This document shows, in pieces, positions 1 to 64,000 of a DNA stretch of 64,000 nt. The stretch is from Oscillospiraceae bacterium (GTDB taxonomy: Bacteria; Bacillota; Clostridia; Oscillospirales; Oscillospiraceae), in contig AP025582.1 of the NCBI GenBank assembly GCA_022846075.1, forward strand, positions 2,914,001-2,978,000, in the 5' to 3' direction. The number at the start of each line of letters is the position of its first letter. The first letter of the stretch is position 1. Both the position numbers and the translations under genes were made by a program. The notes under the pieces are model-generated. The model did not search any database, was not told the origin of the DNA, and saw nothing but the letters and a program-made list of their open reading frames with translations.

Positions 1-3000
1 CCGGTGGTGATCAGATTGCCGGCGTCCCTCTGGTAGCCGATGGAAATGATATAGGTGTTCCCCGCGGGAGTATCGGCCGTGACCTCGTCGGCGCCGATGC
101 CCACCCGGGCTTTCAGCAGAGGCGCCACGTAGCCAGGCAACAGCTCCAGCTCATCCTCCGTCCCCTCCAGAAGGGCCTTGCCGGTGGTGCTTTTCAGGAA
201 CGCCTGGTCCTCGTCGGAAAGCTCGCTGGGATCGTACGTATAGGTCAGCTTCGGATCCTGCGCCGTCCCAAACTCGCCGTAATAGACCGTCTTGGGCAGA
301 GCCGTCAGCGTCAGGGACTTTTTGGCCACGCTGAAAGCGGCGTCGCTGTACCAGCGCACCGGGCTCACAGCCCCATTCCAATAACCGGGGGCGGAAATAC
401 ACAGGTACTTGCCATTATGCGTGGCCGCCACCATGGGCTGGAGATTGCTCAGCCGGTGGCTCTCATCGTCCCGGTTGGGTCCCGAGGACTTGTCGTCCTC
501 CCAGGTAAGGACGATGCCGGGGACCTGAAAAGACTCGTCAGAGGAATAGGTATAGCCCACCTCGGAGCCGTCCTGATAGACCAGCGTCACCGTCAGGCCG
601 TAGAGAAGCAGGACCTCGCCGTAGGTGTAGCCCTCGATCTTGGGAAGGCCCGCCACCTTCAGGGACACCACCGGGTTGTTGAGCACGGTTGCGCTGGCCG
701 TCTGCGTCTCCAGATAGGGTTCCACCAGGACATAGTTCTTCCGGGCAGCCTCGCCCTCCAGCGCCACCGCGCTGATGGCGGCGTCCACCTGCTTGCTGGC
801 CACGCCGTCCGGGACATCATAATGAGGCGGCGCGGGATGTTCCCAGGTCAGTGTGGCGGTAAAGGAAACGGCCACCTTATCGTCGGCAAAGACGGGCCCA
901 CCGGTCAGCGGAAGGCCTTCATAACTGCCGCCCAAATCCTTAGGGACGAACTGGCTCTTCTGATCCTTTTGATAGACGGCGGTCTGCCCGGCAAACACGG
1001 TTTGGCTATCGCTGGCCCAGACTTTCACGCCGCTCATGGCGTTCTGGGGGCTGTTCGGGTCATCCTCCAGTTTGGTGATCACCAAAGGCCTGGGCAGGAC
1101 GGTCAACGGGCTGTCCGCCTTTTCCCCATCCGCCGCCAAGGTCCCCTCCGGGTCGGCATACTGGAAGGAATAATTGGCAAGACCGCTCCCGGAGATGGCG
1201 TCGCCGATGGAAATGGCGTATTCTCCGGCGTCCGTCCCCTGGTCCACGCTTGTTGTCAGCTCCGGCGCCTGATACCCTGCCAGCTTGGAGAGGCTCTCCG
1301 ACTTTCCATCGTTGGTAAATCCAGGCACATAATTTGCGCCGCCAAGCAGGTCCAAAGCCTTGATGTCGCTTTGTTTATAGTTGTAGTCAAGCTGGTCGTT
1401 CGGTTCTCCGTAATAGCGCTTTTGTCCAATGGCGGTCAGGGTCAGCGGAGCCTTTTCCACCTGGATGCGGTAAATGACCCGTTTCCCGTCGCCGCCCACC
1501 ACCAAGAATTCAAAGGTACCCACTTCCTCCGGAATCCCGCTGATGATGCCGTTCGTTTCGTCGTAGGTCAATCCTCTGGGAAGCTTGTCGTTGATCCCGG
1601 ACAGGCCGGTGGGAAGCTGCTTACTCTTATATGGCTCGCCATAGACGGTCTCCCGGGACTCGCCATAAAAGTTGAAAAGGTCCTCCCGGACGGTCTCATC
1701 CTCGCCCAGGTTAATGGACCGGGCGGAGCCGCCCACATAATAGAGCTCCTCCGCCAGGTTCCAAGTGGAGCCGCCGAAGATCTTGTCCTGCGTGCTCCAA
1801 ACGGCGGCCACCTGGGGGATGCTGGAGTCCTGGGGCACCAGACGGGAGAACATGGCCAGCTCCTTCATGCCCAGGCCCATATCCAGCACTTGGGCCGTGC
1901 TGGCGCCAAAGGGGAAGGTGTGCAGCCGGAAGGGTACCCGGACCAGATAATACTCGTCTGTGCTGCCCTGCGAGCTGTTCAGCACACGGTAGGAGGTGTC
2001 GGTACAGCGGATGGAGATGGTCATCTGCCGCAGGTTGGACGGAGTTTCCACCAAACGCTCCAGCGGCAGAATGGCCTTGGAGTAATGGGTCGTGTATTCC
2101 CCGTCCGCCTGGGTCCCGCCGGCGATCTCATAGTGGCGGCCCCACAGGAACGGCGTGGGATTTTCCACGTTGGTCCCGATATTGTATCTGCGCAGCGTCT
2201 CCTGCCACTGGGCCGCCTCATCCCCCGATAAGCCGCCCGGGAGGAGGGCAGGCTCCAGATAGGTGGCGTCGTAGGCGATGGTCAGATTGATGGAGGTGAT
2301 ACCGCCGCAGATTGCCTTCTTGTTCCTGCCGGAAGCCGCGTCGGAAGCCTGACGCACCTCTTCCAGGTCAGAGACCTTGACGCCCACCCAGAACACATCG
2401 TTCCGCTTGACCGTCTGCCCCTCTCCCGTGGCAGCATTCAACAGCTCTGGATCGGCGGTGATCTCATCTGTGTTGACGCCGAGGAACTCCAGCGACAGCT
2501 TTCCTTTATCCTTGTCTACGGGCGTAGACACAACCAGCTCCCGCCGGGCGTGCCAGGCCGCTGCCTCCGCTTCGCTCAGACCGCTGGGCAGAGGCAGGTA
2601 AAAATAATCGCTGCCTGTGCTCTTCGTCAGGATCGGCGTATAACCGTTTTGGAGCAGGGCCACATCCCCGCCGTCCACGGTGCCGTTGCGGTCTACGTCG
2701 CATACCCGAAGCTTGAAGAGGGAGATCACCTTATCGCTCCCGGTGAGGAAGGGCACGTCATTTTCTCCGGGAGAAGGATCCAGTGCCCGGCGCAGCAGTT
2801 CTGCGTCTGCCGTGGTCACCGCCCCATCCATATCCACGTCGCCGGGAATAGGCAGGACGACTAAGGTGCGGCAGAAGGTTTTGGCGTTTTCCCGGTTCAC
2901 GTCCAGGAAAGCGTCCGGATCGCTGGTGTAGGTTTTCCCCGTAAGAGGATCTGTAAAAGTATACTCGATCTGATAGATGCCCGGCACCACCCGCACGCCC

Positions 3001-5081
3001 CGGAGGTCGATCCGGTCCTGCCCGTTCTCGTCCCGGACCACCTGGAAGGTGTCGGCTCCTGCCGCCGGCTTCATGCTCCCGTCCCCGTCATAATAGCAGA
3101 CCGTGCCGGCGTCGTCCTTGATGTCCGAAACTGTCAACCCGTGTTCCGGGTCGTCCGCCAAACGCAGGGTGACGCTCCGGCGGACATGCTCCGCCCCGGG
3201 GTCCAGCGTCACGCGCTGTCCCTGGCTGTCGATTACCGTAAAGCCGGGATCCACAAAGCTGCTGTCCTGGTAGACTACAATCGCCGTCTCATCCAGGTCC
3301 ACATCCGCTTCCCCGCTCCAGGCACCAATTTCGTAGGTATCCTCCCGGTTGTAGAGGCCTTTATTGTTTTCCGGACCGTTTGGGCGGTGGACGTCCACTT
3401 TTCCAAAGTTCCGCTCCGCCCGAAAGAGCTCCTTCGCCTTCTCTTTCTCCGCCTCCACACTGCCTCCAAGCAATGTCCAGACGTCGCCCGTGTCCCGGGC
3501 GATCATGCCGAAGGGGGTGTTGCCCGGATTCTGCTCCAACTTCGGGTCGTTGAGACGCTGAATGTAAAAGTGGTATGTATTGGAGGAAACCCCATCAGGG
3601 GCGGTAACCGTCACCTCGATCTCATTATAGCGGTCATCACTGGTAGAGAGAGCCAGCGGGATCGTGCCGCCGTCAAGCTCCCATTGGGAGCGCATGGGAT
3701 ACTCAAAACTATTGTAGATGTCATATTTGGGTGTCCCATCAGCGTTCTCCCCTGCCCTCACGCTGTCATTGAGCACCGTGTGGCTCAAGGCATACTCCGT
3801 CCAGCTCTCATTCCCTGCCTGACGGACGGAAAGAGTTACACCGGATTGGGTCATATCGATGTCCCCAGCCCGGAAAGGCTCCGACGCCAACAGCGAAATG
3901 TCCAGCGCCTCCACGTCCGAGTCTACGCGAAGGTAATAAGACATATTTGAGGCGCTGGGATCGAAGGTCGTCTCGGTACCGGCGGCGTTGGGATCACCGT
4001 TATAGAGAATCCCCTTCATCAGATTTTGGGATTTATCTGCCTGACCGTCCGCCCTCACCGGGTAAAGGCCTGTCTCCGCCTCACCTCGGTCCGCCTCAGC
4101 TTTTGCGTTGATTGGGGCCGTGTCTACAAGCGTAGCGTCATCACTGAGAGACCAGTGGGCAATAATGGGCAGCTGTTTTTCATTATAAAACAGCCAAATC
4201 TCAGACTCGCTCGCCGGTTTATTCTGATTGAGCTCCCCCGCCTTCGCTTCCGAGGACACAATGGTCTCCCGGACCTCTTCCATATTAATTGGCTCTACAT
4301 CATTTAAGTAAAAGTCTCTATAAGAAGATTGCCCAGGATATTCATTCGTCCCTTCATTTCCCCAGCCCCAGCCAAAAACATACCATCCCGCAAAGGTTCG
4401 GTCCGGTATACGGCCCAGCAGGGGCTCCAGGTCTCTGATGTTGCAGGAGCCTCCGCCCTCATAACTGGGCCTGGTCACCATAAGCTGATCCAAAGTATAG
4501 ATGCCATTGGAGTCGGAGACCCAATTCAGATATTTGTATCGCTCAAGATTGGAGTGGTTGTCAACATCCAAATCCTTTTCCACGGCCATCTCCATACTGC
4601 CGCTGTTGAAAACCTCTCCTCCGGGTTTTGCCGTATCCACTCGGTACTCCAGATAAGCGGTACCCATAAAAATATCCGTGTAGCCAGAATCTACCTCCGC
4701 CTGCATCATCTGCTCCAGCAGGTTGATAATTTCAGGCTCCGTCTTATTTTCTTCGGTCTCCGTTTCCTCGGAGGGCTCCTCCTGGGTGGGTTCCTCGGGA
4801 GGAATATCTTCCGTGGGCGCGGGAAGGGCCGTGCCCTCCACCGGGGTCTCTTCCGGGGGAACGCCCTCTTCCGTCTCAGTAGGCTCAGGGGTGACCACAT
4901 CTGTAACTTCTGGTTCCAGCCCTCCGGTATTGGTGGTAGGTTCGGGAGCGGGACTGGAGGAGGTGAGGGGCAGTTCCTCAAACGGCTGCTCCGGAGATAG
5001 AGATGCCGCCTGACTGACAGGCCCCCCTAGCATCTGTGCGGCTAACAGCAAACTGACCGCTTTTCTACCTGCCTGTCTCAT
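1..5081 (-). CDS. Secreted multidomain protein with internal dockerin, cohesin-like and MBG-type repeats (3' end outside window)
   Basis: The frame opens with ATG at 5081-5079 and stays open to base 1 (1693 codons visible, no stop), so the C-terminus is missing. The start follows AGGAGG with 7 nt spacing. Residues 1-26 are a Sec signal peptide (MRQAGRKAVSLLLAAQ..., cleavage near VSQA-A). Residues 28-108 are rich in Pro, Glu and Thr. Around 227-243 lies a Trp-rich FAGWY stretch like InlB repeats. A cadherin-like domain follows at about 353-510, then a DUF5011-like module with an FVDPGF motif (about 510-740). An internal dockerin has two good loops, GDVDMDGAVTTADAELL (about 745) and CDVDRNGTVDGGDVALL (about 795). 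A cohesin-like domain spans about 855-1065, a He_PIG-like Ig (GLTYDETNGIISGIP) about 1155-1200, and MBG-type repeats with YYGE signatures start near 1210 and 1590. It is probably co-transcribed with the gene ending at 5132 and likely acts outside the cell. The domain names are pattern-based; the function is unknown. Confidence 0.88.
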   Translation of the reverse strand, partial: MRQAGRKAVSLLLAAQMLGGPVSQAASLSPEQPFEELPLTSSSPAPEPTTNTGGLEPEVTDVVTPEPTETEEGVPPEETPVEGTALPAPTEDIPPEEPTQEEPSEETETEENKTEPEIINLLEQMMQAEVDSGYTDIFMGTAYLEYRVDTAKPGGEVFNSGSMEMAVEKDLDVDNHSNLERYKYLNWVSDSNGIYTLDQLMVTRPSYEGGGSCNIRDLEPLLGRIPDRTFAGWYVFGWGWGNEGTNEYPGQSSYRDFYLNDVEPINMEEVRETIVSSEAKAGELNQNKPASESEIWLFYNEKQLPIIAHWSLSDDATLVDTAPINAKAEADRGEAETGLYPVRADGQADKSQNLMKGILYNGDPNAAGTETTFDPSASNMSYYLRVDSDVEALDISLLASEPFRAGDIDMTQSGVTLSVRQAGNESWTEYALSHTVLNDSVRAGENADGTPKYDIYNSFEYPMRSQWELDGGTIPLALSTSDDRYNEIEVTVTAPDGVSSNTYHFYIQRLNDPKLEQNPGNTPFGMIARDTGDVWTLLGGSVEAEKEKAKELFRAERNFGKVDVHRPNGPENNKGLYNREDTYEIGAWSGEADVDLDETAIVVYQDSSFVDPGFTVIDSQGQRVTLDPGAEHVRRSVTLRLADDPEHGLTVSDIKDDAGTVCYYDGDGSMKPAAGADTFQVVRDENGQDRIDLRGVRVVPGIYQIEYTFTDPLTGKTYTSDPDAFLDVNRENAKTFCRTLVVLPIPGDVDMDGAVTTADAELLRRALDPSPGENDVPFLTGSDKVISLFKLRVCDVDRNGTVDGGDVALLQNGYTPILTKSTGSDYFYLPLPSGLSEAEAAAWHARRELVVSTPVDKDKGKLSLEFLGVNTDEITADPELLNAATGEGQTVKRNDVFWVGVKVSDLEEVRQASDAASGRNKKAICGGITSINLTIAYDATYLEPALLPGGLSGDEAAQWQETLRRYNIGTNVENPTPFLWGRHYEIAGGTQADGEYTTHYSKAILPLERLVETPSNLRQMTISIRCTDTSYRVLNSSQGSTDEYYLVRVPFRLHTFPFGASTAQVLDMGLGMKELAMFSRLVPQDSSIPQVAAVWSTQDKIFGGSTWNLAEELYYVGGSARSINLGEDETVREDLFNFYGESRETVYGEPYKSKQLPTGLSGINDKLPRGLTYDETNGIISGIPEEVGTFEFLVVGGDGKRVIYRIQVEKAPLTLTAIGQKRYYGEPNDQLDYNYKQSDIKALDLLGGANYVPGFTNDGKSESLSKLAGYQAPELTTSVDQGTDAGEYAISIGDAISGSGLANYSFQYADPEGTLAADGEKADSPLTVLPRPLVITKLEDDPNSPQNAMSGVKVWASDSQTVFAGQTAVYQKDQKSQFVPKDLGGSYEGLPLTGGPVFADDKVAVSFTATLTWEHPAPPHYDVPDGVASKQVDAAISAVALEGEAARKNYVLVEPYLETQTASATVLNNPVVSLKVAGLPKIEGYTYGEVLLLYGLTVTLVYQDGSEVGYTYSSDESFQVPGIVLTWEDDKSSGPNRDDESHRLSNLQPMVAATHNGKYLCISAPGYWNGAVSPVRWYSDAAFSVAKKSLTLTALPKTVYYGEFGTAQDPKLTYTYDPSELSDEDQAFLKSTTGKALLEGTEDELELLPGYVAPLLKARVGIGADEVTADTPAGNTYIISIGYQRDAGNLITT

Positions 5082-5088
5082 CTCTACC

Positions 5089-5094
5089 CCTCCT
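5089..5094 (-). promoter_or_regulatory. Shine-Dalgarno site of the downstream operon gene
   Basis: The minus strand reads AGGAGG here, followed by GGTAGAG and then ATG at 5081. It is a consensus ribosome-binding site at 7 nt spacing and fixes the start of the 3'-truncated gene. Confidence 0.85.
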
Positions 5095-5118
5095 CTCATC
5101 CAAAAATAGGCGCAAGGA

Positions 5119-5152
5119 CCCACAGACTACATTATGATATGTAGTCTGTGGG
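5119..5152 (-). terminator. Perfect 12-bp hairpin over the stop codon of the upstream operon gene (possible attenuator)
   Basis: CCCACAGACTAC (5119-5130) and GTAGTCTGTGGG (5141-5152) are perfect inverted repeats around a 10-nt loop. The TAA stop of the upstream gene (5134-5132) lies inside the loop. On the minus strand the stem is followed by about ten mixed bases and then a short T run (CTATTTTTG), so it is a weak intrinsic terminator at best. It may be partial termination between the two operon genes or an RNA-processing or stability element. Confidence 0.5.
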
Positions 5153-8100
5153 CTTGTAATAAGGCACGATTTGGTCCACACCATAATAGAGCTTATTGGC
5201 GTCGATATTGTTGATGTTCCTGTCGTTGTTGACGTCACAGACCCGGTAACGGTAGAGACGCCAATCCGGGAAGCTGGCGGCCGCAGTATCCCCCAGAGGA
5301 TCGGCCACCCTGTTTTGGATCAGCTCTCCGTCCACATGCTCCGCCTGCCGGTTGGCGTCTACGTCGCCCACCCGCGCCAAGACGATCATGGGCCGCTTCA
5401 GGACGATATCCGTAGTGCCGTCATAGTCTTTAAAGGTATAGCACAGGGTATAAACACCCGGACGAATGGCGTAGTCATAGACCGTGCCACTCCCGTCGTC
5501 AGTCTGCCACCAGTTGTCGATGGTGCCGGTAGCGGAGTCGTCCGCCCGGCCTGTGTCCGCCTGCCCCAGGTCCAGTTCCACGGTATCCACCGTGCCTGCC
5601 GTTGTCTGCTGTCCCAAAAAACGTTCCTTCTGCGTGGCAGCGGCCTCGTCCAGCAGATCCACCACTACACTACGGGAAATATCCGCCGGATCCACCGGAA
5701 GTCCGGCGGAATTTTTAACGTCGTGGATTCCGGGGTCCTGGAAGGGCTCGCCCAGGATTACGAAAAGCGCCTTCTCGTCCTGATCATAGTTGTGGTTGGC
5801 ACTGCTCACCTTGCCCCAGGCCTCCGGCCAATATGTGTTCTTCAGTGCAGCCGCCTTGGCGGGCGTCTTGCCCGCCGCAAAGCGGTTCTCCGCCAGGAAG
5901 GCACTCCACGCGTCGGCCCTGTCGGCATCTGTGGTCAGGGTGCTGTCATTGTAGATCATACCCTTGGGTGAATTTCCGTAGAGCATTTGATAGGGAATAT
6001 CCTTCCCCCTCCGGACAATGACCACCTGGAAGGTTCTGGACACTGGCACAGGGGCCCCTGTAGACGCAGTGGGGTAGTCCGGGGTAGGTGTAGTCACCAC
6101 ACAGCTCAGGGTGATCTCCACCGTTTTGCTGGCCAGGGCGTCGGGATCGTTGGGATCCACCGGGGCGTCAAATATGCTGGTCTGGTGCTCTGTGGGTGCG
6201 CCCGCCGTCTCGTGCCAGGTCTTTCCCTGCTCATCCGTGGTCGTGTTGGAAAGTGCCGACCCATTGGACGTATCCGTGATGTAGACCTTTACATCATCAA
6301 TATCAGGCGACAGCTCATTTTTCCGAAGTTTGAGATAGAGCTGCACTTTTTTCAGTTCGCTGCCGTCGCTGGCCTTCGTCGCGTCCGCGTTGTCCCCCAG
6401 CACCACCAGGTATTTCTCCTGGCTGGAATCACTCTCCGTCATGCCGGGGTCCACCTGGATCACATTGGGAGTATTCTCATACCAGCGCACGTTTTGCCGG
6501 TAATCCTCCTGGATCAGGGTAGCCCCTATGCCCGTACCGGCCTGAGCCTCCGTGCCGGCGTATGCCTTCAAAAGGCTCATCCGCAGCTTGGCCATGACCG
6601 GCTCGTAGAAGTCCACGTGGACCACCACATCCTTGGCGGGCATCTGGAAGAAGTAGGCCACTACATCCGTGTCCTCCGCCACCGCGCTATCCTTTTCATA
6701 CTTATACACATAGAGGGGCACCTTGACCGCCCCATTCATGTAATAGACCTCTTTCACCTCGTTCTCATCGGTGGGCTCGGCATAGATCCATACATATTCG
6801 TGATCGACGGCGTAGACATCCACCGCCGGGTCAAAGGCAGGCCGGTTTGCTATGCCGGTGGCTGTGATCGTCGCGCCCTGGGGCGTTCCGGCCGGGAGGA
6901 TGGGCTGATTGCCCGCCATGCCCGTCACGATTTTCGCCGTACCCATGCTCCCATCCACGGGATCGGTCACAACGCTCACATTGTAAACAGCTTTACTGGT
7001 AACCTCGAATTGCGCATAGAAGCTTTTGAGCGGATCATCCTTGTCATAGCTGTTGCTGGTGATCAGCAGCAGGTCCCGGTACAAGACGCTACTGTCGTTG
7101 CCGGAAAGGTTGTAGACATAGGTGACGGTAAATGTAGTCTTTCCCCCCGCGGGCAGATAGGGGGCCGGTGCCTGGAGCACCTCAAAGTGGCTGCCGTTGT
7201 CGGGAGTGTGGCCGCCGTGATCTGTATCGACGCTCAGGCCGTACAGGTCGGTGGTCCCCGTGTTCTCAATGGTCAGGGTGAAGGTCTGGCGCGCCACATA
7301 GCCCTCGGTCTGAACGGTATAGGTAATCTCCGACACCTCGTCCGGCGTGGTGCCGGTCCATGTAACGCCCAGATGGCTGTCTCCCTCGTGGTACAGACGA
7401 ATCTTGTCGTCACCCTTGGGATCGGGCACCGGCTGATCCGCTCCGCCCGAGGGGTCGGCAACATACGCGGGCGCCTGCACCTGCATCTGCACCTTCTTCT
7501 CATCCGGAGCGGCTGCGTTATCCACCCGGCCGTAGCCGGGATAAGCCGCCTCTTCAAAATCGGCGGGACCGCCGTAGGTGACGACAGAATCCGTCCCCCA
7601 AACGGGCGCCGTCTGTCCACCGTCGGCCGTACAGGTCCAGCCTGCATCCACGGCCCGGAACTGTCCTATCCTGCCGGGCTGGGCTCCCGTGGCGCCGTCA
7701 TAGGTGGTGTTTACCCCGTAGCCGATGGGCAGCACCACATGGCTTGGCAGAACGCTGTCGGAATAGAAGGGATACAGGCCCGCGTGCAGGCCGGTAAAAT
7801 CAAACTGGGTGCCGTCGCCCACCAGATAACTATCGGTGTAGTAATTGGTTCTGGGCGGTGCGTATACGGGGATCAGCTCCGACCATTGACCACCGTCCTC
7901 CTGCACGGAGACATAGAACCACCCGCCCAGATTGATAGACCGGCGCACGTTCTCCCCACCGGCGGAAAGGGTTCCACTGCCGGGATAATAGGTCAAATTA
8001 TAGACTCCACTCCCTCCCGGCGAGGGCAAATAGAAGGATGTGTCATCCGCCGGGGCAACAGGGACCTTTGGCAGATCATCTATTGTATCAATCAAAGTCC

Positions 8101-9967
8101 CATCGGGTAAATAGGTGCGAAAAGCCACCTCCGGGTCAAAGCCTTGCACCACGCCGGCATCGTTTTGTTTTTCTACCCGCAAGGTCAGGATCCCTTTGTC
8201 GCCCGTGCTGACGTGAGTGGCCACATAGTGACGATCCGTGTAGTCAGCAACGGTCCGGCGGGCGGAAAGTCCCTCCGTAAACGCGTCGGGAATCGTGACC
8301 CAGGGATAATGGGCCGACACATAATCCCGTATTGCCCCGTTGTCCGGGCCCGCCAAAGCGTACTCACCCGCCGCAGGCCAGTCTTGAGGTGTGGCCTCCG
8401 TTGTCTTCAGGGTATTCAAAGCGTTAGGGGTCCAGGTGTCTACAGGCATCGTCAGCACAAAGGAGCCCGGCACCGGGGAGAGCCCAAGCACCGCCTTGTT
8501 GGGAAGGGCCAGGTCCTCCAGCGTGTCGGGGTGGCCGCTGTTCAAAAAGGCCGCCGCCTGCGTCTCGCTGTAAGTGCCCTCCAGCCCGGTCGCGTTGACG
8601 CCCGTCAGCTCCACCTCGGAAACTGTGAGGTGGACCTCCATGGGCAAAGGATATTTTTTGTTTGCCCCATCCTCTTCGTAATAAAAATACTGGGTGACCA
8701 GATATTCTCCGCCCTTGGACGTGTAGCCGGTCAGCGCTTTCCACTCCGTGCCGTCGCTGGCACGGGTATAGTCGGGCGTCTCACCCACCTGGACGGGGCG
8801 GTAGACGGCGTAACCGGCGGCGGTATCCCCCCAGTTAAGGATAAAGTTTTCCTGGGTGGCATCGGCGTATGTCCCCGTGATCTCAGGACGGTAGCGCTGG
8901 ATGGTGGAGGCAATATCGGCAGAGGTACCCGAAGTGAACGCCTGATAGGCGTTCACCGTCAGCTCCGCGCCCCCGGCCACCTCGGCCTTCACCAGGACCT
9001 TGGGGAAAATAAATTCAAAGATGACCTGGGCTTTTGAGTTGGGATCGCTCACATCCCCGTTAGGTCCATAAGGATTTTCCGCACTGTGTTTATTTGTTAT
9101 GTACGTATCATCATAGTCCTGGATCAGCTCCGTCAGCATCCAGTTTTCATCTGGGTCTGTCGGATATCCAATCAAAAAGTCTGAGCCACTCCCAGTGGTG
9201 TCCGAAAACTTTTTCACCATATCCGCAAGGTGATCCGGATTGACTTGAAAGCTCAATTCGCCTAGGTTTACGCCTTTTCCGGGGCCAGAGGTCCCTGCCC
9301 CGTCACTGGAATAGCCGTCTTTTCCATTCTCCGGATCAACCACGCCGCTGGCGTTGATATAAATGTACGACTTATTCTCCGTTCCTCCGTATATATCCAT
9401 CCATTTCACTACATTATGGTTAGGGTCCATCGTATTGAGTATATCCTGATCCAAGCGAAGGTACATATTGATGCTGCCGTTTATGGGCCCGCCGGCTTCC
9501 GCGCTGTCCTTTCCCGGCACCACCTCAGAATATTTATATCCTTCCTCCCCTACGGATTTAAACGGAGAACGCCGCCCCTGGCCGGTAACATCAATAAGGA
9601 GAGCGCTGTCCTCACTGTAATATGTTCTTTCCGAACCAGTAACCGCCGTAACCAAAGTCTGTTTCTCTCCGCCACTTCCCATTTCCAAATAGGACGGACG
9701 GATATAGTCGGGATTAAACTGAATGTTAAACGCGGTAGCGGCAAACTTTTCTGTATTTTCCACCGAAAGCCGTACCAACGCCTGAATGGACCCATCTTCT
9801 ATCAGTTTAAAGTCCATACAGCGGAATAACAGTGTAGGAGGACCAGGTTGGGCGGCAAACGCAGTAACACCCGCCCACACCGTCATACCGGTCAGCGCAA
9901 TCGCCCCAGCCGCCAAAGAAAAGCGCGCGACATGGTCGATTTCTTTCCACAGCTTTTTCCCACTCAT
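5132..9967 (-). CDS. Secreted cohesin-like / Ig-repeat protein with C-terminal dockerin
   Basis: This gene encodes 1611 aa from ATG at 9967. GTG at 9979 is an in-frame alternative, but it lies inside the GAGGTGA ribosome site that suits the ATG. The N-terminus is a signal peptide: a KKLWK basic region, then a hydrophobic FSLAAGAIALTGMTVWAG core and cleavage near AFA-A. Residues about 44-340 look cohesin-like, with an early strand pattern containing FNIQFNPDYIRP and a closing VIFEFIFPKVLVKA. Around 880-915 an IENTGTTDLYGLSV segment resembles ASPM/Hydin-type Ig domains. Around 1107-1124 FQMPAKDVVVHVDF matches divergent InlB B-repeats. Residues about 1327-1527 form a module also found in the next gene. 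The C-terminus is a dockerin: GDVDANRQAEHVDGELI (degenerate) and CDVNNDRNINNIDANKL. There is no membrane anchor or LPxTG. It is the first gene of a probable two-gene operon and is likely extracellular; the ligand is unknown. Confidence 0.92.
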   Translation of the reverse strand: MSGKKLWKEIDHVARFSLAAGAIALTGMTVWAGVTAFAAQPGPPTLLFRCMDFKLIEDGSIQALVRLSVENTEKFAATAFNIQFNPDYIRPSYLEMGSGGEKQTLVTAVTGSERTYYSEDSALLIDVTGQGRRSPFKSVGEEGYKYSEVVPGKDSAEAGGPINGSINMYLRLDQDILNTMDPNHNVVKWMDIYGGTENKSYIYINASGVVDPENGKDGYSSDGAGTSGPGKGVNLGELSFQVNPDHLADMVKKFSDTTGSGSDFLIGYPTDPDENWMLTELIQDYDDTYITNKHSAENPYGPNGDVSDPNSKAQVIFEFIFPKVLVKAEVAGGAELTVNAYQAFTSGTSADIASTIQRYRPEITGTYADATQENFILNWGDTAAGYAVYRPVQVGETPDYTRASDGTEWKALTGYTSKGGEYLVTQYFYYEEDGANKKYPLPMEVHLTVSEVELTGVNATGLEGTYSETQAAAFLNSGHPDTLEDLALPNKAVLGLSPVPGSFVLTMPVDTWTPNALNTLKTTEATPQDWPAAGEYALAGPDNGAIRDYVSAHYPWVTIPDAFTEGLSARRTVADYTDRHYVATHVSTGDKGILTLRVEKQNDAGVVQGFDPEVAFRTYLPDGTLIDTIDDLPKVPVAPADDTSFYLPSPGGSGVYNLTYYPGSGTLSAGGENVRRSINLGGWFYVSVQEDGGQWSELIPVYAPPRTNYYTDSYLVGDGTQFDFTGLHAGLYPFYSDSVLPSHVVLPIGYGVNTTYDGATGAQPGRIGQFRAVDAGWTCTADGGQTAPVWGTDSVVTYGGPADFEEAAYPGYGRVDNAAAPDEKKVQMQVQAPAYVADPSGGADQPVPDPKGDDKIRLYHEGDSHLGVTWTGTTPDEVSEITYTVQTEGYVARQTFTLTIENTGTTDLYGLSVDTDHGGHTPDNGSHFEVLQAPAPYLPAGGKTTFTVTYVYNLSGNDSSVLYRDLLLITSNSYDKDDPLKSFYAQFEVTSKAVYNVSVVTDPVDGSMGTAKIVTGMAGNQPILPAGTPQGATITATGIANRPAFDPAVDVYAVDHEYVWIYAEPTDENEVKEVYYMNGAVKVPLYVYKYEKDSAVAEDTDVVAYFFQMPAKDVVVHVDFYEPVMAKLRMSLLKAYAGTEAQAGTGIGATLIQEDYRQNVRWYENTPNVIQVDPGMTESDSSQEKYLVVLGDNADATKASDGSELKKVQLYLKLRKNELSPDIDDVKVYITDTSNGSALSNTTTDEQGKTWHETAGAPTEHQTSIFDAPVDPNDPDALASKTVEITLSCVVTTPTPDYPTASTGAPVPVSRTFQVVIVRRGKDIPYQMLYGNSPKGMIYNDSTLTTDADRADAWSAFLAENRFAAGKTPAKAAALKNTYWPEAWGKVSSANHNYDQDEKALFVILGEPFQDPGIHDVKNSAGLPVDPADISRSVVVDLLDEAAATQKERFLGQQTTAGTVDTVELDLGQADTGRADDSATGTIDNWWQTDDGSGTVYDYAIRPGVYTLCYTFKDYDGTTDIVLKRPMIVLARVGDVDANRQAEHVDGELIQNRVADPLGDTAAASFPDWRLYRYRVCDVNNDRNINNIDANKLYYGVDQIVPYYKPTDYIS

Positions 9968-9975
9968 CCGGCGGC

Positions 9976-9982
9976 TCACCTC
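9976..9982 (-). promoter_or_regulatory. Shine-Dalgarno site that decides the start at 9967
   Basis: GAGGTGA on the minus strand matches seven bases of the anti-Shine-Dalgarno complement and lies 8 nt before ATG at 9967. The GTG at 9979-9977 is part of this site, so the ATG is the better start. Confidence 0.7.
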
Positions 9983-10024
9983 TTTTCTCTTTGATTGGTC
10001 ATTTTAGGGCGCAATAAGCCATAA

Positions 10025-10053
10025 GTATACATAATAATACTATTACAGTATAC
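10025..10053. promoter_or_regulatory. Candidate operator: nested palindromes over the -10 box and start site
   Basis: Two GTATAC hexamers (10025-10030 and 10048-10053) are placed symmetrically about position 39 of this line, and TAATA-C-TATTA (10035-10045) lies almost at the same centre. The right hexamer overlaps the -10 box, and the centre lies near the expected start of transcription. Such symmetry would suit a dimeric repressor, but AT-rich promoter DNA can produce this by chance. Confidence 0.3.
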
Positions 10054-10075
10054 CTATTTATACTACTAATGTCAA
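10047..10075 (-). promoter_or_regulatory. SigA-type promoter for the two-gene operon
   Basis: On the minus strand TTGACA (10075-10070) is separated by exactly 17 nt from TATACT (10052-10047), one mismatch from the TATAAT consensus. Transcription should start near 10040, giving a leader of about 70 nt before ATG at 9967. It lies in the only AT-rich stretch (10009-10157) of the window. Confidence 0.85.
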
Positions 10076-10157
10076 CAAAACATGCTTAAATTTTGTCGCT
10101 TTTTAATCATTTATAACCACAGATTTTTGCTATTTGTATTTCTCTCTTCTTGACATA

Positions 10158-10195
10158 AAGAAAGACCCCGGCACAGACGTGCCGGGGTCTTTCTT
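10158..10195 (-). terminator. Intrinsic terminator after the giant gene
   Basis: AAGAAAGACCCCGGCAC (10158-10174) pairs perfectly with GTGCCGGGGTCTTTCTT (10179-10195) around a 4-nt loop. This 17-bp stem has a GC-rich core and T-rich 3' side, starting 10 nt after the TGA stop of the giant gene (10208-10206). The flanks are symmetrical enough to work in both directions. Confidence 0.88.
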
Positions 10196-10205
10196 ATTGC
10201 CTGGA

Positions 10206-13200
10206 TCAATTCCAGGGCTCGGGAAGTGTTCTCCGGGGACTAGTGTTGTTATCCATCCAGAACTGGACCAGAGTCGACTGAGTCTTGTAACCCATAATGT
10301 AGTCCAAATCCACCACATTCAGCTTGCCGTTCTGGTCATAGTCCAGCATGGCAGGCAATGTATTCGGGAACACACTAGTATTGCTCATGAGTGTCATCAG
10401 CATGATCTGAACGTCTTCTTCGCTTCCCAAATCCTCCAGGCCCATATCGTTCTGAGCCATATTCTCAAGGATCTGGTCCACCAGCTGATTTGTCAGCTCA
10501 TCGACAGGGTCAATCGGCTGTTCCACATCCTCAGCGGGCTTGTCGGGCGTCTCAGGTTTGCTCTCGCCCTTTCCAGGCTGGTCGGGCGTCTCGGTACCGC
10601 CCTCACCCTCGCCGGGCTGGTCAGGCGTCTCAGCGCCGCCTTCGCCTTCGCTGGGCTGGTCAGGCGTCCCGGTACCGCCCTCACCCTCGCCGGGCTGGTC
10701 AGGCGTCTCAGCGCCGCCTTCGCCTTCGCTGGGCTGGTCAGGCGTCTCAGTGCCGTCCTCGCCCTCGCTGGGCTGGTCAGGCGTCCCGGTACCGCCCTCG
10801 CCCTCGCCGGGCTGGTCAGGCGTCTCAACGCCGCCTTCACCCTCACCGGGTTGGTCAGGCATGTCAGAACCACTTTCGCCTTCATCGGACTGGTCAGGCA
10901 GTTCCGCGCCTCCTCTGGGTTCTTCTCTCCGCTCCACAGGTCTGACAGTGACCACCTCGTAAGTGACCTCTATCGACTGGTTCACGGATCCACTCTCCCC
11001 AGAGGTCTCCTCCTCCGGCTCCGGAGTCTCTTCCGTCGGGGTTTCCTCAGTGGAGGTCTCTTCGGCCGGAGTTTCTTCGGGCGCACTGTCCTCCGCCGGG
11101 TCAGAGGGCGTCTCTTCGGGCGAATTGGGAAGCTCATCCGGTCCGGCCGGTTCTGTGACCTCCGGCGCCGGGTTCTCTTCACCCGAGGGGACATCCCCGC
11201 TGTCGTCCGGCATCACCGGATCGGGAGCAGGTACAACGCCGTCGGGCTGGGGCAGACTGTTATCCGGTGCGGCGGTGCTGTTTGTACCGCTGGAAACGGT
11301 CAGCTCGCCCACCTTGACAAACGCTGTCAGGCCCTTGTAGATGTAGCCCACATACAGATAGCCGCTGGTGCCGTCCGTCAGTTCGGCGGGGATCTGGTCT
11401 CCCGGCACCAGGACTGCCTCGGCCTCCACCAGGCTCTTGGCGTTGGCACTGCTGCTGAAGTAGAACTCCACCTGATACTCGGCCATAGCCTGTGCCGAAG
11501 GCACCAGCTCCACCGCAGCGCCGTCGCTCTGCTGATAGTAGACCGACATGCCGCTGACGTCGAAGAGGTCGCCGGGCGCCAGGGCCACATCACCATTCAC
11601 AACATGGGTGTTCATGTTCAGCAGGCGCTGCGCCATCTCCTGGTACACGCCCTCCATGGCGGAAGAGTACTGGGTGAACAGTTCCACGTCCGCATCGTCG
11701 ATGACACCGTCGTTGTTGACGTCACCGGCCCGAACGCCCAGGTTCTTCAAGGAGAACTGTGCCGGGATAAAGGTATCGGAGATCCGGAGGTTGTCCACCA
11801 CGTTGTCCAGGAAGCCCGGACGGGACGCCACCAGGGTGTAGACGCCGGCCGTACTGATATCGGTATCCAGGAACTCATACTTGCCGGTGGTCTTGTCGGA
11901 GACCAGCTGTTTGACCTGGGTCAGGTGTCCGGCGGCCACCAGGGCGTCGAAGCGCTCCCGATAGGTGGCTTCCGCCGCCAGGCTCACCAGCGGATTGTCT
12001 CCGGAGGTGGCTTCCAGCACGGAGAGGTAACCCATGTCGGCGCTCTTCTTGTAGAGGGTGACATAGGCACCGCGGTCGGCGCGGATGGCCGCGCTGGTGG
12101 TACCCAGCACCCGGGTCTGGAAGGTGGCGGTGTTGCCCTTGGTATCCCGGTAGACCGTGATCCAGTAAGTACCCACGCCGCCGCCCGGCTCGGTCACCCG
12201 CACCATGAACTTGTCGCCGCCGTTCAGGCCGGTATCCAGGTACACGGTATGGGTCAGGATCACTTTGCCCGGCTCGCTGGTGGTGTCGGTGGTGCCCGCG
12301 CCTCCGTCGGTGCTGGCCAGGAGCACGTTGTCCTTGAAGAACTCCAGCTTGGAGCCCTCCACGGCCTTGGCGTTGAGCTCCATCTCGTTGGTCAGGGCCT
12401 CCACCAATACGGAGTAGCTGTACCGCTCCACGTCGAAGACATAGGGTGCGGTGTCGCCCGTGGGATCCACAGGATCCGTGGGATCGGCTTCCTTGTCCAC
12501 GCTGGGATCGTCAGGCGCCCACACCAAGCCCTGATCCGCCACATAGGCGGGGGCGCTGGCCGAGGGATCGTACCTGTTGTTCCCCTCGCCCTTCCACATC
12601 ATCTCGAAGAGGTCGCCCTGGGTATTGTCGGTGACCCAGATGGTGTCCAGCCTGCCGGTGTTCTTGCGGATGATCTTCAGCACGTAGGTCGTGTCCACGC
12701 TCTCCGAGTCGATGCCCGGTGCCTCGCTGTGGCCGGTGACGAAGAGCCAGCTCTCCGTCTCGCCGGGCTGGAGCTTCACGACCACGCTGCCGAAGCCGCT
12801 GGCATCCAGGTCGGTGACGGTGGGCACGCCGTGGTAAGTGACCACCATCTGGTTGGCCAGGGAGAAGAGATCGGAAGCCTCCACATTGATGTACTCGCTG
12901 TCCATGGAGAGGTTGATGGTGTAGTACTTGATGCCGGGCTGGAAGCCCTGGCCGTCCAGGTAATCGGCGGGCGTGTTGCCCACCATGCCGTCGATGCCCT
13001 GCATCAGCGTGGCCGGGGCATTCACGTGGCCGACGGCCGCGGGCTCGGTGGCGCCGTAGTACACCTTCATGTCGCCCAGCTCATGGGGATCGTTCTGACG
13101 CCGGTCGCCTCTCACCGCCAGCAGATAGTACTCGGAGGTGCTGCCGGTCTCGGTGGTGGTGACGGTGAACTTCAGCAAAGCCTGGAACTGCTCGTCGGCA

Positions 13201-16200
13201 AAGTAGGCGTTGCCGAAGTCCGTCAGATACTTGGTCTCGCTGGTCATGGTGACACTGGCCGCCGTGCTGCCCACCCGGGACATCTTGACGCTCTGGGTGG
13301 CGCTGTCGAACTTGACCCAGGGCCACAGGCGGCTGTCCCGGTAATCCATGACCACCATGTAGTAGGGGTACTGGGGCTCGAAGCCGGTGACGGGCACTGT
13401 CGCCGTTGCGTCGTCCGGGTCGGGCTGGGTCACGATGCTGGTCCGGTCGTTCTTCTCGTCCAGCCGGTAGAGCGGCAGCAGTTCGTCCGCCTCAGGCTGG
13501 AAGGCCTTCAAATCCTGGAGCTGATCCAGGTTGGCGGGTACGTCGCTGCGGGTGATGTGGATCACGTACTTGCCCGTGCGGGTGCCGGCGCCGTAGGCGT
13601 AGGTCAGAGTGACCTCTACCCAGAACTCCTCCAGCTCCTCGCCCGTAGTGGCGTCGGTGAACTGGCTGTCGGTCTGGTTGTAGGGCACGGTCAGCTCGCC
13701 GGTGGTGGTGCTGGTCGTTGTCACGGGGGCTCCGTTCTGGTCCACGGGGGTGATCTCATCCGTGGGCAGGAAGCTCCCGTCCTCCTGGCGCGCCTTGTAG
13801 GCCGTCATGGAGAGGGTGGCGTCCCGGTAGCCCACGCCGTAGTCGGCCTTGGCCCAGACGGCAAAGTCGGTGCGGCCCTTCCAGACCTCGCTCTCGTACT
13901 CCCGGACCACCGGGTCATAGACGGGCGTCAGGGCCTTGTTGGCCTTGACCGTCTTCAGGTCCCGGAGGATGGGATCGGCGGTGCGGTACACCGTGAGGCT
14001 GTACTCGCTGATGACCTCGTGCCCGCTCTCGGCGAACTGGGTCACCCGGATGGTCAGATCCATCTTGGTCGCCCGCACTTCCTCGGTCACGCCGGTCTCG
14101 GGATCGGTGACCGTTTCGATGACGGGGAACTCAAACTCCAAGTAGCCGCTGGGGCTCTTGGAAATGGTCCGCCGGCTGCCGGCCTCGTCGTAGACCTCGA
14201 TGTAGGCCTTGGGCTGGTACTCGTAGACGAAGTTGGCGTTGGCGTAGAGCTGGGCGTCGGCCAGGCTCACGCCCGGGTTGGCGTCCATGTAGTCGGCCAC
14301 GAAGGCGTCGTACTGGGCCTGCTTGTCGGCCTGGGCCTCCTCGGGCGTCCGCAGGGACGCGCTGAGCCAGAACTTGCTGCCCGCGGCGGTGGCCACATAG
14401 CGGAACACGTTGGGGGCAAAGGCCGTGGTCACGGTGCCGGAACTGGTCACAGGCTCGGCGGTGCCGGTGGTCCCGTTGTCCTGCCGCAGGTAGATGGCGG
14501 CCAGGGTGGGCCCGGTGACGCCCTCGGTCTCTCCGGCGTCGTTCAGGGCCTCCACCGGCTTGCCGGTCGTCTCGTCCCGCTTGGCCATACCGTAGCTGTC
14601 CAGCTCCACCTTACGCAGGGCCGGGGTGGTGATGTCGGTGGCGAAGAGGACGAATTCCTGCACGGTATCCATGCCGCTCACCACGGCGCCGATGCTGTCC
14701 CGCTCGGCGGGGACCCAGCCGCGGATGTCAAAGCGCTCCTCATAGCTGGTCACGGGCACTTCCACGGTATAGACGGCCTTCTTGATGGGGAAGCCGCCGC
14801 TGTTGTCGTCGAAGGGATCGCCGTGGCTGGCCCTGTGGCCGTTCACCGTCACGGTGGTCTCCCAGACCACGTCGGGCAGCAGGCCGTCGGGATCGGTGAA
14901 CTCATACTTCAGGTAGGGCATGGTCACCTGGATGGTGGCCGTCCCCTTGCCGTCGGCGTCCAGCTCCATGGTGTCGGTCTCGGCCGACCCGTTGAGCAGG
15001 CCGGAACCGGAGCCGGAGGGCGGATAAATGACCGCGCCGTTCACCGCCACCTCCAGGTCCTCCATGACGAAGTTGCCCAGAGTGTTTCCGGCAGAGCGGA
15101 TCAGGGTGAGGGTGTAGCGCTGGCTCAGGGAGTTGCTGGGCTCGTCCTCCATGACGGGATCCCGGACGTAGACGGTCACCACGGTGGTGGCGCCGCTGCC
15201 CAGGGCCACATCCACGCCGGTCCCGTCCGCGGGCATGTGCAGGGCACTGCCGTTGACGGTTAGGATGGCGTCGTCGGAGAAGGCGTCCGCCGTGATATGG
15301 ACGCTGGTCTCATCGGAGTCCACATAGGCGTAGTAGTTCATCTGGCGGCTGGCAAACTCGGTGGTGAACTCCAGCGCGCCGGTATTGACGCCCGTGGCCT
15401 CCAGGGCCTTCAGCCCGGCCTCCGCCTCCACGGCGGTGACGCCCAGATCCAGGCTGACGCCGGAACTGGTCACCCGGTCGACGGTCAGGGAGTAGACGCC
15501 CCGGTAGTAGGTGTTGCCGTTGGGCCGGATGTCGTAGAGGTAGACCTTGAAGCTGTTGCGGCCAACGGCCAGCTCCACGTTCTTCACCTGCTGGGTGGCC
15601 TTGGCGGTGGCAAAGCCGCTGCCGGCCACGACCACCATGGACTCGCCGGGAATACCGATGGCGGTGATGTCCAGGTTGTCCACGTCGTAAGGCACCGTGA
15701 CAAAGTACTGCCGGTCGGCCCGGTCAAAGACCGGGGACATGGTGCCCTCGCTGACGCCCAGGTAATCCAGCAGCACGGGCACGTAGCCCTCATCCAGCCG
15801 CAGGACGTTGACGATGTAGCGGATGCGGGTACCGGTGAGCTCCCCGTCGGCGTCGGTGCTGTAACCAATGATCTCGAAGTAGTTCTCATGGCCCACAGCC
15901 ACCGGCATATCCTCCAGGCTGCCCTCGATCTGGGCGTCGGTGTTCATATCCCGGAAGATCAGGTTGTTGATGCCCAGCGCCGCGGCGTTCTCCGCCAGGG
16001 CGTACAGGCTCACCTTGTCCACCTCGTGGGGCACCACCACATTGTAGAAATGGGTGTCGCCGGTAAAGACGGGGATCATGTCCAGCTCCACCGTATCGGC
16101 GGCGTCTCTGGGCTTGGTGTAGGTGTGCAGGTCCACCAGGATGGGCTGCTGGTAGCCGGGCTCCTCAGTCTCCGCGTCGGCACGGTTGATGACCACCGTA

Positions 16201-19200
16201 TAGGCCTTCTTGGCGCCGTTGCGGTCGGTGAGGACGATGACCACCTCGTTGTCACCCACCACCAGGTCCCGCAGGGTGAAGTACACGCCGCTCTCGGCGG
16301 GACGGTTGTTGATGGTGATGGTGTAGTTGTAGGCCACCTGGTCGTAGACCTGGTTGCCGTCGCCGTCCACCACGGGGATCTGGCTTCCGTCGCTGGGATC
16401 CGTGGTAAACTGGGGCACCAGCTCGTAGTAGGTGCTGTCCACCAGCAGGTTCACGCTCTCCACCGGGTTGGGCACTCTGGTGTAATAGGCGTTGAAGTCC
16501 GTGGTGAAGTCGGGCACCAGCGGGTACTCCACGGTGGGGGACTCCGACTCCTCGTAGACGTGGATGACGGTGCCTTCCAGGACCGCGGGCAGGCCGCTGA
16601 CATAGGGCGCCCGGTTGATGGTCACCAGGTAACGCTTGGTGGTGATGCGGCCGTCCGCCGCCGTGACCTCGGTGATGAAGGTGACCTCGGTGGTACCCAC
16701 GTTCAGCATCAGGTTCAGGGCCTCGTCGCTCTCGAAGTAGCCCCTGCCGTCGGCGTCCACGTGGTTGTAGGTCACACCCACCTTGGTACGGGTCCCGTTG
16801 GCGTTGATCTGGACCACCTCGACCCGGTAAATGCCTCTGGGTCTGCTGCCGTCGGAGAGCATCGTGATCTCCTCGGGCCGCAGGGTGGGCGTCAGAGAGA
16901 TGCTGTCGGTGCCGTTGGAATAGGACAGGGTGTAGTTGAGCAGCTCGCTGTTCCAGATGGGCGCCAGCGCCCCGCCTCTGGTGTAGTCCATGGCGATGAT
17001 GTCGCCGGTGTCCATGTAGCCGTCGGGGGTCTCATAGGTGCCCAGGTTCAGCTCCACCTCGTAGGCGTAGCGGTAGGTCCGCTCCACGGGGCTCTGGATG
17101 CTGACGCCGCCCACGGTGATGGTCTCAAAGCTGCTGTACCGGCCGGTGACGGTGACGGTCACCCGGTTCTCGCCCTGGTCCAGCGGGATGTCGTGGACCC
17201 AGAAGCCGTTGCCGGTGACCTCTTCCTTCAGGGTCCGGCCGCCCACGTCGCGCACCCGGATCCGGTCCACCACAGCGCCGTTGACGCCGGTGTTGTCCGC
17301 CCGGACCAGCAGGTCCGCGGTGCCCTTGTCCGCCGGCACGTAGACGAAGTACTCGAACCGGTCGGGATCAAAGATGGGCTCCATCTGCTGGTCGCTCTTC
17401 AGCTCGGAGAGCTTGGCCACGTCGCTTTGCTTATACACCGTCAGGGAGGCGTAGCTGCGGTTGTCCCCGTTGGTCAGCTCAAAGACGAAGCGGTTGTGGT
17501 CGGTGGCGAAGTTCACGTCCAGCGCGCTCAGGTCGGTGGCGGTGAGCTGGGTGCGCACCGGCTCGCCGGTGGCGGGATCCGTGACCCCGCCGGGCTGGAT
17601 CAGGTTAACCTTGTAGCCGCTGCCCAGCAGGACGTTGAGCACCTGCAGGGAGAGGCTGCCAGCAGCCGCCGCGGTGGTGTAGTAGAAGTTCTGATCCGCC
17701 GCGTGGGCCACAGCGTCCCGGGTCACGTCCTGTCCGTCCACCAGCAGGCCCTTCATGGTGGGCGCGTCGCCGGTGATGAGCTCGGACTTGTTCTTGTAAA
17801 GGTACAAATCGTAGGTGCTGCCGGAGTACTGGGCGTCGTTCTTGAGCACCTTCACCGCCACATGGTAGACAGATCCGCCGGTGAGGCCGGCCAGCACGTA
17901 CTCGTCGGCCACCACGTCCTGCGCCACAGGGACATTGTCCTGATACACGTCGAAGGTCACGGTGTAGCCAACGCCGTCGGCGTCCACATAGGGCACGGGC
18001 CGGATGGTCAGCGGGGCGTTCATCCCGGCGTCCACGGCAAAGTAATAGGTGCCCACCGTGGGATCGGGGTCAAAGACCGGCGAGAAGTCGTAGTAGTGCG
18101 CGTCCGCCTGTCCGGCGCCGGCGATGAGCTGGATGTCCTTGAGCTTGGAGGTGTAGGCGCTGGGACGGCGCTGGATGATGATCATGTAGCTGCGGGTGTG
18201 CAGCTGATCCTGAGAGGTCACCGTCACCAGCATCACGTTGGTGCCCATGGACAGGCCCACGTCGTTCAGGGGACTGCCGCTGACATGGTTGGAAACCGTG
18301 CCGTTGGGCTGGGTGATCTTGATGGTGGCGCCCGTCACGGCGGTGATGCTGGTGAAGTCCAGCGTTTGCTCCCCGCTGTCCACCGTCAGAGTAAAGATGC
18401 TCTGTCCGGGGTTGGGATCCGTGGTGGCCGCCGGGTCGTTGTTGAACACAGGATCAAAGCTCAGGCTGCCGCCGGCGCTGTCTGCCGCCGTCAGCTCGGT
18501 CAGGTAGGCCGCGCTGGAATAGCGGTAGATATGCAGCTCATAGGGCCACATCTGGGCGGCCTCGCCGGGCTCGTACTTGACGCCGATGTCCAGGTTCATG
18601 TAATTGGGATCCACCGTGGGGATGTCCAGCGTGAGGAAGTTGTCGGTGGTGAAGCGCTGGACCTCGCCGGGATCGTGGTACTGGGGCACCAGGGCGCCGA
18701 ACTGGACCATCTGCTGCTCTTCCGTGCCGCCGTTGGTGAGGGAGGTGTACACACGTACCTTGCCCTTCACGGCGCTCTCGGGCACGCCGACCACAAAGGC
18801 CCCCAGCTCTCCGCTGCCGTCCGCCTTGAGCTCGTTGGGATTCCAGAGGGCGGTGTAGACGTTGGAGTTCTGCTCGAAGGTACCGGCCCCGGTGTCCATG
18901 TACACGGTGAGGGCGTCCCGGTTCACGGGCAGGATGTTCAGAGTGTATCTGGCCCAGGAGACCACGGTGGTGGTGACGCTGTAAAGGTTGCTCTCCTCCT
19001 GGTGATACACGCGGGTGGTGGTGATCCTGGGACCGTCCACGTTGCCCTGGCCGGTGGTCTCGGTGGTGGTGTAGTCCGGCTGGCTGAGGACGCCCTGGAC
19101 GTGGATGGTGTCGCTGGCGGTCACCGTCACCTCCGCGGTGGCGGGGATGATCCAGCTCCCGGATTCACTCTGATAGGCGTCGCCCACGGTGGCGGTGTCC

Positions 19201-22200
19201 ACGCTCACGCCCGGCATGGTGGCCACCGCGCCGGCGGAGGGACTCGTCCCCGCGGCCGCGCCCACGTTGGCCAGGAGCTCCACGATGCCGGAGGGATCCT
19301 TGGCCTTGGCGGTGACGGTGTGGAGGTCTGTCCCCTCCGGGACGTAGGCCAGGTAGGTGCCGTCGCTCAGCAGGGTGGTGTTGCGGCCGTCCACACGCAG
19401 CCAATCCAGGCTCAGGTCCGCGCCGGAACGGTAGATGTAGAGGGTGTAGGTCAGCTGGTTGCCCTGCTCGGCCTGGACCACGAACTGGAAGGTATTGATG
19501 CCCAGATTCAGCTGCACCGTGCGGGTGATCTGGGAGATCTCGGTGCCCATCACCTGGGTGGAGCCGTCGGAGGCCACTCTCACCAGGGTGATCTGGGTGC
19601 CGGAGTGGTCGTGGATGTGGTTGGCGATGGCGTACACATCCACCACGTTGGTGGCGTAGCTCACCTCGTAGGTATAGGTGGTGTCGCTGCGCAGCGTGGG
19701 CTCGTAACCCACCACGCCCATCTGGAAGTTGCCCTCGCCGTCCTTGGCGATCGTGGCGTCGTTGGACAGGTTGTGGTACACCGCGTAATAGGTGCGGGTG
19801 TAGCCGGTGAAGGGCACCGTCAGGGTGATGGGAATCTCGGCGTAATCCACGCTGGGATCGGTGATGGTGATGGCCTCAATCCGCTCGGACTCCTCCGCGG
19901 TGCCGCCGCCCACCTGGACCATGACCACTTCCTGGGCCATCGCCAGAGGAAGATTGGCGGCCACATAGGCGTCGATCTCATTCTGGGACGTATGGGACGT
20001 GCCCGCCAGAGTGTCGCCCGGGATGACCGTGCCCGCGGGGATGACCACGGAGGCGATGGCGGTCTGGATGCCGCTCTGATCCAGGTTGGGGTTGAAGGCC
20101 TTCCAGTAGTTGTACCAGAAGCTATACCGCTCCTCCTTCAGCCGGTCCTCCTGATACTGGAGCCGCTGGCTCTGGAGGGTGTTGGTGGAGTCGTAGGCGC
20201 TGGCGTCCACGATCACGCCGCCCACCGCGCCGCCGGTGGAGGAGAAGTCGAAGGTGTAATCCAAGTGCTTCTGATAATAGGTGGGCGACAGATTCAGCAC
20301 GTTGGCCGCCACCATATCGGTGTCGGGATCGGTGCCGGCGTAGATGGTCAGGCCGTCGATGCCCTTGCCCGGGTTCACCTGATCCAGGTAGAGATCCACG
20401 TTGACGTAGTTGATGATGAGCTTGTACTCACTGGGACCCACGTCGCCGGAGACCGGGGTGACCACGAAGCGGAACAGGTTGTCGCCGTCGTTGAGGCTGC
20501 CGGCGTTGACGGTCAGGGTGCCGTACTGGGGATCGAAGTTCCACACGTCCTGCAGGTCGCCCTTGACCCACTCCCCGTCCACCTTGTTGTAGATGAAGAA
20601 GTCATAGTGGGCCAGCTCGATCCGGGAGGTGGTCTTGGCGGCGCCAATCTCGATCTTGGCCCGGCGGTCGGTGTTGTACACCGTGGCCCGGGCCACCATC
20701 TCGCCTTCGGCGTTCCGGTTGAGATCCAAGGACTGGTCCTCCACCTTGATGTAGTCCAAGTTCTGATCCAGCGAGGTCTTGAGGATCACGGCCTGGAAGG
20801 TCTGGGTGGAGCTGCCCACGTTGACCCGGATGGGTACCACGGTCTCGGCACCGGAGAGGGCCACCTTCGGGTTGACGGTCTTGCGGATGGAGCCGTCGGG
20901 GTTATTGGCGTTGCCGGCGGTGTAGGCGGGGCTCGTGGTGACCGCGTTGTCGCCGGTGCCGATGGTGATGGTCATGGTATCGCTGTTCAGACGGTTGGCC
21001 AGATCGGCGTAGTAGGCTGCCAGCTTGGCCTCCCGCTGGGACACCGCGAAGACCTGCTCCCGGTAGATGGCGCGGTTCGCCAGCTTATCCAGGTAGTCGG
21101 CATCCGTCGGATAGAGCCGGTAGAGCCGGCCCGCGACCTCGTCGGCGGAGCTGCCGTTGCCCATGTAATAGAGGATGTCTCCGTCCTGGATGTCGCCGGG
21201 GGCGATGTTCTTCACATAGTGGAACCTGCCGTCGGAGGCCATGGTCATGACCTCGTCGTTGACCTCCACCGCCAGATCGTCGTAATTGACCTTGTTGCAG
21301 TAGATGAACAGGTCGTAGGTCTGAGTGTTGCCGCTGACGGCGGTGACGGTGACCTCCAGCTGGAACATGGAGTAGGTCCGCTTGTCGATGACCAGCTCGC
21401 CGGAGAGGACGTTGCTGTTCCGGATGGCGCTGTTCATCACTACGGTGACGCCGTTCACGGGGATGGGATCGCCCGTGCCGGGGGCCCGGTCCAGCTCGTA
21501 GGTCAGGGTTCCGGAGTTGTTGTAGCTGTACTGCAGGTAAGAGCCGCCCTGGACGTCCCGCATCTGGATGGTGGCGTTGGCGTCGCTGGCCACCAGGCGG
21601 AAGGGCACGAAGAGGTAGTCCTCCGTCTCATAGGTGCCGCTGGTGTTGCTGCCCGCCAGGATGGTGATGCTGGCGGCGTAGCTGCGCTGTCCGGTGATGG
21701 CGGCGCTCTTGAGCTGGTTGTTGACCCGGTCCAGGTAACCCACCTCCACCTCGGACAACGTGGCATCCGTGGGCACGTTGTAGAGGTAGATGGTGTAGTC
21801 CTTGTAGACGCCGTTGGGCGCGGTGACCCGGACGTAAACGGGCTTCTCGCTCTTGTTGTAGACCTCGATGCCCGACTCGCCGGTGGAATAGCTGTGGGTG
21901 TAGGCCGGACCGTACTCGCCCGTGCCCTCGTCCAGGATGCGGATCGTGGCGTTGGGGTCGGCGGTCTGCAGGTACAGCCATGTCCTGGCGGCGCCTCTGG
22001 GCAGCTGGATGCCGTAAGAGCTCTCGTCCTTGGGCAGGCCGTCCACGGCGGTGCCCAGATTGCCGTTGCTGGCGTTCTCGTGTCTGGCCGCCCGGACGAT
22101 CTCCAGGTCGGTGTTGCTGGAGTTGCGCAGCAGGCGCAGCTTGTAGATCCGGTACTGCCCGTCGGGGGTGGAGATCTTCACAAAGAGGGTGTTGTCGGCC

Positions 22201-25200
22201 ACGGTGTCCATCACGTAGCGCACGGTGGCGGTGTACATCTGGGTCCCTGTGGTCAGCTCCAGCCCGTCGGACTGGTAGATGTTGACACCGCTGGTGGGCG
22301 AGCCCGCCTTCACCGTCACGTAGGCGTTGACCGCGCTGGTGTAGATGGTGGCCACCCGGTTGTGGAAATCCGTGAGCTCACTGGCGCCGCTGCCCCAGGA
22401 GGGCGGCGTCCACTGCTGATCCTTGCTGATGTCGTCGGGAGCGGCGGGGGTCTGGGCCACCTGCATGGTCTCGGGGTTGTTCTGCTGGTGGTTGACCGTG
22501 ATGAGGGCGGCCAGGTCGCTGATGTCGTCCCTGCGGGTGATGAGGAGCAGCACCACGTTGGTCTCGTCGGACAGGTCGTTCAGGCCGCTGGCCGTATCGT
22601 ACCGGTCATTGGAGCCCAGGAAGATGGGATAGAGCATGGACTCGTTCTCACCCAGGCCGGACACGTCGATGCCAACGTCGGCGGCGGTGTCGTGGGCATC
22701 CTGGCCCAGGACCATGCTGTCCATCTTCCCGTGGACATCCACGTAGGTGCCGTTCATGGTGGCCACCGCCTGGAGGAAGCCGTTGCTGGTATCCGTCAGG
22801 GTGATGTCGATGGCGTACACCGGCACCTTGGCGGCGTTGGTGATCTCACTCCAATAGTGCTGGCCGGCCGTTCCGGACTGGCCGTCCCGGTACAGGTAGG
22901 TCCGCCCGTTGTCCTTGATGACCTGCAGGCTGCCGGTGCCGTCCACCAGGGCCGCGCCGCCCGCCAGGGTGACGCCGGAGGGCAGGCTGGCGGGATCCAC
23001 CACCAGGCGGCCGCTGCTGTCCACGGTGAGCTTGGCGGTCACATCCGCGCCATTGACCACGGCGGTCTTGGCCCGGCGCTGGTTGTAGTCCAGGGTGAAC
23101 AGGCTCAGGTCGTTGGCCTTGCGCACCAGGGTCAGGGTGTAGGTCTGGGCCTTGTAGTCGTTGGCCTGGTTGCTCACCCGGACCTGGTAGGTGACGGAAT
23201 CCAGCGCGCCGCTGAAGGGCAGGGTCACGTAGGCGTTGCCCCGGACCTGCATGGCGCCGGCGCCGGTGTGGAGATCCTCCGGCCTCGTGTACAGGGCCAC
23301 GTTGTCGTCGTACAGGCCGTCCGCGCCGGCGGAGAAGACCTGGAGCAGGGCCTTGGTGGACTCCGGCCGCAGAGCCATATCCACGCTGGTCATGCCGTAG
23401 GGCACTTCCACCACAATGGTGTTGCCGGTCACGTTCTGGACATTGGCCGCGTCGCCGGCCTTGATGAGGCCGGTCCCGTCGGTGGACAGCTTCTCCACCT
23501 GGGCCAGCGTGCGGTTGTCGGCCATGAAGGTGACGGTCAGGTGATAAATCAGGGGGTTGCCCTTGTCGCCCTGTCCCTGGGCGTTGTCCAGCTGGCTGAT
23601 GACCTTGATCTCGATGTTCAGATCTTGGCCGCCGCTGTTGTTGATGGTGACGGTGTCGATCCCCTCGCGGTATCTGCTGCTGCCGATGGCGATGCCCGCG
23701 TAGGGGTATTCCGTCATGGCGGAGATCTGGAGCTTGGAGGCGCTCTGGCCCACGGAGGCGGTGAATTTCGTGGGGATGTAGCGGCCCTTGGCGTCCAGGA
23801 CGGGCTGGCCGTCCTCCACCTGGTATTCCACGGGGATCCTGCGGGGGTTGCCGTCGTAGTCGGGCACGGGGTCATAGTCGTACTCGAACACGCCGTCCCC
23901 GTTGACGTGGCCGCGGTAATCCACCGTCACGTTGGGCGCCAGGGTCTCATAGGTGCCCTCTCCGTCGCCGTAGACCCAGATGGCGTAGCCCTCCTCGGCC
24001 TTGTCCTCGGGGGCGCCGTAATCCTGGGCGTTCCAGCTCTGGTAGTCGATGGCCCGGTTGGTGTCGTCCCGCATCCGGACCTCCAGGGCGTAGTAGCGTA
24101 CGCTGCCGTCCTCGGCCTTCACGCTGAAGTAGACGTACTCCACAGGCCAGCCCATCAGCCACAGGTCGTCGGGATCGAAGGCGGGGTTCATCCGGCCGGT
24201 CAGGTCGCTGAGCTTCACCTCAAGCAGGACCCGGCTCTTCCCGTCCTTGTACACGGCCTCGGTGATGTCCCCGGCGCCGGCGTCGATCACTACGTCGTTG
24301 GGATCCGGCATGGTCACGTCGCTGCCCAGGACCGTGATCTCGCTGGTGTTCCGGGCGGCCTTGATCTCCACGGCCACCTTTCCGGAGGCGGCCACCTCGG
24401 AGCGGCTCACGTAGCCGCGGTAGATGGTGACCTCAGGGCTGGGCTCTTCCGCGGTGGCGAAGTGGGCCAGGATGGCCTGTTCTCTGGCGGAGCGGGCGGC
24501 GTCGTACGTGTTGAGCGCGGCGTCGCCGTAGAGCATATCCATGCGCTCCTGCAGCGTGGTCCCGTCGCCGGGGAGGGAGAGCTCGTTGCCGTGGCTGTCA
24601 TAGACCAGGCGGGCATTGTCGGTGACGTCGCCGTTCACCCGCACATACTCCAGAGCGCCGCTGGCGGACTGGACGGTGATGCGGACACAGTACCACCGGG
24701 TGACGGTTCCGTCCTCGGAGGTCAGCGTGAAGTACAGATACCCCACGCCGTTGGCGTCCAGCTCCACGGACATCCAAACGCCGCCGTTGGTGCCGGCCAC
24801 GTCGTAGCTGCCCAGGGTCTCGCCCACGTAAGTCTTGCCGGAGATCAGGTTGCCCTGGCGGTCCACCACACTGCTCCAGTCGTTGTGGTCGCCCAGATAA
24901 TCGTTCTCCACGTACGTGGCGGTGGTCCCCCGGACCTGGATGGCGGCGGCCCGGTCGCCCACCACGTTGGCCAGGGCGGCCAGCTTCACCAGCACGAAGT
25001 CCTTGCCGGTGGCGTCGTCGTGGACCACCTTGCGCTGGTTGGCCAGGAAGGCGTACTTGGCCAGGGTGGCCGGGGTGCCCAGGTCGGTCCATCCGGCCGC
25101 CTGGGAGTGGGATTTGTCGGAGACCTTGGTGACGGTCAGGTCCAGGTCAACGCTGTCGGACTGGACATAGATGTCCACCACATAGTGGTCCTCCAGGCCG

Positions 25201-28200
25201 GACTGGGCCACACTGGTGACGGTCACCCGGGTCATGACGTAGGGGTTGGCGTCTCCGGCGGTGCCCACGGGAGCCAGCGTGATCTGGTAGGGGCTGCCCG
25301 CCAGGACGGTCTCCGGAGAGATCATGGCGTCGGCCGTGGGATAGCGGATAACCTTAGTCTCCGCGCTCTGATCGGCCCGGATCCACTCCACCTTGTAGTA
25401 CAGATCCTTCATGTCGCCCTGGCCCAGCTGGTCCAGACCCAGCCAGACCTGCTGGCCGGCGGCGGCATAGTAGGGGTTGGCCACCAGATGCTTCTGCTCC
25501 AGCTCGTCCGTGGTGTACACCAAAGAGCCGTCCGCAGTCTGCTTCCAGGGGTTGATCCCGTAGCTGTACGTGTAGGTGGTCGTGCCGTCGTCCGCCGTGG
25601 TGACCGCGGGATCGGTGAGCGGGGCGATGGCATAGGGGGCCTGGGCGGCAGCGTCGTCGGTCTGGCCCACGGAGAGCTCCAGATCCTTGGCGCTGTTGTT
25701 CATCCGCTTGGCGTTGACGCTGTAATCCACCCAGGAGACCACCTCGCCGCCGACCTGGTAGCCCACCCGGATCTTCACCATGGTGGAGGCCTCCACGGCG
25801 TCGTAGAGGTCCACGCCGCCGGAGCGGAAACGGCTGGAGACATCCCAGTGGTCGGGGTCGGTATGGTCGTACCAGTCGGACCAGACAAGGCCCCGGTAGC
25901 CGCCCAGGTTGGCGGTGTTCTCCCGGTCGGCCAGCCAGGCGTCCAGGTTCTCGCTGGTGCCGTTGGCGCCGCTCCAGGTCACCCCATCGTAATCGGAGGC
26001 GTAGTTGGAGTAGCTGCCCTCGTACTCGCTGAGGAGCCTGTCGTAGAAGGCCCAGACCTTGGAGAGGTTCTCGTAGACGGCCAGGTCGGCCTGATAGGCG
26101 GCCTCTCCGGCGGCGTCGGCGGGGTAGTCCGCCTGGTCGGGGGCGGCCTGGGGCCGGGGCGCGCTGGTGAGGGCGTCGGGGATGACCAGGTAGCCGAAGC
26201 TGACCACGATCTCGGAATCGATGCTGTTGTTGGGCTTCACCCACACCTGCTCCAGAGAATTGCCCGCGGCGTCGGTCTGGGCGAAGGGCTGGATGCTGGC
26301 GGTATAGCGCTGGCCGTCGGAGCCCGTCACCTCGTCCGCCTCAACGGCGTCCTGGGAGTAGACCCAAACGGCGTCCACCTTCAGGTTGACTTTCTTGATC
26401 TGGATATTCCAGGTCTTCCAAACGTTTTCATCGTTGTAATAGCCCTGAGTAGGCCGGACGTTGGCGGTCATCCTAGTTTCACCCATGGGGCTGGTGTCCA
26501 GCACCACACCGGTGTGGACATCGGTCTGGCGGACGTACTCTCTGGCCTCGTCGTCGCCGGTGGCAGGGTCGTTGTCCACCCGCACCTTGGCGTAGGCATC
26601 GGCCGTGACGGCCGTGACGTTGTCCAACTGGGTGATGGTGTCGGGCACGTAGAGGACATAGGCACCCTCCGGATCGCTCCCCTCCGCGTCGCTCCACACG
26701 CCGGGCACGGTGTAGGTCACACCGTCCAGGGTGTACTGGCCCATGACCTTGTCCAGCTTGTTGTTGTCGTTCCAGTCCATGAGCTTGACATACTCGGTGT
26801 TGTAGCGCAGGACAGGCTCGGCGGAGGCGTCCTCCATGCCCTTGACGGTGAGCTGGGCCATGGTGTCGCCGGAGGCATTGGCGGGGATGAAGCCCACGTT
26901 CTCCATGGCAAACTGGCTGTCGGCGGTGGGCTCCACGCCCTTTTCGGTCACGGCCACCTTGGCCTCGCTGTAAAGGGGTTTGCCGTACACGGCGTAGTTG
27001 ACGTCGGCCGCGTGGGTGGCCGGGTCGATGATGGCGATGTAGACCTTCTGGTCCTTGCTGTCTCCGGTCTCCACGTTCTGGGCCAGATCCCAGTACTCCA
27101 CGGCCACGTAGTCGTGGAGGGCGGCGGCGGCGATGTCGCCCACGCTGGCGCCCGTCATGTCGCCGGCCTTGGTGTCGTACTCGTCCTGGGTGCCCACCTT
27201 GACGGTGTCCATGGTCTTGATGACCCGCTCCACGCTGAGGAGGTACTGGCCCCGGTTGCCGGCGCTGGCCTGCACCGTGACGGCGATGACCAGCTTGTCG
27301 GGCAGGGTGCCGTCGGCGGCGGCGTAGTCGGCAAAGCGGAAGGTGGCATCCGCCGTCTGGCCGCCGAAGGTGACGGTGTTGTAGTCCAGAGTGGGATCGT
27401 AGACCCGCACGTCCACCTTGGCGCTGGCGCTGTTGGCGGTGACGTGGAGGGTGAACTCGGTGGAGCTCTCAGGCACGTGCTGGCTCTTCTGGTACACCGG
27501 CGTGCCGTTCTCCGTAAAGGTGACGGGGATGTCGGTGTGCTCCAGGTAGTCGGCGTCGTTCTCCGGGGTCACCTTCAAGGCCTCGGTGTAGTCCAGGGTC
27601 AGCCGGTTGTTGGCCAGCTTGGTGTCCCCGTTGGTCTTGAAGATGTCCAGATAGTACTCCCGCTGGAGCTGGTCGGCCACCTCGGCGGGCAGGCCGGGGA
27701 TCCCGGACTTGACCACGATCCGCATCCGCAGGTTCTCGCTGCTGCCCATGGCCTGCTTCCAGAAGTTCTGGCTGATGGTCTCGCCGGCGGGCCAGTCGGC
27801 GTCGGGGGCGGTGAGGGTGGGGTCGTAGCCGTTCATGGTGCCGCCCACCAGGCCGGCGGTGATCTCCGGCTGCACGGTGAGGGTGTCGCTGACCACCGTA
27901 TCGCTGCCCTTGATCTTCACGAAGGCGTCCACATTGGCCACCAAGGTCTCATCCGCGCAGGGCACATAGCCGGTGTAGAGCTTGTAGGTCTTGCCGTCCA
28001 CCGTCACGGTGCTCTCGTTGCCCAGGGCCACGCTGTCGTTGTAAGTGGTCTCGGGCGGGATGTTGTGGGCCAGGACCCGCAGCTCGTTGAGGGACAGATC
28101 CACCCGGACGATATCCACCGTGAAGGACCGGCTGTTGAGGCCGTTGGTGGAGCGGACGTAGCCGTAGGCGGTGTCCACCACATCGGGATCCAGCAGATCC

Positions 28201-31200
28201 AGGTTCAGCCCGGCGATCTTGTTCTCGTGGCGCTGGAGGGTGAACTCGGCGGTGGAGCTGATACTGGCCCCCACCAGGGCGCCCTCGGCCACGCTGGTAA
28301 ATACCAGGTCGCCCACGGTGATGTCGGTGGGAACGTAGAGGGTGAAGTGGCTGCTGGAGGGGTCGTCCCGCACGGCGGTCAAGATCTGGCCGTCGCCATA
28401 GTGGAGGGCCACCTTCTCCAGATCGGTGTCGGCGCTGTTGCGGTAGACGCTGAGCACCGGGTAGTCCTCGAAGGCACCCGTGGCCCCGCTGCCGGGCAGC
28501 TGGTAGGGCACACGGACCAGCAGGTCGAAGCTCTCGCTGTTGCCGGTCATGGCGTAGCCGTACTCCGTCCAGGCCCCGGCGGGGCTGCCGCTCCAGTCGC
28601 CGCCCGCCGGGCGCACGTCCACGGTGGCGCCGGCGCCGGTGGGAACGGCGTCCATGTTCAGGGTCAGGGCGGCGTCGCCGGAGGCGTTGCCCACCACCTG
28701 CTCGTAGCGCCGGAACCACTCGCCGTTGACGGTGGTCACGCTGGGGTTCACAGTGGGATCGGCCACGGGCACCTCCACGGTGTCCACGGTGACGTTCAGG
28801 CCCATGTCCACAAAGTAGACCTTCAGGCTGTAAGTCATGTCGGCGCTGCCGTCGGAGGAGACCACGTGATAGGTCAGCTCCATGCCGTCGGTCTGCGCCT
28901 GGGTGGAGAAGTCCACGGTGACGGTGCTGCTCCCCACGCCGTAGGCCGTGCCGGTGACCGCGCTCCCCAGCTCGCCCAGGATGGACGCCATGGGATGGAC
29001 GGTAAAGCCGGTGAAGTCGGCGGTGGCGGCGGTGCTGGGCAGCGCCACCTCGAAGTGGGTGGCGTCCACCATATGCACCTGGGAGGTGCCCTCCCGGCGC
29101 ACGTCGGTGACGTACTTCACCTCGAAGCGGTCCAGATCGGCGTTGGCGTCGGGCTGGTAAACACGCAGGATGGACTGCTCGCCGCTGTACTGGCTCTTGA
29201 CCCAGACGGCGATGTCGGTGTAGCTGTAAGGCAGGCCCAGGCCATCGCTGGTGTAGGCGCCGCCGGGCTTGAGGTCGTAGTCGGCCGCGAACCAGCTGTC
29301 GCTGTGGACTCCGGCGGCCGGCTCGGTCACGGTGCCGGGCACGCCGGCGTTGACCAGGGCGGCGGCGGAGCTGGTCTGGAGATAGACCTTCACGTGGTCG
29401 GTGTCACCGTCTGCCTCGGGCAGAGCCTCGTAGACCTTGGTCTCCACGCCGTCCACAAGGAGGGTGCGCCACTGGTCGGCCAGGTTCTCGTCGGTGTCCA
29501 CGTTCACCACGGCCAGACGGGTGTCGGAGCGGTAGATGACCACGGTGTAGTCGCCCGCCGTGCCGTCCATGGCGGTGACGGCCAGATCGAAGTTGGTGGC
29601 CTCACCCGTCAAGGCGGCATCCTTTACAGTGTGCTGATGGCGCACGGCGCTGTCCATACCCGGGGTGAGCCGCACGTAGCTGAGCTCACTGGGCCCGATG
29701 ACCTGGACGTCCACCACGTTGACCCGCTCGGGCACGTAGGCGCTGTACTGCTTGGTGACGGGGTCCAGGGCGGCGGTGGTGCTGGTTAGCACGCCGTTCT
29801 CGTCCAGGTACCACACCACCACAACAGCCTCGGTGCTGCTGCTGGCCCGGTAGACCCGCAGGTAGTGGTCCTTGATGATGGACAGGTTGTCCTTCCGGGC
29901 CACCTTGATCTGGAACTCGGTCTTCTCCCCCTCGCTGGCGGGGGTGAGCTTCTGGGTCCCCTTGTAGTAGCGGTAGCCGTCGGAGGGCACGGGGTTGGCG
30001 GCCTGGGCGTTCATGTCGCTGACGCTGAGCACCGCGTTGGCGGTGTCGTCGGTGACGAACTCCAGGGACACGTTGGCCTGGTTCTCCGGGACGATCTCAT
30101 AGTAGATGACCTTGCCGTCCTCGATGAAGAACTTGGGCAGGCCCAGGGCGGCATCCGTCACGGGATCGCCGTTGGTATCCAGGACCAGGATGTCCTTGTC
30201 GTCCACCCGGACCACGCCCAGCTCCAGATCCACCACCCGCACGTCCACATAGTAGTAGGCGGTGACGGTGCCGTCGGAGGAGACCACCTTCACGGCAAAC
30301 CGGGTCTGGTCGGTGAGATCGGAGGCATTGTAGGTGGCGGAGCCCTTGCTGGCCGTCCCGTAGCTCTGGTCGGCGGCCGTCTTGGTCTCGTCATAGGGGG
30401 CCAGGGACACCTCGGCGCCCTGCTTGCTGGCCAGAGCGGTCAGGTCGATGACGGGGATGGTGGTCTTGACGCTGGAGACCCACACCGTGTAGCCGCCGTT
30501 GTAGCCCACAGGCACCAGGGCAGAATTCATGGTCTCACCGTAGGTGGTGATGGGTTGATCGCTGAGGCCCCGGTAGGGATGGACGGTAAAGACGTCCTTC
30601 AGTCCGGCGTCGCTGCTCTTGCGGATGATGCGCAGGTAAGAGGTCTTGTAGGTGCCCGCCGGGTCTTCCTCAGCCCGGACCCGGATCTCGATCTGGACCA
30701 TCTCGTCAAAGTCGGCCAGATTCACCACCAGGTTCGCCAGGCTGGGGTCGCCCACCTTGGGATCGCCCGCGCGGACGCCCACGCCGGTGGTCATCATGGC
30801 GACCGCGTCGGTGGCCCGGATGGATACGTTGGCCGTGACCTGGCTCTCGTCCACCGCCACGGTGTAGACGTCCACACCGTTCTCCACGGTGTACCAGCCG
30901 TTGGTGGCGTCGTTCAGGTTGGGCTTTGCGGCGTCCTCATTGTCGTAGTCGGCCACGGTACCCGCCGTGTTGGCACTCACCTGGATGGCCCGCAGGGTGT
31001 TGTCGTCGTTGACCCGGGTGAGCTTCAGGGTGTACTCCTGGGTGTAGGCCTCGCCGGAGGCGGGGGTCAGGCTGCCGTCCACTCCGCGGATCTGGTCATA
31101 GTGGGTGGTGACCCGGATGGGCAGGTAGACCTCCTTGAAGGAGTAGTCGCTGCCCAGCAGGTTCAGACGGGTCAGCAGGTCGAAGTCCACGATGAAGTCG

Positions 31201-34200
31201 TTTCCGGCAACATTATCGCCGCTGACCCAGCTGCCATCGGGAGCCATGACCATGACGGTGCGTTTCGAAACGCCGTCGTAGAGGTGTTCGTTGACCCCAA
31301 GGCGTACCTCGCTCTCGCTGCTGACGGTGGAAACCACCACTTCGGCGAACTTGTCCAGACGGCCCATATCCAGCTCGTAAACCAGGCCGTCGGGGGTGAC
31401 CACCGGCGTGAGCAGGTTAGTGTAGGCGGCGGTGTCCAGCTCGCTCCGGCTGGCGGCCGTGCGGACCTGGAGCCCGTCCAATCCGGTGGCGTAGTTGCCC
31501 CGGCGGATGACCAGCGGGTACTCCCTCACCATGGCGGCGTTGCCGCTCTGGGGGATGACCCGGATGGTAAAGCGGTTGACGGCCCACCGGTCGAGAAGGA
31601 GCCCGGTCAGGGTGAGGCTGGAGGCGCTGCCGCTGGTGGCCAGAACGCCGGTGCTGTCCAACAGCTGGATGGTGGCCCCGGTGGAGGCGGTGATGTTCAG
31701 CGTCTCGGTGCCGGAGAAATTGCCCTCGTAGCTGTATACGCCGTTCTGGGCGGTGAGGACCGCGCCGCTGAAGCGCAGCGTGGTGATCTCGGCCCGCTCG
31801 GACTTGGGCGTGAGGATCAGGTGGTAGGTGCTGGCCGCGCCGCCGGAGACCGGCGTCACGGTGAAGGCCACGTCGGTGGCGCCGGAGGCGGCATGAGCGG
31901 CGTTGAACTCCAGCAGGCCCACGCCCTCCTCGGTGCCTCTGCGGATGATGGCGTTGGGGTTGGCGGTGCGGATGGTCACCTTGGTCTGGGTCTTGGCGCT
32001 GTCCACGTCGGCGCTGAGGTTAAACTGGCCCACGTTGACAGCCACGTCCCTGGCCTCCTCGGTGCCCCGGTCCAGCGTCACGCCGGCCAGGTTGACCACG
32101 GGATCCTGGCGGAGGATGCGCACGGTGTAGGTCACGTTGGCGGTGCCGTTGTAGACCTGCATCTGCAGCTCGGTGTCACCCGGCAGGGAGGTCATGTTCC
32201 AGGTATAAGTGCGGAAGGTCCCGGAGGAAGTATAGGAGCCGGTGACCTGGGTGCCGTCGGCCCGGTAGAGCCGGATCTCGTCGTCCGGCCCCTGGGTGAC
32301 CGCCTGCAGGGTGCCCATGGAAGAGGTCCCCACGGGCAGCTGCACGCAGTTGAACGCGCCGTAGCGGTCCACCACCGCGCTCTGGAAGGGGTTCCCGGCG
32401 CTGGGCGCGCCCAGGCGGAAGCTGACGGCGGGTGTCACGTCGGCGCTCCCCCGCACCAGAGTGATGGAACCGCTGGTGTAGTCGCCGGTGCCATAGGGAT
32501 AGGTGTAGATCCGCAGGGGCACCTGCTGGGTATTCTGAGTCGCCGGGAAGGAGACCACCACGTCCCGCTCGTCGCCGCCGTAGGCCGCGTCATTGTTGCC
32601 GATGCGGACTTTGGCGAAGTCGCTGCTGGCGTTGACGGCTACCCGCACGTGGGTGGCGCCCGCGGGCACGGTATAGGTGTAGCTGCTGCCCGCGGAGGTC
32701 AAGGCCTGCCCGTTCACCGACACGTCCGAAATGGTGGCCCGGGTGCGGATGAGGTACAGCTCGTAGCCCACCGTGGCACTGACGCCGTCGGCGGAGGTGA
32801 CGGTGAAGCGGACGGGGGTGATGCCGTCGCTGTTGCCAGTGAGGGAGACCACGGCGCTCAGGCTGCCCTTGCCCGTGGTGACGTCGTTGAGGGCGATGGT
32901 CTGCCCGCCGTTGGTGCCGTCGATCTGGAATCCGGCGTGGATGGCCCCAGAGGGCACCTTGGCCAAATAGACCACCCGGCCGCCGGCCAGGGTGACCGCC
33001 TCGGCCTCCATGGAGAACTCGGGGGCGGTGCCCACGGGACTGTACACCGAGATGCCGCCGATGGCGGTCTCTCCGGCGTTGTAGTAGTCCAGCACCACAG
33101 GGTAGCTGGTGGAGTTGGCCACCACGATGGCGGCGATCTCCTCCGCGGCGTCGGCCCCGGTGAGGCCGGAGCGGAGAATCTCATCAGCGGAGGTGCGCTT
33201 GCCGATGAGGGTCTCGGACAGTTCCTCCAGCTCCCGGGCGCCCTTGGCGGAGAGGATGGAGAAGGTATACAAGGTCTGGCCCACTTCCTCCACGGCCAGG
33301 GCGGTGAACACGCCGCCCCCGGCGCGGACGTCCAGCAGGGCGCCGCCGGCCAGGTCGCCGGCGTACAGGCTCACCACCGCCTGGGCGTTGTAGGGCACCA
33401 GGGTCAGATCCACCGGCTCGGTGCTGGAAACCATGTGGTAGTAGCGCCGGTCGGGATCGGAATACTTCACCTGGACCGTGCCGCTGTTGTCAGTGACGTA
33501 AACACCGCTGGGATTGTTGGCGGCGGGGTCGGTGGTGACTGTGGTGGCCGTACCGGCGGTCTGATCGTCCTCCAGCCGGTAGACGCGCACCGAGTAGGTC
33601 TGCTGGCGCACGCCGGAGGAGGAGACGGTATAGAAGACCACGGTGGTGGGCTGGTCGCCGTAGGGGTAGGACACCCCCGTCAGGATGAGCTGGCCCTCGG
33701 CGCTGCTGAGATCGGCGCTGCTGACTACGCGGGTGAAGGCGTTGTCGGCGTTGATCTCCACCTTCAGCGTACTGCCGTTCTTGGCCTTGGGCATGGACAC
33801 CTCGTACACGGTGGGGTTGTCCTCTCTGGGCAGGGCCTCGTAGGTGACGGTGGAGCCGTCGTCCAGGGTGGCGGTGACCAGGATCTTGCCCACCGTGGTC
33901 TCGTGGGTGGTGCGGAAGATGTTGGCGCGGTACTCCCGGGTGGCGTAGGGGGTCACGTCCTCGCCGGTGTAGGGGCTGGCGCCGGTGGTATCCACGTAGT
34001 AGAAGCCGCTGTCCCGCACCACGAAGGGCACGGGGATCTCCTTGCCCTCCTCCACCGTGTCGGGCACGGTGTAGGTGGTGGTGAGGCTGCTGCCGATGGT
34101 GATGAGGCTGTGGCCGTTGAAGGAGATGATGTCGCCGCCCTGGGTGGTGATGGCGATCTCCAGCTCGGTCTCGGACATCTTGAACTGGTAGTCCCGGCCG

Positions 34201-37200
34201 TCGGCGCTGACCGTGCCGGAGATGCCGTCGATGACCACGTCGTCCATCGCCACGTTGGCGTCCTTGCGCATCATGGTGAGGATGTGGGTCTCGGTGTTCT
34301 GGCCGTCCTGGCTGATCAGGGTGACCTGATAGCTCACCGTGTCTCCGGCCGTTCCGGCGGGGACGGTGACCTTGGCGGGACCGTAGTCGGCCTCGGCGGT
34401 CACGCCGGTGGAATTGCCGGTGCGGACCACCGTGAAGGGCACGCTGGCGCCAGCCACCCAGGAACTTCCGTTCCAAGTGACCTCGCTTACCGCCGTCACC
34501 ACGGCGTAGGGATTGTCGGGGATGATCTCCAAAGTGGACTCCGCCGTGGGCGCGTAGGCGAAATACGCGCCGTCGGTCTGGGGCAGGTCGGAGAACACGT
34601 GGTACTCGTTGGGGTTCTCCATGCCCTCGATCCGGGCCTCCACGAAGCCGGTGGCGGCGATGCCGGATTTGTCCGCCACCTTCAGCAGATAGGTGTTGAC
34701 GGTCAGCCGGTCCTGGGAGCGGACCTGCAGCTCATAGAGTCCCCGGTTACGGTCGCCGAAGTCCATGACGTACCCGGCCGCGCCGGTGGTCAGCACCCAG
34801 TTCTCCCAGTTCTCCTCCGCGCCGGCGCCTGCCGTGTAGGGACGGATGCGCACGTCGGCCTTGTCGGAGGGCTGGATCTTCACGGTGGCGTTGATGGCCT
34901 GGCTGTTGTTGGCCAGCGGATCGATGTAAAGGGCATACACCTTACCGTCCGTCTCATTGACGGAGCCGTCCTCGTTCTCCCGCTTGGCGGTGAGGTACTC
35001 GCTGGTGGTGGAATTGGTGCGGGCGTTGGTAATGGCCACGATCTCCGCCGCGCTGCTCTTCTTCACCAGCTCGATGACGTATCCGTAAGAGCTGCCGGTG
35101 CCGGCCTGGAGGTAATAGGTGCCGTCGTGGGCCATGACCTGGCCGTAGAGGACGGTGGTCTCCCCGGTGACGGGCACGGTGACGTAGTCGGAGTTGACGT
35201 TGTCGTACTCCCCGTTCACGGTGTGCTTGCCGTCCCGGTAGTTCCAGTAGGCGTTCCAGCTGGCGGTGCTGACGGCGGTGCGGTCGAAGGGCAGGGCCGC
35301 CACGTCGGCGTCGCCGTCGGCGTACACGCCGGTCTTGGCGAAGTCGTCCACCGGCACCACGGAGACCGTGACGTTGGCGGCGTCCTCGCTGATGCCCACG
35401 GAGATGATGCCGCTGGTGTCCATCACGTCGTAGATGCCTTCCACCTTGTGCTCCACGCCGCCGCTGATAAAGTCGGCGTAGACCTTCACCTTGGTGTTGC
35501 CGCTCCTGGGCTTGATGATGAGGGTGTACTCTCTGGGCGGCATGTCCGCCATGCCCGGCTCGGAGGAGTAGACCCGGATCACGTACCGCGTCTCGGTCTG
35601 GCCGCCGGCCAGAGGCAGGTTGGTTTCCAGGCCGGAGAGGAGCAGTTTGTTCTTGGCCGAGCCCACATTGTTCTGGCTGTTGGCGTACTCGGTGGTGCTG
35701 ACATTGCCGGAGGCGTCCACGGCGTAGACCTTGATGTAGGTCTGGTCGTTGCCCGGCACCTCCAGGTTCAGACGGACGGTCTGGTTCACTCTGGGGGAGT
35801 TGCCGAACTCGTAAGCCGTGAAGGTATCGCCGTTCTGGATCAGGTAGCCGTCGAACCCGGTGCCCTCGCGGCCGGGCTCCACCAGGGTCTCGTCCACGTT
35901 GATCCCGGCGGACTCGCTCTTGATCCAGTCCTTGTGGGTGTAGGTGATCTCCATGCTCCGCTCCAGGTTGGCGGGCACCACGTAGATGATGTACTCGCTG
36001 GTGTGCTTGAGCTCCTCGGCGGCGATCTCCGCGGCGGAGGCGCCGGCGGCGGTCAGCCGGTCCACTTCGTGGGCGCCGAAGGGCGAGAGCACTCTGACGG
36101 TGTACTTCATGGCCCCCAGGCCGTTGAGGTTGGGATCCTCGCCCAGGCCCACCAGGTGGCTGGGATAGATCTGATCCAGCATCTTGGTGTAGGACACCAC
36201 GCCGTCGTCGTCGCTGCCGAGCCAGGCGGCGGTATCCTGGAGCTCCAGCCGTCCGCCCTTTCCGCCGGTCAGCTCGGCGGCGTAGGGCTCCTCGTAGACG
36301 CTGCCGCCGGCGTTGTGAGGCACGTACAGCAGGTATTGCTTGGAGTTGGCGGCGGTGTTGTTGGGGCTGGAGTAGTAGCTGCTGGCGCTCATCTCCACGT
36401 TGGGCTGGCCGGGATTGGCCGTCACCCGGGTGATGGCGCTGGAGGTGGAGGTCCGCTTGAGCTGCAGGAAGTACTGGGTCTTCTTCAGCGTCTCCTGCCC
36501 GTTCTCGTCCATCTGGCCGCTGAGGGTGAAGAGGACGATGGAGATGGGCGCGGGATCGCTGCCGTCGGCGGGCATGGTGAAGTTGACCATCTTGGTGCGG
36601 CTGCCGTCGGCCCCCGGCGTGTAGACCACGTTCTCAGGCGCGTTCACGGAGCCGTCGCCGGCGGCCACGGTGCCCTCGTCGATGAGGATATACTTCACCG
36701 TATCGTTCTGGGGCTTCACCGTGACGCTAAAGGTGCTGGTCTGGATAGTGTCGGGGATCACCAGCTCGAAGACGGGGGCCTGTCCCTGGGTCACGGGCCG
36801 GGCCACGGCCTCCCGGTCCTGGATGCTGGAGGTGTTCCCGTTGACGTCCACCCAGTCGAAGCTGCCGGTGACCGCCTGGATGCCCACGCCGCTCTGGTCC
36901 CAGCGCAGCAGGGCCAGGATGTGCTTGACGGAGCCGTCCTCGGCCCGGACGTAGATGGGCACGTACATGCCCTTCTCCATCATCAGCCGGATGTCGGCGT
37001 CGTCCAGGGAGACGGCGGCCTCCACGTCGTTCTTGCGGGCCGCGTCGGTCCAGTCCACCGTGGTCTGGAACCGGACCGTGGGATCCACGCCCAGACTGGA
37101 GTCGAACCACTCGCTCTGGTCGGAAATGTAGATCTTGGCGTAGGCGTTGTCGGCGGTGACCCGGATCTTGGTGCTGCCGGTCCGGTTCTTGTCGTACACC

Positions 37201-40200
37201 CGCATGTAATAGCTGTACTGGGTGGCGGCGTCGGTCCCGGTGACGGTGTGGGCCGCGGCGGCGGGCGCGCCGTCGTTGATCTGGTCGATGCGCACCTTCA
37301 CATCCGTGTTGGAGGACTGGCGCAGGATGTTCACGGGGTAGTAGTTGGTATTGCCCGCCTCATCCACCACGCGGATCCACGCGGTCTGGCCGGCCTCGGT
37401 ATCCACGTTAGCGTCCAGGTTCACCGTCAGGGTGGCGGTGTAGGGCCTGGGATAGAGGTCGGGATCGGCGGTCAGATCGTAGCTATAGACGCCGGGCGCG
37501 GGCTCCTTGATGTTGGTGGGGTTGACATGGACGGTGCTGGTGGTGTGCACCTGCCCCGTGACGGGATCACCGGCCTGGGCGGCCAGGATCACGCTGGAGG
37601 TGGCGGGGCGCACGCCCAGATGGTACCCGGTAATCTTGCCCTGGGCGTCGGTGACGGGCACCACCGTGTAGCCGGAGTTCTCGGTGATCTCCTTCACCCA
37701 CAGCAGGGTGCCGCCCTTGTCGGCATAGCGGATGTGGAGGGTGTAGTGCTTCTGGCTGGCCACGCCGCCCGTCTCCACCTGGGCCAGGAGCGGGATGTCC
37801 ATGAAGCCGTCGCTCTCACCCGTCAGGGTGACGTTGGGGATCTCCACCACGTAGCTGGTCACGCCGTCGGCGGTCACCGTCACGGAGGGATAGAGGATGG
37901 TGGCCACGCCGTTGACGGTGGCGGACACCTTGGTGAACTCGTTCTTGGTGGTAAAGCGCAGGGTGACCTTGTCCCCGGTGTAGGCGGCGATGACGTTGAT
38001 GATGCTGGGATCGGTGTCATCGAAGCTGTAATCCTGCTCCACACCGTTCACGGTCTGCTTCTGCACGTGGGTGCCCTGAATGGTGGCGGTGAGGATGGCG
38101 GGCTCCACCTTCACGATGACCAGGTGGTAGACGGCGCCGGGATAGGCGGGATCGGCGGGCCGGACGGCGATGTAGAAGTCGGTGCGGTCACCGGGCAGGC
38201 CAATGTTGTTGGCCGTGGTGCCGTCATTGCCAGCGGCGCCGTACCAGGTGTAGCTGCTGCCCTCGCCCGGCAAATTTGTGGTCAGCGCGGCCTGGGCGTC
38301 CGCCTCGGTGGCGTACACGCCCATGATATCGGCCCCAGCCTGGTTGGTGCTGGCCTGGATCCAGGCGGCGTAGTCGATGCCCGGCTGGGTGACGGTGACG
38401 AAATAGTAGCCCAGATCGGCGCTGTACTCGGCGGACACGTGATACCTGCCGTCTGCGGCGTCCGCCGCCACGCCCAGCATGGGTGCGTCGTAGAAGGCCA
38501 CGTCCAGGCCGCCCAGTCTCGGGTCGGCGCTGTCACGGTAGACGCGGATGGTCTTGTTGGCCGTCTCGCTGCCCGTCACCACCTGGAAGGGCACGTCCAC
38601 GTAGCCATCGGCGTTGAAGGTCAGCTCACCGCTGACGGTCCCGTCGGTCTCCTCGTGGGTGATGGACAGCTCCCGGGACAGGTAGTTCTCGCCCCAGGCG
38701 CCGGCGCCGTTGATCTGGATCTTGCTGCCGCCGGCGGTGGCGGTGACGTTCACCCGCACGGAGACGGCGTCGTCGGCCACGGTGCCCACATAGAACACGC
38801 CGGTGGCGCCGGTATCGGGATCGGTGACCAGCATTTGCTGGGGCAGGCGGTCCGTGTCGTCGTTGAGGGTGACGAAGCAGTCGTCCTCCTCCAGCTGGAT
38901 GTGGAGGGTGTAGGTCTTGCTGGCCACGGCGGGGGGCACGTCGCTGCTGGTGGGCACACTGACCGTGATGGTCAGGGTGTTCTCGGCGGCCACGTAGTCC
39001 ACCCACTCGGTCTTGCCCAGGTAGGGCCCGCGGTAGTCGCCGCCGGGGGTGGCCAGCCGGACATTGGCGATGTCGGGCAGCAGGGCCGTGGCGGTGAGTT
39101 TGTCCAGATAGCCGTTGTTCCCGGCCACCTTGGAGGCGGGCAGGACAAGGACGTAGTCCGTACCGTTGACGGTGTGGGCGGAATAAGAGGTGCCGTCCAC
39201 GAAGGAGGCGGTGACGCTGTCCAGCTTGACCACCTGGGACTCCCGGTAGACCTTCACCTGGTGCTTGCCGGTGACGGTGTGGTTGGTGCCGTCGGCGTTG
39301 AGCGCGCCGTCGTTGGTGGTGACGGTGACGGGCACCTCGCTGTCGCCCACAGTGGGGACGACCACCTTCTGGGCGTCGTGGTCCGCGCCGTGGACACGCT
39401 GGTACTCGGCCTCGGCGGCGGCTTTCTTCACGTCCACATTGGCCAGGTCGTCGGAGGTGATCAGGGTCCGCTTGGCCACCAGGTCGTCCCGCAGCCCGGT
39501 CAGAACCCCGGTAGCGGTAACGTCGATCCCGCTGATCGCGGCGATGACGTCGGCAAGCACTCCGGCGGCTGCGTCCAGATATCCCACCAGAGTGGTGGCG
39601 GAGGCGGTGGTGATGTCCCTGCTGGTCTTAATGCTCTTCACGTTGGCCAGAGCCGCTTCCACGGCAGCCAGCTCGGTCCCCAGGATGGCGCTGTTGCTCT
39701 CGCAGATGGCTTTCGCCTTCTCCAGGGCGGCCACGGCGGAGGTCTGGGCGTTCTCCAGCCTGCGGCGGATGGCGTCAAAGGCGTCGGCGTGGATCTTGGC
39801 GGCGGCCAGATGGTCGGCGTTGGCCTGCTGGGTGTTCACCGAGACGATGCCGGTCTTGTCCGAGGCGCCGGCATAGAGGTACATCTCCTGGCCGGGCAGG
39901 ACGCCGGGGTCGCCGCTCCCGGCGGGGGCGTCGGGCAGGACCACATAATAGTATTTCGCGTTGGCGTCGGCGGCGGAATCGGTGTTGGTGAAGCCCAGAG
40001 CCTCATGGATTTTAAGTGTGCTGTCGCCAGCCATGCTCTCCGTAGGAGCATGACCCTTGTCCAGGTCCCAGCCCTCGTCCTTGAGGGCCGCGTAGATTTT
40101 GTCGATGCCGGTGTCCTCGGAGGCGGAGACCAGGATGAGCTTCATCCAGGACTCGTAGTCCACCGGGGCGCCGTCGATCACGGGCGCGTCCACGCCGCTG

Positions 40201-43200
40201 GTAAAGTGGGCGTAGATCTTGCCCAGCTCCTCCATGGGCACTTCCAGGAAGGTGTAGTAATCCTTCCCCTCCAGGTTCACCCCGTCGGGGTTCTTCAGGT
40301 CGGAGGGCAGGCCGGTCTCGACCGCGCCGCCGCCGGCGGTGGGCCCGTAGCCGGTGCCCGCCGTCCGCTGCCAACCGCTGCCGTTCTGCTGCCACAGCGT
40401 CACCCGGTCGGTGGTGCACTCCAGCACGATGCGGATATCCGCCACCACCTTGCCGTCGGGCAGGACTCTGGGGATGACGTAGGCGATGGCCGCGTTGGCC
40501 AGGTCGCCGCGGCTGCTGTGCTCGTCGACGGCGGAGGCAGCCGCATTGCTGTTCACCGCGTCCTGGAGGTTCTGGGGCACCTGGCCCAGCTGGAGGGTGC
40601 CGTTTTCGTAGTAGAACTCGCCCATGGTGAGATAGCCGTTGGTCACCAGCTTGTTGAGGTAGCCGGTGGTGGCCTTCTCGGTGGCTTCCTTGCTCTCCAC
40701 GTTGTCGGTGGTATAGATCTGCTCGGTGCGCTGGCGCTCCACTACCTGCACGCCGGTCTCCACCACATAGCCGGACTCGACGTCGGCGGCCTGGAGGGTG
40801 GCGGAGCCGATCTGCACGCCCACCACCTTGTCCACGGTCCCGGTGATGTCCATGGTGGCCACCACGTCGGGATCGGTGAGCACGGTGCCGTCGGCCAGGC
40901 GGTGGTTCACCAGGCTCCAGGCGGGCTCGAAGGCCGGGCCGGCGTCCTGGTTGGCGATGTAGAACCGGCTGACGTTGGCGGTCACGGTCTGGGCGCTTCC
41001 CACGGGGATGACGATGTCACTGGGCACGATCCCCGCGGAGCCGCCCAGGACCAGGGTGGGCCGGTAGGTCTTGGCCGCCTGCTCCTCCATGGGGATATCC
41101 AGGCTGGCGTCCAGGATGGAGTTGTTGCCGATCTGGCCCCGGTTGTTGTAGCCGAAGGTATACAGCAGGCCGTACCGGCTGTCGTTGTGCTCGCCGATGC
41201 GGGCGAAGGTGGAGAAGGCACCGCCGGCGGAGACCAGCTCCGCCCGGTAGGGCTGGGAGGTAATGGTGCCGGCGCTGTCCTCCGTCTGGTATTCCACACG
41301 GGTGGGCACGTCACGCAGGGTGTCGTCGCCCAGGCCCAGGCGGCCGTAGCGGTTGTCGCCCCAGGTGTACACCGTCTGGTCGGCGGTGAGGGCGATGTTG
41401 TGGGTGGCGCCCACGGACACGGACACCACGTATTCCTCGGCGTTGGTGTCGGGGTTGGTCACGTGGATGATGTGGGGCGTGGGCTTCTTGCCCGGGGTGG
41501 GCGTCACATCGCCGCCCTCGTAGATGTGCTCGCCGTCGCCCAGCTGGCCGTAGGTGTAGTCGCCCCAGGCGATGAGCCGGCCGGTGTTCAGCATGCCGAT
41601 GGTGTGGTTGATGCCGTCATAGAGCTTGATGATCTTCTCGCCGCTGTTCAGGCAGCTCAGATCCAGGTTCATGATGGCGGGGCGGTCATAGATGCCCAGG
41701 CCGCTGGTGTTGAGCTGGCTGTCGCCGTTGTAGCCCCAGCCCCAGAGCGTGCCGTCGTAGCGGACGATGCGCACGGAGTTGCTGCGGGTTCCGTCGGAGA
41801 CATCGATGACCTTGCTCATGCCGGTGACCAGCTGAGGCTCGTAGGCGGAGACGCCGGTGCCGGAGATACCGGTACCCAGCTGGCCGTACTGGCCGTCGCC
41901 CCAGGTGTACACCCGGCCGCCGGCGGTGAGGACCACGGTGTGGTTCAGACCGGCCACGGCCTTGATGGCGGTGGAATTCTCGTCCGCGCCGGTGAACCGG
42001 TCCACCAGGGTGGGCACGGCCACGAAGGGCACGGTTGCCGGGTCGAGACCCAGGCCCAGCTGGCCATAGGTGTTGTCGCCCCAGGTGTAGACACGGCCGG
42101 CCTTGGTCATGGCCACGGCGTGGAGGTTGCCCACGGCCACCCAGGTCACCCGGTCCTTGACCAGGTGGGCCGTGCCGTTCTCCACCACGGTGTCCTCGGG
42201 CAGGATGCTGTCGAAGTCCACCAGGGCGGGCACCTTGGCCAGCGGCGTGGTGGTGACGCTCTGGCCCAGCTGGCCGTAGGAGTTGTCGCCCCAGGCGTAG
42301 ACCTGTCCGTCGTCCTTCAGGGCCACGGTGAAGTTGTACCCGGAGGCCACCTGCGGGGCGTTGCGGGAGATGTAGCTGCCGTTCTCCACGTCGCCGGGCA
42401 GAGTGGTGACGTAGTAGACCACCTGCTGGTCGCCGCAGGTCAGGATCACATGCGTAAAGCCATAGCCCTTCACATCGCTGGAGGAGGCGTCGCTCTTGGC
42501 GCCGGTGATCCAGAACCGCTTGTTGTCCGTGTCGATGGCATTGCTGGAGGGGGCGCCGGTATCCGTGCTGGGATAGGCCACGTTGACGGTCCTGGTCTCC
42601 AGCTGGGCGGTGCTCTCGTCCACGTTCCACTCCTTCAGGAGGTTGAAGCGCTTGCTGAGGAGGTAGGGCACCTCCACCGTCTCGCCCTCGTGGACGGTGA
42701 CGATGTGTTTGCTGGTGGGCTGGCCCTTCTCGCCCACGATGATGGGCGTGTCGGCCAGGGTGTCGTTCTGGGCCAGGACCATCTCGCCGGCGGCATAGTT
42801 GCCCATGCCGTACACGAGGCCGTCCGCGGCGGCCAGCACGGAATACTTCTTGCCCGCGTTCAGGTGGGTGACCACGATGCCGGCGTCCTCCAGGTAACTC
42901 TTGTTCCGGGTGGGCGCGGTCACGGCGGTCCGGGTCTCCGAGGTGCCCAGACCCAGCTGGCCCATGTCGTCGCTGCCGAAGGCCTGGACCACGCCGCCCT
43001 TCACCAGCAGCAGGGACTGGTCATAACCGGCGGAGATCTCCACCACGTTGCTGACCTTGTCCACGCTTCTGGGCTTGGCGAAGGCTCCGGTGGCCTCATA
43101 GCCCAGCCGTCCGTCGGCGGTCTTGCCCCAGCTGGAGAACTGGAGCGAGTAGCTCAGGGCCAGGGAGTGGCTGTCGCCGGCGGAGGCGGCGACGATGTAG

Positions 43201-46200
43201 CCGTTGTCGGCGCTCTGGACGAAGAGGGGCACCGCGCTGTATCCGGCGGCCAGCTCGCCCACGCCCAGCTTTTGGAAGTCGTTGCCGCCCGCGGCGTAGA
43301 GGTTGCCGTCGGCGGTGAGGAACAGGCTGTGGTCGGTGCCGGCGGAGATCTGGGTCACGTTGTACAAGTCCACCTTGGCGGGGGCGGTGACCGCGGGGGC
43401 CACGGCCTCGTCGCCCAGGCCCAGCTGGCCCTTGTCATTGGCGCCCCAGGCATAGACCTCGCCCGCTTCCGTCAGGGCCAGGCTGTACCCGTCGCCGGCG
43501 GCGACCGCCACGACCCGCTTGCCGTCCAGGCCCTTGACCTGGACGAACACGTCCTTGTACTCCACGCCGGTGGCCTCGCTCTTCAGCGGCAGGCCCAGCT
43601 GGCCCCGGTCGTTGGAACCGGCGGCCCACACTCTGCCCTGGCTGTCCACCAGCAGGCTGTGGTCGGCGCCGGCGGCGGCGTTCACGAAGACCAGGCTCAC
43701 CGGGTTGACCATGTTGCCGTTGGTGTTGTCGCTGTTGAGATCGTAAGCCTGGACCTGGGCCGGGTCGTCGTGGCCGTAGATGGCGGTGCCGTCGGGCAGG
43801 GTGCCGTTCTGGTAGGCCGCGGAGCCCTGGTTGCCGATGCCCAGCTGACCGGTGTAGACAAAGACTCCGGTGTCGTCCAGATAGCCGTTGAGGCCGTATG
43901 CCCAGACGGTGCCGTCGGCCCGGAGGGCCATGGTCTGGCCGCTGCCGGTGACCACCTGGACCTGGGCCAGCTCCTCCCGGGGCTTGTACACGGCGGTGAC
44001 GTCGGTGTCCACAGCGGGCACAAAGCTGACGGTGTTGTTGGCGCAGCTGGTATCCGGGCAGAACACCTCGCCCTGGGTCCCGGCGGGATCCACGGCATAG
44101 TCGCTCTGGTCGGCGGTGTTTCCGCACACCGGGCAGGTGATGGTAGTGGTCGTGGTGACGCTCTCCGCGGCCTCGGGGCCGTCGGCGTCCAGGACCACGA
44201 TCTTGAAGTAGGCGTTCTTGTCCAGGCTCCCCTGGCCCGCCACGTTCATGTAGGTCACACCGGCGTTCCGGGCCGTCAGGAGGACCTTCTGGCCGGAGAC
44301 CGGGATGGTTTGGCTGGGATCGTCCGGGTCGGGATAGGAGGTGGTGCCGGAGTAGGTGCTGGCCTCCAGGTGGACCACCTCGCCGTCGCCGGCCGTGCCG
44401 GACACCTCGTTGAACTTGGCGTTGTAGGCATAGTCGTACTCGATCCGCTCCTGGTCGGTGAACATGCAGAAGTAATCGAAGTCGGTGGTGAGGTAGTAGT
44501 CCTCGCCCTCGATCATGTAGAAGGTGCCCGCGCCGATCTGATGGACCGACTCGCTGCTGGTGTCGAAGACATACAGCGGATCGGTGGTGGAAGCCGCGTC
44601 GCTCACGCTCACCAGCTTGTACACGCCGTCGGTGGTGTCATAGGTATAGACCCGGTAGATGCCGCTGCTCACGTCGACGGGGGTGATACCGGCGAAGGCA
44701 GCGGGCAGGCCGGTGCCGTCGACGCCGTTCCACTGGTAGAACTGGCCGATGCGCATCTTGCCGGTGCCGTCGCTCATGTAGGTATAGTCCTCGGCATAGC
44801 TCACCTTCAGGGCGCTGTTGCCCACCAGGGTCAGGAGGTTGGCGTCCACGGTGGTGCCGTTGGCCAGCTGCTTGCTGCCGTTCTCGCCGGCGCCCCAGAG
44901 CATACCGCGGTTGTCCATGGTGATGAACTGGTCAAATCCGGCAAAGACGTTGAGGTAGGTCAGCCCGCCGTCCTGATAGATGCGCTTGGGCATGTAGTGC
45001 CTGGCCTCGTCGCTGCCCACGTAAGGACGGGGATCGGTCTCCTCCCGGCTGCTGTCGTCCAGGCCAAGCTGGCCCACGCTGTTGAGGCCCCAGGCGTAGA
45101 GCTCGGTGGTGCCGTCGTCCTTTTTCACCAGAGCGTAGGAGGTACCGCGGCCGGCGGCGATGTCCACCACGTTCTTCAGGCTGCGGTCGCCGTCGCCATT
45201 CACCTGCTGGCCGCTGATGACCAGGGCGGGGGCGGTGGCGTCGGGGGTGAAGGAGCCGTTGGGCACGTCGTTGTTGATGCCCAGCTGGCCGTAGGTGTTG
45301 TCACCCAGGGCCCACACGTGATTGTTGAGATCCAGGGCCAGCATGTGGTCGCCGCTGGCGGCGATCTTCACGATGGGGCTCTCGGGATCGGTGGGGTGCT
45401 CCTTGAAGCCCAGGACCCGCACGTTGGCGGAGTTGTGGCTGATCTTCCACACGGAGCCGTCGGAGTGCAGGGCGTAGTTGCCGCTGACGGACACCACGCT
45501 GTCTGCGCCGTTGAGGACCACGGGCAGGGCGGCGCTGTACGTGCTGCCGGAGGCGTAGATGTGGCTGACGTAGGCGTCGTCCTGGGTCAGGACGAACACG
45601 TCGCTGCGGTATCCCTCGGCGGTCCAGGTGTCGGTAACGGTGAGATCCGTGGCGTTGGTGATGGCGGCGCCGGTGTTGTCCACCATGAGGACGGGGACGG
45701 CCACGAAGTTCTCAGAGCTGTTGGCGCCCAGGCGGTACTGGGTATTATCGCCCCAGGCGTAGGCCTTGCCCTGATTGGTGATGGCATAGGAGGTGTTGGC
45801 GGAGGCGGCCACGTAGGCGATGGTCTCGCCGTTGGCCGTATCCAGGCCGGGGAAGGTCACCATGTTCATGGCGGCGTAATCGCTCCGCCCCAGCTGGCCG
45901 TAGCTGTTGTCGCCCCATGTCCACACGGTGCCGTCCGACTTCAGCGCCACGGTGTGGTGCTCGCCCAGCGCCACCATGGGAGTGGCCACGGCGTTGAGGT
46001 CGCTCATGACCTTGATGGTCACGTAGGAGACGGTGGAATCCAGGCCGTCCACCATGACCTTCAGCATGGTCTGGCCGCTCTGGGTGCCGGTGAGGTAGTA
46101 GTGGCCTTCCACCAGGGTGGGATCGGCGGCCGCATCCGCGGCGGTGGCCTTGTGGAGCCCGGCGACGGTGTTGTCCACCAGGGCCCCTTCCCAACCGGCG

Positions 46201-49200
46201 TTGGAGGAAGCGGTGCCGCCCCGGAGCAGCAGGTTCACGCCGGCTTCGTAGGTGACGCTCAGCAGGTCGGTGAGGTCCTTCTTCTCCCCCACCAGGACGG
46301 TGACCAGGTTGGGGGTCACCCGGATCTCCTGGGCGCCCACCAGGGTCAGGTTGGTGGCCTTGGTCCCGGAGAGGTTGTTGCCCAGCTCGCCGTAAGTGTC
46401 GCTGCCGGAGGCCCACATGAAGCCGTCGCTCTTCATGGTGAGGATATGGCTGTTGCCGGCGGCAAGAGCCAGGATGCTCTTGGCCTCCTCGTCGGCGGCG
46501 TTGGTGCTGTCCACCTTGGTGGGATGGCGGGCGGTGAGGCTGCTGCTGCCGCTGCCAAGGGCCAGCTGGCCGGAGGCGTTGTCACCAAAGGTGTACAGGT
46601 TGTACATGATCTGGGTCTTGTAGACGGAAGTCACGCCGTCGCTCTCGAAGAGGAGATTCCCCTCGGGATCGGTGGCCTGGATGGGCGCGCCGGTGCCGTC
46701 CTTCACCAGCTCCTCTTCCTTGACGATGACGCCGGAGAAGCCGTTGCCGGTGACCACGTTCACCACCTGGCCCAGCTGACGGTACGTGGTGGTCCCGTCG
46801 CCGTTGTCCACCGTCACCCGCACGGGGATCATGTCCCGCACGGCGGCGGGGTAGCCCACGGTCTCGTCGGTGGTCACGTCGTCCCCGTCGGGCTTGCCGT
46901 AGGCGGCGCTCTCGTCGATGATGCCCAGCTGGTTGCGGTGGTTGGCCCCCGCACCCCAGAGCTTGCGGTCGGCGTCCAGGAGCAGCATGTGGGAGGTGTT
47001 CTGATCCACCTCGCCGTAGACATACCGGTCGGAGTGGCCGGACAGGGCGATGATGTTCTTGTTCTTCAGATCCTCGTCGGTCTCGTCGCCGGCGCCGGTG
47101 AATTTGCCCAGCTCCGCCTTCTTCACGTCGGGGCTGGTGGAGCTCTCCGGCAGGGCCCAGACGGTGCCGCTGCCCTTGAGGGCGTAGCCCTGGCCCACCT
47201 CGATGGTCCGGGCCAGCAGGGAGAGCTGGACGGGCTTGGCGCTGTAACCGATGCGGCTGCTCAGCTCGGCGTCGGTGAGGGTGGGATACTTGACCTTCGC
47301 CGCCTCCAGCATGAACTCCTCGCCGTCGCCCGCGGCAAACAGAATGCCGTGGGGGTCGACGAAGTAGCTGGTCTTTTCGCTGGCGAAGATACCGGTAATG
47401 GTGGCGCCGTCCAGGGTGACGGGCTGCGGGGTGCGGAAGATGGTGTTCTCGCCGGTGATGGGGTCGGGCTCCAGGGACAGGCCCAGCTGGCCGTACTCGT
47501 TGGAACCCCAGACCCACACCACGCCCATGTTGTCCAGGGCCATGGCGTGATCCCGCCCGGCGGCGATCTGGATGATGTAGCGCTGGTCGGCCTCGTCGGC
47601 GTAGGCGGAGGCAAAGTCGAAGTTGACGACCTCCGGGGTCAGGCTCATCTCGCCCTCGATGCCGTTGCCCAGCTGGCCCTTATCGTTGTGGCCCCAGGCC
47701 AGGACGGTGCCGTCGATCTGCAGGGCGATGCTGAAGCCGTCGCCCGCCGCCACCTTGGGCAGGGCCACGAAGGCGTGGCTCACCTGCTCCTTGACCACGC
47801 TTTGACCTACGGCGGTCGTGGTGTCGCCCTCGGGGATGATGTTCCCGCCGGCGTCATAGTTGGTCACAGTCTTTTCGGACTCGTCGGGGCCCAGGATGTT
47901 GACGATGGCCACGCCGGTCATCTCGGCGTCCACCACCCGGTCGCCCTCTTCCCCGCCGGTCGCCTTGGGCTTGTAGCGGACGATGAGGCGGGTGCTGCCG
48001 TACTCCTTGCCGCTGATGGTCACGTCGTCATAGGTGATGATCTCGGTGCGCAGGCCGTCGGTGGAATAGGACAGGTGGGACTGGCGGGTGCCGATGTCGT
48101 CGCCCGCGGTGGACAGGCCGCTCAGGCCCATGATATCGCCGTCCAGGGCCTCATAGGTGAGCTGGCGGGTCTTCTCCTCGTCCACTTCCTTATCCACGCT
48201 GAAGGAGTACATGTACTTGGCCACCAGCCGGTCGGTCACGCCGGCGTCGCTGGTGCTGGTCCTGCCGATCTCGTTCCCGGCGGCGTCGTAGGTCACTGTC
48301 TCCAGGGTGGTGGGCACCTTGATCTGGAAGTTATAGTTGCCCGTCTCGGTGCGCACCAGCTCGCCCTGGTCGTTGAGCTCCTCCACCACCTTGTAGACGG
48401 CGATGTGGGGCTCGTCCACCCGGCTGGGCTTGTTCTGGATCAGGATCTCATCCGGGTGCAGGGGGTCCATGCCATAGGTGAAGTTGCCGATCTGTCCATA
48501 GTGGTTGGAGCCCCAAGTCCAAACGATGCCCCGGGTATCGAAGGCGGCGGAGTGGTTGCCGCCGGCGGCCAGGCTTTGGAGCTGGACGCCCTCTTCCAGA
48601 TAGGTCACGCCGTTGGAGGGCTGGAAGATCTCGATCTTCTGGGCGCGGTTTACATAACCGACGTTGGCGTCCATACCGGTCTTGTAGTTCTCGTTGTTGC
48701 CCCAGCCCCAGCTCTGGTAGTCGCGGCTGATCACCTTGCGCACGGCGCCGGAGTAGTCATAGACCGCGTCCATGGTGACGGCCAGGATCTGCACGGGGGA
48801 GCTGTTGGCCTCGTCGGCGCTCTGGTAGCCGCCGATGGAGATATCCACCACGTTCTTCAGGGTCATATCCAGGTCGGCGGACATGTCCTTCGTGCCCACC
48901 TGGACCTTTACGGGCTGGGTGGCGAAGTCGTCCGAACCGAACCACTCCGCGCCGCTGGCGTTGGTGTAGAGCCACTTCTCGGCGCCCACCTGGTGGGACA
49001 TGTTGTCGCCCCAGACAAAGGCTTCCTTCTCCTCGCTGATGATGGCGAAGTTGTAGCCGTTGCCCACGATCTTGTTGATATCGCGGATCTCCTGGCGCTC
49101 CACCACGTTGCCCACCCGGTCGCGGCTCTCGGCGGAGTACTTGACCCGCACCAGGGTCAGGCTGCCCTGGGTGGCCTTGGCGGCCTCGCTGTCGCCGGAG

Positions 49201-52200
49201 ACGGGATAAAGCCCGCTGCCCAGCTCGCCGTGGAGGTTGGAGCCCACGGTCCACACCGTGCCGTCGGTGAGCAGGACCGCCGAGGTGGCGGCGGTGGCGG
49301 CCACTTCCAGGACGTTGTCCAGGTAGAGGTCGCTGAAGCCCTTCATCCGGGTGGGAACCCAGGTGTAGGCGGCGTTGATGGCGGCCGCGTTGTCGTTGGT
49401 GGTCTTGCCGTTGCCCAACTGGCCGGCGTTGTTGCGGCCCCAGGCGTAGACGGAGCCGTCGCTGGCCAGGGCCAGGGAGTGGTTGGACCCGGCGGCGATG
49501 GAGATGATGAAGGGGTTGCCGGGGATGTTCACCAGGGCGGGGTAGTTGCTGTACAGGATGCCGCCCATGCTGTCGCCGCTTCTGACGCGGAAGCCCAGCT
49601 GGCCGTAAGTGTTGTCGCCCCAGGCATACACCCGTCCCGTGGCGTCCAGCGCCAGGGTGTGGTTGTCGCCGGAGACCACCCGGAGGATGTTCTTGAAGTC
49701 CTTCTTGCTCAGCTGATCGTCGGGCAGGGTGGGATCTTCCACATAGTAGGTCAGCTCAATGGGGGTGGTGATAAGCTCCTGGGGGCTGTCAAAGCCCAGC
49801 TTGCCGTACATGGCCTCGTTCCCGTTGTAGGGATCGGTGCGGATGGAGCCGTCGTCGCTGCGGTAAGCGTTGTCGCCCCAAGCCCAGACGGTGCCGTCCT
49901 TCTTCAGGGCGGTGGAGGTGTCCTTGCCCAGCACCAGCTGCGGGTAGGTGACGCCGTCGGTGACGATGACCCGGGTGAAGGCCACCTGGTTGCTGATGGT
50001 ATCCCGGACCAGGACGCGGGTCTCGCCCTCGCGGACGGCGTAGATGGTGCCGGAATCCTGGCCGGTGGGCACCACTTCGGCAATGGACTCGTCCATGGAC
50101 TTCCAGACATAGTTGTTCTGGCTCTGGCTCTTGTTGCTGCCGGCGGAGTAGACCAGCAGCATGTCGCCGGAGGCATTTCCGATGTTGACGGTCTTATTGC
50201 TGTCGCCGATCAGGTTCAGGGTGATGGTGCTCTCCAGGCTGATCTTGGTGGAGCCGGAGACCACGGGATAGGAGGTGCTGATCTGGGCGTGGTTGCCCAG
50301 CTGGCCCTTGGTGTTCTTGCCCCAGGCGTACACGATGCCGGTATCGGCGTGGGCCAGGATGTGGCTGGTCTCGGCGTTGCCCGCCGTGGCGGACAGGCGG
50401 ATCACGCCGGCGAGGTAGTCGTCGCCCACGCTGGTCTTGTACACCAGGCTCGGGGTCTTGCGGATCTGGCCGTTGGAGTCGTTCCGGTCGCCCAGGATGC
50501 CGCCGTTGACGTCGGGGTTGGTCCCGTTGGTGCCCCAGGTGTAGACGTAGCCGCCCTCGGTGATGGCGCCGGTGTAGTTCTCCCCGGCATAGACCCGAAC
50601 GATGTCGTCCACCACGCTCTTGTCGGTGTAAGGCTCCTGGGAGACCAGGGCGGTGACCGCCTCGGCGTCCTCCACCAGCTCATCGGTGATGGTCCGCAGG
50701 GCATCTAACAGCTGCTTTTTGTCCATGCTGCCGCCAGCCCCATAGGCGTCGATGATCGCCTGGGCCTTGGTGTAGAGGGTATGGGCGTTGACATAATGCT
50801 GGGACAGGGTGCTACCGCTGGCGGAGTCGTAGGTGGCGGCAGCCACCAGGTCGTTGTAGTGCTTGACGGCGGCGTTCCAGCTCACGAAAGCGCTGTCCCG
50901 CAGCTGGGTGGCGTTGGTGACGGCGCCGGCCAGAGCCTTTTCCTTCTGGTTGGCGCGGGTCCAATCCACCTGGACATCCTGGAACCGGGCCATGACGGCC
51001 TTCATCTCGTTCTCGGTCACAGGCGTGGTGGTGGTGGCCTCGTCGTTGAAGTCCGCCACCGCCTCCTGCATGGCCTTGGTAAAGGAGAGGCTGTCGATGG
51101 CCGCCTGGGTGGGCGTGCCGGTAATGGCCACGCCGATCATCTCGGCGGTGCCGGTGTCGGAGACATCCTGGGTCGCGCCGCTCCCCGGCGCGCCGGCGTC
51201 CATCCGGTTCTCCAGGGTCAGCAGGCTGTTGATGAAGTCCAGACGGGCCTGGTGGAGGGTCCCCTCGTTGGAGGCGACGGTGGCCACGGCGGCGTCATGG
51301 TTGGCCTGGGCCTCCGCCTGATCGTCGGTGGCGGCGGCCAGGTCAGCGTTGGCGGCCAGCAGGTCGCCGTAGGCGGTCTGCTTGTCGGCGGCCAGAGCGG
51401 CCAGCTCGTCCGCGCCCGCCCCGGCGGCCACGGCGGCGTCATAGGCGGCCACAGCGTCGTCGTAAGCGATCTGCTTCGCGGCCTGGGCGTCAATGGCCTG
51501 ATCCCGGCGGTACCCGGCGTTGATCAGAACCTTAGAGAGGTTGTCCTCGTTCTTCCGGGCGGCGTCCAGGGCCGTGTCGGCGTTGGCCAGGGCCCGGCGG
51601 GCGTCGTCGTAGGTCTTGTAGTCGTCCTCCACGAACAGGTAGTTGGCCTTGGCCTGCTTGTAGATGGGATACCCCTCGTAGAGGATGGCGGACAGCTCGT
51701 TGACGTAGGCGTCGTGGAGGGCCTGGGCGGCGATGCCGCTGGTGTCCTTGCCGTCGCCGTTCATGGTGACGCCGTTCTCGGCGGGGGTCTTGGTGAAGTC
51801 CGCCACCACGCCGGAGCTCACCGTGCCGAAGTAATCGGTCCAGGTCTCCTTCAGCGCCTGCTCGGCCTCCTTCATGGCCTGGCCGATGATGTCGGGGTGC
51901 TCCACCAGGTAGTCGGCCAGGGTGGGCGTCGTGTTCTCGTCGAGAGCGGGCGTGCCGTCCTGGAGGCCGGTGCCGCCGCTGACGGGGGTCTTGCCGGTGT
52001 TGTACTGCCAATCGGGATCATAGCGCTGGCTGTACTTAAACACCACGTCCCAGGCGCTCTGGTAGAGCTCCACCAGGCGGGCATACTCGGTGCCGGTGAA
52101 GTAATCGTACTCGGCGGGACGCTCCAGGGTGGCCCCGTCCGCCGCAGCGTCGCTGAGGACGCCGTTTTTGTTGGTGCCCAGGAGATAGAGGTGCTTGAGC

Positions 52201-55200
52201 AGATCCTTCCCTCCGGCCACCACGGCGGCGGTGTTGGTACCGGGATCGATGGTCACGCCGGTGACCACGTTGTCGTCGGGCTCCATGGTCATAAAGACGA
52301 TCTGGTTCTTGCCCATTCCGGCGTCCACCACGCCGCCCTGATAGCGGGCGGGGACGGTGCCGTCGGCGGAGGCCTGGATCACCATGGGCTGGGGATAGGC
52401 CGCCACGTCGGTGGAGGCGCCGGTGCCCACAAAGCCGTTCTTCTGGCTGCCGGAGACGTAGAGCATCCCGTCGGCGGTGAGGATGAGCATATTGCCGTCG
52501 GTGAAGTACACGTCCATGGCGTTGTCGATGCCGGGGACCTTGTGGGGATAGAGGTAGTAGGCGCTGTTGCGGCGGGCGCCCAGCATATTGCTGGTGCTCT
52601 CGCCCCAGACGTACACCTGTCCCCGCTCGCTGATGGCGGCGGCGGCGTTGCCGTAGGCGTAGACCCGGACGATCTTGCCCGTCTCCTCGGAGGTGCCCAG
52701 GGCGCTCTTGCCGTCCACGTCCTTCACCTTCTGGGGGACGTAGTAGGGCGAGGTGCTGGCGTAGTCGCTGTTGAGGCCCAGGGAGCCGGAGGCGTTCAGG
52801 CCCCAGGCGTACACGGTGCCATCGTCGCTGACCGCCAGGTTGAAGTTGGCGCCCGCGGCCACGGAGACGATGCTGCCCATCTTGGTGCCGTCGCCCAGGG
52901 TCACCCGCTCGTGGCCGGTGAAGAGGGCGGTGGCCATCTGCTGGGTGCCCACCTGTCCGTACTGGTTGGCGCCCCAGGCATAGACCTCGCCGTCGGCGGT
53001 GAGGGTGATGCTGTGCTCAAGGCCCGCGCCCAGGCCGGGGGCGGCGATGAGCCGGTCGGGATCGTCGTCGAAGTACCGCTCCGTCTGGGGCAGGACCTCG
53101 ATCTCCACGAAGGCGTAGAGCTCGCTGGTGGCGTCGTAGGCCACGATCTTGGCGTTGCCCACGCCGTGGAAGGTCACCTGGCCGTTCTGATCCACCGTGG
53201 CCACAGCGTCGTTGGTGGAGGCAAAGCGGTAGTCGGGCACCAGGTCGAAGGGATGCTCGTTGTAGACGTTGAAGCAGTCCAGGCTGGCGGTGACGGTGCC
53301 GCCCAGCTCGTTGAGACCGGTGGTCCCGGCGCTGGTCAGCATGTGGACGGTCTTGCCGCCGCCCTGCCAGTCGTGCTCCTGGTCGGCGTAGGCCAGGTTC
53401 ATCCGCAGGGAGTAGGTCTGCACCGGGTACTCGGAGAAGGCCTTCCCGGTGATGGGATCCCGGCCGATGGACAGCTTGCCCAGCTGGCCGTAATCGTTGG
53501 CGCCCCAGGTGAACACGTCGCCGTTGCCGATGATGGCGGCGGACAGGCCGGAGGCCCGGGTCTGGCCGTTGTCGTTCAGACGGCTGTTGCCGCTGCTGGT
53601 GTCCACGGCCACCACGTCCCGGATGGTGTTGTTCAGGGTGCCGTCGGGATCGGTCTCGCCGGCCCAAACGCTGCGCATGGTGTTCTGGCTGTTGGCGGTG
53701 CCGTAGGTACCGATGCCCAGCTCGCCGGTCAGGTTGTAGCCGGTGGCCTTGACGGTGTCGTCCAGCCCGTCGGCGGCGTGGTAGAGAGCCATGGTGGACT
53801 GGCCGCCGCCCACCCACTGGGCGCCGTCCAGGGCGCTGTTGTACTGCAGGGTCTCCACGTTGGTGCCGGAGGTGCTGCCGTTGCCCAGCTGGCCGTAAGC
53901 CTGAGAGCCCTTCACATAGGTGTGGCTGGTCCCGGCGCCGGTGGTGGTGAGGAAGAGGCTTCCGTAGCCGGAGTTGAGCTCCACCGCCCGCTCGCCGGCG
54001 GGCACGTCGCCCATACCGCCGTTGGTCTGGTTGATGAGGTAGGTCACGTGGTTGGACCGGTCCCAGTCCACCATGGTGCCCCGCTCGTTGAGGGCCCGGG
54101 TGTCGCTGGTACCGTAGTTGGTGGTGGCCACGTCCACGATATTGGCCTCGGGGATATAGCTGGGCAGGGACACGGGCACGCTGCCGCCCAACTGGCTGGC
54201 GGCGCCGCTGCCCCACAGGAAGAGGTCGCCCTTGTCGGAGGTTGCGTAGGCCACGCTCTGCTTCTCGCCGGAGCCGGTGACGACCACGCCGGTGTACACG
54301 TCGGCGATCTTCACGCCGTAGTCGGTGAACAGCTTCACCTCGGTGGGCGTGGCGTAGAGCTTCTCCACGCCGCCGTCGTCCAGGTAGCTGCTGACCTTGC
54401 CCACGCCGATCTGGCCCACGTTGTTGCGGCCGAAGGCGTACACTCTGCCCTGGGTATCCACGGCCAGGGAGAAGTCATACCCGGCGGCGATCTTCACGAT
54501 CTTGGGCGCGCCCATGACGGCGGTGACGGCGGCCGCGTCCACGGCCACGGGGGCACCGGTGACCTGGTCGATGTCCAGATGGCTGCCCATATCGTCCACG
54601 GCGTACCAGCCGCCGTCGGACTCCAGGACCACGGTGCGGCCCAGGCCGTCCACGTAGCCGGTGACGGTGTTCTTGGGGAACTCCACCATCTTGGGCTTGG
54701 GCTCCAGGCCGCCGGCGGAGCCGACGCCGGTGCCAAGCTGGCCGTAGTCGTTGCGGCCCCAGGCCCACACGGTGCCGTTGGCCTTCAGGGCCAGGACGTA
54801 GTCCTCGCCCACGGAGATCTGGGCGTAGGCCACGGTCTCGCTGGAGGTGGCGTTGCCGTCGGCATCCTGGGCGTAGACGTAGGGCTTCATCACGGAGACC
54901 CGGATCTGGATGGTCTGGCTCTCGCCGGTATTATCGGTCACGGTCACTAAGACATAGGCGATGCCCGGGGTATTGGCAGTCAGGTGGCCCATGCTGTCGA
55001 CGGTTGCAATACCATCATCGGTGGAGGTATAACCCGCCGCATAGCTGCCCGCCGTCAACGCGGCGTAATCATTGAGCTTGATATTACTCTGGGTGCTGGT
55101 AATCAGGTTGAAGCCCTTGCTCAGGGTGAGCATCCCGGCCACGTCATAGGCCGTGCCCACAGGCAGGTTGAGCTCGTAGCTGTCGCTCTCCAGGGTGAAG

Positions 55201-58200
55201 CTGGCGCCCACCTGGGTGGCCCGGGTGGTGAGGGCGTTTGCCTGATCCTGGCCCTGGTGGCCGGTCTGGAGGACGTTGTTGTAGCCGAAGGCGTACACGT
55301 CGCCCCACTCGCTCACCAGAGCGGAGTGCCAGCCGCCGGGCGCGGAGGTGGCGGACAGGGTCTTGAAATTGTTGATGACGGGGGTGCCGTCCTTGAGCAC
55401 GGGGATGACGCCGCCGGAGCTGCTGGTGTCGCCGTTGCCCAGCTGGCCCTTGATCCCGGCGCCGCCCATGATGATCCGGCCCGCGCCGTCGATGTAGTAG
55501 AGGCTGGCGCCGCCGCCGGCCAGCAGGATGTCGTCCTTCCGGCGGGCGTAGTCGGTGCCGGAGGCGGTCTCGTCGCCCATGAGGGTGGGGCTCTTCACGA
55601 AGGCCTCGTTGGTGGGCATGACATTGTTGCCGTTCCTGCCCCAGCCGTAGAGGCTGCCGGTGACGTCCCCGGCCACCATGACGGCGTTTCCGGCCTCGTT
55701 CTGCTTCATCTGGAAGAGGACGGCCACGGCGTTCTGGGCGCCGCCGGCCACGGCCATGGCCCGGTAGGGCAGGACGGCGGAGCCGGAGATGCCGGTATTG
55801 GTCTCGTTGCCGAACTCGTAGTTGGCGTTGCTGCCCCGGGTCAGGATGGAGCCGTTGGCCGCCAGCATGAAGGCGGTGGCGTTCTGGCCGATGGAGACCT
55901 GGGCCACCGTACCGGCGGAAGTCCGCACGGTGATGGGGGTGTAGAAGGCGGGGGTGATGAGCTGGGAGATCTGCTTCTCGGTGTTGTCGCCCACGCCGAA
56001 GAGGTTGTTGCCCACGTTGAGGCGCTTGACCTCGTAGGCGCCGGTCTCGGCGTTGAACACCACCCGCTTGTAGTAGGTGCTCTGGACCAGCAGGCCGAAG
56101 CCGTGGTCGGCGTCGATGCCGCCGGCGGCGATGTCCACGATCTCCTGGATGTAGCCGTCGGAATAGGTGCTGGTCACCTGCTGGCCGGCCTTCATCTGGG
56201 TGGCGTAGGCCACCTTCTCCCCGGCGTCCTTGCCCAGGCCCAGCTGGCCCCGGTCGTTGCGGCCCCAGGCCCAGACCGTGCCGTCGTTCTTCAGCGCGTA
56301 GATGAAGTTGCCGGCGGCGGAGAGCTTGCGCACGTTATTGAGGGGGACGATGGCGCTCTTGAGGATCGCCTCGCCCTGGGCGTCCTGGCCCACCACCTTG
56401 GTGACGTTGGCCATGACCTGCTGGGGCGCGGCGTAGGTGCCGTAGAAGGTACCGATGCCCAGCTCGCCGTACTCGTTGGAGCCCCAGGTCCACACGGTGC
56501 CGTCCACCGCCAGGGCGGCGGTGAAGCCGGTGCCGGAGACCACCTGGGGGAAGGACACGCTGTTGCCCCGGGCGGCGTCGTTGGCCTGGAAGGAAATCCG
56601 GTTCTCCGGCGCGGGCGCCTGGGCCCCGTCGGAGGGTGTGCTGCCGCCAGCCCCAGCCGAAATGACGGCTGCGGCATAGCTGTTGAACTGGTCGTAGATG
56701 CCCTGGTACTGGCCGCCGGCGACGCTACCGCCGCTGACCAGGTCGGTGTCCACCCCCGCCGCGGCGGGGCCCAGGACGTCATTGTCCCTCGGGCGGACCT
56801 CCACCTTGAAGGTGCCCACGATGAGCGGGTCGTTGGTGACCGAGATGACGATATAGGCGGTGCCCCGGTTCTTGCCGGTGATGACGGCCTTCTTGTCGTC
56901 GTCCTTGTAGTCCACCTTGACCACGCTGTTTTCGCTGACCTTGTAGCCCGGATCGGTGTTGGCCATACCGGCCCAGTTGGAGTCCTTGGTTTCGTCCCAG
57001 ACGAACCAGGCCAGCTCCACGGTGGTGGCGTCCTCTTCCACGTTGTTGAAGACGTTGAAGGCGGACAGCAGCGGCTCGTAGTTGAACTGGAAGGACTCTC
57101 CCTCGTAGATGGAGACCAGGTAGTCCTCCAGGATGAAGTAGGAGGAGCCCACCCGCACGGGCACGTCGCTGGCGGTGGAGGTGCCGTCGCCCAGACGGCC
57201 GTCGCCGTTGGCGCCGTAGGCCCACAGGGAGCCGTTCTTCTTGATGAAGTTGGAGTGGTTGTCCTTGGCGGAGACATTGTTGGTCACGTCGATAACGCCG
57301 TTGACGTACTCGCCGGCCACACCGGCGGAGCCAACGCTCACCCGGCCGGGCACGCCCCAGCGGCAGCCGCCCATGTCGTTGACGTACTGCATGTCGGCCA
57401 CGGCGCCCTGGGCCGGGACCTTCTGGCCGTCCACAAGGACAAAGCTGCCGGTGACGGTATCGTACTGGTACCACTGGCCGTCGTCGGCGTTCCAGGCCAC
57501 GTCGGCGCCCGTGCCGTCCGTGCCCAGGATGCCCCAGGTCACGCCGGCGGTGTGGCCGATGACGCCCCACTGGACCCCCTTCTGGGTCAGGTCGGTGTCG
57601 CCCCACTGGGTGCCGTCGGGCAGGATGGAGTAATCGATGCTCTGGCGGTTCTCGTCCAGGTTCGCGCCCTGGCCCAGGCCGGGACCGTAGATCTGGGTGA
57701 GCTTGTCGTTGGCGGCCAGCTCCTCGGCGGTATAGTAGGACTCAAACTTGCCCACGGACCACAGGTTTGTGCTGGAGTAAGCCACCTGGAGATACTCGGA
57801 GATGTCGGCCGACACCGGGAAGGTGGTGTACAGAGGCACGGCGATGGGATCGCCCGACAGGTTGGCGGGCTTCTTGGCGCCGGTGGTCTCGTCCAGGAGG
57901 AACTGGTTGGCGGCGTTGATCTTGTACCACAGGGTGTCAACATCCCGGGCGATCCGGTCGCCGTCGTCATCCTGATAGTCAGTGCCGTACTGGTAGCCCA
58001 GGCTCAGCGCCTCGAACACGGCGGGCAGGGCGTGGGGCGCCGACTTGAACTCGGTGGTGGTGGTGTCGGGATAATACATGGGATCGCCGGCGGCGTCGAT
58101 CTTCTGCTCGTAGCGGGTCTCGCCGGTGTCCGGGTCCACGATCTCTTCCAGCATGGGGTCACCCGGGATGACCGTGGTGTCCCAGTACCAGCCGTTGGCA

Positions 58201-61200
58201 TAGCTGGTGTCGTGGGTCCCGTTGCTGCCGTCGCTGCCGCCCCAGGTCTCCACCTTGCCGTCCATGGTGATGGCCACGCCGTTGTAGACGCCGCTGGAGA
58301 CCATCAGGGCGCGGCCGTCCAGCACCGCGCGGTCGGGCAGCTCGGTGGTGGTGTTGTAGCTTCCGTAGGCGCCGTACTTGTTCTCGCCCCAGGTCACCAC
58401 CTGGCCGTCCTTCTTCAGCAGCCGGGCATTGGCGCCGATCTTGTCGGCGGACAGGGTCAGGCCGTCCTGGATGGAGGTGGTCAGGCCGTTGACCTTGATG
58501 GGCAGGGTATTGGGTGCGCCGTAGGCGTCGCCGGTGTTGTTCTGCGGGTCGAGGATGCCGTGCCAGTTGGAGCCCCAGCCCCAGATGGCGCTGTTGGCGT
58601 CCAGGGCCAGAGAGTACTGGCGCACGGTCTTCCCGTCGGCGTCGGTGTAGCCGGCGGCGGCAATGTCCACGATGGCGGCGGAGTAACCGGCGGTGTCGTG
58701 GCCCAGATAGCCGCCGGAGGGGCCCTCCGGCCCGTAGACCAGGGTGGCGGTCCAGTATCTCTTCTGGGTCAGGGAGCCCACGCCGATGGCGCCCAGGCTG
58801 TTGTCGCCCCAGGCGTAGACCCGGCCGTCCCTGGTCAGGGCCAGGGAGTGGTTAGCGCCGGCGGCGATCTTCACGATGTTGGTCAGAGGCTCGTTGCTGT
58901 AAGTCTCGGGGTTGTAGACCATGACCTCCTGGGGGGTGATGAGCATTCCGGCGTCCTCACCCACGCCCAGCTGGCCAAAGTCGTTGCGGCCCCAAGCCCA
59001 CACGGAGCCATCCGACTTCAGGGCCAGGGAGTGGCTCTCGCCGGAGACCACCATGGGATAGATGGTGTCGCTGTCGCCGCTGGTGGCGGCGGGGATCACG
59101 TTGAGCTTGAAGAAGCCGGTGTTGCCCCGGTCGTCGGCGGCGATGATGTAGGTGGTGCCCACATCCCAGGCCTTCACAAGGCCGGTGACGGGATCCACCG
59201 TGGCCACCAGCTCGTTGACCGAGCGGAAGGTCAGCCCGCTGGGCACGTAGCTGTCGGGACCGTAAGCGCTGAAGCCCAGCTGGCCGGTGATGTTGCCCAG
59301 GATGATCTGGAGCTCGTCGCCCACGTTGATGGCGGTGGCCAGGGTGCCGTTGGAGCTCACCAGCGTGTCGTAGCGCATGAAGGCGGTGGAGCCGAAGAGG
59401 AAGGTCACGTTCACCGTGACATTGCCGGCGGGCATCACGAACTCGATGTGGTTGCCGGTAGCCCCCTTGGTCACCCGCACCGGCACGGTGTAGCCGGAGC
59501 TGCCCTCGGCAGTGGCGGTGACCTTGGCGTAATAGTTGACGGCGTTGGTGGTCTCGATGCTCACCAACTGCCCCGCCTGGGCGGTGAAGGTGTCGTTGTG
59601 GGACAGGACGATGCCGTCCACCGACACGGTGTTGCCGGCGTTGCCGCCCGCCTCATAGGTGTCGGAGATTTTCACGGTGCCGGTGAAGCTGTCGGGGGCG
59701 CTGGTGTCGAAGTAGGCCCGGATGGCCACGTCGTCGGCGGGCATCACGAAGGTGGCCACGGTGGCCACAGCGCTGCCGCCGATGGCGGTGGGCACCGTGA
59801 CGCCGGTGGTCAGGGTGAGGGCCGCGACCTTGTTGTCGCTGCCGGTGTAGGAGGTGGTGGCCCGCTTCACGAACCGGGTCTGGGTGACGGGGCTGCCGCC
59901 GGTGTAGTCGTCCACCGCGGCGTCGGGCACCATGGCGATGGTGACGACGCTGCCCATGGGCACGCTCTGGCTGGGATCCCAATAGCTGCCGTTCACCAGC
60001 ATCCAAAGCCGGTCGTTCACCGTGTTGCTGCCGCCGGCGGCGTCCACGCCCACGTTGGCCGACTCGCCGTCCAGGGTCACCAGATGGCCGGTGGCGGAGG
60101 CGGCGCCCACGGCGGCCACTTCCACGTAGACCGTGACGCTGTCGGAGGGCATGGTGAACGTAGCCTCCAGCGCCGTGGCGGAGACGGCGCCAAAGGCGGC
60201 GTCCAGAGTCTCCACGATGCCGGTGGAGTTGTGGCGGACCATGGCGGCCACAACGGTGTACTGGGCGGGATCCAGCTCCACCACCACGGTGACGGTGTCC
60301 CCGGACTTGGCGGAGAGCGAGGCCGCCGCCGCGCCGGTGGTCCGCAGACCGGAGCCCGTCACGGAGGAGGCGGGAGCGGTGAGGTCCAGCACGGCGTTGT
60401 AGCTGGGCATGGTGCCGCTGCCGTTGAGGATCACGCTGGAGATATCCAGATAGGAGCCGCCGCCGTTGTTGTTGACCACCACGGGCAGCTTCTTGTCCGC
60501 GTAAGTGCCGTCGCCCAGCTGGCCGCTGGCGTTGGCGCCCCAGGCGTAGACGGTGCCGAAGTCGTTGTCGTAGGCCAGGGCGAAGTCGCCGTAGGCGGAG
60601 GTGGCGATGGACATGATGCGGTCAATGGGGGCGTTGGCATTGAAGGCGTTGGCCTCGCCAGCCAGGACATAGCCCGCCTGGGTGCGCTTGTACACCCGGG
60701 TGGAAGCGGGATCCCGCAGGTCATGGCCGATGCCCAGCTGGCCGTTGGAGTTGTCGCCGGCGGAGCGGACGGTCCGCTCGGTGAGGGTGATGCCGTCCTC
60801 CTCCAGGCCGCCGGTGGCGCCCTTGTAGGCCACCAGGCCGGTGGGTCCGGCGGAGACGTGGATGGCCGTGCTGGGATACAGGGTGTCCGTCGGGACATCC
60901 CAGGTATTGAAGTTATAGCTGTTGTTTACGGTGGCCACGGGGATGTAGGGACCCACGGTGTGGTCCTCCGGGTTGCCGGCGTCCAGGATATTCTGGATGC
61001 CCAGCTGGCCCCGGTCGTTGCGGCCCCAGACCACCACCCGGCCCTCGGTGTTGATGGCCATGACGGAGTTGTTGCCGGAGGACAGGGCCACCAGGTTGCT
61101 GTGGACGTCACCCTCGGCGTAGGAGGGGCCCCGGGCGATGATCTTGGCGGTGCCGAACTGGCCGTAGTCATAGCCGCCGTTGTTGTAGATGTTCTTGCCC

Positions 61201-64000: not shown

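Follow-up and report, generated by a model that had tools for sequence, protein, structure and literature searches.

The closest described counterparts of the locus presented here are giant proteins from Omnitrophota and from the Oscillospiraceae themselves. In its available text, PMC13104272 (the Microbiome Datahub paper, 2026) counts 19 proteins of >40,000 residues from these two groups, with maximum lengths of >57,000, and assigns Oscillospiraceae giants of ~40,000 residues to human, mouse and rabbit gut. Lengths of up to 85,800 residues are cited in the accessible part of PMC12057145. PMC10066038, in the sections available, describes a protein of 39,678 aa with 42 predicted transmembrane helices in Velamenicoccus archaeovorus and states that most giant frames of Velamenicoccia are poorly conserved. 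Giant1-5 of Apilactobacillus kunkeei, of 3,000-8,000 aa, contain beta-solenoid domains (PMC12863079, available text), and a survey of proteins >5,000 aa (PMC11573180) does not use the word RCC1 in its main text.

A single frame of 34,110 codons and its orthologues

The stretch of DNA analysed (64,000 nucleotides, hereafter the window) corresponds to C1:2914001-2978000 of the source genome, G000, from a gut-type relative of the Oscillospiraceae, which consists of a single contig (C1) of 3,230,334 bp. Giant gene A, whose C-terminal part it contains (Table 1), extends over C1:2924206-3026538 on the minus strand, i.e. 102,333 bp and 34,110 codons with no internal stop, and encodes a predicted protein (giant A) of 3.60 MDa with a pI of 4.45. 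The gene represents 3.2% of the G000 genome, and the cluster that it forms with the large downstream genes to C1:2887273 represents 4.3%. The initial annotation had seen in the window a stop-free frame open at its 5' end. This is indeed the case, all 17,930 codons of gene A in the window standing in one frame, and following the contig upstream located the 16,180 missing N-terminal codons with a start codon and a signal-peptide-like N-terminus. The rank that it gave the product among the largest bacterial proteins is sustained at 34,110 residues, without being a record since lengths of 39,678 and ~85,800 have been published. The start is a GTG immediately 3' of a TGA stop, codon 4 being an ATG, and, judged by eye, RIVSGILTASMTLSLLTGISGPGAAA at the N-terminus resembles a Sec signal peptide. 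A sequence of the form R(I/V/L)(V/I)SG(I/L)L(T/S)ASM is also present in the relatives.

Table 1. Features of the window, with window positions
Feature	Position	Strand	Basis or remark
Giant gene A, C-terminal 17,930 codons	10206..63998	minus	runs past the window to C1:3026538
RCC1-type propeller blades, share of the window	41097..63998	minus	PF00415/PF13540/PF25390, own profile, one model; lower limit approximate
Stalk, ~9,900 residues, partly cadherin-like beta-sandwich	11289..41096	minus	PF12733 and own profile; limits approximate
First dockerin-like calcium-binding motif, codons 33606-33617	11688..11723	minus	PF00404 below cut-off; pattern
39-bp tandem array, 9.4 copies, Pro/Glu/Gly-rich linker	10535..10899	minus	no other tandem array of the window was found at score 80
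Second dockerin-like motif, codons 34066-34077	10308..10343	minus	pattern
Gene B, secreted-looking, 1,615 aa, with a NNDRNINNID motif at the C-terminus	5132..9979	minus	226 bp 3' of gene A
Gene C, N-terminal part, dockerin	3..5123	minus	whole gene C encodes 3,329 aa, C1:2909134-2919123

Given that third positions are 91% G+C and that antisense frames reach 6,947 codons, stop-free length by itself is weak evidence of coding. Two such frames are open on the plus strand (window 29865-50708, 6,947 codons, and 15297-29789, 4,830 codons), and we read them as a by-product of the G+C-rich third positions. The coding status of gene A is based on the RCC1 and Cadherin-like Pfam matches, on the codon-position signature and on collinear relatives, including G156, whose orthologue has a third-position G+C of just 60% and yet is open over 32,702 codons. 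The signature (G+C of 0.61/0.47/0.91 at the three positions overall) keeps the same order in all 1,000-codon bins, although the third-position value drops towards either end, to 0.83-0.86 over the four bins at the start and to 0.83 and then 0.65 over the two final ones. Furthermore, second codon positions are more alike than first ones in 7/7 comparisons with relatives (0.593-0.637 versus 0.537-0.593), the likeness of third positions ranging from 0.394 to 0.599. As third positions exceed first ones in the high-G+C G077 and G014, this test is informative mainly in relatives of lower G+C such as G156 (0.537, 0.593 and 0.394).

Collinear orthologues of giant A, of ~31,800-40,690 codons, were found in seven relatives, so that eight proteins from three genera can be compared; incomplete copies in G151/G163, G152 and G167 are not part of these counts. 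Measured from stop to stop, five of the eight frames have neither internal stop nor gap, namely that of G000 and those of four relatives: 40,694 codons in G077 (40,690 when counted from its first ATG and ~40,650 from the methionine closest to the signal), 37,716 in G153, 32,702 in G156 and 32,325 in G175, the genome of which (3.67 Mb) is also a single contig. The frame of G164 has 32,936 codons, and its last part is unreliable because of a 100-N gap near the end. The initial annotation had regarded stop codons in independent isolates as a sign against an intact gene, and such stops do occur, one in-frame TAG splitting the frame of G014 into 8,036 and 30,029 codons (C1:158206-158208) and that of G116 into 18,501 and 13,329 (C2:67427-67429, flanked by ambiguous bases on a contig with 945 N in 132,047 bases). 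As each of the two remains open beyond the TAG and can be aligned to the end, these codons are probably local errors or recent lesions; that of G014 may be an assembly error, a recent nonsense mutation or a site of read-through.

The relatives carry the same protein from end to end, which argues that giant A is real and conserved and no assembly error. Indeed, chained alignments place 27,216-29,922 of the 34,110 residues (80-88%) in order, at 39.2-45.1% identity, in 7/7 relatives. When giant A was cut into 170 tiles, 152-165 matched each relative and 139-164 of those lay in increasing order. With 341 finer tiles (own arithmetic), a same-position match was obtained for 337 in G175, 336 in G014 and 319 in G156, and it surpassed every other position for 336/337, 324/336 and 302/319 of them, and the best G000 paralogue for 336/337, 320/336 and 302/319, respectively. 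This better fit at the same position implies that the array expanded before the lineages of these copies split.

The locus is patchy. The N-terminal 560 residues have matches in 4/150 family genomes and the N-terminal profile in 8/16 genus genomes (G000 included in both counts) and in 3/6 well-assembled ones (>=90% complete, <=5% contaminated), so that giant A is not essential to the genus. An N-terminal alignment search of contigs returned five loci, of which three are recorded as Oscillospiraceae, one as Ruminococcaceae and one as Eubacteriales; the records matched include CANRFC010000001.1, CAJMXB010000002.1 and CANQVO010000003.1. RCC1 as such is present in 65/300 sampled family genomes, and more than 200 first-look RCC1 candidates occur just in G000, G014, G116, G164, G077 and G175, the next highest number being 76. 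In G240, another genome of the family, two RCC1 matches (C11:77259-77384 and 87782-87907) lie ~10 kb apart in frames of 3,383 and 3,267 codons; these are possibly shorter cousins or an ancestral stage.

Propeller array, stalk and C-terminal end

RCC1-type blades span ~24,000 residues of giant A. A profile built from its own blades detects 215 of them between codons ~526 and 23,775, and PF00415 scores 467.8-683 bits in each of six segments, which together span codons 1-22,512 except for one codon at a border, and 285.6 bits in the following 5,000 codons, for a curated cut-off of 21.7. Within groups, blades are mostly spaced by 50-90 residues, and groups are separated by ~150-300 residues, sometimes more. 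At seven blades each, 215 blades would make ~31 propellers, hence a protein with an estimated ~30 RCC1-type propellers and spacers; when groups were delimited at 150-residue gaps, 18 of the resulting 41 had exactly seven detected blades, the others being split, merged or under-detected. Some spacers resemble group-2 bacterial Ig-like domains, one by a Big_2 Pfam row and otherwise by eye. Counts of blades and of cadherin-like units are lower bounds, as weak repeats may escape the profiles: in the window, at least 60 blades and at least 21 cadherin-like units at E<0.05 (iterated profile) were found where the initial annotation had counted >75 and 60, respectively.

A unit of the array (codons 23310-23800) was modelled from four paralogue rows of the window, with a mean pLDDT of 68.3 and a pTM of 0.73. 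A search of the PDB with this model gave 1,236 matches at E<=0.001, the best being UVR8 (E 1.3e-26), RPGR and RCC1, and the unit is thus predicted to be a closed propeller that resembles solved RCC1 folds. On the other hand, we claim no fold for the conserved N-terminal domain, because its model, built from four relative rows, is of low confidence (mean pLDDT 53.8, above 70 just at residues ~41-160 and in short stretches) and its PDB search returned no match at E<=0.001, the weak rows being mostly S-layer, cadherin and adhesin proteins. Zinc-ribbon-like CxxC pairs were noticed at codons 3505-3654, 9182-9208 and 22802-22805 (the last at window 44124-44135) of a protein otherwise poor in cysteine (52 Cys); between 2 and 24 pairs of this kind occur in the relatives, some of them in matching positions.

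The array is largely kept, in both number and order of blades, in three genera: of the 215 blades of G000, 206-215 are aligned in each relative and 173-210 of those fall on a detected blade, and a refined profile counts 202-224 blades across the eight proteins.

In the 10,390 residues that follow the start of the last blade, our own profile finds the cadherin-like units mentioned above, and helical-looking stretches are visible by eye in the rest of the stalk, the larger part of which received no domain assignment. The two dockerin-like motifs lie ~505 and ~45 residues from the C-terminus, 460 residues apart. By pattern, the first is kept in 6/7 relatives (absent from G014), as is the second, G164 being unreadable there because of its 100-N gap. 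The dockerin Pfam profile reaches 17.5 and 18.9 bits on giant A for a cut-off of 22.9, over positions 1-23 of 57, and giant A contains no complete dockerin by this profile. Neither an S-layer homology (SLH) domain (Pfam rows of all scanned segments), nor a sortase motif (LPxTG in the last 100 residues), nor a membrane anchor was found in giant A itself. Apart from the signal region, no hydrophobic segment is common to the relatives in Kyte-Doolittle windows, a crude test rather than a helix predictor, in which 0-3 scattered windows per protein exceed 1.8.

A 1-kb piece of the array compared with its own genome gave secondary matches of 69-93% identity and no more than 136 bp in length, among the 40 that were scored out of 170 candidates, and no tandem array at score 80 was found in the upstream segments that hold the rest of gene A. 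A collapse of the assembly is possible in the C-terminal linker, and hardly so in the blade array.

Downstream cluster, secA and the history of the locus

In G000, gene A is followed 3' by B, C and genes for proteins of 1,404, 460, 5,032 and 368 aa, with large secreted-looking proteins among these neighbours. SLH domains were detected with Pfam, in this genome only, in the 5,032-aa and 368-aa proteins and in the C-terminal part of C, which lies outside the window. B also carries dockerin-like motifs and C a dockerin. Homologues of B and C stand 3' of A in G077, G116 and G175 (BLAST), and frames of like size with similar ends in G153 and G164; G156 retains B up to the contig end, and the frames after A in G014 look broken. 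Searched for on its own, B is present in 7/16 genus genomes; it was not found in G014 and G152, and it occurs in G161 without a detected A.

Several details of this region were noted on the way. The 1,404-aa frame of G000 (C1:2903490-2909101) aligns at 33% identity with residues 9-1384 encoded by a G175 frame of 3,420 codons, and the 460-aa frame does not continue this match; the fourth cluster gene of G000 looks truncated or rearranged, judging by this comparison. A secreted-looking frame of 1,675 codons lies within the cluster of G175 (C1:247229-252253), and its sole match of >80 residues to the six downstream proteins of G000 covers 98 residues of the 460-aa frame. A tail of the form W...ID(E/K).W.YHD.A.DG is common to the 5,032-aa SLH protein (C1:2888395-2903493) and to two frames of G014 (C1:41269-42387, 373 codons, and C1:42391-61443, 6,351 codons), and it may serve all three in sorting or in binding to the wall.

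Upstream, secA stands in the same direction as gene A in all six genomes with both genes on one contig, at distances (own arithmetic) of 26.6 kb in G000, 5.5 in G116, 11.1 in G164, 7.1 in G077, 8.5 in G167 and 42.3 in G175. It is on other contigs in G014, G153 and G156, where the contig that carries A reaches upstream of it by ~23, 3 and 14 kb, respectively. A second SecA dedicated to export was considered and rejected, as a single SecA of G000 exceeds the cut-off and the one further match is weak and falls below it.

The trees of SecA and of giant A do not tell the same story. In the SecA tree, the seven members of the genus stand together with a support of 100/100, G000 sharing 88.8% identity with G116 and 79.7% with G175. 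The giant A tree was built by a quick search, with SH-aLRT as its sole support measure, from 20,065 columns selected through their mapping to G000. In it, the closest to G000 is G175, and the closest to G077 are G014 and G153, although G175 and G077 belong to other genera. Forcing the genus together for giant A changed the log-likelihood by -1,135 (AU p 4.9e-8), a test weakened by long branches and by uneven composition (5/8 rows flagged). With other references, G175 again comes nearest to G000, and G077 nearest to G014 and then to G153; seen from G116, G175, G156 and G164 are within 0.5 points of one another. Mis-binning does not explain the case of G000, G116 and G175, since A and secA share a contig in each of these. 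We prefer to read the conflict as an exchange of the giant A locus between genera; an old duplication followed by losses is the alternative.

Possible function and place among known giant proteins

With a probability that we put at about 60%, giant A is best explained, from its predicted domains, as a wall-held multi-propeller surface fibre with ~30 binding faces. The protein would be exported via SecA, as may be expected from its signal-like start and from the one SecA above the cut-off, and would then form a beads-on-a-string fibre of ~0.5-0.7 micrometre if extended (own estimate). Its C-terminal region could be held at the wall by the SLH-bearing neighbour proteins, and the propellers may present ~30 different binding faces to glycans, host mucus, food particles or other cells. 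Every stretch of the array resembles its same-position counterpart far more than its paralogues, and this suggests that every propeller has its own job and that none is a filler copy. A bolder proposal, which we make only tentatively and would not bet on, is that the ordered ~30 propellers, each conserved individually, act as an extracellular barcode read in a fixed order, each being a separate recognition module, and that this barcode has been exchanged between genera by homologous recombination at a set place of the chromosome downstream of secA. If this were true, giant A would be among the most finely specified adhesive fibres produced from a single gene.

Among the other explanations, the one that fares best, while still unlikely, is that of an exported polyprotein, cleaved to yield numerous smaller propeller proteins: the spacers between propellers could be cut, and PMC13104272, in its available text, recalls an earlier study suggesting that such proteins may be processed, but the full collinear conservation, stalk included, is compatible with this scheme without being required by it. 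Improbable, too, is a weapon used in predation or to degrade cell walls, a role discussed for the Omnitrophota giants, of the same size class, in the accessible parts of PMC10066038 and PMC12057145. Giant A shows no hydrophobic-helix array, and at E<=0.001 Pfam lists no enzyme family for any segment scanned (bar single border codons). Two C-terminal stretches searched at E<=1 gave Cadherin-like and weak sub-cut-off rows, including Glucodextran_B, presumably a non-catalytic domain. We are no more inclined to see in the locus a scaffold of the cellulosome type, assembled through cohesin-dockerin pairs: the dockerin of C, the dockerin-like motifs of A and B and the SLH domains of C would fit it, but no cohesin was found at E<=0.1 in the G000 genome by a search that was positive in 2/14 control genomes, and the motifs of giant A, too far apart to be a single module, score below the Pfam cut-off. 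Finally, an assembly artefact, a chimaera or a decaying gene appears very unlikely, as the initial annotation had argued, since the in-frame TAG of two frames and the gap in a third stand against a protein common to eight genomes from end to end, two of them single-contig, with five frames free of stops and gaps, a codon signature throughout the gene and a sole tandem array at score 80 confined to the C-terminal linker.

Giant bacterial genes are open to doubt as assembly products. The order of giant A is kept across three genera at 39-45% identity, and this ordered conservation argues that selection can hold together a protein of ~34,000 residues. The locus also makes it possible to test, in gut bacteria, how a chain of 3.6 MDa is exported and attached to the wall, and what it does there.

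RCC1-like domain proteins such as RCC1, UVR8, HERC and RPGR are intracellular proteins with single or few propellers. Giant A shares with them the blade and the predicted propeller fold, but has ~30 propellers on a secreted-looking chain, and we know of no other RCC1 propellers in such numbers on a chain of this kind. In the literature searched, which excluded most subscription journals and preprints, no RCC1 architecture of such giants was found in titles and abstract starts.

The nearest counterparts by description, the only basis of this comparison, are the giants of PMC13104272, characterised in the available text by size, taxon and habitat and as having "numerous domains". They share with giant A the family, the gut habitat and the size class, the orthologue frames having ~31,800-40,694 codons, and G077 (40,694 codons) would belong to that set by family and length. 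With the Omnitrophota giants, as described in the available texts, giant A has in common a single frame of tens of thousands of codons and a proposed surface role; it differs by the absence of a helix array, by its RCC1 propellers and by its conservation from end to end, and 5/5 related loci are in records of Oscillospiraceae, Ruminococcaceae or Eubacteriales rather than Omnitrophota. Giant1-5 of A. kunkeei are alike in being consecutive, very large, extracellular(-looking) proteins of a gut bacterium, with a few internal stops, and they too are closer to their positional homologues than to their cluster neighbours (PMC12863079). However, they are shorter (3,000-8,000 aa) and made of beta-solenoids, and the word propeller occurs 0 times in the available text of that paper. 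The size class is already known in Oscillospiraceae and giant A holds no length record; what is new, as far as our searches go, is the propeller architecture, its fixed order and collinearity, the cluster with SLH proteins and the conflict between gene tree and genus.
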